From contig CANTAL010000143.1 of assembly GCA_947650365.1 (NCBI GenBank), positions 620,001-684,000 on the forward strand: 64,000 nucleotides of DNA, in the 5' to 3' direction. The notes beneath the pieces are model-generated. The model worked only from the letters and a program-made list of their open reading frames with translations. It was not told the DNA's origin and searched no databases. How positions within the stretch are numbered: the stretch's first letter is position 1; every line of letters begins with the position of its first letter. This document shows positions 1 to 64,000 of the stretch, piece by piece. The translations under genes and the position numbers were made by a program. Source of the stretch: Chamaelirium japonicum. Taxonomy: Eukaryota > Streptophyta > Magnoliopsida > Liliales > Melanthiaceae.

Positions 1-771
1 TTCACCAAATGGGTGGAAGCGGTCCCGCTAGCCAAGATAGGCGAGAAGCAGGTAAAAGACTTCCTTTGGAAGAATATTTTCTGCCGGTTCGGTCTGCCTC
101 GGGTACTTATCACCGACAATGGTCGCCAGTTCGACAATTGCTTGATCAGAAGTTTTTGTGTTGAATATGGAGTCGACCTAAGGTTCTCTTCCCCAAGGTA
201 TCCTCAAAGCAATGGGCAGGCCGAAGCAACGAATCGCGTGATCTTGGACAACCTCAAGAAAAGGCTGGAAGGAAAAAAAGGATTGTGGGAGCAGGAGCTC
301 GACGGGGTCTTGTGGGCCTACCGCACTACTCCACGTCGCTCAACAAGCGAATCCCCTTTCAGTCTCACTTTTGGTTGCGAAGCCGTGCTACCCATAGAGG
401 CCGAGCTGCCCACTGAAAGAAGGCTTGCGTCGGCGGAGGTCGACAACGACAAGCTACTCGTCGATTCCCTTGATCAGCTCGAAGAAAGACGAGAGTGCGC
501 CAACCTACACCTCGCCGGATATAGACAGGAAATGAAGCGCGCCTACGACAAGAGAGTCCGCCATCGGGCATTCAAGGCCGGCGACCTGGTAATGAGAAAG
601 GTGTTCACAAACACGCAAGAGCCTAATGCTGGAAAGCTCGCGGCGAACTGGGAAGGCCCATACATAATACACGAAGCAGGAATCTCGGGGGCTTACCGGT
701 TGATGACCGCTGGAGGCGACCTGTTAGAGCGACCTTGGAACGCTCTGCACCTTCGCAAGTTCTATGCCTAA
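1..771 (+). CDS. Integrase C-terminal part of gag-pol polyprotein
   Basis: This is the end of the retrotransposon polyprotein, reading in frame from base 1, so the true start lies upstream of the window. It shows a DDE-type integrase core: TDNGRQF with the second acidic residue coded at 115-117, then SNGQAEATNR with the glutamate at 223-225. Exactly 35 residues lie between them, the classical D-35-E spacing. YRTTPRRSTSESPFSLTFG is the usual plant gypsy block that follows. Near the C-terminus NWEGPYII is the GPY/F module of Ty3/gypsy integrases, and WNALHLRKFYA is the typical polyprotein end. The first catalytic aspartate is upstream. The enzyme would insert the element's cDNA in the nucleus. 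No chromodomain is seen after the GPY/F module, which fits Tat rather than chromovirus lineages. Confidence 0.93.
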   Translation, partial: FTKWVEAVPLAKIGEKQVKDFLWKNIFCRFGLPRVLITDNGRQFDNCLIRSFCVEYGVDLRFSSPRYPQSNGQAEATNRVILDNLKKRLEGKKGLWEQELDGVLWAYRTTPRRSTSESPFSLTFGCEAVLPIEAELPTERRLASAEVDNDKLLVDSLDQLEERRECANLHLAGYRQEMKRAYDKRVRHRAFKAGDLVMRKVFTNTQEPNAGKLAANWEGPYIIHEAGISGAYRLMTAGGDLLERPWNALHLRKFYA

Positions 772-886
772 GGAAATTTTTGTAAATTATCTTCTGAAGA
801 GGTTATGAATGAACGATTGAGGTTTCAGCAATTTAACTAGGAAACTCGGCGCGGCAAGAGCCCGCATGATTGGTAAAAGCATAGTC
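772..886. other. Short spacer after polyprotein
   Basis: This is AT-rich sequence between the polyprotein stop and the first 78-bp repeat. No gene or motif is recognised. Confidence 0.6.
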
Positions 887-1276
887 CGCCGCTGTGCGGA
901 CTTAAAACAAGATCGGGATCCTCAGAGGCAGCCAGTGGGCGACCTTGAGCTTCCCGGGGTAGTCCACCGTTGCGCGGACTTAAAGCAAGACCGGGATCCT
1001 CAGAGGCAGCCAGTGGGCGACCTTGAGCTTCCCGGGGTAGTCCGTCGTTGTGCGGACTTAAAGCAAGACCGGGATCGTCAGAGGCAGCCAGTGGGCGACC
1101 TTGAGCTTCCCGGGGCAGTCCGCCGTTGTGCGGACTTAAAGCAAGACCGGGATCCTCAGAGGCAGCCAGTGGGCGACCTTGAGCTTCCCGGGGCAGTCCG
1201 CCGTTGTGCGGACTTAAAGCAAGACCGGGATCCTCAGAGGCAACCAGAGGGCAACCTTGAGCTTCCCGGGGAAGTC
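887..1276 (+). repeat. 78-bp tandem repeat, five copies, in retrotransposon 3' UTR
   Basis: Five head-to-tail copies of a 78-bp unit start at 887, 965, 1,043, 1,121 and 1,199. Each unit runs from about TGCGGACTTAAAGCAAGACC through CAGAGGCAGCCAGTGGGCGA to CTTGAGCTTCCCGGGG. A decayed sixth copy continues to about 1,345. Copies differ by only a few bases; copy five has more changes (CAACCAGAGGGCAACC). The unit is a multiple of three, so a frame stays open across it, but this is a by-product and not a gene. Tandem repeats in this hypervariable 3' region are well known for Tat-lineage elements and have been proposed as seeds of satellites. This unit shows no resemblance to the 23-bp satellite to the right. 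Confidence 0.95.
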
Positions 1277-1432
1277 CGCTGCCAAGTGGACTCTAAACCA
1301 AACCAAGATCCTTCGCATTCCCCTGCCCTGAACGGAAGCATCCTGGCGTTGGCATACCTCTCAAAGGGCGAGCCCGCCAAACAGGATCATCGAGAGAAAT
1401 TAACCGGGCAGGGGGCAGCTAGCACTTATTAG

Positions 1433-1765
1433 TTTCCTTTAAAAATAAAAATGGTTTAAGCCTCTGAGTATAGGGAAGTTTTTGGAATCGTTTGGTTTGC
1501 TTATCGTTTTCCGGGCTCAGAGACATTGCGTTTTTGCGAGCATGCCGAGTTTTTTGTTTTCATGTACTTTAAAATAAAAGGGTTGAATCGAATTAGCTAC
1601 CTCGCCCGGGGTATCACTCTTGAGATCGCTGCGAAACTCCTAAAGCGGACTCGTGAGCGACACAGAGAAAGAAAGGAACGCATGGACGAGCTCAAAAAGA
1701 TATAAATTTCATTGATTGACAAAAATTACAAAAGTAGTTACAAGGCTGCAAGCTCAAGGCTTGCT
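1433..1765. other. Non-coding spacer in retrotransposon 3' region
   Basis: This AT-rich stretch lies between the tandem repeats and the 3' end of the antisense gene. It would hold the 3' untranslated region of an antisense transcript. No gene, clear polyadenylation signal or repeat is recognised. Confidence 0.5.
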
Positions 1766-1769
1766 TGTC

Positions 1770-2281
1770 TCCGCCCCACTGTCGTCCCCTCGGTGCCGCT
1801 TCTTCGACCTTTCGGTCTTGTACTTCTCCACAGCGGCCAGGGCGCCTTTCTTGAGGAGATCGTCCAGTTGGGCTTGGAGGCGACCTTGCTGAGCCCGAAG
1901 GCCATTGGCGTGTGTCTACTTCAAGGCCGCGATCTCCGTCTTCAGAGCAGCGACCTCGCCTTGAAGTTGAGCCGCTTCCCGCTGTGCGACCTCCCGGGCG
2001 GACACAGCTTCGTCTCGCTCCGCCTTAGCCTTGAGGAGGGCGGTAGCGGACAGGCCTTTGGCTACCTCGGCCATGGCGAGGCCTGACGCCAGGGTTTTGA
2101 CCCTGCGGTGCAGTGCCTCTGACTCCGCCCTCAGCTCCTCGGAGCCCTTGGCTCGCTGAAGCTCGTGGATGTGCTCGTCTACCTTGCGCTCGGACCCCCG
2201 AAGGGAATCATCGAACAAGGCGATCAGCGCTTTCCCAGCCCCAGCGACCTCCGCGGCCAGCGCCTGGCTCTGCCTCTCTGC
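1770..2281 (-). CDS. Antisense ORF region: coiled-coil tail
   Basis: Minus-strand coding block rich in Ala, Glu, Lys, Arg and Leu with heptad-like spacing (for example HELQRAKGSEELRAESEALH and REAAQLQGEVAALKTEIAAL). It is predicted to form a long coiled coil and so to oligomerise. A tail of this kind commonly follows the globular domain of the antisense protein in Tat-lineage elements (recalled from the family, not tested). The block ends in a basic stretch near 1,790-1,830. It is part of a fossil element. Whether this copy still encodes a complete protein is doubtful. Confidence 0.6.
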
Positions 2282-2353
2282 CTGCATAAGAAAGGAGGAG
2301 GAGTTAGCAAGAATTGAGACTAATATTTGTACGAGGACAGGTGCGGTGAGTAC
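2282..2353 (-). other. Intron-like segment in antisense gene (72 bp)
   Basis: On the minus strand this segment starts GTACTC after GAG and ends TTTCTTATGCAG before GCAGAG. It is richer in A and T than its GC-rich flanks. A CTAAC sequence matching the plant branch-point consensus lies about 25 bases before the end and is followed by a pyrimidine tract (TCCTCCTCCTTTCTT). The 72-bp length is a multiple of three and the segment has no stop in the reading frame, so retained and spliced forms could both be read. Splicing is inferred from these signals only. Confidence 0.55.
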
Positions 2354-2990
2354 CTCGGCAAGGCGTTCGCTTATGGAGGCAAAGGGAGCACGCGCGAAAA
2401 CGTTGCGGCCCAGCAGCTGCCGCACGTAGTAGGGCGCCCCTCCCCTCCTCCGCAGAGGAGCCCGCGCTGGGACCCCCGGGAGCTCCGGAAGGAGGGAGCG
2501 CGATGGGAGGAGTGGGGGCTATCACATCCCCTGGGCGAGCTCCGGCTCCTGGCGGGCTCGGAGGGTCCGCCGTGGCCCCCTTGGCCTCCGGCTCCGAGCT
2601 GAAGGACTCAGAGTCGGAGCCAATGTCTACAAAGCTAGGGGACCTGTAGACCAGGTCCCCTAAGCCCTGCTGGGAGCATACTCCCTCCTGGCCCTCTGCA
2701 GGAGGCGAGGCCGGAGGGGCGGGAGCTGGAGCGGCCGCCGGTGAAGAGGCCGCGGGAGTTGGAGCCGAGGCCGACAAGGAGGTCGCAGCGACGGCGTCGG
2801 ACTCGCCCTGCTGGACCCCTGCCCCGTCGGCGGGAGATGGAGGCTCCTGCCCGCTCGATCCCAGCCCTGGTGCGGGAGCTGATGGAGTCGGGGGCTTCTC
2901 CACTTGGGCGGAGGCAGAAGGCTCCGCCCGGGAAGGTTGAGGAGCGGGCTCTTCCTCCTTGCAGCCTGATGCCTCTTCCGCGGAGTCCGT
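2354..2990 (-). other. Antisense ORF region: Pro/Ala/Ser-rich linker
   Basis: Very GC-rich minus-strand sequence coding for low-complexity Pro-, Ala- and Ser-rich protein with an acidic patch (VDIGSDSESFSSEPEA). It links the globular domain to the coiled-coil tail. The reading frame is hard to assign because several frames are open in such GC-rich DNA. No enzyme motif is seen. Confidence 0.45.
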
Positions 2991-4304
2991 TCAGCTAGGC
3001 TCCGAGTCCAGGCCCGCCTCCTCCAGCGCTTTCCGCCGCCGTTCCGCCTGGACATTAGAAGGAGCGGGCCCCGCGCGCTTGGCCTTTTTCTTCCCGCGGG
3101 CCTCCATCTCTGGCGTCAGCACTGCTACACGAAGCGGGACGGTCAGATCGCCCGGGAAATAGCCCATTAAAATTTGAGCCATCCCGGATTCGACTTCCGC
3201 CATGGTTAGCGGGAGGTCGATGTTCGGGTCGTCAGGCTCGACCATCTGGATCTTGTGGTGGACAATTGGAGTTGGGGTAGGGGGCTGACCTGGGCCGGAA
3301 TCCGGGCGAGGAGGCTGGGGAGGAGCGGAGGCTTCGCCCTGGCGGAGCATCTCCATGGTGTCGGGGTCGTTGAGGCGGATGGGCGAAGCCCGCCTCCGGA
3401 CCGTCTTCTTGCGGGGGTTGCCTCCCGAGCTCCCTGCCCCCTGGCTGGCCCCTTTGGAGGGAGGAGCGTTCTGCATCGGCGGAATAGCACCGACCTCCTC
3501 CTCCTTCTTCTTCCGGACGATCTTCTTCTTCAGCAGAATAGCGCCGGTCTTCCCGTCCTTCAGCTGGAAGGCGAAGTCGGGAGCAGTGATCCTCTCCGGG
3601 GTCCGCCCACCGAGGTAGTGGAGGATCGCCTCATCCAGAGATCGCTCCCGGTCGGGAGCGATGCACTTCTTCTTCCCCGCCTTGTAGAAGGAGATCTCCC
3701 GGAAGACCACCGTCGGGGGAGCCCCGGGGTGAGCCGAGACTCTGCTGAACCACCCGCGCCAGTCGCCGACCGCCACGAAAGGATAGTCCTTCCAGTGGCG
3801 GTCCTTGCTCTCGATGGTGGAGAAGGGGAGCACCTCGCCAGGTCGTCCAGCGAGGTAGAAGTAGCCGCAGCCCGTGGAGCTGAAGACCGATGAGGGCTTG
3901 AGGAGCCACTTTTTGAGCAAGTAGCTCAGTGGGATCCTCGCCTTCAGGGCGGTCTCCAGCTGAGACAGCCCATAGAGTATCCCCCAGGAGTTTCCAGAGA
4001 GTTGGGCGGGGCAAAGCCCCGTCAACTCCAGGAGCTCCCCGGCGAGATGATTCAGGGGGAACCGCAGCCCAGACCACAGCAGCCCGACGGAAGCTACTGT
4101 GCCCTGGGGCGGCCTCCCCGAGAGTGGCATCTCGGTGACGAGGATCTCCTGAGGGAGATCGATCGCCGCCCGGATACTCTCCCCGACGGGCACTCCGATC
4201 GGGTTCTGTAGCCAAACCACCGCCCTCTCAGCGGCGGGCTCGGAGGCTTGGGCGGCTGCAGCAGCGGCGACAACAGCAGCAGCAACGTCGGAAGCGGAGG
4301 CCAT
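2991..4304 (-). CDS. Antisense ORF of Tat-like element, putative gypsy-type transposon domain
   Basis: This minus-strand frame gives about 437 residues from the ATG at 4,304-4,302 (MASASDVAAAV). After an Ala-rich leader, residues about 25-250 form a globular domain: GLRFPLNHLAGELLELTGLC, QLSGNSWGILYGL, GCGYFYLAGR, HWKDYPFVAVGDWRGWF, DEAILHYLGG. That pattern recalls the plant 'putative gypsy type transposon' family (Pfam Transposase_28, PF04195; from memory, not searched). Basic clusters KKKIVRKKK (about 259-267) and RKKTVRRR (about 298-305) look like nuclear-localisation signals, and a Pro-rich tail follows. An in-frame upstream Met at 4,424 lies almost on the TATA box at 4,429-4,436, so it should not be in the mRNA; I therefore prefer 4,304. 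The protein's function is unknown. It may oppose or regulate sense expression (inference). Confidence 0.75.
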   Translation of the reverse strand: MASASDVAAAVVAAAAAAQASEPAAERAVVWLQNPIGVPVGESIRAAIDLPQEILVTEMPLSGRPPQGTVASVGLLWSGLRFPLNHLAGELLELTGLCPAQLSGNSWGILYGLSQLETALKARIPLSYLLKKWLLKPSSVFSSTGCGYFYLAGRPGEVLPFSTIESKDRHWKDYPFVAVGDWRGWFSRVSAHPGAPPTVVFREISFYKAGKKKCIAPDRERSLDEAILHYLGGRTPERITAPDFAFQLKDGKTGAILLKKKIVRKKKEEEVGAIPPMQNAPPSKGASQGAGSSGGNPRKKTVRRRASPIRLNDPDTMEMLRQGEASAPPQPPRPDSGPGQPPTPTPIVHHKIQMVEPDDPNIDLPLTMAEVESGMAQILMGYFPGDLTVPLRVAVLTPEMEARGKKKAKRAGPAPSNVQAERRRKALEEAGLDSEPS

Positions 4305-4316
4305 TAGAGCAGAAAA

Positions 4317-4356
4317 GCAAAGGCGAGCTGAAAGCAGCAAAGGCGAGCTGAAAGCA
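4317..4356. repeat. 20-bp direct repeat, two copies, in antisense leader
   Basis: GCAAAGGCGAGCTGAAAGCA occurs twice without a gap (4,317-4,336 and 4,337-4,356), within the likely 5' untranslated leader of the antisense transcript, just before its ATG. Confidence 0.9.
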
Positions 4357-4428
4357 GGAAAGAAAGAGCGAGCAGGAGAGAAGGGAGAGCTGTTTTCACG
4401 CAGCGGTAAAAATCGCCCCCCCATCCCC

Positions 4429-4436
4429 TATTTATA
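4429..4436 (-). promoter_or_regulatory. TATA box of antisense promoter
   Basis: On the minus strand this reads TATAAATA within CTATAAATAGGGG. It lies about 125 bp before the antisense ATG at 4,304. A start site some 30 bp downstream (near 4,400) would give a leader of about 100 bases. Position and sequence match a plant core promoter. Use in vivo is inferred. Confidence 0.7.
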
Positions 4437-4492
4437 GGCGAGTGAGAGACAGGTGAATCGATCCGCAGTTAATGCCCGAGCGTGCGCGACGA

Positions 4493-4635
4493 GGCGACGT
4501 GACGGCGATCAAAGCGACAGCTCGCTTCTTTCCAATCGTCGAGTGCCACGTGGACCACGCGTGGAAAAAGCTGCGCCGACACCAGCACTGTCCTTTATTG
4601 ACAAAAGAAGGGACAAATGGGGAGGAGACACGTGT
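4493..4635. promoter_or_regulatory. Cluster of ACGT-core boxes upstream of antisense TATA
   Basis: CCACGTGG (4,546-4,553) and ACACGTGT (4,628-4,635) are perfect palindromic G-boxes. GACGTGACGG near 4,495-4,504 is a further ACGT element, and CCACGCGTGG (4,555-4,564) is a second palindrome directly beside the first G-box. G-boxes bind plant bZIP and bHLH factors (established). They lie about 60-200 bp upstream of the minus-strand TATA box, a proximal-promoter position. The spacing suggests a regulated antisense promoter (inference). Confidence 0.55.
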
Positions 4636-4639
4636 CTCG

Positions 4640-5020
4640 CGCCGATCGGGATCTCATGATGAGATTCGCTGTATCAGCATTGAGCCTCGCGCCGCAGTTA
4701 AGGTGAAGCGACCGTTGGAGATTTGGCGCGATACCCAAGTCACAAAAATCGCCCACGACAGGCGCCCAAGCTCGCCCGAAGCAGACCCTGACCGCATGTG
4801 AGGAGCTCGCATCGCAAGGAAATCGCTCATGGCTGATGCTCGTGGCCCGCCCAGCGTTTGTGAAATACTGGCAGTCAAAGCTCTCGGCGCAGGCCGCCAT
4901 CGCTACTATCTCCGCCCCATCAGAAAATTGTTGCGGCAGACATTGATATCAGGCACATTGCCAGGGATGGGAGCACATTAAGACTTCTGAGCAAGCGTCG
5001 AGTTTCCTCGATCACTCCCT
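4640..5020. other. Spacer between antisense promoter and purine tract
   Basis: Non-coding element sequence. The only notable item is CGCCCAAGCTCGCCC at 4,763-4,777, which matches the unit of the LTR minisatellite at 5,315-5,434. Nothing else is recognised. Confidence 0.5.
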
Positions 5021-5033
5021 CAGGAGGGGGTAA
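5021..5033 (+). other. Polypurine tract before the 3' LTR
   Basis: CAGGAGGGGG followed by TAA sits directly before the LTR start TGTTGG. A purine-rich tract here primes plus-strand DNA synthesis in LTR elements (established). Confidence 0.8.
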
Positions 5034-5314
5034 TGTTGGGGGTAGTCAGAAACCACATATCTTGGGTAGCATTGCAAACACACCTGAGATAAGAGTTCTC
5101 GAGGGAGCCCGTCCAGGATTTGGAACCCTCGGAAGCCGAGTGTGCCCCCTTTCCAGTCCGAAAGAAGCTCGCTCCCACAGGGAGCTGGATGGACACCTTG
5201 TATCTGAGTGCAGCTCGCCCCTCCCAGACCCCGCAGGAGTTCGCGCCCCCGTGCTCACTAAATCATCTTGACAAGGAGCGAGATCCACAGTGGGCTGAAG
5301 GGGCCCAAGGCAAA

Positions 5315-5434
5315 GAGCTCGCCCAAGCTTGCCCAGGAGCTCGCCCAAGCTCGCCCAAGCTCGCCCAGGAGCTCGCCCAAGCTCGCCCATGAGCTCGCCC
5401 AAGCTCGCCCAGGAGCTCGCCCAAGCTCGCCCAG
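5315..5434. repeat. GAGCTCGCCCA minisatellite inside LTR
   Basis: About 120 bp are made almost wholly of 10-12-bp words AGCTCGCCCA and GAGCTCGCCCA, mostly paired as 22-bp units with one 32-bp unit. The repeat lies in the U3 part, about 310 bp upstream of the LTR TATA box. Such repeats often vary in copy number between element copies (inference). Confidence 0.92.
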
Positions 5435-5746
5435 ACCCCTGTTTATCGAAGAGGTTGCTCCCGCGAGGTCCAACTCTTGATAAATATGGGCGAAAAGACG
5501 GAGCAGTACCGGGCGAGCTGGCCTTTGTTTCCTCCCTGAGACCGCCCGGGCTTGAACATTCTAGAATGGCCATCTGGCCACGACAAGAAAGATTCCCTCC
5601 CCCACTCAAACCGTCTGGCAGGCTTGACGACAGAATGTCAGGGCACGAGTACCAAGGACTGTCAGACCCACGCGAGCCAGAACGTGGGGGTCTAGAAAGC
5701 CCTGGATGAATCTCCGCGTGTCGAGGTACGGTAGGCCGCCGATTGC

Positions 5747-5753
5747 TATAAAT
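5747..5753 (+). promoter_or_regulatory. LTR TATA box
   Basis: TATAAAT occurs within TTGCTATAAATGCTC. This is the best core-promoter candidate of the LTR and would start sense transcription near 5,780. Confidence 0.7.
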
Positions 5754-5840
5754 GCTCACCCCCAGGCTCCATAGTACAGGTTCGAATTCCTTTTCCCTAC
5801 CACTTTGGTATACCGCAGCTCGCCGTTGTGCCACCGTGAC

Positions 5841-5860
5841 TGACTTGAGCGTCGGAGGGT
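5841..5860 (+). other. Conserved R/U5 motif of plant gypsy LTRs
   Basis: TGACTTGAGCGTCGGAGGGT is a sequence I recognise from LTRs of many plant Tat-like elements, downstream of the TATA box. Its role is uncertain. Confidence 0.55.
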
Positions 5861-5950
5861 CTGTGCTCCTAAGGGAGCCAGCCGTTCTCACGTTCTCTTT
5901 TCTTTGTCTTGCAGGCAGCCCGCACGGACCAGCGAAAAATCCCCCGAACA

Positions 5951-6002
5951 CGATCCATTCTAATTCATTCGTACGATCGTACGAATGAATTAGAATGGAT
6001 CG
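5951..6002. repeat. 52-bp perfect palindrome at LTR/satellite border (J4)
   Basis: The first 26 bases of satellite (minus polarity) are the exact reverse complement of the next 26, centred on CGATCG at 5,976/5,977. It is the first polarity switch of the array and begins at the base after the LTR. Other J4 centres (CGTACGATCGTACG) lie at about 17,684, 39,427, 52,029 and 62,488, with a decayed one at 22,235. Confidence 0.95.
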
Positions 6003-7923
6003 TACGGAATGAATTAGAATGGATTGTATGAATGAATTAGAATGGATACATTCGTGCGAATGAATTAGAATGGATCATACGAAAGAGTAAGAATGGATCG
6101 TACGAATGAAATAGAATGGATTGTACGAATGAATTAGAATGGATCGTACAAATGAATTAGAATGGATCGTACGAATGAATTAGAATGGATCATACGAATG
6201 AGTAAGAATGGATCGTACAAATGAAATAGAATGGATTGTACGAATGAATTAGAATGGATCGTACGAATGAATTAGAATGGATCGTGTGAAAGAATTAGAA
6301 TGCATTGTATGAATGAATTAGAATGGATCGTATGAATGAATTAGAATGGATCGTGCGAATGAATTCGAATGAATCGCATGATCCATTCGAATATAATGGA
6401 TCGTATGAATGAATTAGAATGGATCGGGCGAATGAATTAGAATGGATTGTAGGAATGAATTAGAATGGATCGTATGAATGAATTAGAATAGATCGTATGA
6501 ATGAATTAGAATGGATCGTGCGAATGAATTAGAATGGATCGTACGAATGAATTAGAATGGATCGTACGAATGAATTAGAATGGATTATACGAATGAATTA
6601 GAATGGATCATACAAATGAGTAAGATTGGATCGTACGAATGAAATAGAATGGATTGTACGAATGAATTAGAATGGATACATTCGTGCGAATGAATTAGAA
6701 TGGATCGTACGAATGAATTAGAATGGATCGTACGAATGAATTAGAATGGATCGTACGAATGAATTAGAATGGATCGTACGAATGAATTAGAATGGATACA
6801 TTCGTGCGAATGAATTAGAATGGATCGAACGAATGAATTAGAATGGATCGTACGAATGAATTAGAATGGATCGTACGAATAAATTAGAATGGATCGTACG
6901 AATAAATTAGAATGGATACATTCGTCCGAATGAATTAGAATGGATCATACGAATGAGTAAGAATGGATCGTACGAATGAAATAGAATAGATTGTACGAAT
7001 GAATTAGAATGGATTCGTACGAATGAATTAGAATGGATACATTCGTGCGAATGAATTAGAATGGATCGTACCAATAAGTAAGAATGGATCGTACGAATGA
7101 AATAGAATGGATTGTGCGAATGAATTAGAATAGATCATACGAATGAATTAGAATGGATCGTACGAATGAATTAGAATGGATCCTATGAATGAATTAGAAT
7201 GGATCGTGTGAATGAATTAGAATGGATCGTACGAATGAATTAGAATGGATCGTGCTAATGAATTAGAATTGATCGAACGAATGAATTAGAATGGATGCAT
7301 TCGTGCGAATGAATTAGAATGGATCGGACGAATGAATTAGAATGGATTGTTCGAATGAGTAAGAATGGATCGTACGAATGAAATAGAATAGATCGTACGA
7401 ATGAATTAGAATGGATCGCACGAAGGAATTAGAATGGATCGTACGAATGAATTAGAATGGATATATTTGTGCAAATGAATTAGAATGGATCGTATGAGTT
7501 CATTAGAATGGATCGTACGAATGAATTAGAATGGATCGTATGAATGAATTAGAATGGATACATTCGTGTGAATGAATTAGAATGGATCGTGTGAATGAAT
7601 TAGAATAGATTTTGTGAATGAATTAGAACTGATCGTACGAATGAATTAGAATGGATACATTCGTGCGAATGAATTAGAATGGATTGTATGAATGAATCAG
7701 AATGGATCCTATGAATGAATTAGAATGGATCGTGCGAATGAATTAGAATGGATCGTACGAATGAATTAGAATGGATCGTGCTAATGAATTAGAATTGATC
7801 GAACGAATGAATTAGCATGGATCGTGCTAATGAATTAGAATGGAACGTACGAATGAATTAGAATGGATCGTGTGAAAGAATTAGAATGGATTGTATGAAT
7901 GAATTAGAATGAATTCGTACGAT
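5977..7923 (+). repeat. Satellite block, plus polarity
   Basis: J4 left, J1 right. Holds the inverted islet at 6,358-6,405 and the GTGCTAATG / TTAGCATGG marker set at about 7,740-7,850. CGTACGGAATG near 6,003 has an extra G, shared with copies at about 39,455, 43,431 and 62,515. Confidence 0.9.
6358..6405 (+). repeat. Inverted islet cassette (four copies, both orientations)
   Basis: A short reversed piece, GCATGATCCATTCGAAT, is embedded in a plus block and followed by CGGGCGAATG and TTGTAGGAATG monomers. A second plus copy is at about 52,568-52,612 with the same followers. Reverse-complement copies are at about 17,260-17,305 and 18,768-18,812, preceded by the reversed followers (CCTACAATCC, CGCCCGATCC). 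Confidence 0.8.
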
Positions 7924-7939
7924 CCATTCGAATTCATTC
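7907..7939. repeat. J1 junction cassette (first copy; about 16 canonical copies)
   Basis: Plus-to-minus switch: arms GAATGAATTCG and CGAATTCATTC, perfect reverse complements, flank an 11-bp spacer. Spacer TACGATCCATT (form A) occurs at 7,907, 11,264, 14,269, 24,092, 32,626, 38,993, 50,746, 57,316 and 61,572. The reverse-complement spacer AATGGATCGTA (form B) occurs at 18,064, 30,870, 31,532, 35,343, 46,622, 48,826 and 53,251. Flanks of A and B are also reverse complements of each other, so B is the A segment turned round. Decayed copies lie near 37,141, 39,807 and 54,421. Confidence 0.92.
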
Positions 7940-8978
7940 GCACGATCCATTCTAATTTATTCATACGATCCATTCTAATTCATTCATTCAATCCATTCTA
8001 ATTCTTTCACACGATCCATTCTAATTCATTCATAGGATCCATTCTAATTCATTCGTACAATCTATATTATTTCATTCGTACGATCCATTCTTACTCATTC
8101 GTATGATCCATTCTAATTCATTCGGACGAATGTATCCATTCTAATTTATTCGTACGATCTATTCTAATTCATTCGTACGATCCATTCTAATTCATTTGTA
8201 CGATCCATTCTAATTCATTCGTCCGATCCATTTTAATTCATTCGCACGAATGTATCCATTCTAATTCATTCGTACGATCCATTCTAATTCATTCATACGA
8301 TCCATTCTAATTTATTCGTAAGATCCATTCTAATTCATTCGTATGATCCATTCTAATTCATTCGTACGATTCATTCTAATTCATTCGCACGAATGTATCC
8401 ATTCTATTTCATTCGTACGATCCATTCTAATTCATTCATACAATCCATTCTAATTCATTCGCACGAATGTATCCATTCTAATTCATTCGTACGATCAGTT
8501 CTAATTCATTCACAAAATCTAATCTAATTCATTCATACGATCCATTCTAATTCATTCACACGAATGTATCCATTCTAATTCATTCATACGATCCATTCTA
8601 ATTCATTCGTACGATCCATTCTAATTCACTCATACGATCCATTCTAATGCATTCATACGATCCATTCTAATTCATTTGCACGAATATATCCATTCTAATT
8701 CATTCGTACGATCCATTCTAATTCATTTGTACGATCCATTCTAATTTATTCGTACGATCCATTCTAATTTTTTCGTACGATCCATTCTAATTCATTCGTA
8801 CGATCCATTCTAATTCATTCATACAATCCATTCTAATTCTTTCGCACGATCCATTCTAATTCATTCGTACGATCCATTCTAATTCATTCGTGCAATCCAT
8901 TCTATTTCATTCGTACGATCCATTCTTACTCATTCGTACGATCCAATCTAATTCATTCACACGAATGTATCCATTCGT
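7924..8978 (-). repeat. Satellite block, minus polarity
   Basis: J1 left, J3 right. It opens with the variant order seen after nearly every form-A J1: TTCTTTCACACG, then AGGATCC, TACAATCTAT, TTACTCATTCG and CGGACGAATG. Confidence 0.9.
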
Positions 8979-8995
8979 ACGAATGAATTAGAATA
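8960..8995. repeat. J3 junction (about eight copies, both orientations)
   Basis: Minus-to-plus switch on the 14-bp palindrome CATTCGTACGAATG. One form reads GTATCCATTCGTACGAATG then AATTAGAATAG (8,978, 21,104, 27,555, 38,206, 40,879). The reverse-complement form reads CTATTCTAATTCATTCG then TACGAATGGATAC (15,223, 25,454, 60,694). Centres are given. Confidence 0.88.
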
Positions 8996-10132
8996 GATTG
9001 TACGAATGAATTAGAATGGATCGTACGAATGAATTAGAATGGATCGTACGAAGGATTTAGAATGTATCGTACGAATGAGTAAGAATGGATCGTACGAATG
9101 AAATAGAATAGATCGTACGAATGAATTAGAATGGATCGTAGGAAGGAATTAGAATGGATCGTACGAATGAATTAGAATGGATATATTCGTGCAAATGAAT
9201 TAGAATGGATCGTATGAATGTATTAGAATGGATCGTATGAGTGAATTAGAATGGATCGTACGAATGAATTAGAATGGATCGTATGAATGAATTAGAATGG
9301 ATACATTCGTGTGAATGAATTAGAATGGATCGTATGAATGAATTAGAATAGATTTTGTGAATGAATTAGAACTGATCGTACAAATGAATTAGAATGGATA
9401 CATTCGTGCGAATGAATTAGAATGGATTGTATGAATGAATTAGAATGGATCCTATGAATGAATTAGAATGGATCGTACGAATGAATTAGAATGGATACAT
9501 TCGTGCGAATTAATTAGAATTGATCGTACGAATGAATTAGAATGGATCGTGCGAATGAATTAGAATGGATCGTACGAATGAATTAGAATGGATACATTCG
9601 TGCGAATGAATTAGAATGGATACATTCGTGAAAGAATTAGAATAGATCGTATGAATGAATTAGAATGGATCCTATGAATGAATTAGAATGGATCGTGCGA
9701 ATGAATTAGAATGGATCGTACGAATGAATTAGAATGGATCGTGCTAATGAATTAGAATTGATCGAACGAATGAATTAGCATGGATCGTGCTAATGAATTA
9801 GAATGGATCGTACGAATGAATTAGAATGGATCAAATGAATGAATTAGAATTGTTACATTCATGCGAATGAATTAGAATGGATCGTACGAATGGATTAGAA
9901 TGGATCGTACGAATGGATTAGAATGGATACATTCGAGCGAATGAATTAGAATGGATCGTACGAATGAATTAGAATGGATCATACGAATGGATTAGAATGG
10001 ATCCTACGAATGGATTAGAATGGATACCTTTGTGCATATGAATTAGAATGGATCGTACGAATGAATTAGAATGGATCATATTAATGAATTAGAATGGATC
10101 GTACGAATCAATTAGAATGGATACATTCGTGC
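8979..10132 (+). repeat. Satellite block, plus polarity
   Basis: J3 left; the right switch, CATTCGTGCACGATCC, was seen once. Contains one GGTTACATTCATGCG-type higher-order block (about 9,820-10,040), here with TTGTTACATTCATGCG. Confidence 0.88.
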
Positions 10133-10298
10133 ACGATCCATTCTAATACATTCGCACGAATGTATCCATTCTAATTCATTCGTACGATCCATTCTAATTC
10201 ATTAGTATGATCCATTCTAATTCATTCGTACGATCCATTCTAATTCATATGCACAAAGGTATCCATTCTAATTCATTCGTACGATCCATTCTAATTCA
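10133..10298 (-). repeat. Short satellite block, minus polarity
   Basis: Ends at J5 and carries the odd monomer CATATGCACAAAGGTATCC. Confidence 0.85.
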
Positions 10299-10315
10299 GG
10301 ATCGTACGAATGAAT
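10285..10315. repeat. J5 junction (four copies, both orientations)
   Basis: Minus-to-plus switch reading AATTCAGGATCGTACG at about 10,298, 31,011 and 35,455. The reverse complement, CGTACGATCCTGAATT, is at about 37,060. CATATGCACAAAGGTATCC or its complement lies on the expected side in all four. Confidence 0.85.
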
Positions 10316-11280
10316 TAGAATAGATATATTCGTGCGAGTGAATTAGAATTGATCATACGAATGAATTAGAATGGATCGTGCGAATGAATTAGAATGGATC
10401 GTACGAATGAATTAGAATGGATCGTACGAATGAACTAGAATGGATACATTCGTGCGAATGAATTAGAATGGATCGTACGAATGAATTAGAATGAATCATA
10501 CGAATGAATTAGAATGGATCTTACGAATGAATTAGAATGGATCGTACGAATGAATTAGAATGGATACATTCGTGCGAATGAATTAGAATGGATCGGACGA
10601 ATGAATTAGAATGGATCGTACGAATGAATTAGAATGGATCAAATGAATGAATTAGAATGGTTACATTAATGCGAATTAATTAGAATGGATCGTACGAATG
10701 GATTAAAATGGATCGTACGAATGGATTAGAATGGATACATTCGAGCGAATGAATTTGAATAGATCGTACGAATGAATTAGAATGGATCGTACGAATGGAT
10801 TAGAATGGATCCTACGAATGGATTAGAATGGATACCTTTGTGCATACGAATTAGAATGGATCGTACGAATGAATTAGAATGGATCGTACGAATGAATTAG
10901 AATGGATACATTCGTGCGAATGAATTAGAATGGATATATTCGTGCGAAAGAATTAGAATAGATCGTATGAATGAATTAGAATGGATCCTATGAATGAATT
11001 AGAATGGATCGTGCGAATGAATTAGAATGGATCGTACGAATGAATTAGAATGGATCGTGCTAATGAATTAGAATAGATCGAACGAATCAATTAGCATGGA
11101 TCATGCTAATGAATTAGAATGGAACGTACGAATGAATTAGAATGGATCGTGTGAAAGAATTAGAATGGATTGTATGAATGAATTATAATGAATTAGAATA
11201 GAACGTACGAATGAATTAGAATGGATCGTGTAAAAAATTAGAATGGATTGTATGAATGAATTAGAATGAATTCGTACGAT
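10299..11280 (+). repeat. Satellite block, plus polarity
   Basis: J5 left, J1 right. Contains a GGTTACATT block near 10,640-10,850 and the GTGCTAATG marker set near 11,055-11,130. Confidence 0.88.
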
Positions 11281-13846
11281 CCATTCGAATTCATTCGCAC
11301 GATCCATTCTAATTCATTCATACGATCCATTCTAATTCATTCATATAATCCATTCCAATTCTTCCACACGATCCATTCTAATTCATTCGCAGGATCCATT
11401 CTAATTCATTCGTACAATCTATTCTATTTCATTCGTACGATCCATTCTTACTCATTCGTATGATCCATTCTAATTCATTAGGACGAATGTATTCATTCTA
11501 ATTTATTCGTATGATCCATTCTAATTCATTCGTACGATCCATTCTAATTCATTCGTACGATCCATTCTAATTTATTCGTCCGATCCATTCTAATTCATTC
11601 GCACGAATGTATCCATTCTAATTCATTCGTACGATCCATTCTAATTCATTCGTACAATCCATTCTAATTCATTCATAAGATCCATTCTAATTCATTCGTA
11701 CGATCCATTCTAATTCATTTGTACGATCCATTCTAATTCATTCGCACGAATGTATCCATTCTAGTTCATTCGTACGATCCATTCTAATTCATTCGTACGA
11801 TCCATTCTAATTCATTCGCACAATCCATTCTAATTCATTCATACGATCCATTCTAATTCATTCGTACGATCCATTCTAATTCATTCGCACAAATATATCC
11901 ATTCTAATTCATTCGTACGATCCATTCTAATTCATTCGCACGATCCATTCTAATTCATTCGTACAATCCATTCTAATTCATTCGCACGATCTGTTCTTAT
12001 TCATTCGCACAATCCATTCTAATTTATTCGCACGAATGTATCCATTCTAATTCATTCGTACGATCCATTCTAATTCATTCGTACGATCCATTCTAATTCA
12101 TTCGTATGATCCATTCTAATTAATTCGTATGATCCATTCTAATTCATTCGTACGATCCATTCTAATTCATTCATACAATGCATTCTAATTCATTCGCACG
12201 AATGTATCCATTCTAATTAATTCGTACGATCCATTCTAATTCATTCGTATAATCTATTCTTATTCATTCGCACGATCCAGTCTAATTGATTCGCACGATC
12301 CATTCTAATTCATTCGCACGAATGTATCCATTCTAATTCATTCGTACGATCCATTCTAATTCATTAATATGATCCATTCTAATTCATTCGTACGATCCAT
12401 TCTAATTCATATGCACAAAGGTATCCATTCTAATCCATTCGTAGGATCCATTCTAATCCATTCGTACGATCCATTCTAATTCATTCGTACGATCCATTCT
12501 AATTCATTCGCTCGAATGTATCCATTCTAATCCATTCGTACGATCCATTCTAATTCATTCGTACGATCCATTCTAATTCATTCGCATGAATGTAACCATT
12601 CTATTTCATTCATTTGATCCATTCTAATTCATTCGTACGATCCATTCTAATTCATTCGTCCGATCCATTCTAATTCATTCGCACGAATGTATCCATTCTA
12701 ATTCATTCGTACGATCCATTCTAATTCATTCGTACGATCCATTCTAATTCATTCGTAAGATCCATTCTTATTCATTCGTACGATCCATTCTAATTCATTC
12801 GCACGAATGTATCCATTCTAGTTCATTCGTACGATCCATTCTAATTCATTCGTACGATCCATTCTAATTCATTCGCACGATCCATTCTAATTCATTCATA
12901 GGATCCATTCTAATTCATTCATACAATCCATTCTAATTCATTCGCACGAATGTATCCATTCTAATTCATTTGTACGATCAGTTCTAATTCATTCACAAAA
13001 TCTATTCTAATTCATTCATACGATCCATTCTAATTTATTCACATGAATGTATCCATTCTAATTCATTCATACGATCCATTCAAATTCATTCACATGAATG
13101 TATCCATTCTAATTCATTCATACGATCCATTCTAATTCATTCGTACGATCCATTCTAATTCACTCATACGATCCATTCTAATACATTCATACGATCCATT
13201 CTAATTCATTTGCACGAATATATCTATTCTAATTCATTCATACGATCCATTCTAATTTCTTCATCCGATCCATTGTAATTCATTCGTACGATCTATTCTA
13301 ATTCATTCGTACGATCCATTCTTACTCATTCATACGATCCATTCTAATTCATTCGTCCGATCCATTCTAATTCATTCGCACGAATATATCCATTCTAATT
13401 CATTCGTTCGATCAATTCTAATTCATTAGCACGATCCATTCTAATTCATTCGTACGATCCATTCTAATTCATTCGCACGATCCATTCTAATTCATTCATA
13501 GGATCCATTCTAATTCATTCATACGATCTATTCTAATTCTTTCGCACGAATGTATCTATTCTAATTCATTCGCACGAATGTATCCATTCTAATTCATTCG
13601 TACGATCCATTCTAATTCATTCGTACGATCCATTCTAATTCATTCGTATGATCCATTCTAATTCATTCATATGATCTATTCTAATTCATTCATACAATCC
13701 ATTCTAATTCTTTCACACGATCCATTCTAATTCATTCGTACGATCCATTCTAATTCATTCGCACAATCCATTCTTTTTCATTCGTACGATCCATTCTTAC
13801 TCATTCGTATGATCCATTCTAATTCATTCGCACGAATGTATCCATA
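11281..13846 (-). repeat. Satellite block, minus polarity (2.6 kb)
   Basis: J1 left, J2 right. Contains reverse copies of markers that stand plus elsewhere: CAGTCTAATTGATTCG near 12,287 and CATGAATGTAACCATTC near 12,585. Confidence 0.9.
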
Positions 13847-13866
13847 ATGGATCATACGAATGAGTA
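13826..13866. repeat. J2 junction (eight copies, both orientations)
   Basis: Minus-to-plus switch on CCATNATGG. The form GTATCCATAATGGATC is at 13,846, 53,982 and 56,938. The reverse complement, GATCCATTATGGATAC, is at 32,106, 47,008, 61,195 and 63,001, with variant CCAATATGG at 49,235. GAGTAAG monomers follow in one form and CTTACTC monomers precede in the other, as expected for one inverted segment. Confidence 0.88.
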
Positions 13867-14285
13867 AGAATGGATCGTACGAATGAAATAGAATGGATTG
13901 TGCGAATGAATTAGAATGGATCGTACGAATGAATTAGAATGGATCGTACGAATGAATTAGAATGGATCATTCGAATGAATTAGAATGGATACATTCGTGC
14001 GAATGAATTAGAATGGATACATTCGTGCGAAAGAATTAGAATAGATCGTATGAATGAATTAGAATGGATCCTATGAATGAATTAGAATGGATCGTGCGAA
14101 TGAATTAGAATGGATCGTACGAATGAATTAGAATGGATAGTGCTAATGAATTAGAATTGATCGAACGAATGAATTAGCATGGATCATGTTAATGAATTAG
14201 AATGGAACGTACGAATGAATTAGAATGGATCGTGTGAAAGAATTAGAATGGATTGTATGAATGAATTAGAATGAATTCGTACGAT
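13847..14285 (+). repeat. Satellite block, plus polarity
   Basis: J2 left, J1 right; ends with the GTGCTAATG / TTAGCATGG marker set. Confidence 0.88.
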
Positions 14286-14970
14286 CCATTCGAATTCATT
14301 CGCACGATCCATTCTAATTCATTTATACGATCCATTCTAATTCATTCATACAATCCATTCTAATTCTTTCACACGATCCATTCTAATTCATTCGTTGGAT
14401 CCATTCTAATTCATTCGTACAATCTATTTTATTTCATTCGTACGATCCATTCTTACTTATTCGTATGATCCATTCTAATTCATTCGGACGAATGTATCCA
14501 TTCTAATTTATTCGTACGATCAATTCTAATTCATTCGTACGATCCATTCTAATTCATTCGTACGATCCATTCTTACTCATTCGTATGATCCATTCTAATT
14601 CATTCATACGATCCATTCTAATTCATTTGTACGATCGATTCTAATTCATTCGCACTATCCATTCTAATTCATTTGTACGATCCATTCTAATTCATTCGTA
14701 TGATCCATTCTAATTTATTCGTTCAAATATATCCATTCTAATTCATTCGTACGATCCATTCTAATTCATTCGCACGATCCATTCTAATTCATTCGCACGA
14801 ATGTATCCATTCTAATTCATTTGCACGATCCATTCTAATTCATTCCTATGATCTATTCTAATTCATTCGTACGATCCATTCTAATTCATTCTAATTCATT
14901 CGTACGATCCATTCTACGATCCATTCTAATTCATTCGTATATTCCATTCTAATTCATTAGCACGATCCAT
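14286..14970 (-). repeat. Satellite block, minus polarity
   Basis: J1 left, J9 right. From about 14,480 it is the left copy of a segment repeated at about 25,750-26,220. Confidence 0.88.
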
Positions 14971-15010
14971 GCTAATGAATTAGAATGGATCGTACGATCC
15001 AATCTAATTC
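14960..15010. repeat. J9: tiny plus islet between minus blocks (two copies)
   Basis: About 26 bp of plus polarity (GCTAATGAATTAGAATGG) lie between minus sequence, entered through CACGATCCATGCTAATG and left through CGTACGATCCAATC. The second copy is at about 26,210-26,255. Confidence 0.85.
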
Positions 15011-15223
15011 ATTCATACGATCCATTCTTACTCATTCGTATGATCCATTCTAATTCAATCGTACGATACATTCTAATTCATTCGTACGATCCATTCTAAT
15101 TTCATCGTACGATCCATTCTAATTCATTCGTACGATCCATTCTAATTCATTCGTACGATCCATTCTAATTCCTTCGTACGATCCATTCTAATTCATTCGT
15201 ACAATCTATTCTAATTCATTCGT
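14997..15223 (-). repeat. Satellite block, minus polarity
   Basis: J9 left, J3 right; mostly near-consensus monomers. Confidence 0.85.
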
Positions 15224-16950
15224 ACGAATGGATACATTCGTGTGAATGAATTAGAATGGATCGTACGAATTAGTAAGAATGGATCGTACGAATGAAATAG
15301 AATGGATCGTACGAATGAATTAGAATGGATCGTACGAAGGAATTAGAATGGATCGTACGAATGAATTAGAATGGATCGTACGATTGAATTAGAATGGATC
15401 ATACGAATGAGTAAGAATGGATCGTACGAATGAAATAAAATGAATTGCACGAATGAATTAGAATTGATCGTACGAATGAATTAGAATGGATCGTACGAAT
15501 GAATTAGAATGGATCGTACAAATGAATTAGAATGGATCGTACGAATGAACTAGAATGGATACATTCGTGCGAATGAATTAGAGTGGATCGTACGAATGAA
15601 TTAGAATGGATCTTACGAATGAATTAGAATGGATCGTACGAATGATTAGAATGGATCGTACGAATGAATTAGAATGGATACATTCGTGCGAATGAATTAG
15701 AATGGATCGGACGAATGAATAATAATGGATCGTACGAATGAATTAGAATGGATCAAATGAATGAATTAGAATGGTTACATTCATGCGAATGAATTAGAAT
15801 GGATCGTACGAATGGATTAGAATGGATCGTAAGAATGGATTAGAGTGGATACATTCGAGCGAATGAATTAGAATGGATCGTACGAATGAATTAGAATGGA
15901 TCGTACTAATGGATTAGAATGGATCCTACGAATGGATTAGAATGCATACCTTTGTGCATATGAATTAGAATGGATCGTACGAATGAATTAGAATGGATCA
16001 TATTAATTAATTAGAATGGATCGTACGAATGAATTAGAATGGATACATTCGTGCGAATGAATTAGAATGGATACATTCGTACGAAAGAATTGGAATAGAT
16101 CGTATGAATGAATTAGAATGGATCCTATGAATGAATTAGAATGGATCGTGCGAATGAATTAGAATGGATCATACGAATGAATTAGAATGGATCGTGCTAA
16201 TGAATTAGAATTGATCGAACGAATGAACTAGAATGGATACATTCGTGCGAATGAATTAGAATAGATCGGACGAATGAATTAGAATGGATCGTACGAATGT
16301 GTAAGAATGGATCGTACGAATGAAATAGAATAGATCGTACGAAAGAATTAGAATGGATCGTACGAAGGAATTAGAATGGATCGTACGAATGAATTAGAAT
16401 GGATATATTCGTGCAAATGAATTAGAATGGATCGTATGAATGTATTAGAATGGATCGTATGAGTGAATTAGAATGGATCGTACGAATGAATTAGAATGGA
16501 TCGTATGAATGAATTAGAATGGATACATTCGTGTGAATGAATTAGAATGGATCATACGAATGAATTAGAATAGCTCATACGAATGAATTAGAATGAATCG
16601 TATGAATGAATTAGAATGGTTACATTCGTGCGAATGAATTAGAATAGATCGTACGAATGAATTAGAATGGATCGTACGAATAAATTAGAATGGATCGTGG
16701 GAATGAATTAGAATGGATCGTACGAATGAATTAGAATGGATCCACCGAATGAGTTAGAATAGATCATACGAATGAATTAGAATGGATTGTACGAATGAAT
16801 TAGAATGGATTGTGCGAATGAATTAGAATGGATCGTATGAATGAATAAGAATGGATCATACGAATGAATTAGAATGGATCGTGCGAATGAATTAGCATGA
16901 ATCGTACGAATGTATTAGAATGGATCGTACGAATGAATTAGAATGAATCG
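15224..16950 (+). repeat. Satellite block, plus polarity (1.7 kb)
   Basis: J3 left, J8 (GAATGAATCGTACGATCC) right. Contains a GGTTACATTCATGCG block near 15,700-15,960, and from 16,558 a 400-bp segment duplicated at 54,537. Confidence 0.9.
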
Positions 16951-17684
16951 TACGATCCATTCTAATTCAATCGTCTGATCCATTCTAATTCATTCGCATG
17001 AATGTTTCCATGCTAATTCATTTGTATAATCCATTCTATTTCATTCGTACGATCCATTCTTACTCATTCGTATGATCCATTCTAATTCATTCGTACGATC
17101 CATTCTAATTCATTCGTACGATCCATTCTAATTCATTCGCACGATCCATTCTAATTCATTCATACGATCCATTCTAATTCATTCATACGATCCATTCTAA
17201 TTCATTCCTATAATCCATTCTAATTCATTCGCCCGTTCTATTCTAATTCATTCATACGATCCATTCTATTCGAATGGAACATGCGATCCGTTCGAATTCA
17301 TTCGCACAATCCATTCTAATTCATTCATACGATCCATTCTAATTCATTCATACAATGCATTCTAATTCTTTCACACGATCCATTCTAATTCATTTCGTAC
17401 GATCCATTATAATTCATTCGTACAATCCATTCTATTTCATTTGTACGATCCATTCTTACTCATTCGTATGATCCATTCTAATTCATTCGTACGATCCATT
17501 CTAATTTATTTTTACGATCCATTCTAATTCATTCGTACAATCCATTCTATTTCATTCGTACGATCCATTCTTACTCATTCGTATGATCCATTCTAATTAA
17601 TTCGCACGAATGTATCCATTCTAATTCATTCATACAATCCATTCTAATTCATTCCGTACGATCCATTCTAATTCATTTGTACGA
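16951..17684 (-). repeat. Satellite block, minus polarity
   Basis: J8 left, J4 right; carries a reversed islet cassette at about 17,260-17,305. Confidence 0.87.
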
Positions 17685-18080
17685 TCGTACGAATGAATTA
17701 GATTGGATCGTACGAATGAATTAGAATAGATTGTGCGAATGAATTAGAATGGATCGTACGAATGAATTAGAATGGATCATACGGATGAGTAAGAATGGAT
17801 CGTACGAATGAATTAGAATGGATCGTACGAATGAATTAGAATGGATCGTACGAATAAATTAGAATGGATACATTCGTCCGAATGAATTAGAATGGATCAT
17901 ATGAATGAGTAAGAATGGATCGTACGAATGAAATAGAATAGATTGTACGAATGAATTAGAATGGATCCTACGAATGAATTAGAATGGATCGTGTGAAAGA
18001 ATTAGAATGGATTGTATGAATGAATAAGAATGGATCGTATGAATGAATTAGAATGGATCATGCGAATGAATTCGAATGGA
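17685..18080 (+). repeat. Satellite block, plus polarity
   Basis: J4 left, J1 (form B) right. Its right 230 bp are the reversed version of the variant run that follows form-A J1. Confidence 0.88.
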
Positions 18081-20310
18081 TCGTACGAATTCATTCTAAT
18101 TCATTCATACAATCCATTCTTATTCTTTCACACGATCCATTCTAATTCATTCGTACGTTCCATTCTAATTCATTAGCACGATCCATGCTAATTCATTCGT
18201 TCGATCAATTCTAATTCATTAGCACGATCCATTCTAATTCATTCGTCTGATCCATTCTAATTCATTCGCATGATCCATTCAAATTCATTCATAGGATCCA
18301 TTCTAATTCATTCATACGATCTATTCTAATTCTTTCGCACGAATGTATCCATTCTAATTCATTCGCACGAATGTATCCATTCTAATTCATTCGTACGATC
18401 CATTCTAATTCATTCGTACGATCCATTCGAATTCATTCGCACGATCCATTCTAATTCATTCATATGATCCATTCTAATTCATTCATACAATCCATTCTAA
18501 TTCTTTCACACGATCCATTCTAATTCATTCGTACGATCCATTCTAATTCATTCGTACAATCCATTCTATTTCATTCGTACGATCCATTCTTACTCATTCG
18601 TATGATCCATTCTAATTCATTCGTATGATCCATTCTAATTCATTCATACGATCCATTCTAATTCATTCGCACGATCCATTCTAATTCATTCATACGATCC
18701 ATTCTAATTCATTCCTACAATCCATTCTAATTCATTCGCCCGATCCATTCTAATTCATTCATACGATCCATTCTATTCGAATGGATCAGATGATCCATTC
18801 GAATTCATTCGCACGATCTATTCTAATTCATTCATACGATCCATTCTAATTCATTCAGACAATGCATTCTAATTCTTTCACACGATCCATTCTAATTCAT
18901 TCGTACGATCCATTCTAATTCATTCGTACGATCTATTCTAATTCTTTCGCACGAATGAATCCATTCTAATTCATTCGCACGAATGTATCCATTCTAATTC
19001 ATTCGTACGATCCATTCTAATTCATTCGTACGATCCATTTTAATTCATTTATACGATCTATTCTAATTCATTCATACAATCCATTCTAATTCTTTCACAC
19101 GATCCATTCTAATTCATTCGTACGATCCATTCTAATTCATTCGCACAATCCATTCTATTTCATTCGTACGATCCATTCTTACTCATTGGTACGATCCATT
19201 CTAATTCATTCGCACGAATGTATCCATTCTAATTCATTCGTATGAATCCATTCTAATTTATTCGTACAATCCATTCTATTTCATTCGTACGATCCATTCT
19301 TACTCATTCGTATGATCCATTCTAATTCATTCGCACGAATGTATCCATTCTAAATCATTCGTACGATCCATTCTAATTCATTCGTACGATCCATTCTAAA
19401 TCATTCGTACAATCCATTCTATTTCATTCGTACGATCAAGTCTAATTCATTAGCACGATCCATTCTAATTCATTCGTACGATCCTTTCAAATTCATTCGC
19501 ACGATCCATTCTAATTCATTCGTACAATCCATTCTATTTCATTCGTACGATCCATTCTTACTCATTCGTATGATCCATTCTAATTCATTCGCACGATTGT
19601 ATCCATTCTAATTCATTCGTACGATCCATTCTAATTCATTCATACAATCCATTCTAATTCTTTTACACGATCCATTCTAATTCATTCGTACGATCCATTC
19701 TAATTCATTCGTACAATCCATTCTATTTCATTCGTACAATCCATTCTTACTCATTCGTATGATCCATTCTAATTCATTCGCACGAATGTATCTATTCTAA
19801 TTCATTCGTACGATCCATTCTAATTCATTCGTACGATCCATTCTAATTCATTCAGACGATCCATTCTAATTCATTCATACAATCCATTCTAATTCAATCG
19901 CACGATCCATTCGAATTCATTCGCACGATCCATTCTAATTCATTTATACGATCCATTCTAATTCATTCGCATGATCCATTCGAATTCATTCGCACGATCC
20001 ATTCTAATTCATTCGCACGAATGTATCCATTCTAATTCATTCGTATGATCCATTCTAATTCATTCGTACAATCCATTCTTATTCCTTCGTACGATCCATT
20101 CTAATTCATAAATTCATTCTTACGATCCATTCTAATTCATTTGCACAATCTATTCTAATTCATTCATACGATCCATTCTAATTCATTCGTACGATCCATT
20201 CTAATTCATTCATACGATCCATTCTAATTCATTCGCACGAATGTATCCATTCTAATTCATTCGTACGATCCTTTCTAATTCATTCGTACAATCCATTCTA
20301 TTTCATTCGT
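18081..20310 (-). repeat. Satellite block, minus polarity (2.2 kb)
   Basis: J1 left; the right switch is on CATTCGTACGAATG without the J3 flanks. Holds the reversed GTGCTAATG set near 18,175-18,240 and an islet at about 18,768-18,812. Confidence 0.9.
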
Positions 20311-20722
20311 ACGAATGAATTAGAATGGATATATTCTTGCAAATGAATTAGAATGGATCATACGAATGAGTAAGAATGCATCGTATGAATGAAATAGAAT
20401 GGATCGTATGAAGGAATTAGAATGGATCATACAAATGAATTAGAATGGATCGTATGAATGAATTAGAATGGATCGTGTGAAAGAATTAGAATGGATTGAA
20501 TTAGAATGGATCGTACGAATGAGTAATAATGGATCGTACGAATGAAATAGAATGGATTGTACGAATGAATTAGAATGGATCGTACGAATGAATTAGAATG
20601 GATCGTGTGAAAGAATTAGAATGGATTGTATGAATGAATTAGAATGGATCGTATGAATGAATTAGAATGGATCGTACGAATGAAATAGAATGGATCGTAC
20701 ATATCAATTAGAATGGATACAT
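20311..20722 (+). repeat. Satellite block, plus polarity
   Basis: The right switch, GGATACATTCCAATTC, was seen once; monomers are near consensus. Confidence 0.85.
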
Positions 20723-21104
20723 TCCAATTCATTCATACAATCTATTCTAATTCATTCGTATGATCCATTCTAATTCATTCGTACAATCCATTCTGTTTCA
20801 TTCGTACGATCCATTCTTACTCATTCGTATGATCCATTCTAATTCATTCGCACGAATGTATCCATTCTAATTCATTCGTACGATCCATTCTAATTCATTC
20901 GTACGATCCATTCTAATTCATTCATACGATCCATTCTAATTCATTCATACAATCCATTCTAATTCTTTCACACGATCCATTCTAATTCATTCGTACGATC
21001 CATTCTAATTCATTCGTGCAATCCATTCTATTTCATTCGTACGATCCATTCTTACTCATTTGTACGATCCATTCTAATTCATTCACACGAATGTATCCAT
21101 TCGT
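20723..21104 (-). repeat. Satellite block, minus polarity
   Basis: Ends at J3. Confidence 0.85.
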
Positions 21105-21546
21105 ACGAATGAATTAGAATAGATTATACGAATGATATAGAATGGATTGTACGAATGAATTAGAATGTATCGTACGAAGGAATTAGAATGGATCGTACGA
21201 ATGAATTAGAATGGATCGTACGAATGAATTAGAATGGATCGTACGAATGAATTAGAATAGATCGTACGAAGGAATTAGAATGGATATATTCGTGCAAATG
21301 AATTAGAATGGATCGTATGAGTGAATTTGAATGGATCGTACGAATGAATTAGAATGGATCGTATGAATGAATTAGAATGGATACATTCGTGTGAATGAAT
21401 TAGAATGAATCATATGAATGAATTAGAATAGATTTTGTGAATGAATTAGAACTGATCGTACGAATGAATTAGAAGGGATACATTCGTTCGAATGAATTAG
21501 AATGGATACATTAGTGCGAATGAATTAGAAAGGATTGTATGAATGA
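21105..21546 (+). repeat. Satellite block, plus polarity
   Basis: J3 left. The TTTTGTGAATG then GAACTGATCG monomer pair is shared with copies near 7,610, 9,350, 43,220 and 48,040. The right switch is GAATGAATTCATTC. Confidence 0.85.
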
Positions 21547-22235
21547 ATTCATTCATACGATCCATTCTAATTCATTCATACGATCTATTCTAATTCTTTC
21601 ACACGAATGTATCCATTCTAATTCATTCGCACGAATGTATCCATTCTAATTCATTCGTACGATCTATTCTAATTCATTCGTACGATCCATTCTAATTCAT
21701 TCGTACGATCCATTCTAATTCATTCGTACGATCAATTCTAATTCTTTCGCACGAATGTATCCATTCTAATTTATTCGTACATACGATCCATTCTAATTCA
21801 TTCACACGAATGTATCCATTCTAATTCATTTATATAATCCAATCTATTTCATTCGTACGATCCATTCTTACTCATTCGTATGATCCATTCTAATTCATTC
21901 GCACGAATGTATCCATTCTAAATCATTCGTACGATCCATTCTAATTCGTTCACACAATCCATTCTATTTCATTCGTACGATCCATTCTTACTCATTCGTA
22001 TGATCCATTCTAATTCCTTCGTACGATCCATTCTATTTCATTCGTATGATCCATTCTAATTCCTTCATACGATCCATTCTAATTCCTTCGTATGCATTCT
22101 AATTTACTAAAACGATCCATTCTAATTCATTCGTACGATCCATTCTAATTCATTTGCACGAATATATCCATTCTAATTCATTCGCACGATCTATTCTAAT
22201 TCATTCGCACGATCCATTCTAATTAATTCGTACGA
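21547..22235 (-). repeat. Satellite block, minus polarity
   Basis: Right end is a decayed J4 (CGTACGATCGTGC). Many CCTTCGTAC monomers. Confidence 0.85.
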
Positions 22236-22297
22236 TCGTGCTAGTGAATTAGAATGGATCGTACGAATGAATTAGAATGGATACATTCGTGCGAATC
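22236..22297 (+). repeat. Very short satellite block, plus polarity
   Basis: About 60 bp, less than three monomers, between two minus blocks. Confidence 0.8.
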
Positions 22298-23137
22298 CAT
22301 TCTATTTCATTCATACGATCCATTCTAATTCATTCATACGATCCATTCTCACTCATTCGTACGATCCATTCTAATTCATTCATACGATCCATTCTAATTC
22401 ATTTGTACGATCCATTCTAATTCATTCGTACAATCCATTCAAATTCTTTCACACGATCCATTCTAATTCATTCGTACGATCCATTCTAATTCATTCGTAC
22501 GATTCATTCTAATTCATTTGCACGATCCATTCTACTTCATTTGTACGATCCATTCCAAGATTCATTCCAATTCATTTGTATGATCCATTCCAATTCGTTC
22601 ATACGATCCATTCTAATTCATTCGTACGATCCATTCTAATTCATTCGTACGATCCATTCTAATTCCTTCGTACGATCCATTCTAATTCCTTCCATTCTAA
22701 TTCATTCGTATGATCCATTCTAATTCATTCGCACGATCCATTCTAATTCATTCATACGATCCATTCTAATTTATTCGTATGATCCATTCTAATTCATTCG
22801 TACGATCCATTCTAATTCCTTCGTACGATCCATTCTAATTCCTTCGTACGATCCATTCTACTTCCTTTCTACGATCCATTCTAATTCCTTCGTACGATCC
22901 ATTCTAATTCATTCATACGATCCAATCTAATTCATTCCTACGATCCATCTTAATTCATTCGCACGATCCATTCTAATTCATTTGCACGATCTATTCTAAT
23001 TCATTCATACGATCCACTCTAATTCCTTCGTACGATCCATTCTAATTCATTCGCACGATCCATTCTAATTCATTCATACGATCCAATTTAATTCATTCAT
23101 ACGATCCATTCTAATTCATTCGTATGATCCATTCAAA
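22298..23137 (-). repeat. Satellite block, minus polarity
   Basis: Rich in CCTTCGTAC monomers; ends in a 24-bp perfect palindrome at 23,126-23,149 centred on AAATTT. Confidence 0.87.
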
Positions 23138-23149
23138 TTTGAATGGATC
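23126..23149. repeat. 24-bp perfect palindrome at a polarity switch
   Basis: GATCCATTCAAA is followed directly by its reverse complement TTTGAATGGATC. Seen once in the window, so possibly a recent switch. Confidence 0.95.
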
Positions 23150-24108
23150 GTGCGAATGAATTAGAATGGATCGTACGAATTAATTAGAATAGATTATGAG
23201 AAAGAATTAGAATGGATCATGCGAATGAATTAGAATGGATATATTCGTGCAAATGAATTAGAATGGATCGTACGAATGAATTAGAATGGATCGTTTTAGT
23301 GAATTAGAATGGATACGAAGGAATTAGAATGGATCGTATGAAGGAATTAGAATGGATCATACGAATGAAATAGAATGGATCGTACGAAGGAATTAGAATG
23401 GATCATACGAATGAGTAAGAATGGATCGTACGAATGAAATAGAATGGATTGTGCGAATGAATTAGAATGGATCGTACGAATGAATTAGAATGGATACATT
23501 CGTGCGAATGAATTAGAATGGATCATACGAATGAGTAAGAATGGATCGTACGAATGAAATAGAATGGATTATATAAATGAATTAGAATGGATACATTCGT
23601 GCGAATGAATTAGAATGGATCGTATGTACGAATAAATTAGAATGGATACATTCGTGCGAAAGAATTAGAATTGATCGTACGAATGAATTAGAATGGATCG
23701 TACGAATAAATTAGAATGGATCGTACGAATGAATTAGAATGGATCGTACGAATGAATTAGAATGGATCGTACGAATGAATTAGAATAGATCGTACGAATG
23801 AATTAGAATGGATACATTCGTGCGAATGAATTAGAATGGATACATTCGTGCGAAAGAATTAGAATAGATCGTATGAATAAATTAGAATGGATCCTATGAA
23901 TGAATTAGAATGGATCGTGCGAATGAATTAGAATGGATCGTATGAATGAATTAGAATGGATCGTGCTAATGAATTCGAATTGATAGAACGAATGAATTAG
24001 CATGGATCGTGCTAATGAATTAGAATGGAACGTACGAATGAATTAGAATGGATCGTGTGAAAGAATTAGAATGGATTGTATGAATGAATTAGAATGAATT
24101 CGTACGAT
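23138..24108 (+). repeat. Satellite block, plus polarity
   Basis: Palindrome left, J1 right; ends with the GTGCTAATG / TTAGCATGG set at about 23,965-24,050. Confidence 0.88.
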
Positions 24109-25454
24109 CCATTCGAATTCATTCGCACGACCCATTCTAATTCATTCATACGATCCATTCTAATTCATTCATACAATCCATTCTAATTCTTTTACACGAA
24201 CCATTCTAATTCATTCGTAGGATCCATTCTAATTCATTCGTACAATCTATTCTATTTCATTCGTACGATCCATTCTTACTCATTCGTATGATCCATTCTA
24301 ATTCATTCGGACAAATGTATCCATTCTAATTTATTCGTACGATCCATTCTAATTCATTCGTACGATCCATTCTAATTCATTCGTCCGATCCATTCTAATT
24401 CATTCGCACGAATGTATCCATTCTAATTCATTCGTACGATCCATTCTAATTCATTCGTACGATCCATTCTAATTCATTCGTAAGATCCATTCTAATTCAA
24501 TTCATTCGCACGAATGTATCCATTCTAGTTCATTCGTACGATCCATTCTATTTCAGTCGTACGATCCATTCTAATTCATTCGCACGATCCATTCTAATTC
24601 ATTCGTACGATCCATTATAATTCATTCATACGATCCATTCTAATTCATTCGTACGATCCATTCTAATTCATTCGCACAAATGTATCCATTCTAATTCATT
24701 CGTACGATCCATTCTAATTCATTCGCATGATCCATTCTAATTCATTCGTACGATCCATTCTAATTCTTTCACACGATCCATTCTAATTCATTCGTACGAT
24801 CCATTCTAATTCATTCGCATGATCAATTCTAATTTATTCATACGATCCATTCTAATTCATTCATACGATCCATTCTAATTCATTCGTACGATCCATTCTA
24901 ATTCATTCGCACAAATGTATCCATTCTAATTCATTCATATGATCCATTCTAATTCATTCGCACGATCCATTCTGATTCATTCGTATGATCCATTCTAATC
25001 CATTCGCACGATCTGTTCTTATTCATTCGCACAATCCATTCTAATTCATTCGCACGAATGTATCCATTCTAATTCATTCGTACGATCCATTCTAATTCAT
25101 TCGTATGATCTATTCAAATTAATTCGTATGATCCATTCTAATTCATTCGTACGAACCATTCTAATTCATTCATACAATCCATTCTAATTCATTCGTACGA
25201 TCCATTCTAATTCACTCATACGATCCATTCTAATACATTCATACGATCTATTCTAATTCATTTGCACGAATATATCCATTCTAATTCATTCGTACGATCC
25301 ATTCTAATTCCTTCGTACGATCCATTCTAATTCATTCATACGATCTATTCTAATTCATTCGTACGATCCATTCTAATTCATTCGTACGATCCATTCTAAT
25401 TCCTTCGTACGATCCATTCTAATTCATTCGTACAATCTATTCTAATTCATTCGT
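24109..25454 (-). repeat. Satellite block, minus polarity
   Basis: J1 left with the standard following variant run, J3 right. Confidence 0.88.
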
Positions 25455-25662
25455 ACGAATGGATACATTTGTGTGAATGAATTAGAATGGATCGTACGAA
25501 TGAGTAAGAATGGATCGTACGAATGAAATAGAATGGATTGCACGAATAAATTAGAATGGATCGTACGAATGAATTAGAATGGATCGTGTGAAAGAATTAG
25601 AATGGATTGTATGAATGAATTAGAATGGATCGTACGAATTAATTAGAATGGATCGTACTAGG
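25455..25662 (+). repeat. Short satellite block, plus polarity
   Basis: J3 left, J6 (GTACTAGGATCC) right. The whole block, with both junctions, recurs at 60,695-60,899. Confidence 0.87.
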
Positions 25663-26220
25663 ATCCATTCTAATTCATTCGTACAATCTATTCTATTTCA
25701 TTCGTACGATCCATTATTACTCATTCGTATGATCCATTCTAATTCATTCGGACGAATCTATCCATTCTAATTTATTCGTACGATCCATTCTAATTCATTC
25801 GTACGATCCATTCTAATTCATTCGTACGATCCATTCTTACTCATTCGTATGATCCATTCTAATTCATTCGTACGATCCATTCTAATTCATTCTTACGATC
25901 GATTCTAATTCATTCGCACTATCCATTCTAATTCATTCGTACGATCCATTCTAATTCATTCGTATGATCCATTCTAATTTATTCATTCAAATATATCTAT
26001 TCTAATTCATTCGTACGATCCATTCTAATTCATTCGCACGATCTATTCTAATTCATTCGCACGAATGTATCCATTCTAATTCATTTGCACGATCCATTCT
26101 AATTCATTCCTATGATCTATTTTAATTCATTCGTACGATCCATTCTAATTCATTCTAATTCATTCGTACGATCCATTCTAATTCATTCGTATATTCCATT
26201 CGAATTCATTAGCTCGATCC
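25663..26220 (-). repeat. Satellite block, minus polarity
   Basis: J6 left, J9 right; second copy of the 14,480-14,970 segment. Confidence 0.87.
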
Positions 26221-26244
26221 ATGCTAATGAATTAGAATGGATCG

Positions 26245-27555
26245 TACGATCCAATCTAATTCATTCATACGATCCATTCTTACTCATTCGTATGATCCAT
26301 TCTAATTCAATCGTACGATCAATTCTAATTCATTCGTACGATCCATTCTAATTCCTTCGTACGATCCATTCTAATTCATTCGTAAGATCCATTCTAATTC
26401 CTTCGTACGATCCATTCTAATTCATTCGTACGATCCATTCTAATTCATTCGCGCAATCTATTCAAATTAATTCGTACGATCCATTCTAATTCATTCGTAC
26501 GATCCATTCTAATTCATTCGCACGAATGTATCTATTCTAATTCATTCGTACGATCCATTCTAATTCATTCGCACAATCTATTCTAATTCATTCATATGAT
26601 CCATTCTATTTCATTCGCACGAATGTATCCATTCTAATTCATTCAGACGATCCATTCTACTTCATTCTTACTATCTGTTCTAATTCACTCATACGATCCA
26701 TTCTAATTCATTCATACGATCCATTCTAATTCATTTGCACGAATATATCCGTTTTAATTCATTCGTACGATCCATTCTAATTCCTTCGTACGATCTTTTC
26801 TAATTCCTTCGTACGATCCATTCTAATTCCTTCGTACGATCCATTCTATTTCATTCGTATGATCCATTCTAATTCCTTCGTACGATCCATTCTAATTCCT
26901 TCGTATCCATTCTAATTCACTCATACGATCCATTCTAATTCATTCGTACGATCCATTCTAATTCATTCATACAATCCAATCTAATTCATTCGCACGAATG
27001 TATCCATTCTAATTCATTCGTACGATCAGTTCTAATTCATTCACAAAATCTATTCTAATTCATTCATACGACCCATTCTAATTCATTCACACGAATGTAT
27101 CCATTCTAATTCATTCATACGATCCATTCTAATTCATTCGTACGATCCATTCTAATTCACTCATACGATCCATTCTAATACATTCATACGATCCATTCTA
27201 ATTCATTTGCACGAATATATCCATTCTAATTCATTCGTACGATCCATTCTAATTCCTTCGTACGATCTATTCTAATTCATTCGTACGATCTATTCTAATT
27301 CATTCATACGATCCATTCTAATTCATTCGTATGATCCATTCTAATTCCTTCATACGATCCATTCTAATTCATTCGTACGATCCATTCTAATTCATTCATA
27401 CAATCCATTCTAATTCTTTCACACGATCCATTCTAATTCATTCGTACGATCCATTCTAATTCATTCGTGCAATCCATTCTATTTCTTTCGTACGATCCAT
27501 TCTTACTCATTCGTACGATCCATTCAAATTCATTCACACGAATGTATCCATTCGT
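26245..27555 (-). repeat. Satellite block, minus polarity (1.3 kb)
   Basis: J9 left, J3 right; includes runs of CCTTCGTAC monomers near 26,780-26,910. Confidence 0.88.
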
Positions 27556-29441
27556 ACAAATGAATTAGAATAGATTGTACGAATGAATTAGAATGGATCG
27601 TACGAATGAATTTGAATGGATTGTACGAAGGAATTAGAATGGATCGTACGAATGAATTAGAATGGATCGTACGAATGAATTAGAATGGATCGTACGAAGG
27701 AATTAGAATGCATCGTACGAATGAATTAGAATGGATATATTCATGCAAATGAATTAGAATGGATCGTATGAATGTATTAGAATGGATCGTATGAGTGAAT
27801 TAGAATGGATCGTACGAATGAATTAAAATGGATCGTATGAATGAATTAGAATGGATATATTCATGCGAATGAATTAGAATTGATCGTACGAATGAATTAG
27901 AATGGATCGTCCGAATGAATTAGAATGGATCGTACGAATGAATTAGAATGGATCGTACGAATGAACTAGAATGGATACATTCGTGCGAAAGAATTAGAAT
28001 GGATCGTACGAATGAATTAGAATGGATCGTACGAATGAATTAGAATGGATCGTACGAATGAATTAGAATGGATCGTACGAATGAATTAGAAAGGATACAT
28101 TCGTGCGAATGAATTAGAATGGATCGGACGAATGAATTAGAATGGATCAAATGAATGAATTAGAATGGTTACATTCATGCGAATGAATTAGAATGGATCG
28201 TACGAATGGATTAGAATGTATCATACGAATGGATTAGAATGGATACATTCGAGCGAATGAATTAGAGTAGATCGTATGATTGAATTAGAATGGATCCTAT
28301 GAATGAATTAGAATGGATCGTGCGAATGAATTAGAATGGATCGTACGAATGAATTAGAATGGATACATTCGTGCGAATGAATTAGAATGGATCGGACGAA
28401 TGAATTAGAATGGATCGTACGAATGAATTAGGATGGATCAAATGAATGAATTAGAATGGTTATATTCATGCGAATGAATTAGAATGGATCGTACGAATGG
28501 ATTAGAATGGATCGTACGAATGGATTAGAATGAATATATTCGAGTGAATGAATTAGAATGTATCGTACGAATGAATTAGAATGGATACATTTGTGTGAAT
28601 GAATTAGAATGGATCGTACGAATGAATTAGAATGAATCGTATGAATGAATTAGAATGGATCGTACGAATGAATTAGAATGGATCGTGCGAATGAATTAGA
28701 ATGGATCGTACAAATGAATTAGAATGGATCGTACGAATGAACTAGAATGGATACATTCGTGCGAATGAATTAGAATGGATCGTACGAATGAATTAGAATG
28801 GATCGTACGAATGAATTAGAATGGATCGTACGAATGAATTAGAATGGATCGTACGAATAAATTAGAATGGATACATTTGTGCGAATGAATTAGAATGGAT
28901 CGTACGAATGAATTAGAATGGATTGTACGAATGAATTAGAATGGATCGTACGAATGAACTAGAATGGATACATTCGTGCGAATGAATTAGAATAGATCGT
29001 ACGAATGAATTAGAATGGATCGTACGAATGAATTAGAATGGATCTTACAAATGAATTAGAATGGATCGTATGAATGAATTAGAATGGATCGTACGAATGA
29101 ATTAGAATGGATACATTCGTGCGAATGAATTAGAATGGATCGGACGAATGAATTTGAATGGATCGTACGAATGAATTAGAATGGATCGTACGAATGAATT
29201 AGAATGGATCGTACGAATAAATTAGAATGGTTACATTCGTCCGAATGAATTAGAATGGATCATACGAATGAGTAAGAATGGATCGTACGAATGAAATATA
29301 ATAGATTGTACGAATGAATTAGAATGGATTCGTACGAATGAATTAGAATGGATACATTCGTGCGAATGAATTAGAATGGATCGTACCAATGAGTAAGAAT
29401 GGATCGTACGAATGAAATAGAATGGATTGTGCGAATGAATT
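27556..29441 (+). repeat. Satellite block, plus polarity (1.9 kb)
   Basis: J3 left; the right switch, GAATTACGATCC, was seen once. Two GGTTACATTCATGCG-type blocks lie near 28,130-28,260 and 28,390-28,560. Confidence 0.9.
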
Positions 29442-30160
29442 ACGATCCATTCTAATTCATTCGTACGATCCATTCTAATTCATTCGCACAAATGTATCCA
29501 TTCTAATTCATTCGTACGATCCATTCTAATTCATTCGCACGATCCATTCTAATTCATTCGTACGATCCATTCTAATTCTTTCACACGATCCATTCTAATT
29601 CATTCGTACGATCCATTCTAATTCATTCGCACGATCCATTTTAATTCATTCGTACGATCCATTCTAATTCATTCATACGATCCATTCTAATTCATTCGTA
29701 CGATCCATTCTAATTCATTCGCACAAATGTATCCATTCTAATTCATTCGTACGATCCATTCTAATTCATTCGCACGATCCATTCTAATTCATTCGTACGA
29801 TCCATTCTAATTCATTCGTACGATCCATTCTAATTAATTCGTATGATCCATTCTAATTCATTCGTACGATCCATTCTAATTCATTCATACAATCCATTCT
29901 AATTCATTCGCACGAATGTATCCATTCTAATTAATTCGTACGATCCATTCTAATTCATTCTTATGATCTATTCTTATTCATTCGCACGATCCAGTCTAAT
30001 TGATTCGCACGATCCATTCTAATTCATTCGCACGAATATATCCATTCTAATTCATTCGTACGATCCATTCTAATTCATTAATATGATCCATTCTAATTCA
30101 TTCGTACGATCCATTCTAATTCATATGCACAAAGGTATCCATTCTAATTCATTCGCATGA
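29442..30160 (-). repeat. Satellite block, minus polarity
   Basis: The right switch is J10 (CATTCGCATGAAAGAATTAG), shared with 34,372. Contains CAGTCTAATTGATTCG near 29,993. First copy of the segment repeated from about 33,640. Confidence 0.87.
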
Positions 30161-30886
30161 AAGAATTAGAATGGATTGTATGAAAGAATTAGAATGGATC
30201 GTGCGAAGGAATTAGAATGGATCGTACGAAGGAATTAGAATGGATCGTACGAATGAATTAGAATGGATACATTCGTGCGAATGATTTAGAATGGATCGTA
30301 CGAATTAATTAGAATGGATCGTACGAATGAATTAGAATGGATACATTTGTGCGAATGAATTAGAATGGATCGTACGAATGAATTAGAATGGATCGTATGA
30401 ATGAATTAGAATGGATCGTACGAATGAATTAGAATGGATCGTGTGAATGAATTAGAATGGATCGTACGAATGAATTAGAATGGATCGTACGAATGAACTA
30501 GAATGGATACATTCGTGCGAATGAATTAGAATGGATCGTACGAATGAATTAGAATGGATCGTACGAATGAATTAGAATGGATCTTACGAATGAATTAGAA
30601 TGGATTGTACGAATGAATTAGAATTGATCATACGAATGAATTGGAATGGATACATTCGTGTGAATGAATTAGAATGGATCGGACGAATAAATTAGAATGG
30701 ATACATACGAATGAGTAATAATGGATCGTACGAATGAAATAGAATAGATTGTACGAATGAATTAGAATGGCTCATACGAATGAATTAGAATGGATCGTGT
30801 GAAAGAATTAGAATGGATTGCATGAATGAATTCGAATGGATCGTATGAATGAATTAGAGTGGATCGTGTGAATGAATTCGAATGGA
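30161..30886 (+). repeat. Satellite block, plus polarity
   Basis: J10 left, J1 (form B) right. Confidence 0.87.
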
Positions 30887-31011
30887 TCGTACGAATTCAT
30901 TCTATTTCATTCGTACGATCCATTCTAATTCATATGCACAAAGGTATCCATTCTAATTCATATGCACAAAGGTATCCATTCTAATTCATTCGTATGATCC
31001 ATTCTAATTCA
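30887..31011 (-). repeat. Short satellite block, minus polarity
   Basis: J1 left, J5 right; two CATATGCACAAAGGTATCC monomers in tandem. Confidence 0.85.
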
Positions 31012-31548
31012 GGATCGTACGAATGAATTAGAATGGATACATTCGTGCGAATGAATTAGAATTGATCATACGAATGAGTAAGAATGGATCGGACGAATGA
31101 ATTAGAATGGATCGTACGAATGAATTAGAATGGATCAAATGAATGAATTAGAATGGTTACATTCATGCGAACGAATTAGAATGGATCGTACGAATGAAGT
31201 AGAATGGATCGTATGAATGAATTAGAATGGATACATTCGTGCGAATGAATTAGAATGGATCGTATGAATGAATTAGAATAGATTGTGCGAATGAATTAGA
31301 ATGGATCGTACGAATGAATAATAATGGATCGTACGAATGAATTAGAATGGATCGTACGAATGAACTAGAATGGATAGTGCGAATGAATTAGAATCGATCG
31401 TACGAATGAATTAGAATGGATCGTACGAATGAATTAGAATGGATAATACGAATGAGTAAGAATGGATCGTACGAATGAATTAGAATGGATCGTACGAATG
31501 GATCGTATGAATGAATTAGAATGGATTGTGCGAATGAATTCGAATGGA
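31012..31548 (+). repeat. Satellite block, plus polarity
   Basis: J5 left, J1 (form B) right. Confidence 0.86.
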
Positions 31549-32106
31549 TCGTACGAATTCATTATAATTCATTCATACAATCCATTCTAATTGTTTCACA
31601 TGATCCATTCTAATTCATTCATACGTTCCATTCTAATTCATTAGCACGATCCATGCTAATTTATTCGTTCGATCAATTCTAATTCATTAGCACGATCCAT
31701 TCTAATTCATTCGTACGATCCATTCTAATTCATTCGCACGATCCATTCTAATTCATTCAGAGGATCCATTCTGATTCATTCATACGATCTATTCTAATTC
31801 TTTCGCACGAATGTATCCATTCTAATTCATTCGCACGAATGTATCCATTCTAATTCATTCGTACGATCCATTCTAATTCATTCGTACGATCCATTCTATT
31901 CATTCGTACGATCCATTCTAATTCATACGAAAGATGCATTCTAATTCATTCGTACGATCCATTCTAATTCATTCGTACGATCCATTCTAATTCATTCGCA
32001 CGAATGTATCCATTCTAGTTCATTCGTACGATCCATTCTAATTCATTCGCACAATCCATTCTATTTCATTCGTACGATCCATTCTTACTCATTCGTATGA
32101 TCCATT
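31549..32106 (-). repeat. Satellite block, minus polarity
   Basis: J1 left, J2 right; reversed GTGCTAATG set near 31,640-31,700. Confidence 0.87.
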
Positions 32107-32642
32107 ATGGATACATTCGTGCGAATGAATTAGAATGGATCATACGAATGAGTAAGAATGGATCGTACGAATAAAATAGAATGGATTGTGCGAATGAATT
32201 AGAATGGATCGTACTAATGAACTAGAATGGATCGTGTGAAAGAATTAGAATGGATTGTATGAATGAATTAGAATAGATCGTATGAATGAATTAGAATGGA
32301 TCGTACGAATGAATTAGAATAGATCGTACGAATGAATTAGAATGGATACATTCGTGCGAATGAATTAGAATGGATACATTCGTGCGAAAGAATTAGAATA
32401 GATCTTATTAATGAATTAGAATGGATCCTATGAATGAATTAGAATGGATCGTGCGAATGAATTAGAATGGATCGTACAAATGAATTAGAATGGATCGTGC
32501 TAATGAATTAGAATTGATCGAACGAATGAATTAGCATGGATCGTGCTAATGAACTAGAATGGAATGTACGAATGAATTAGAATGGATCGTGTGAAAGAAT
32601 TAGAATGGATTGTATAAATGAATTAGAATGAATTCGTACGAT
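32107..32642 (+). repeat. Satellite block, plus polarity
   Basis: J2 left, J1 right; GTGCTAATG set at about 32,490-32,560. Confidence 0.88.
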
Positions 32643-34372
32643 CCATTCGAATTCATTCGCACGATCAATTCTAATTCATTCATACGATCCATTCTAATTC
32701 ATTCATACAATCCATTCTAATTCTTTCACACGATCCATTCTAATTCATTCGTAGGATCCATTCTAATTCATTCGTACAATCTATTCTATTTCATTCGTAC
32801 GATCCATTCTTACTCATTGGTATGATCCATTCTAATTCATTCAGACGAATGTATCCATTCTAATTCATTCGTACGATCCATTCTAATTCATTAATATGAT
32901 CCATTCTAATTCAATCGTACGATCCATTCTAATTCATATGCACAAAGGTATCCATTCTAGTTCATTCGTACGATCCATTCTAATTCATTCATACGATCTA
33001 TTCTAATTCATTCATACAATCCATTCTAATTCTTTCACACGATCCATTCTAATTCATTCGTACGATCCATTCTAATTCATTCGCACAATCCATTCTATTT
33101 CATTCGTACGATCCATTCTTACTCATTGGTACGATCCATTCTAATTCATTCGCACGAATGTATCCATTCTAATTCATTCGTACGAATCCATTCTAATTCA
33201 TTTGTACAATCTATTCTATTTCAATCGTACGATCCATTCTTACTCATTCGTATGATCCATTCTAATTCATTCGGACGAATGTATCCATTCTAATTTATTC
33301 GTACGATCCATTCTAATTCATTCGTACGATCCATTCTAATTCATTCGTACGATCCATTCTAATTCATTCGTCCGATCCATTCTAATTCATTCGCACGAAT
33401 GTATCCATTCTAATTCATTCGTACGATCCATTCTAATTCATTCGTACGATCCATTCTAATTCATTCGTAAGATCCATTCTAATTCATTCGTACGATCCAT
33501 TCTAATTCATTCGCACGAATGTATCCATTCTAGTTCATTCGTACGATCCATTGTAATTCATTCGTACGATCCATTCTAATTCATTCGCACGATCCATTCT
33601 AATTCATTCGTATGATCCATTCTAATTCATTCATACGATCCCTTCTAATTCATTCGTACGATCCATTCTAATTTATTCGCACAAATCTATCCATTCTAAT
33701 TCATTCGTACGATCCATTCTAATTCATTCGCACGATCCATTCTAATTCATTCGTACGATCCATTCTAATTCTTTCACACGATCCATTCTAATTCATTCGT
33801 ACGATCCATTCTAGGTCATTCGCAAGATCTATTCTAATTCATTCATACGATCCATTCTAATTCATTTATACGATCCATTCTAATTCATTCGTACGATCCA
33901 TTCTAATTCATTCGCACAAATGTATCTATTCTAATTCATTCGTACGATCCATTCTAATTTATTCGCACGATCCATTCTAATTCATTCGTACGATCCATTC
34001 TAATTCATTCGTACGATCCATTCTAATTCATTCGTACGACCCATTTTAATTAATTCGTATGATCCATTCTAATTCATTCGTACGATCCATTCTAATTCAT
34101 TCATACAATCCATTCTAATTCATTCGCACGAATGTATCCATTCTAATTAATTCGTAAGATCCATTCTAATTCATTCGTATGATCTATTCGTATTCATTCG
34201 CACGATCCAGTCTAATTGATTCGCATGATCCATTCTAATTCATTCGCACGAATGTATCCATTCTAATTCATTCGTACGATCCATTCTAATTCATTAATAT
34301 GATCCATTCTAATTCATTCGTACGATCCATTCTAATTCATATGCACAAAGGTATCCATTCTAATTCATTCGC
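32643..34372 (-). repeat. Satellite block, minus polarity (1.7 kb)
   Basis: J1 left, J10 right. The CGGACGAATG variant run appears near 33,270, so part of the post-J1 cassette is present without a junction. Confidence 0.88.
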
Positions 34373-35359
34373 ACGAAAGAATTAGAATGGACTGTATGAA
34401 AGAATTAGAATGGATCGTGCGAATGAATTAGAATGGATCGTACGAAGGAATTAGAATGGATCGTACGAATGAGTAAGAATGGATCGTACGAATGAATTAG
34501 AATGGATCATACGAATGAATTAGAATGGATCGTACGAATGAATTAGAATGGATCGTACGAATGAATTAGAATGGATCGTACGAATGAATTAGAATGGATC
34601 GTACGAATGAATTAGAATGGATCGTACGAATGAATTAGAATGGATCGTACGAATGAATTAGAATGGATCCATTCGTGCGAATGAATTAGAATGGATCGTA
34701 CGAATGAATTAGAATGGATCGTACGAATGAATTAGAATGGATACATTTGTGCGAATGAATTAGAATGGATCATACGAATGAATTAGAATGGATCGTATGA
34801 ATGAATTAGAATGGATCGAACGAATTAATTAGAATGGATCGTGCGAATGAATTAGAATGGATCGTACGAATGAATTAGAATGGATCGTACGAATGAACTA
34901 GAATGGATACATTCGTGCGAATGAATTAGAATGGATCTTACGAATGAATTAGAATGGATCATACGAATGAATTAGAATGGATCTTACGAATGAATTAGAA
35001 TGGATCGTACGAATGAATTAGAATGGATACATTCGTGCGAATGAATTAGAATGGATCGGACGAATGAATTAGAATGGATCGTACGAATGAATTAGAATGG
35101 ATCGTACGAATGAATTAGAATGGATCGTACGAATAAATTAGAATGGATACATTCATCCAAATGAATTAGAATGGATCATAAGAATGAGTAAGAATGGATC
35201 GTACGAATGAAATAAAATAGATTGTACGAATGAATTAGAATGGATCCTACGAATGAATTAGAATGGATCGTGTGAAAGAATTAGAATGGATTGTGTGAAT
35301 GAATTAGAATGGATCGTATGAATGAATTAGAATGGATCGTGCGAATGAATTCGAATGGA
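34373..35359 (+). repeat. Satellite block, plus polarity
   Basis: J10 left, J1 (form B) right. The stretch 34,490-34,660 is the purest run of consensus 23-mers in the window. Confidence 0.88.
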
Positions 35360-35455
35360 TCGTACGAATTCATTCTATTTCATTCGTACGATCCATTCTA
35401 ATTCATATGCACAAAGGTATCCATTCTAATTCATTCGTACGATCCATTCTAATTC
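35360..35455 (-). repeat. Short satellite block, minus polarity
   Basis: J1 left, J5 right; matches 30,887-31,011 with one CATATGCACAAAGG monomer fewer. Confidence 0.85.
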
Positions 35456-35956
35456 AGGATCGTACGAATGAATTAGAATGGATACATTCGTGCGAATGAA
35501 TTAGAATTGATCATAGGAATGAGTAAGAATGGATCGGACGAATGAATTAGAATGGATCGTACGAATGAATCAGAATGGATCAAATGAATGAATTAGAATG
35601 GTTACATTCATGCGAATGAATTAGAATGAAACGTACGAATGAAGTAAAATGGATCGTATGAATGAATTAGAATGGATACATTCGTGCGAATGAATTAGAA
35701 TGGATCGTATGAATGAATTAGAATAGATTGTGCGAATGAATTAGAATGGATCGTACGAATGAATTAGAATGGATACATTTGTGCGAATAAATTAGAATGG
35801 ATTGTATAAATGAATTAGAATGGATCGTATGAATGAATTAGAATGGATCGTACGAATGAATTAGAATAGATTGCGTGAATGAATTAGAATGGATCGTGCG
35901 AATGAAATAGAATGGATACAAATGAATTAGAATGGATCATACAAATGAATTAGAAT
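35456..35956 (+). repeat. Satellite block, plus polarity
   Basis: J5 left, J7 right. The last 90 bp (GATACAAATG, CATACAAATG) recur at 63,850-63,897. Confidence 0.86.
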
Positions 35957-35970
35957 GACGATCCATTCTT
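35940..35970. repeat. J7 junction (three copies, both orientations)
   Basis: Plus-to-minus switch reading AGAATGACGATCC at 35,956 and 63,897. Its reverse complement, GGATCGTCATTCT, with reversed flanks is at about 42,312. Confidence 0.87.
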
Positions 35971-37060
35971 ACTCATTCGTATGATCCATTCTAATTTATT
36001 CGCACGAATGTATCCATTCTAATTCTTTCGTACGTCTAATTCATTCGTACGGTCCATTCTAATTCATTCGCACAATCCATTCTATTTCATTCGTACGATC
36101 CATTCTAATTCATTCGTACAATCCATTCTAATTCATTCGTCTGATCCATTCTAATTCATTCGCACGAATGTATCCATTCTAATTCATTCGTACGATCCAT
36201 TCTAATTCATTCGTACGATCCATTCTAATTCATTCGCACGAATGTATCCATTCTAGTTCATTCGTACGATCCATTCTAATTCATTCGTACGATCCATTCT
36301 AATTCATTCGCACGATCCATTCTAATTCATTCGTACGATTCATTCTAATTCATTCGTACGATCCATTCTAATACATTCGTACGATTCATGCTAATTCATT
36401 CGCACGATCCATTCTAATTCATTCGTACGATCCATTCTTATTCATTCATATGATCCATTCTAATTTATTCGCACAATCAATTCTAATTCATTCGTACAAT
36501 CCATTCAAATTCATTCGTATAATCCATTCTAACTCATTCGGTGGATCCATTCAAATTCATTCGTACGATCCATTCGTACGATCCAATCTAATTCATTCGT
36601 ACGATCCATTCTTACTCATTCGTATGATCCATTCTAATTCATTCGTACGATCCATTCAAATTCATTCGTACGATCGATTCTAATTCATTCGCACTATCCA
36701 TTCTAGTTCATTCGTACGATCCATTCTAATTCATTCGTACGATCCATTCTAATTCATTCGTACGATCCATTCTAATTCATTCGCACAATCTATTCTAATT
36801 CATTCATACGATCCATTCTAATTCATTCGCACGAATGTATCCATTCTAATTCATTCATACGATCCATTCTACTTCATTCGTACGATCCATTCTAATTCAT
36901 TCGCATGAATGTAACCATTCTAATTCATTCATTTGATCCATTCTAATTCATTCATACGATCCATTCTAATTCATTCGTCCGATCCATTCTTACTCATTCG
37001 TATGATCAATTCTAATTCATTCGCACGAATGTATCCATTCTAAATAATTCGTACGATCCT
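35957..37060 (-). repeat. Satellite block, minus polarity (1.1 kb)
   Basis: J7 left, J5 (reversed form) right; ACGTCTAATTC near 36,034 is a shortened monomer shared with 63,976. Confidence 0.87.
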
Positions 37061-37157
37061 GAATTAGAATGGATCGTACGAATGAATTAGAATGGATACC
37101 TTTGTGCATATGAATTAGAATGGATAGTACAAATGAGATAGAATGATTTCGTACGAT
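37061..37157 (+). repeat. Short satellite block, plus polarity
   Basis: J5 left, decayed J1 right (GAATGATTTCG in place of the left arm). Confidence 0.82.
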
Positions 37158-38206
37158 CCATTCGAATTCATTCGCACGATCTATTCTAATTCATTCATAC
37201 GATCCATTCTAATTCATTCATACAATCCTTTCTAATTCTTTCACACGATCCATTCTAATTCATTCGTAGGATCCATTCTAATTCATTCGTACAATCTATT
37301 CTATTTCATTCGTACCATCCATTCTTACTCATTTGTATGATCCATTCTAATTCATTCGGACGAATGTATCCATTCTAATTTATTCGTACGATCCATTCTA
37401 ATTCATTCGTACGATCTATTCTAATTCATTCCTACGATCCATTCTAATTCATTCGTCCGATCCATTCTAATTCATTCGCACGAATGTATCCATTCTAATT
37501 CATTCATACGATCCATTCTAATTCATTCGTACGATCCATTCTAATTCATTCGTAAGATCCATTCTATTCATTCGTACGATCCATTCTAATTCATTCGTAC
37601 GATCCATTCTAATTCATTCGCACGAATGTATCCATTCTAGTTCATTCGTAAGATCCATTCTAATTCATTCGTACGATCCATTCTAATTCATTCGCACGAT
37701 CCATTCTAATTCATTCGTACGATCCATTCTATTTCATTCATACGATCCATTCTAATTCATTCGTACGATCCATTCTAATTCATTCGCACAAATGTATCCA
37801 TTCTAATTCATTAGTACGATCCATTCTAATTCATTCGTACGATCCATTCTAATTCATTCGTATGAATGTATCCATTCTAATTCATTCGTACGATCCATTC
37901 TAATTCATTCGTACGATCCATTCTAATTAATTCGTATGATCCATTCTAATTCATTCGTATGATCAATTCTAGTTCATTCGTACGATCCATTCTAACTCAT
38001 TCGTACGATCCATTCTAATTCATTCGCACGATCCATTCTAATTCATTCATACAATCCATTCTAATTCTTTCTTACAATCCATTCTAATTCATTCGTACGA
38101 TCCATTCTAATTCATTCGTGCAATCGATTCTATTTCATTCGTACGATCCATTCTTACTCATTCGTACGATCCATTCTAATTCATTTACACGAATGTATCC
38201 ATTCGT
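37158..38206 (-). repeat. Satellite block, minus polarity
   Basis: Opens with the standard post-J1 variant run; J3 right. Confidence 0.87.
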
Positions 38207-39009
38207 ACGAATGAATTAGAATAGATTGTACGAATGAATTAGAATGGATCGTACGAATGAATTAGAATGGATCGTATGAATGAATTAGAATGGATCGTAC
38301 GAATGAATTAGAATGGATCGTGCGAATGAATTAGAATGGATCGTACGAATGAATTAGAATGGATCGTACGAATGAACTAGAATGGATACATTCGTGCGAA
38401 TGAATTAGAATGGATCGTACGAATGAATTAGAATGGATCGTACGAATGAATTAGAATGGATCATATGAATGAATTAGAATGGATCATACGAATGAGTAAG
38501 AATGGATCGTACGAATGAAAAAGAATGGATTGTACGAATGAATTAGAATGTATCGTACGAATGAATTAGAATGGATCGTGTGAAAGAATTAGAATGGATT
38601 GTATGAATGAATTAGAATGGATCATATGAATGAATTAGAATGGATCGTGCGAATGAATTCGAATGGATCGTACGAATGAATTAGAATGGATCGTACGAAT
38701 GAATTAGAATGGATACATTCGTGCGAATGAATTAGAATGGATACATTCGTGCGAAAGAATTAGAATAGATCGTATGAATGAATTAGAATGGATCCTAAGA
38801 ATGAATTAGAATGGATCGTGCGAATGAATTAGAATGGATCGTACGAATGAATTAGAATGGATCGTGCTAATGAATTAGAATTGATCGAACTAATGAATTA
38901 GCATGGATCGTGCTAATGAATTAGAATGGAACGTACGAATGAATTAGAATGGATCATGTGAAAGAATTAGAATGGATTGTATAAATGAATTAGAATGAAT
39001 TCGTACGAT
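38207..39009 (+). repeat. Satellite block, plus polarity
   Basis: J3 left, J1 right; GTGCTAATG / TTAGCATGG set at about 38,865-38,930. Confidence 0.88.
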
Positions 39010-39427
39010 CCATTCGAATTCATTCGCTCGATCCATTCTAATTCATTCATACAATCCATTCTAATTCATTCATACAATCCATTCTAATTCTTTCACACGA
39101 TCCATTCAAATTCATTCGAAGGATCCATTCTAATTCATTCGTACAATCTATTCTATTTCATTCGTACGATCCATTCTTACTCATTCGTATGATCCATTCT
39201 AATTCATTCGGACGAATGTATCCATTCTAATTTATTCGTACGATCCATTCTAATTCATACGTACGATCCATTCTAATTCATTCGTACGATCCATTCTTAC
39301 TCATTCGTATGATCCATTCTAATTCATTCGTACGATCCATTCTAATTCATTCGTACGATCCATTCTAATTCATTCGCATAATCTATTCTAATTCATAAGT
39401 ACGATCCATTCTAATTTATTCGTACGA
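39010..39427 (-). repeat. Satellite block, minus polarity
   Basis: J1 left, J4 right. The region around 39,402 is the unoccupied counterpart of the sequence flanking the LTR at 5,951. Confidence 0.88.
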
Positions 39428-39834
39428 TCGTACGAATGAATTAGAATGGATCGTACGGAATGAATTAGAATGGATTGTATGAATGAATTAGAATGGATAC
39501 ATTCGTGCGAATGAATTAGAATGGATCATACGAATGAGTAAGAATGGATCGTACGAATGAAATAGAATGGATTGTACGAATGAATTAGAATGGATCGTAC
39601 AAATGAATTAGAATGGATCGTACGAATGAATTAGAATGGATCATACAAATGAGTAAGAATGGATCGTACGAATGAAATAGAATAGATTGTACGAATGAAT
39701 TAGAATGGATCCTACGAATGAATTAGAATGGATCGTGTGAAAGAATTAGAATGGATTGTATGAGTGAATTAGAATGGATCGTATGAATGAATTAGAATGG
39801 ATCGTGCAAATGAATTTGAATGGATCGTACGAAT
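39428..39834 (+). repeat. Satellite block, plus polarity
   Basis: J4 left, decayed J1 right. The first 200 bp match 5,977-6,180 almost base for base, including CGTACGGAATG. Confidence 0.87.
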
Positions 39835-40879
39835 CCATTCTAATTCATTCATACAATCAATTCTAATTCTTTCACACGATCCATTCTAATTCATTCGTAC
39901 GTTCCGTTCTGATTCATTAGCACGATCCATGCTAATTCATTTGTTCGATCAATTCTAATTCATTAGCACGATCCATTCTAATTCATTCGTACGATCCATT
40001 CTAATTCATTCGCACGATCCACTCTAATTCATTCGTATGATACATTCTAATTCCTTCGTACGATCCATTCTAATTCATTCATACAATCCATTCGAATTCT
40101 TTCACACGATCCATTCTAATCCATTCGTACGATCCATTCTAATCCATTCATACGATCCATTCTAATTCATTCGTACGATCCATTCTAATTCATTCGCTCG
40201 AATGTATCCATTCTAATCCATTCGTATGATCCATTCTACTCCATTCGTACGATCCATTCTAATTCATTCGCATGAATGTAACCATTCTAATTCATTCATT
40301 TGATCCATTCTAATTCATTCGTACGATCCATTCTAATTCATTCGCACGAATGTATCCATTCTAATTCATTCGTACGATCTATTCTTATTCATTCGTACGA
40401 TCCATTCTAATTCATTCGTACGATCCATTCTAATTCATTCGTAAGATCCATTCTAATTCATTCGTACGATCCATTCTAATTCATTCGTATGATCCATTCT
40501 AATTCATTCGCACGAATGTATCCATTCTAGTTCATTCGTACGATCCATTCTAATTCATTCGTACGATCCATTCTAATTCATTCGCACGATCCATTCTAAT
40601 TCATTCGTACGATCCATTCTAATTCTTTCACACGATCCATTCTAATTCATTCGTACGATCCATTCTAATTCATTCGTACGATCCATTCTAATTCATTCGT
40701 ACGATCCATTCTAATTCATTCATACAATCCATTCTAATTCTTTCACACGATCCATTCTAATTCATTCGTACGATCCATTCTAATTCATTCGTGCAATCCA
40801 TTCTATTTCATTCGAACGATCTATTCTTACTCACTCGTACGATCCATTCTAATTCATTCACACGAATGTACCCATTCAT
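39835..40879 (-). repeat. Satellite block, minus polarity
   Basis: Reversed GTGCTAATG set near 39,915-39,975, reversed GGTTACATT block near 40,130-40,300; J3 right. Confidence 0.87.
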
Positions 40880-42312
40880 ACGAATGAATTAGAATAGATT
40901 GTACGAATGAATTAGAATGGATCGTACGAATGAAGTAGATTGGATCGTACGAAGGAATTAGAATGGATCGTACGAATGAATTAGAATGGATCGTACGAAT
41001 GAATTAGAATAGATCGTACGAATGAATTAGAATGGATCGTACGAAGGAATTAGAATGGATCGTACGAATGAATTAGAATGGATATATTCGTGCAAATGAA
41101 TTAGAATGGATCGTATGAATGTATTAGAATGGATCGTATGAGTGAATTAGAATGGATCGTACGAATGAATTAGAATGGATTGTATGAATGAATTAGAATG
41201 GATCGTACGAATGAATTAGAATGGATCGTATGAATGAATTAGAATGGATCGTACGAATGAATTAGAATTGTTCGTGCGAATGAATTAGAATGGATCGTAC
41301 GAATGAATTAGAATGGATCGTACGAATGAACTAGAATGGATACATTCGTGCGAATGAATTAGAATGGATCGTACGAATGAATTAGAATGGATCGTACGAA
41401 TGGATAAGAATGGATCATTCAAATGAATTAGAATGGATCGTGCGAATGAATTAGAATGGATCGAACGAATGAATTAGAATGGATATATTCGAGCGAATGA
41501 ATTAGAATAGATCGTAGGAATGAATTAGAATGGATCATACGAATGAATTAGAATGGATCGTACGAACGAATTAGAATGGATCGTACGAACGAATTAGAAT
41601 GGATCATATGAACGAATTAGAATGGATCGTACGAATGAATTAGAATGGATACATTCGAGCGAATGAATTAGAATGGATCGTACGAATGAATTAGAATAGA
41701 TCATAGGAATGAATTAGAATGGATCGTGCAAATGAATTAGAATAGATACATTCGTGCGAATGAATTAGAATGGATCCTGTGAATGAATTAGAATGGATCG
41801 TACGAATGAATTAGAATGGATATATTTGAACGAATAAATTAGAATGGATCATACGAATGAATTAGAATGGATCATACGAATGAGTAAGAATGGATCGTAC
41901 GAATGAAATAGAATGGATTATACAAATGAATTAGAATGGATACATTCGTGCGAATGAATTAGAATGGATCGTATGTACGAATGAATTAGAATGGATACAT
42001 TCGTGCGAATGAATTAGAATGGATCGTACGAATGAATTAGAATGGATCGTGCGAATGAATTAGAATGGATCGTACGAATGAATTAGAATGGATCGTACGA
42101 ACGAAATAGAATGGATACATTCGTGCGAATGAATTTGAATGGATCGTACGAATGAATTAGAATGTATCGTACGAAAGAATTAGAATGGATCGTACGAATG
42201 AAATAGAATGGATTGTGCGAATGAATTAGAATGGACCGTACGAATGAATTAGAATGGATACATTCGTGCGAATAAATTAGAATGGATCATACGAATGAGT
42301 AAGAATGGATCG
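40880..42312 (+). repeat. Satellite block, plus polarity (1.4 kb)
   Basis: J3 left, reversed J7 right. Confidence 0.88.
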
Positions 42313-42975
42313 TCATTCTAATTCATTCGTATGATCCATTCTAATTCATTTGTATCCATTCTATTTCATTCGCACGATCCATTCTAATTCATTCGCGCAA
42401 TCTATTCTAATTCATTCGTACGATCCATTCTAATTCATTCGTACGATCCATTCTAATTCATTCGCACGAATGTATCCATTCTAGTTCATTCGTACGATCC
42501 ATTCTAATTCATTCATACAATCCATTCTAATTCATTCGCACGAATGTATCCATTCTAATTCATTCGTACGATCCATTCTAATTCATTCACAAAATCTATT
42601 CTAATTCATTCATACGATCCATTCTAATTCATTCGCACGAATGTATCCATTCTAATTCATTCATACGATCCATTCTACTTCATTCGTACTATCCGTTCTA
42701 ATTCACTCATACGATCCATTCTAATTCATTCATACGATCCATTCTAATTCATTTGCACGAATATATCTATTCTAATTCCTTCGTACGATCCATTCTAATT
42801 CCTTCGTACGATCCATTCTAATTCCTTCGTACGATCCATTCTATTTCATTCGTATGATCCATTCTAATTCCTTCGTACGATCCATTCTAATTCCTTCGTA
42901 TTCATTCTAATTCACTCATACGATCCATTCTAATTCATTCGTACGATCCATTCTAATTCATTCTAATCCATTCGT
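42313..42975 (-). repeat. Satellite block, minus polarity
   Basis: J7 left; the right switch is on CCATTCGTACGAATG with flanks unlike J3. CCTTCGTAC monomers near 42,780-42,900 parallel 26,780-26,910. Confidence 0.86.
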
Positions 42976-45900
42976 ACGAATGAATTAGAAGGGATCGTAC
43001 GAATGAATTAGAATGGATCGTACGAAGGAATTAGAATGGATCGTACAAATGAATTAGAATGGATATATTCGTGCAAATGAATTAGAATGGATCGTATGAA
43101 TGTATTAGAATGGATTGTATGAGTGAATTAGAATGGATCGTACGAATGAATTAGAATGGATCGTATGAATGAATTAGAATGGATACATTCGTGTGAATGA
43201 ATTAGAATGGATCGTATGAATGAATTAGAATAGATTTTGTGAATGAATTAGAACTGATCATACGAATGAATTAGAATGGATACATTCGTGCGAATAAATT
43301 AGAATGGATTGTATGAATGAATTAGAATGGATCGTACGAATGAATTAGAATGGATCGTACGAAGGAATTAGAATGGATCGTACGAATGAATTAGAATGGT
43401 TACATTTGTGCGAATGAATTAGAATGGATCGTACGGAATGAATTAGAATGGATTGTATGAATGAAGAATGAATTAGAATGGATCATACGAATGAGTAAGA
43501 ATGGATCGTACGAATGAATTAGAATGGATCTTACGAATGAATTAGAATGGATCATACGAATAAATTAGAATGGATACATTCGTCCGAATGAATTAGAATG
43601 GATCATACGAATGAGTAAGAATGGATCGTACGAATGAAATAGAATAGATTGTACGAATGAATTAGAATGGATCCTACGAATGAATTAGAATGGATCGTGT
43701 GAAAGAATTAGAATGGATTAGAATGGATCGTACGAATGAATTAGAATGGATACATTCGTGCGAATGAATTAGAATGGATTGGACGAATGAATTAGAATGG
43801 ATCGTACGAATGAATTAGAATGGATCAAATGAATGAATTAGAATGGTTACATTCATGCGAATGAATTAGAATGGATCGTACGAATGGATTAGAATGGATC
43901 GTACGAATGGATTAGAATGGATACATTCGTGCGAATGAATTAGAATGGATTGTATGAATGAATTAGAATGGATCGTACGAATGAATTAGAATGGATCGTA
44001 TGAATGAATTAGATTGGATCGTGTGAAAGAATTAGAATGGATTGTATGAATGAATTAGAATAGATCGTATGAATAATTAGAATGGATCGTACGAATGAGT
44101 TAGAATGGATTGTACGAATGAATTAGAATGGATACATTCGCGAATGAATTAGAATGGATCGTACGAATGAATTAGAATGGATCGTACGAATGAATTAGAA
44201 TGGATCTTACGAATGAATTAGAATGGATCGTACGAATGAATTAGAATGGATCGTACGAATGAATTAGAATGGATACATTTGTGCGAATGAATTAGAATGG
44301 ATCGTACGAATGAATTAGAATGGATCGTACGAATGAATTAGAATGGATCGTACGAAGGAATTAGAATGGATCGTACGAATGAATTAGAATGGATATATTC
44401 GTGCAAATGAATTACAATGGATCGTATGAATGTATTAGAATGGATCGTATGAGTGAATTAGAATGGATCGTGCGAATGAATTAGAATGGATTGTATGAAT
44501 GAATTAGAATGGATCGTACGAATGAATTAGAATGGATCGTACGAATGAACTGGAATGTATCCATTCGTGCGAATGAATTAGAATGGATCGGACGAATGAA
44601 TTAGAATGGATCGTACGAATGAATTAGAATGGATCAAATGAATGAATTAGAATGGTTACATTCATGCGAATGAATTAGAATGGATCGTACGAATGGATTA
44701 GAATGGATCGTACGAATGGATTAGAATGGATACATTCGAGCGAATGAATTAGAATGGATCGTACGAATGAATTAGAATGGATCGTACGAATGGATTAGAA
44801 TGGATCCTACGAATGGATTAGAATGGATACCTTTGTGCATATGAATTAGAATGGATCGTACGAATGAATTAGAATGGATCATATTAATGAATTAGAATGG
44901 ATCGTACGAATAAATTAGAATGGATACATTCGTGCAAATGAATTAGAATGGATCGTGCGAATCAATTAGACTGGATCGTGCAAATGAATAAGAATAGATC
45001 ATACGAATGAATTAGAATGGATCGTACGAATGAATTAGAATGGATCATATTAATGAATTAGAATGGATAGTACGAATGAATTAGAATGGATACATTTGTG
45101 CGAATGAATTAGAATGGATCGTGCGAATCAATTAGACTGGATCGTGCGAATGAATAAGAATAGATCATACGAATGAATTAGAATGGATCATACGAATGAA
45201 TTAGAATGAATTAGAATGGATCGTATGAATGAATTAGAATGGATCTTACGAATGAATTAGAATGGATCGTACGAATGAATTAGAATGGATCGTACGAATG
45301 AATTACAATGGATCGTACGAATGAATTAGAATGGATCATACGAATGAATTAGAATGCATACATTCGTGCGAATGAATTAGAATGGATACATTCGTGCGAA
45401 AGAATTAGAATAGATCGTATGAATGAATTAGAATGGATCCTATGAATGAATTAGAATGGATCGTGCGAATGAATTAGAATGGATCGTAAGAATGAATTAG
45501 AATGGATCGTGCTAAAGAATTAGAATGGATCGGACGAATGAATTAGAATGGATCGTACGAATGAATTAGAATGGATCAAATGAATGAATTAGAATGGTTA
45601 CATTCATGCGAATGAATTAGAATGGATCCTACGAATGGATTAGAATAGATCGTACGAATGGATTAGAATGGATACTTTCGAGCGAATGAATTAGAATGGA
45701 TCGTACGAATGAATTAGAATGGATCGTACGAATGGATTAGAATGGATCCTACGAATGAATTAGAATGGATACCTTTGTGCATATGAATTAGAATGGATCG
45801 TACGAATGAATTAGAATGGATCATATTAATGAATTAGAATGGATCGTACGAATAAATTAGAATGGATACATTCGTGCGAATGAATTAGAATGGATCGTGC

Positions 45901-46638
45901 GAATCAATTAGACTGGATCGTACGAATGAATAAGAATAGATCATACAAATGAATTAGAATGGATCGTACGAATGAATTAGAATGAATTAGAATGGATCAT
46001 ACGAATGAATTCGAATGGATCTTACGAATGAATTAGAATGGATCGTACGAATGAATTAGAATGGATCGTACGAATGAATTAGAATGGATACATTCGTGCG
46101 AATGAATTAGAATGGATCGAACGAATTAATTAGAATGGATCGTACGAATAAATTAGAATGGATCGTACGAATGAATTAGAATAGATACATTCGTCCGAAT
46201 GAATTAGAATGGATCATACGAAAGAGTAAGAATGGATCGTACGAATGAAATAGAATAGATTGTACGAATGAATTAGAATGGATTCGTACGAATGAATTAG
46301 AATGGATACATTCGTGCGAATGAATTTGAATGGATCGTACCATTGAGTAAGAAAGGATCGTACGAATGAAATAGAATGGATTGTGCGAATAAATTAGAAT
46401 GGATCATACGAATGAATTAGAATGGATCGTACGAATTAATTAGAATGGATACATTCGTGCGAATGAATTAGAATGGATTGTATGAATGAATTAGAATGGA
46501 TCATACGAATGAATTAGAATGGATCATACGAATGAATTAGAATGGATCGTACGAATGAATTAGAATGGATCGTACGAAGGAATTAGAATGGATCGTACGA
46601 ATGAATTAGAATGGATCGTACGAATGAATTCGAATGGA
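42976..46638 (+). repeat. Longest plus-polarity block (3.7 kb)
   Basis: No switch until J1 (form B). Contains a tandem higher-order repeat of about 0.94 kb, with GGTTACATTCATGCG at about 43,845, 44,655 and 45,595, and AATCAATTAGACTGG at about 44,958, 45,125 and 45,900. Confidence 0.9.
44580..44990 (+). repeat. GGTTACATT higher-order block (best copy)
   Basis: Fixed order of variants: CGGACGAATG, AAATGAATG, GGTTACATTCATGCG, two GAATGGATTAG monomers, GATACATTCGAGCG, CCTACGAATGG, CCTTTGTGCATATG, CATATTAATG. Plus copies lie near 9,830, 10,610, 15,710, 28,130, 28,390, 43,780 and 45,530. Whole or partial minus copies lie near 12,410-12,620, 36,900, 40,140-40,300 and 59,180-59,280. Confidence 0.85.
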
Positions 46639-47008
46639 TCGTACGAATTCATTCTAATTCATTCATACAATCCATTCTAATTCTTTCACACGATCTATTC
46701 TAATTCATTCGTAGGATCCATTCTAATTCATTCGTACAATCTATTCTATTTCATTCGTACGATCCATTCTTACTCATTCGTATGATCCATTCTAATTCAT
46801 TCGGACGAATGTATCCATTCTAATTCATTCGTACGATCCATTCTAATTCATTCGTACGATCCATTCTAATTCATTCGTACGATCCATTCTAATTCATTCA
46901 CACGAATGTATCCATTCTAATTCATTCGTACGGTCCATTCTAATTCATTCGCACAATCTATTCTATTTCATTCGTACGATCCATTCTTACTCATTCGTAT
47001 GATCCATT
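46639..47008 (-). repeat. Satellite block, minus polarity
   Basis: J1 left, J2 right; first unit of the 2.2-kb repeat (see 48,843). Confidence 0.88.
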
Positions 47009-48842
47009 ATGGATACATTCGTGCGAATGAATTAGAATGGATCATACGAATGAGTAAGAATGGATCGTACGAATGAAATAGAATGGATTGTCCGAATGAA
47101 TTAGAATGGATCGTACGAATGAATTAGAATGGATCGTGTGAAAGAATTAGAATGGATTGTATGAATGAATTAGAATAGATCGTATGAATGAATTAGAATG
47201 GATCGTACGAATGAATTAGAATGGATCGTACGAACGAACTAGAATGGATACATTCGTACGAATGAATTAGAATGGATCGTACGAATGAATTAGAATGGAT
47301 CGTACGAATGAATAAGAATGGATCTTACGAATGAATTAGAATGGATCGTACGAATGCACGATCCATGTGAATGAATTAGAATAGATCGTACGAATGAATT
47401 AGAGTGGATACATTCGTGCGAATGAATTAGAATGGATCGTACGAATTAATTAGAATGGATCGTATGAATGAATTAGAATGGATCGTACGAATGAATTAGA
47501 ATGGATACATTCGTGCGAATGAATTAGAATGGATACATTCGTGCGAAAGAATTAGAATAGATCGTATGAATGAATTAGAATGGATCCTATGAATAAATTA
47601 GAATGGATCGTGCGAATGAATTAGAATGGATCGTACGAATGAATTAGAATGGATCGTGCTAATGAATTAGAATTGATCGAACGAATGAATTAGAATGGAT
47701 ACATTCGTGCGAATGAATTAGAATGGATCGGACGAATGAATTAGAATGGAACGTACGAATGAGTAAGAATGGATCGTACGAATGAAATAGAATAGATCGT
47801 ACGAATGAATTAGAATGGATCGTACGAAGGAATTAGAATGGACCGTACGAATGAATTAGAATGGATATATTCGTGCAAATGAATTAGAATGGATCGTATG
47901 AATGTATTAGAATGGATCATACGAGTGAATTAGAATGGATCATACGAATGAATTAGAATGGATCGTATGAATGAATTAGAATGGATACATTCGTCTGAAT
48001 GAATTAGAATGGATCGTATGAATGAATTAGAATAGATTTTGTGAATGATTTAGAACTGATCGTACGAATGAATTAGAATGGATACATTCGTGCGAATGAA
48101 TTAGAATGGATTTTATGAATGAATTAGAATGGATCGTACGAATTAATTAGAATGGATCGTATGAATGAATTAGAATGGATCGTGCGAATGAATTAGAATA
48201 GATCGTACGAATGAAATAGAATGGATACATTTGTGCGAATGAATTAGAATGGATCGTACAAATGAATTAGAATGGATCGTATGAATGAATTAGAATGGAT
48301 CGTACGAATGAATTAGAATGGATCGTGCGAATGAATTAGAATGGATCGTGCGAATGAATTAGAATGGATCGTACGAATGAACTAGAATGGATACATTCGT
48401 GTGAATGAATAGAATGGATCGTACGAATGAATTAGAATGGATCATACGAATGAATTAGAATGGATCTTACGAATGAATTAGAATGGATCGTACGAATGAA
48501 TTAGAATGGATCGTACGAATGAATTAGAATGGATACATTCATGCGAATGAATTAGAATGGATCGGACGAATGAATTAGAATGGATCGTACGAATGAATTA
48601 GAATGGATCGTACGAATAAATTAGAATGGATACATTCGTCCGAATGAATTAGAATGGATCATACGAATGAGTAAGAATGGATCGTACGAATAAAATAGAA
48701 TAGATTGTACGAATGAATTAGAATGGATCCTAAGAATGAATTAGAATAGATCGTGTGAAAGAATTAGAATGGATTGTATGAATGAATTAGAATGGATCGT
48801 ATGAATAAATTAGAATGGATCGTGCGAATGAATTCGAATGGA
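47009..48842 (+). repeat. Satellite block, plus polarity (1.8 kb)
   Basis: J2 left, J1 right. GAATGCACGATCCATG at about 47,355 is a small reversed piece shared with 49,578 and 63,325. Confidence 0.88.
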
Positions 48843-49235
48843 TCGTACGAATTCATTCTAATTCATTCATACAATCCATTCTAAATCTTTCACACGATCT
48901 ATTCTAATTCATTCGTAGGATCCATTCTAATTCATTCGTACAATATATTCTATTTCATTCGTACGATCCATTCTTACTCATTCGTATGATCCATTCTAAT
49001 TCATTCAGACGAATCTATCCATTCTAATTTATTCGTACGATCCATTCTAATTCATTCGTATGATCCATTCTAATTCATTCGTACGATCCATTCTAATTCA
49101 TTCGTCCGATCCATTCTAATTCATTCGCACGAATGTATCCATTCTAATTCATTCGTACGGTCCATTCTAATTCATTCGCACAATCCATTCTATTTCATTC
49201 ATACGATCCATTCTTACTCATTCGTATGATCCAAT
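48843..49235 (-). repeat. Satellite block, minus polarity
   Basis: J1 left, J2 right; near-copy of 46,639-47,008, sharing the private variant CACGATCTATTC. Confidence 0.88.
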
Positions 49236-50762
49236 ATGGATACATTCATGCGAATGAATTATAATGGATCATACGAATGAGTAAGAATGGATCGTACGAA
49301 TAAAATAGAATGGATTGTGCGAATGAATTAGAATGGATCGTACGAATGAATTAGAATGGATCGTGTGAAAGAATTAGAATGGATTGTATGAATGAATTAG
49401 AATAGATCGTATGAATGAATTAGAATGGATCGTACGAATGAATTAGAATGGATCATACGAATGAACTAGAATGGATACATTCGTGCGAATGAATTAGAAT
49501 GGATCGTACGAATGAATTAGAATGGATCGTACGAATGAATTAGAATGGATCTTACGAATGAATTAGAATGGATCGTACGAATGCACGAACCAAGCGAGTG
49601 AATTAGAATAGATCGTATGAATGAACTAGAATGGATACATTCATGCGAATGAATTAGAATGGATCGTACGAATGAATTAGAATGGATCGTACAAATGAAT
49701 TAGAATAGATCTTATGAATGAATTAGAATGGATCGTACGAATGCATTAGAATGGATCGTACGAATGAATTAGAATGGATACATTCGTGCGAATGAATTAG
49801 AATGGATCGGACGAATGAATTAGAATGGATCGTACGAATGAATTAGAATGGATCGTACGAATGAATTAGAATGGATCGTACGAATAAATTAGAATGGATA
49901 CATTCGTCCGAATGAATTAGAATGGATCATACGAATGAGTAAGAATGGATCGTACGAATGAAATAGAATAGATTGTACGAATGAATTAGAATGGATTCGC
50001 ACGAATGAATTTGAATGGATACATTCGTGCGAATGAATTAGAATGGATCGTACTAATGAGTAAGAATGGATTGTACGAATGAAATAGAATGGATTGTGCG
50101 AATGAATTAGAATGGATCATACGAATGAATTAGAATGGATCGTACGAATTAATTAGAATGGATACATTCGTGCGAATGAATTAGAATGGATTGTATGAAT
50201 GAATTAGAATGGATCGTACGAATGAATTAGAATGGATCATACGAATTAATTAGAATGGATCATACGAATGAATTAGAATGGATCGTACGAATGAATTAGA
50301 ATGGATCGTACGAATGAATTAGAATGGATACATTCGTGCGAATGAATTAGAATGGATTGTGCGAATGAATAAGAACAGATCGTGTGAATGAATTAGAATG
50401 GATCGTACGAATGAATTAGAATGGATCGTGCGAATGAATTAGAATCGATCGTACGAATGAATTAGAATGGATACATTTGTGCGAATGAATTAGAATGGAT
50501 CGTATGAATGTATTAGAATGGATCTTATGAGTGAATTAGAATGGATCGTACGAATGAATTAGAATGGATCGTATGAATGAATTAGAATGGATCGTACGAA
50601 TGAATTAGAATGGATCGTACGAATGAATTAGAATGGATCGTACGAATGAAATAGAATAGATTGTGTGAATGAATTAGAATGGATCCTACGAATGTATTAG
50701 AATAAAACGTGTGAAAGAATTAGAATGGATTGTATCAATGAATTAGAATGAATTCGTACGAT
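49236..50762 (+). repeat. Satellite block, plus polarity (1.5 kb)
   Basis: J2 left, J1 right; the first 350 bp copy 47,009-47,360. Confidence 0.88.
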
Positions 50763-52029
50763 CCATTCGAATTCATTCGCACGATCCATTCTAATTCATT
50801 CATACGATCCATTCTAATTCATTCATACAATCCATTCTAATTCTTTCACACGATCCATTCTAATTCATTCGTAGGATCCATTCTAATTCATTCGTACAAT
50901 CTATTCTATTTCATTCGTACGATCCATTCTTACTCATTCGTATGATCCATTCTAATTCATTCGGACGAATGTATCCATTCTAATTTATTCGTACGATCCA
51001 TTCTAATTCATTTTTATGATCTATTCTAATTTATTCGTACGATCCATTCTAATTCATTCGTCCGATCCATTCTAATTCATTCGCACGAATGTATCCATTC
51101 TAATTCATTCATAAGATCCATTCTAATTCATTCGTACGATCCATTCTAATTCATTCGTAAGATCCATTCTAATTCATTCGTACGATCCATTCTAATTCAT
51201 TCGTAAGATCCATTCTAATTCATTCGTACGATCCATTCTAATTCATTCGTACGATCCATTCTAATTCATTCGTAAGATCCATTCTAATTCATTCGTACGA
51301 TCCATTCTAATTCATTCATACGATCCATTCTAATTCATTCGCACGAATGTATCCATTCCAGTTCATTCGTATGATCCATTCTAATTCATTCGTACGATCC
51401 ATTCTAATTCATTCGCACGATCTATTCTAATTCATTCGTACGATCCATTCTATTTCATTCATACGATTCATTCTAATTCATTCGTACGATCCATTCTAAT
51501 TCATTCGCACAAATGTATCCATTCTAATTCATTCATATGGTCCATTCTAATTCATTCGCACGATCCATTCTAAATCATTCGTACGATCCATTCTAATTCT
51601 TTCACACGATCCATTCTAATTCATTTGTACGATCCATTCTAATTCATTCGCACGATCCATTCTAATTCATTCGTACGATCCATTCTAATTCATTCATACA
51701 ATGCATTCTAATTCTTTCACACGATCCATTCTAATTCATTTGTACGATCCATTCTAATTCATTCGTACAATCCATTCTATTTCATTTGTACGATCCATTC
51801 TTACTCATTCGTATGATCCATTCTAATTCATTCGTACGATCCATTCTAATTCATTTGTACGATCCATTCTAATTCATTCGTACAATCCAATCTATTTCAT
51901 TCGTACGATCCATTCTTACTCATTCGTATGATCCATTCTAATTCATTCGCACGAATGTATCCATTCTAATTCATTCATACAATCCATTCTAATTCATTCC
52001 GTAAGATCCATTCTAATTTATTCGTACGA
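50763..52029 (-). repeat. Satellite block, minus polarity (1.3 kb)
   Basis: J1 left, J4 right; TAAGATCC monomers repeated near 51,110-51,290. Confidence 0.88.
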
Positions 52030-53267
52030 TCGTACGAATGAATTAGAATGGATCGTACGAATGAATTAGAATAGATTGTGCGAATGAATTAGAATGGATC
52101 GTACGAATGAATTAGAATGGATCATACGAATGAGAAAGAATGGATCGTACGAATGAATTAGAATGGATCGTACGAATGAATTAGAATGGATCGTACGAAT
52201 AAATAAGAATGGATACATTCGTCCGAATGAATTAGAATGGATCATACAAATGAGTAAGAATGGATCGTACGAATGAAATAGAATAGATTGTACGAATGAA
52301 TTAGAATGGATCCTACGAATGAATTAGAATGGATCGTGTGAAAGAATTAGAATGGATCGTACAAATGAATTAGAGTGGATCGTACGAATGAATTAGAATG
52401 GATCATACGAATGAGTATAAATGGATCGTACAAATGAAATAGAATGGATTGTAAGAATGAATTAGAATGGATCGTACGAATGAATTAGAATGGATCGTGT
52501 GAAAGAATTAGAATGCATTGTATGAATGAATTAGAATGGATCGTATGAATAAATTAGAATGGATCGTGCGAATGAATTCAAATGTATCACATGATCCATT
52601 CGAATAGAATGGATCGTATGAATGAATTAGAATGGATCGGGCGAATGAATTAGAATGGATTGTAGGAATGAATTAGAATGGATCGTATGAATGAATTAGA
52701 ATGGATCGTATGAATGAATTAGAATGGATCGTGCGAATGAATTAGAATGGATCGTACGAATGAATTAGAATGGATCATACGAATGAATTAGAATGGATCA
52801 TACGAATGAGTAAGAATGAATCGTACGAATGAAATATAATGGATTGTACGAATGAATTAGAATGGATACATTCGTGCGAATGAATTAGAATGGATCGTAC
52901 GAATGAATTAGAATGGATCGTACGAATGAATTAGAATGGATCATACGAATGAATTAGAATGGATCTTACGAATGAATTAGAATGGACCGCACGAATGGAT
53001 TAGAATGGATACATTCGTGCGAATGAATTAGAATGGATTGTATGAATGAATTAGAATGGATCGCACGAATGAATTAGAATGGATCGTACGAATGAATTAG
53101 AATGGATCGTACGAATGGATTAGAATGGATTGTACGAATGAATTAGACTGGATCCTACGAATGAATTAGAATGGATCATGTGAAAGAATTAGAATGGATT
53201 GTATGAATGAATTAGAATGGATCATATGAATGAATTAGAATGGATCGTGCGAATGAATTCGAATGGA
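52030..53267 (+). repeat. Satellite block, plus polarity
   Basis: J4 left, J1 right; islet cassette at about 52,568-52,612. Confidence 0.88.
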
Positions 53268-53982
53268 TCGTACGAATTCATTCTAATTCATTCATACAAA
53301 CCATTCTAATTCTTTCACACGATCCATTCTAATTCATTCGTACGTTCCATTCTAATTCATTAGCACGATCCATGCTAATTCATTCGTTCGATCAATTCTA
53401 ATTCATTAGCACGATCCATTCTAATTCATTCGTACGATCCATTCTAATTCATTCGCACGATCCATTCTAATTCATTCATACAATCCATTCTAATTCTTTC
53501 ATACGATCCATTCTAATTCATTCGTAGGATCCATTCTAATTCATTCGTACAATCTATTCTATTTCATTCGTACGATCCATTCTTACTCATTCGTATAATC
53601 CATTCTAATTCATTCGGACGAATGTATCCATTCTAATTTATTCGTACGATCCATTCTAATTCATTCGTACGATCCATTCTAATTCATTCGTAAGATCAAT
53701 TCTAATTCATTCGTACAATCCATTCTAATTCATTCGTACGATCCATTCTAATTCATTCGTACGATCCATTCTAATTCATTCGTGCGATCCATTCTAATTC
53801 ATTCATACGATCTATTCTAATTCATTCATACATTCCATTCTAATTCTTTCACACGATCCATTCTAATTCATTCGTACGATCCATTCTAATTCATTCGCAC
53901 AATCCATTCTATTTCATTCGTACGATCCATTCTTACTCATTCGTATGATCCATTCTAATTTATTCACACGAATGTATCCATA
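53268..53982 (-). repeat. Satellite block, minus polarity
   Basis: J1 left, J2 right; reversed GTGCTAATG set near 53,350-53,415. Confidence 0.87.
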
Positions 53983-54438
53983 ATGGATCATACGAATGAG
54001 TAAGAATGGATCGTACGAATGAAATAGAATGGATTGTGCGAATGAATTGGAATGGACCGTACGAATGAATTAGAATGGATACATTCGTGCGAATGAATTA
54101 GAATGAATCGGACGAATGAATTAGAATGGATCGTACGAATGAATTAGGATGGATCGTATGAATGAATTAGAATGGATCGTACGAATAAATTAGAATGGAT
54201 ACATTCGTCCGAATGAATTAGAATGGATCATACGAATGAGTAAGAATGGATCGTACGAATGAAATAGAATAGATTGTACGAATGAATTAGAATGGATCCT
54301 ACGAATGAATTTGAATGGATCGTGTGAAAGAATTAGAATGGATTGTATGAATGAATTAGAATGGATCGTGCAAATGAATTAGAATGGATCGTACGAACGA
54401 ATTAGAATGGACCGTGCTAATGAATTAGAATGGATCGT
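53983..54438 (+). repeat. Satellite block, plus polarity
   Basis: J2 left, decayed J1 right. Confidence 0.85.
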
Positions 54439-54517
54439 ACGAATTCATTCTAATTCATTCATACAATCAATTCTAATTCTTTCACACGATCCATTCTAAT
54501 TCATTCGTACGTTCCAT
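54439..54517 (-). repeat. Very short satellite block, minus polarity
   Basis: About 80 bp; the right switch is CGTTCCATTAATGAATTAG, seen once. Confidence 0.8.
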
Positions 54518-54936
54518 TAATGAATTAGAATGGATCGTACGAATGAATTAGAATAGCTCATACGAATGAATTAGAATGAATCGTATGAATGAATTAGAAT
54601 GGTTACATTCGTGCGAATGAATTAGAATAGATCGTACGAATGAATTAGAATGGATCGTACGAATAAATTAGAATGGATCGTGGGAATGAATTAGAATGGA
54701 TCGTACGAATGAATTAGAATGGATCCACCGAATGAGTTAGAATGGATCATACGAATGAATTAGAATTGATTGTACGAATGAATTAGAATGGATTGTGCGA
54801 ATGAATTAGAATGGATCGTATGAATGAATAAGAATGGATCGTACGAGTGAATTAGAATGGATCGTGCGAATGAATTAGCATGAATCGTACGAATGTATTA
54901 GAATGGATCGTACGAATGAATTAGAATGAATCGTAC
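54518..54936 (+). repeat. Satellite block, plus polarity
   Basis: Almost the whole block is the second copy of 16,558-16,950, including J8 at its right end. Confidence 0.9.
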
Positions 54937-56502
54937 GATCCATTCTAATTCATTCGTACGATCCATTCTAATTCATTCGCACGAATGTATCCATTCTAGT
55001 TCATTCGTACGATCCATTCTAGTTCATTCGTACGATGTACGATTCATTCTAATTCATTCGTACGATCCATTCTAATTCATTCGCACTAATGTATCCATTC
55101 TAGTTCATTCGTACGATCCATTCTAGTTCATTCGTACGATCCATTCTAATTCATTCATACGATCCATTCTAATTCATTCGTATGATCCATTCTAATTAAT
55201 TCATATGATCCATTCTAATTCATTCGTACGATCCATTCTAATTCATTCATACAATCCATTCTAATTCATTCGCATGAATGTATCCATTCTAATTAATTCA
55301 TACGATCCATTCTAATTCATTCGTATGATCCATTCGTATTCATTCGCACGATCCAATCTAATGGATTCGCACGATCCATTCTAATTCATTCGCACGAATG
55401 TATCCATTCTAATTCATTCATACGATCCATTCTAATTCATTCGTACGATCCATTCTAATTCTTTCATACGATCAGTTCTAATTCATTCATACGATCCATT
55501 CTAATTCATTCGTACGATCCAATCTAATTCACTCATACGATCCATTCCCATTCTAATTCATTTGCACGAATATATCCATTCTAATTCATTCGTATGATCC
55601 ATTCTAATTCCTTCGTACGATCCATTCTAATTCATTCATACGATCTATTCTAATTCATTCGTACGATCCATTCTAATTCATTCGTATGATCCATTCTAAT
55701 TCATTCGCACGAATGTATCCATTCTAATTCATTCGTACGATCCATTCTAATTCATTCGCACGATCCATTCTAATTCATTCGTACGATCCATTCTAATTCT
55801 TTCTCACGATCCATTCTAATTCATTCGTACGATCCATTCTAATTCATTCGCCCGATCCATTCTAATTCATTCGTACGATCCATTCTAATTCATTCGCACG
55901 ATCTGTTCTTATTCATTCGCACAATCCATTCTAATTCATTCGCACGAATATATCCATTCTAATTCATTCGTACGATCCATTCTAATTCATTCGTATGATC
56001 CATTCTAATTAGTTCGTATGATCCATTCTAATTCACTCATACGATCCATTCTAATCATTCTAATTCATTCGTACGATCCATTCTTATTCATTCATACGAT
56101 CCATTCTAATTCATTCGCACAATCCATTCTAATTCATTCGTACAATCCATTCTAATTCATTCGTATGATCCATTCTAACTCATTCGGTGGATCCATTCTA
56201 ATTCATTCGTACGATCCATTCTAATTCATTCCCACGATCCATTCTAATTTATTCGTACGATCCATTCTAATTCATTCGTACGATCTATTCTAATTCATTC
56301 GCACGAATGTAACCATTCTAATTCATTCATACGATTCATTCTAATTCATTCGTATGAGCTATTCTAATTCATTCGTACGATCCATTCTAATTCATTTGTA
56401 TGAGCTATTCTAATTCATTCGTACGATCCATTCTAATTCATTCGTACGATCCATTGTAATTTATTCAAACAATCCATTTAGATTCATTCGCACAAATGTA
56501 TC
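54937..56502 (-). repeat. Satellite block, minus polarity (1.6 kb)
   Basis: J8 left; the right switch, GTATCCATTAGAATGG, was seen once. Confidence 0.87.
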
Positions 56503-56750
56503 CATTAGAATGGATCGTACGAATGAATTAGAATGGATCGTACGAATGAATTAGAATGGATCGTACGAATGAATTAGAATGGATCCTACGAATGAATTAG
56601 AATGGATCGTGTGAAAGAATTAGAATGGATTGTATGAATGAATTAGAATGGATCGTATGAATGAATTAGAATGGATCGTGCGAATGAATTAGAATTGATC
56701 GAACGAATGAATTAGAATGGATCGTGCTAATGAATTAGAATAGAACGTAC
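56503..56750 (+). repeat. Satellite block, plus polarity
   Basis: Right switch CGTACGAATTCATTC resembles half of J1. Confidence 0.83.
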
Positions 56751-56937
56751 GAATTCATTCATACGATCTATTCTAATTCATTCATACAATCCATTCTAAT
56801 TCTTTCACACGATCCATTCTAATTCATTCGTACGATCCATTCTAATTGATTCGCACAATCCATTCTATTTCATTCGTACGATCCGTTCTTACTCATTCGT
56901 ATGATCCATTCTAATTCATTCGCACGAATGTATCCAT
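56751..56937 (-). repeat. Short satellite block, minus polarity
   Basis: J2 right. Confidence 0.83.
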
Positions 56938-57332
56938 AATGGATCATACGAATGAGTAAGAATGGATCGTACGAATGAAATAGAATGGATTGTGCGAATG
57001 AATTAGAATGGACCGTACGAATGAATTAGAATGGATACATTCGTGCGAATGAATTAGAATGGATCCGACGAATGAATTAGAATGGATCGTACGAATGAAC
57101 TAGAATGGATCGTACGAAATGAATTAGAATGGATCGTACGAATAAATTAGAATGGATACATTCGTCCGAATGAATTAGAATGGATCATACGAATGAGTAA
57201 GAATGGATCGTACGAATGAAATAGAATAGATTGTACGAATGAATTAGAATGGATCCTACGAATGAATTAGAAAAGATCGTGTGAAAGAATTAGAATGGAT
57301 TGTATGAATGAATTAGAATGAATTCGTACGAT
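56938..57332 (+). repeat. Satellite block, plus polarity
   Basis: J2 left, J1 (form A) right; includes the reversed post-J1 variant run. Confidence 0.87.
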
Positions 57333-60300
57333 CCATTCGAATTCATTCGCACGATCTATTCTAATTCATTCATACGATCCATTCTAATTCATTCATACAA
57401 TCCATTCTAATTATTTCACACGATCCATTCTAATTTATTCGTAGGATCCATTCTAATTCATTCGTACAATCTATTCTATTTCATTCGTACGATCCATTCT
57501 TACTCATTCGTATGATCCATTCTAATTCATTCGGATGAATGTATCCATTCTAATTTATTCGTACGATCCATTCTAATTCATTCGTACGATCCATTCTAAT
57601 TCATTCGTACGATCCATTCTAATTCATTCGTCCGATCCATTCTAATTCATTCACACGAATGTATCCATTCTAATTAATTCGTAGGATCCAATCTAATTCA
57701 TTCGTACGATCCATTCTAATTCATTCGTAAGATCCATTCTAATTCATTCAAACAATCTATTCTAATTCATTCGTACGATCCATTCTAATTCATTCGCACG
57801 ATCCATTCTAATCCATTCTAATTCATTTGTACGATCCATTCTAATTCATTCATACGATCCATTCTAATTCATTCGTACGATCTATTCTAATTCATTCGTA
57901 CGATCCATTCTAATTCATTCGTACGATCCATTCTAATTCATTCGTGCAATCCATTCTATTTCATTCGTACGATCCATTCTAATTCATTTGTACGATCCAT
58001 TCTAATTCATTCGTACAATCCATTCTATTTCATTCGTACGATCCATTCTTACTCATTCGTATGATCCATTCTAATTCATTAGCACGATCCATTCTAATTC
58101 ATTCGTACGATCCATTCTAATTCATTCGAACGATCCATTCTAATTCATTCGTACGATCCATTCTAATTCTTTCACACGATCCATTCTAATTCATTCGTAC
58201 GATCCATTCTAATTCATTCGTACGATCTATTATAATTCATTCGTACGATTCATTCTAATTCATTCGTACGATCCATTCTAATTCCTTCGTACGATCCATT
58301 CTAATTCATTCATACAATCCATTCTAATTCTTTCACACGATCCATTCTAATTCATTCGTACGTTCCATTCAAATTCATTCGCACGATCCATGCTAATTCA
58401 TTTGTTCGATCAATTCTAATTCATTAGCACGATCCATTCTAATTCATTCGCACGATCCATTCTAATTAATTCAAGGGATCCATTCTAATTCATTCATACG
58501 ATCTATTTTAATTCTTTCGCACGAATGTATCCATTCTAATTCATTCGCACGAATGTATCCATTCTAATTCCTTCGTACGATCCATTCTAATTCATTCGTA
58601 CGATCCATTCTAATTCATTCATACAATCCATTCTAATTCGTTCACACGATCCATTCTAATTCATTCGTACGATCCATTCTAATTCATTCGTGCAATTCAT
58701 TCTAATTCATTCGTACGATCCATTCTAATTCATTTGTACGATCCATTCTAATTCATTCGTACAATCCATTCTATTTCATTCATACGATCCATTCTTACTC
58801 ATTCGTATGATCCATTCTAATTCATTCGCACGAATGTATCCATTCTAATACATTCATACAATCCATTCTAATTCATTCTGTACGATCCATTCTAATTCAT
58901 TCGCATGAATGTAACCATTCTAATTCATTCATTTGATCCATTCTAATTCATTCATTTGATCCATTCTAATTCATTCGTACGATCCGTTCTAATTCATTCG
59001 TCCGATCCATTCTTATTCATTCGCACGAATGTATCCATTCTAATTCATTCATACGATCCATTCTAATACATTCGTACGATCCATTCTAATTCATTCGTAA
59101 GATCCATTCTAATTCATTCGTACGATCTATTCTAATTCATTCGTACGATCCATTCTATTTCATTCGCACGAATGTATCCATTCTAATCCATTCGTACGAT
59201 CCATTCTAATCCATTCGTACGATTCATTCCAATTCATTCGCATGAATGTAACGATTCTAATTCATTCATTTGATCCATTCTAATTCATTCGTACAATCTA
59301 TTCTAATTCATTCGTACGATCCATTCTAATTCATTCGTACGATCCATTCTAATTCATTCGTCCGATCCATTCTAATTCATTCGCACGAATGTATCCATTC
59401 TAATTCATTCGTACGATCCATTCTAATCCATTCTAATTTTTTCACAAAATCTATTCTAATTCATTCATACGATCCATTCTAATTCATTCACACGAATGTA
59501 TCCATTCTAATTCATTCATACGATCCATTCTATTCATTCGTACGATCCATTCTTACTCATTGGTACGATCCATTCTAATTCATTCGCACGATCCATTCTA
59601 ATTCATTCGTACGATCCATTCTAATTCATTCATACGATCCATTCTAATTCATTCGTACGATCCATTCTAATTCATTCGTACGATCCATTCTAATTCATTC
59701 GCACGAATGTATCCATTCTAGTTCATTCGTACGATCCATTCTAATTCATTCGTACGATCCATTCTAATTCATTCGCACGATCCATTCTAATTCATTCGTA
59801 CGATCCATTCTAATTCATTCATACGATCCATTCTAATTCATTCGTACGATCCATTCTAATTCATTCGCACAAATGTATCCATTCTAATTCATTCGTAGGA
59901 TCCATTCTAATTCATTCGCACGATCCATTCTAATTCATTCGTATGATCCATTCTAATTCTTTCACACGATCCATTCTAATTCATTCGTATGATCCATTAT
60001 AATTCATTCGCACGATCCATTCTAATTCAATCGTTCGATCCATTCTAATTCATTCATTTGATCCATTCTAATTCATTCGTACGATCCATTCTAATTCATT
60101 CGTTCGATCCATTCTAATTCATTCTATTCATTCGTACGATCCATTTTTACTCATTGGTACGATCCATTCTAGTTCATTCGTACGATCCATTCTAATTCAT
60201 TCGTACGATCCATTCTAATTCATTCGTACGATCCATTATAATTCATTCGTACGATCAGTTCTTATTCATTCGCACAATCCATTCTAATTCATTCGCACGA

Positions 60301-60694
60301 ATGTATCCATTCAATTTCATTCGTACGATCCATTCTAATTCATTCGTACGATCCATTCTAATTTATTCGTATGATCCATTCTAATTAATTCGTACGATCC
60401 ATTCTAATTCATTCGTACGATCCATTCTAATTCATTCATACAATCCATTCTAATTCATTCGCACGAATGTATCCATTCTAATTAATTCGTACGATCCATT
60501 CTAATTCATTCGTATGATCCATTCTAATTCATTCGCACAATCCATTCTATTTCATTCGTACGATGCATTCTTACTCATTGGTACGATCCATTCTAATTCA
60601 TTCGCACGAATGTATCCATTCTAATTCATTCGCACAATCCATTCTAATTCATTCGCATGAATGTATCCATTCTAATTCATTCTAATTCATTCGT
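57333..60694 (-). repeat. Longest minus-polarity block (3.4 kb)
   Basis: J1 left, J3 right. Contains a reversed GTGCTAATG set near 58,385-58,430 and reversed GGTTACATT blocks near 58,900 and 59,180-59,280. Confidence 0.9.
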
Positions 60695-60899
60695 ACGAAT
60701 GGATACATTCGTGTGAATGAATTAGAATGGATCATACGAATGAGTAAGAATGGATCGTACGAATGAAATAGAATGGATTGCACGAATGAATTAGAATGGA
60801 TCGTACGAATGAATTAGAATGGATCGTGTGAAAGAATTAGAATGGATTGTATGAATGAATTAGAATGGATCGTACGAATAAATTAGAATGGATCGTACT
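60695..60899 (+). repeat. Short satellite block, plus polarity
   Basis: J3 left, J6 right; second copy of 25,455-25,662. Confidence 0.87.
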
Positions 60900-61195
60900 A
60901 GGATCCATTCTAATTCATTCGTACAATCTATTCTATTTCATTCGTACGATCCATTCTTACTCATTCGTATGATCCATTCTAATTCATTCGGACGAATGTA
61001 TCCATTCTAATTTATTCGTACGATCCATGCTAATTCATTCGTACGATCCATTCTAATTCATTCGTCCGATCCATTCTAATTCATTCGCACGAATGTATCC
61101 ATTCTAATTCATTCGTACGGTCCATTCTAATTCATTCGCACAATCTATTCTATTTCATTCGTACGATCCATTCTTACTCATTCATATGATCCATT
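60900..61195 (-). repeat. Satellite block, minus polarity
   Basis: J6 left, J2 right; variant run CGGACGAATG, TACGGTCC, TACTCATTC as at 62,661-63,001. Confidence 0.86.
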
Positions 61196-61588
61196 ATGGA
61201 TACATTCGTGCGAATGAATTAGAATGGATCATACGAATGAGTAAGAATGGATCGTACGAATGAAATAGAATGGATTGTGCGAATGAATTAGAATGGATCG
61301 TATGAATGAATTAGAATGGATCGTGTGAAAGAATTAGAATGGATTGTATGAATGAATTAGAATAGATCGTATGAATGAATTAGAATGGATCGTACGAATG
61401 AATTAGAATAGATCGTACGAATGAATTAGAATGGATCGTACGAATAAATTAGAATGGATACATTCGTCCGAATGAATTAGAATGGATCATACGAATGAGT
61501 AAGAATTGATCATACGAATGAAATAGAATAGATTGTATGAAAGAATTAGAATGGATTGTATGAATGAATTAAAATGAATTCGTACGAT
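61196..61588 (+). repeat. Satellite block, plus polarity
   Basis: J2 left, J1 right. Confidence 0.86.
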
Positions 61589-62488
61589 CCATTCGAATTC
61601 ATTCGCACGATCCATTCTAATTCATTCATACGATCCATTCTAATTCATTCATACAATCCATTCTAATTCTTTCACATGATCCATTCGAATTCATTCGTAG
61701 GAACCATTCTAATTCATTCGTACAATCTATTCTATTTCATTCGTACGATCAATTCTTACTCATTCGTATGATCCATTCTAATTCATTCGGACGAATGTAT
61801 CCATTCTAATTTATTCGTACGATCCATTCTAATTCATTCGTACGATCTATTCTTATTCATTCGTACGATCCATTCTAATTCATTCATACAATCTATTCTA
61901 ATTCATTCATACGATCCATTCTAATTCATTCGCAATATCCATTCTAATTCATTCGTACGATCCATTCTAATTCATTCGCACGAATGTATCCATTCTAGTT
62001 CATTCGTACGATCCATTCTAATTCATTCGTACGATCCATTCTAATTCATTCATACAATCCATTCTAATTCATTCGCACGATCCATTCTAATTCACTCATA
62101 CGATCCATTCTAATACATTCATACAATCCATTCTAATTCATTTGCACGAATATATCCATTCTAATTTATTCGTATTTCATACGATCCATTCTAATTCATT
62201 CGTAGGATCCATTCTAATTCATTCGTACAATCTATTCTATTTCATTCATACGATCCATTCTTACTCATTCGTATGATCCATTCTAATTCATTCGGACGAA
62301 TGTATCCATTCTAATTTATTCGTACGATCCATTCTAATTCATTTGTACGATCCATTCTAATTCATTCGTACGATCCATTCTTACTCATTCGTATGATCCA
62401 TTCTAATTCATTCGTACGATCTATTCTAATTCATTCGTATGATCCATTCTAATTCATTCGCACAATCTATTCTAATTCATTCGTACGA
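61589..62488 (-). repeat. Satellite block, minus polarity
   Basis: J1 left, J4 right. Confidence 0.87.
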
Positions 62489-62660
62489 TCGTATGAATGA
62501 AATAGAATGGATCGTACGGAATGAATTAGAATGGATTGTATGAATGAATTAGAATGGATACATTTGTGCGAATGAATTAGAATAGATAATACGAATGAGT
62601 AAGAATGGATCGTACGAATGAAATAGAATGGATTGTACGAATGAAATAGAATGCATTGTA
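62489..62660 (+). repeat. Short satellite block, plus polarity
   Basis: J4 left; third copy of the 5,977 / 39,428 start, with CGTACGGAATG. Confidence 0.85.
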
Positions 62661-63001
62661 TGATCCATTCTTACTCATTCGTATGATCCATTCTAATTCA
62701 TTCGGACGATCTATTCTATTTCATTCGTACGATCCATTCTTACTCATTCGTATGATCCATTCTAATTCATTCGGACGAATGTATCCATTCTAATTTATTC
62801 GTACGATCCATTCTAATTCATTCGTACGATCCATTCTAATTCATTCGTACGATCCATTCTAATTCATTCGTCCGATCCATTTTAATTCATTCGCACGAAT
62901 GTATCCATTCTAATTCATTCGTACGGTCCATTCTAATTCATTCGCACAATCCATTCTATTTCATTCGTATGATCCATTCTTACTCATTCGTATGATCCAT
63001 T
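62661..63001 (-). repeat. Satellite block, minus polarity
   Basis: J2 right; two CGGACGA variants 65 bp apart. Confidence 0.85.
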
Positions 63002-63330
63002 ATGGATACATTCGTGCGAATGAATTAGAATGGATCATACGAATGAGTAAGAATGGATCGTACGAATGAAATAGAATGGATTGTGCGAATGAATTAGAAT
63101 GGATCGTACGAATGAATTAGAATGGATCGTGTGAAAGAATTAGAATGGATTGTATGAATGAATTAGAATAGATCGTATGAATGAATTAGAATGGATCGTA
63201 CGAATGAATTAGAATGAATCGTACGAATGAACTAGAATGGATACATTCGTGCGAATGAATTAGAATGGATCGTACGAATGAATTAGAATGGATCTTACGA
63301 ATGAAGTAGAATGGATCGTACGAATGCACG
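63002..63330 (+). repeat. Satellite block, plus polarity
   Basis: J2 left; copy of 47,009-47,360 ending in GAATGCACGATCAATG. Confidence 0.86.
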
Positions 63331-63643
63331 ATCAATGCTAATTCATTCGTTCGATCAATTCTAATTCATTAGCACGATCCATTCTAATTCATTCGTACGA
63401 TCCATTCTAATTCATTCGCACGATCCATTCTAATTCATTCGTACGATCCATTCTAATTCTTTCACACGATCCATTCTAATTCATTCGTACGATCCATTCT
63501 AATTCATTCGTACGATCTGTTCTAATTCATTCGTACGATCCATTCTAATTTCATTCGTACGAACCATTCTAATTCATTCGCTCAATGTATCCATTCTAAT
63601 CCATTCGTACGATCTATTCTAATCCATTCGTACGATCCATTCT
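63331..63643 (-). repeat. Satellite block, minus polarity
   Basis: Opens with the reversed GTGCTAATG set; the right switch, CCATTCTAGATTGTGCG, was seen once. Confidence 0.85.
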
Positions 63644-63897
63644 AGATTGTGCGAATGAATTAGAATGGATCGTATGAATGAATTAGAATGGATACATTCG
63701 TGCGAATTAATTAGAATGGATCGTATGAATGAATTAGAATAGATTGTGCGAATGAATTAGAATGGATCGTACGAATGAATTAGAATGGATTGCACGAATG
63801 AATTAGAATAGATTGCCCGAATGAATTAGAATGGATCGTGCGAATGAAATAGAATAGATACAAATGAATTAGAATGGATCATACGAATGAATTAGAA
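63644..63897 (+). repeat. Satellite block, plus polarity
   Basis: J7 right; shared with 35,700-35,956 apart from an indel. Confidence 0.85.
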
Positions 63898-64000
63898 TGA
63901 CGATCCATTCTTACTCATTCGTATGATCCATTCTAATTTATTCGTACGAATGTATCCTTTCTAATTCATTCGTACGTCTAATTCATTCGTATGGTCCATT
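63898..64000 (-). repeat. Satellite block, minus polarity, cut by window end
   Basis: J7 left; follows 35,957-36,055 closely, including ACGTCTAATTC. Confidence 0.85.

Follow-up and report, generated by a model that had tools for sequence, protein, structure and literature searches.

Recurrent inversion joins, probably spread by copying, in the polarity mosaic of a Chio-type centromeric satellite

The polarity mosaic of the satellite array described here is built for the most part from a limited number of inversion joins, which recur with their flanking variants, singly or in composites and in both orientations. The array lies in a 64,000-nt window of Chamaelirium japonicum (contig CANTAL010000143.1, positions 620,001 to 684,000; C155 below) and, judging from its published properties, can be identified as Chio1/Chio2, the satellite of Chionographis japonica centromeres. 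The alternating orientation of this satellite has already been published; what is new is that the switches examined look, in most cases, to have been copied from a small number of older switches. It is likely that a few founder joins were spread by a copying process blind to orientation. The features discussed are collected in Table 1.

Table 1. Features of the 64,000-nt window (positions count from its first base).
Feature	Position	Strand	Remarks
3' part of Ty3/gypsy-type LTR retrotransposon in array	1..5950	+	integrase frame end 1-771; 3' LTR 5034-5950
Chio-type satellite array	5951..64000		23- and 28-bp monomers, 76 polarity switches; extends beyond window on both sides
CGATC, probable target-site duplication	5951..5955		equals the 5 bases preceding the 5' LTR; weak alone
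Reverse-block remnant cut by LTR element	5951..5974	-	HMM blocks
J1 switch family, forward to reverse, commonest join	7883..7942		19 of 76 window switches
24-bp forward block, its two switches copied together	14974..14997	+	second window copy 26226-26249
Candidate independent switch at 21550	21537..21558		perfect 22-bp palindrome; best C155-region copy only 86% alike
K1 switch family, reverse to forward, second commonest	25427..25486		exact core genome-wide 4,849 + 5,064
Four-switch composite	25457..26250	+	switches 25457, 25659, 26226, 26250; near-equal spacing on C1 and C2
Second copy of the composite's first two switches	60697..60899	+	202 bp apart; sequence diverges past 60899

Polarity was called with a two-strand, polarity-aware circular profile HMM of the 23-mer, which yielded 77 blocks between 5950 and 64000, with a median length of 525 bp, a mean of 754 bp and extremes of 11 and 3,678 bp; 27,841 bp fall to the forward polarity and 30,210 bp to the reverse. 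The reversals are real: a preliminary description had counted about 72 switches and 73 blocks, the gap being a few blocks of 11-50 bp, and its longest block of 3.7 kb and strand balance of 28 and 30 kb agree with the HMM. The window contains 739 forward and 790 reverse exact copies of GAATTAGAATGG, and polarity changes 71 times from one such copy to the next. The HMM switch counts, in the window and in the C155 region, exclude a head-to-tail array in which a few flips are artefacts. The satellite had been described as one of 23 bp, and this monomer is present (220 + 234 exact copies in the window), but 28-bp monomers, GATACATTCGTGCGAATGAATTAGAATG, are mixed in with it (57 + 59 exact copies). 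On the reverse strand, GATCGTACGAATGAATTAGAATG reads CATTCTAATTCATTCGTACGATC, that is, the 23-bp monomer with TTCGTACGA. Across the 1.52-Gb assembly (1,518,659,071 bases in 3,253 contigs, including C1 of 137 Mb and C2 of 123 Mb), the exact 23-mer has 1,110,541 forward and 1,124,000 reverse occurrences, 2,234,541 in all, and the same 23-mer read backwards without complementing has no match genome-wide. Extrapolation from 1,413 exact 23-mers per approximately 163 kb of array, with the C155 region assumed to be typical, puts the satellite at about 258 Mb, or 17% of 1.519 Gb. Seven of a set of eight stretches carry no satellite and do not enter the counts.

Position 5951 is excluded as a genuine border of the array, because an LTR element interrupts the array there and satellite resumes to its left; on C155 the array spans from approximately 565,900 to approximately 718,100 (window coordinate approximately 98,160). 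The whole element measures 12.2 kb, starts at C155:613789 and lies between CGATC repeats inside the array, with 13 differences over 914 aligned sites between its two LTRs. As evidence of a target-site duplication CGATC is weak, since it also occurs in the monomer. The switch at 5975 falls within a perfect 54-bp palindrome (5950-6003) whose first base is the final base of the LTR. The element bears on the possibility that the switches are a product of assembly. Satellites are difficult to assemble, but the blocks average 0.75 kb against mean lengths of 14, 15, 20 and 26 kb in the published HiFi libraries (58.5x, hifiasm, if this assembly is the published one), identical joins recur exactly thousands of times, and the element lies inside the array, flanked on both sides by the same 5 bp. 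Given the join recurrence and the HiFi lengths, an assembly origin is unlikely, and we give it next to no credence.

The commonest join, J1, reappears on the opposite strand as the joins at 18092, 30898, 31560, 35371, 46650 and others. Among the 205 switch calls in C155:540001-764000, which include at least one singleton at an LTR edge, 39 are J1 members, their two orientations standing at 20:19, and the exact J1 core is found 7,603 + 7,646 times genome-wide. A TTCGAATGG variant lies beside the join in 32 of the 39 members and is rare in the C155 region (81 occurrences vs. 4,900 of TTAGAATGG). The densities of J1 and K1 in the C155 region exceed those genome-wide by a factor of about 2.6-2.7, so that local amplification accounts for part of their abundance there.

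Joins also recur in linked sets. A 43-bp pattern spanning both switches of the 24-bp block is present 1,573 + 1,583 times genome-wide, and 3,156 of the 3,860 genome-wide occurrences of the CAATC-variant join lie within this exact pattern, with the second switch 24 bp off. For the J11 joins listed on C1 below 27.95 Mb, 17 of 35 are followed on their own strand, at 504-600 bp, by this same pair of switches, and every other 200-bp bin up to 5 kb away holds at most two. The four-switch composite, which recurs in both orientations, was present at all eight loci fetched (six on C1, two on C2), six of which had been chosen because listings already showed linked joins, the two C2 loci having been taken without such a choice. 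In the comparison of copies from C1, C2 and C155, 10 of 11 were 96-98% identical across approximately 1.1 kb, and the copies did not group by chromosome; one of the three C155 copies compared diverges past the second switch.

Copying was tested directly on 75 of the 76 window switches, the switch at 5975 being too close to the LTR. Over 160 bp, 52 of the 75 have another C155-region switch at least 95% alike, compared with 4 of 75 random joins, 4 of 75 joins with 4-bp microhomology and 11 of 75 with 8-bp microhomology; this level is relied on because the test is lenient towards gaps (random-join median 0.91). The contrast is weaker at 92% (57 of 75 vs. 26, 29 and 43 of 75 in the respective controls), and six of the 75 lack a copy above 88% in the C155 region. 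The spacing of adjacent switches from the same two families coincided within 3 bp in 51 pairwise cases over 202 adjacent pairs, compared with a mean of 1.4 and a maximum of 6 in 1,000 permutations. Additionally, a self-comparison covering about 159 of the 163 kb of array (C155:714,500-718,160 and 741,111-741,400 left out) found 339 segment pairs of at least 300 bp at 93% identity or more, 159 direct and 180 inverted, against 5, 10 and 7 in monomer-shuffled controls. Paired segments lie a median of about 50 kb apart whether they are direct or inverted, and one near-tandem pair of 4.6 kb is present. With these orientations and distances, the C155 region does not have the structure of a classical higher-order repeat, tandem and in one orientation; the comparison applies to this region.

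The clustering of join sequences was set aside as proof of copying, since joins forced to share 4 bp cluster too (largest clusters 25-48 of 100); the case for copying is built instead on the spacing, the linked variants and the composites. Twelve join families were profiled for flank identity, in a comparison where palindromic joins have ambiguous orientation and the profile extends past the next switch. A 21-member family with a CGTACG axis has no raised identity on either side, and some others, among them a 15-member GATC-axis family, one of 8 and one of 5, have it mainly on one side. These families may have several origins. In a rival reading, every switch arose separately, by foldback or microhomology at the monomer's palindromic parts (CGTACG, GATC, AATT), with recurrence reflecting few permissive sites, as would fit the 21-member family, the clustering of microhomology-biased random joins and the joins that lie on perfect palindromes (5975, 54 bp; 21550, 22 bp; 20307, 18 bp). 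Neighbouring switches at fixed spacing, the rare variant linked to J1, the recurrence of one four-switch composite on separate chromosome-sized contigs and the lack of any special likeness between a switch's own arms speak against it. For the major families, whose flanks are shared, independent events are contradicted by these data, and they are improbable overall. Most window switches being copies of others, the earlier statement that the satellite reverses about 72 times holds for the switches but overstates the number of reversal events.

The predicted single-stranded folding of the switches is strong, with 150-nt stretches across switches (n = 4) at -37 to -50 kcal/mol and stretches of the same length inside blocks (n = 4) at -8 to -15 kcal/mol. 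Compared within join types, the two 200-bp arms of a switch resemble each other no more than arms from different switches do, giving no sign of preserved long palindromes; this asymmetry also rules out recent foldback duplications as a general cause. The foldback potential noted earlier is thus borne out as predicted folding at the switches but not as long palindromes that have been kept, and a functional role for foldbacks, although possible, is unsupported. Selection could maintain the alternation if long foldbacks or balanced polarity aided the formation of CENH3 chromatin, in keeping with the near balance of the two strands genome-wide, the strong predicted foldbacks at all four switches folded and the discussion of dyad symmetry at centromeres in a review. 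However, orientation-blind copying would be expected to yield the same balance, the arms are not kept as palindromes, and block lengths (208 blocks) are roughly exponential (KS p of about 0.2 after fitting of the mean; coefficient of variation 0.92), which is what a random process would give. The CENH3 arrays of Chamaelirium luteum are also reported in a single orientation, so that centromeres of that tribe can do without switching. Selection is therefore quite improbable as the explanation. The suggestion of a centromere fits, the array matching the published CENH3-bound Chio satellite. Overall, the satellite and switches of the preliminary description are confirmed and its interpretation is partly supported.

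In the copying process favoured here, a few joins would have arisen long ago, probably via strand switching or end joining at palindromic monomer parts. Segments carrying them, from some hundreds of bp up to several kb in length, would then have been copied, irrespective of orientation, both within arrays and from one centromere unit to another, through break-induced replication, non-allelic conversion or the re-insertion of circles. A copied segment would carry its switches, so that alternation would persist without a fresh reversal each time; flips via recombination between oppositely oriented monomers may contribute. A more ordinary explanation is that crossing over between opposed monomers flips segments and that copies arise only by direct tandem duplication. 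Flips of this kind keep joins intact and would yield equal orientations, but tandem duplication alone explains neither the copies on different chromosome-sized contigs nor the distances shared by direct and inverted pairs, leaving this explanation doubtful.

How the centromere units became distributed along this plant's chromosomes is stated as unknown in PMC12722358. Our judgement is evenly divided on the broader proposal that the centromere units of this holocentric plant swap multi-kilobase mixed-polarity composites across chromosomes regardless of orientation, in which case the switches would be tags of seeding between units, and orientation-blind copying, not unequal crossing over, would be the main route of holocentromere spread and uniformity. 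If the switches are copied modules, they would provide thousands of tags with position and orientation, copying routes between units could be traced, and models of unequal crossing over, conversion, break-induced replication and circle insertion could be separated. A polarity switch in a satellite should accordingly not be taken as necessarily a separate inversion or a selected hairpin.

Among known systems, TmSat1/TmSat2 of Tribolium madens are likened to the plant array by organisation: polarity changes occur at recurrent conserved inversion sites in likely (peri)centromeric arrays, one type being reported as 98.2% conserved over 6,428 sites (PMC13081366), and conserved recurrent inversion sites are found in the plant array as well. 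The beetle arrays are described as mostly two sub-arrays of several kb tending to symmetry (PMC13081366), whereas the plant blocks are short, the arms asymmetric and the switches gathered in multi-switch composites; long sub-arrays symmetric about an inversion were not seen in its block lengths or arm comparison. The Chama satellite of the sister genus, from Chamaelirium luteum, is CENH3-positive and has TTCGTACGA in common, but is reported with a 60-bp monomer, consistent orientation over hundreds of kb and no retrotransposons inside (PMC12722358). The closest likeness is to Chio1/Chio2, reported as CENH3-bound and of alternating orientation (PMC10264360, PMC12722358), with monomers of 23 and 28 bp that differ by 5 bp and one substitution (PMC10264360), the TTCGTACGA motif (the comparison being of the motif), a genome share of approximately 16-17%, arrays that mix forward and reverse monomers and an 8-bp dyad pairing of neighbouring monomers. 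The main text of these papers reports the mixed orientations without an analysis of joins or copied multi-switch composites (PMC10264360, PMC12722358), and the CL73 higher-order repeat cluster that they name may be related.

From window position 5951 onward, the satellite has the consensus GATCGTACGAATGAATTAGAATG, and a two-strand circular HMM divided it into 77 single-polarity blocks (median 525 bp, maximum 3,678 bp) separated by 76 polarity switches, with 27,841 bp in the forward and 30,210 bp in the reverse polarity. A simple exact-match test with a 12-mer gave 739 forward and 790 reverse occurrences and 71 switches; both approaches bear out the preliminary description of about 72 reversals between nearly balanced strands. 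Over 208 HMM blocks, lengths are compatible with an exponential distribution (KS p about 0.2, mean fitted). The window covers positions 620001-684000 of its contig (C155), on which the array spans from about 565,900 to about 718,100, LTR insertion included, and resumes near 741,100. Three tiny opposite-polarity pieces in the window (see table), the joins of which have best copies of only 84-89%, are possibly independent micro-inversions or HMM noise.

Additionally, a 28-bp monomer, GATACATTCGTGCGAATGAATTAGAATG, corresponds to the 23-mer with five extra bases and one substitution (57 + 59 exact copies in the window vs. 220 + 234 of the 23-mer). The exact 23-mer occurs 2,234,541 times in the assembly (1,518,659,071 bases in 3,253 contigs) and 1,413 times in about 163 kb of array in the C155 region (C155:540001-764000); extrapolated from these counts, the satellite would make up about 17% of the genome. 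The primary assembly of Kuo et al. 2023 is given as 1,526,137,861 bp (PMC10264360). From agreement with published descriptions, we infer that the satellite is Chio, the CENH3-bound centromeric satellite of holocentric Chionographis japonica; the available text of PMC12722358 names the Chio 9-mer TTCGTACGA and terms its polarity 'frequently alternating orientation'. Descriptions of this satellite and of its changing polarity are already in print.

Within the C155 region, the HMM placed 205 switches. At 85% identity over 60 bp, the 103 forward-to-reverse ones form 21 join clusters, the largest comprising 39 members, and the 102 reverse-to-forward ones form 19, the largest comprising 26. The largest cluster among simulated control joins held 6-9 per 100 for uniform random joins and 25-48 for joins sharing a forced 4 bp; since the latter cluster too, clustering alone could reflect repeated origin. 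In the largest family, TTCGAATGG adjoins the join in 32 of 39 members, and this variant occurs 81 times in the C155 region vs. 4,900 occurrences of the usual form. Flank identity within 12 profiled families, with values lowered where the profile continues past the next switch, exceeded the control of 0.87 for 100-200 bp to one or both sides in most cases; it was raised chiefly on one side in a 15-member GATC-axis family and in two smaller families (8 and 5 members), and on neither side in a 21-member family with the axis CGTACG. Another switch at least 95% similar over 160 bp was found for 52 of 75 window switches vs. 4 random, 4 4-bp microhomology and 11 8-bp microhomology controls (each of 75), and at 92% these values were 57 vs. 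26, 29 and 43. Switch 21550 lies in a perfect 22-bp palindrome with a best copy of 86%, and a minority of switches such as this one may be independent foldback events. Per exact monomer, the C155 region holds cores of J1 and K1, the commonest forward-to-reverse and reverse-to-forward families, at about 2.6-2.7 times their genome-wide density, indicating that join sets vary among arrays.

The switches are also linked to one another. Among 202 adjacent pairs, those composed of the same two families showed 51 spacing coincidences within 3 bp, whereas 1,000 permutations averaged 1.4 and never exceeded 6. Genome-wide, the join GAATGGATCGTACGATCCAATCTAATTC occurs 1,936 + 1,924 times, and 82% of these fall in a 43-bp pattern (1,573 + 1,583) that extends the join across a second switch 24 bp off; a plain variant of the same join occurs 3,751 + 3,774 times, a tally in which the palindrome makes some sites count twice, once per strand. 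A further join, J11, occurs 381 + 424 times genome-wide. Of the 35 J11 joins listed below 27.95 Mb of the chromosome-sized contig C1, 17 (6 plus, 11 minus) are followed on their own strand by this two-switch module at a downstream distance of 504-600 bp; no other 200-bp bin out to 5 kb, with both sides and both strands considered, holds more than two modules. Six such loci on C1 (picked among linked ones with strands in view) and two on C2 (taken without a prior linkage check) were fetched, and all eight, four in each orientation, carry four switches at near-constant positions relative to the J11 core (-196 to -173, +6, +540 to +585 and +564 to +609). Over about 1.1 kb, identity among these loci and two of three C155 copies is 96-98%. 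The remaining C155 copy, at 60893, diverges past the second switch (78-79%), and the first two switches occur together a fourth time in C155 (122176, spacing 200), a pair that the J11 core search missed. The best matches of these loci, at 93-95%, span as much as the whole 2 kb retrieved, other pairs ending earlier, and C1-C2 copies are as similar as copies within C1. Among the matches listed in C1:2512648-2862587, at least five pairs of K1 joins lie exactly 1,706 bp apart, a pattern suggestive of recent duplications spanning tens of kb in this stretch.

When about 159 kb of array was compared with itself (at least 300 bp, 93%), 339 non-redundant segment pairs emerged; 159 were direct, with a median distance of 49 kb, and 180 were inverted, with a median of 55 kb. 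Three monomer-shuffled controls yielded 5, 10 and 7. Three other C155 stretches matched the C155 region 40, 21 and 26 times (direct:inverted 17:23, 12:9 and 15:11), and a C1 stretch (L028) 17 times (11:6). Own-arm similarity was not above foreign-arm similarity (0.653 vs. 0.671 for 68 switches; 0.607 vs. 0.643 for 70). Combined, the joins recur, are linked, occur in both orientations and are present on several chromosome-size contigs. We propose that a few founder joins arose and that segments were then copied irrespective of orientation. Break-induced replication, the mechanism that a recent review prefers for satellites (available text of PMC12321929), and non-allelic conversion, proposed for Chio in PMC12722358, are candidate routes. 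By either one, an opposite-polarity template could be copied once a monomer anneals there. Circle insertion is another possible copying route, and later flips between oppositely oriented monomers possibly contributed.

The LTR element at the left edge cuts a reverse block that predates the insertion. An alignment of its two LTRs shows 13 differences in 914 sites, plus two gaps, and CGATC flanks the element on either side; a substitution rate of 1.3e-8 per site and year, as used for LTRs of grasses, would date the insertion to about half a million years ago. Antisense frames are known in Ty3/gypsy Tat elements, and a Pfam search of the 477-codon antisense frame gave no match at 0.001.

Coordinates of features in the window and of recurrent K1 pairs on C1
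Feature	Location	Strand	Remarks
Integrase end	window 1-771		Pfam rve, 3.1e-08
Minisatellite	window 882-1279		78 bp, 5.1 copies, 95% matches; between integrase end and antisense frames
Antisense open frame	window 2991-4424	minus	477 codons; within LTR element
3' LTR	window 5034-5950		part of element whose 5' LTR begins at C155:613789
Short tandem repeat	window 5316-5435		AGCTCGCCCA, GC-rich; in 3' LTR
Opposite-polarity piece	window 18775-18790		15 bp
Opposite-polarity piece	window 22234-22284		50 bp
Opposite-polarity piece	window 47358-47369		11 bp
1,706-bp K1 pairs	C1 2512648, 2682614, 2757165, 2808763, 2836546		

The foldback potential raised in the preliminary description holds up in prediction, with strands spanning a switch able to fold strongly (four switches folded), as is expected for any opposite-polarity join. 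Polarity switching as a centromere requirement finds no support; in Chamaelirium luteum, of the sister genus, CENH3 arrays are described as of single orientation in the available text of PMC12722358. The literature listings and the freely available article text that were covered contained no description of the joins in Chio or of composites with mixed polarity. A precedent for recurrent joins is provided by the Tribolium madens satellite, for which the available text of PMC13081366 describes conserved inversion sites.
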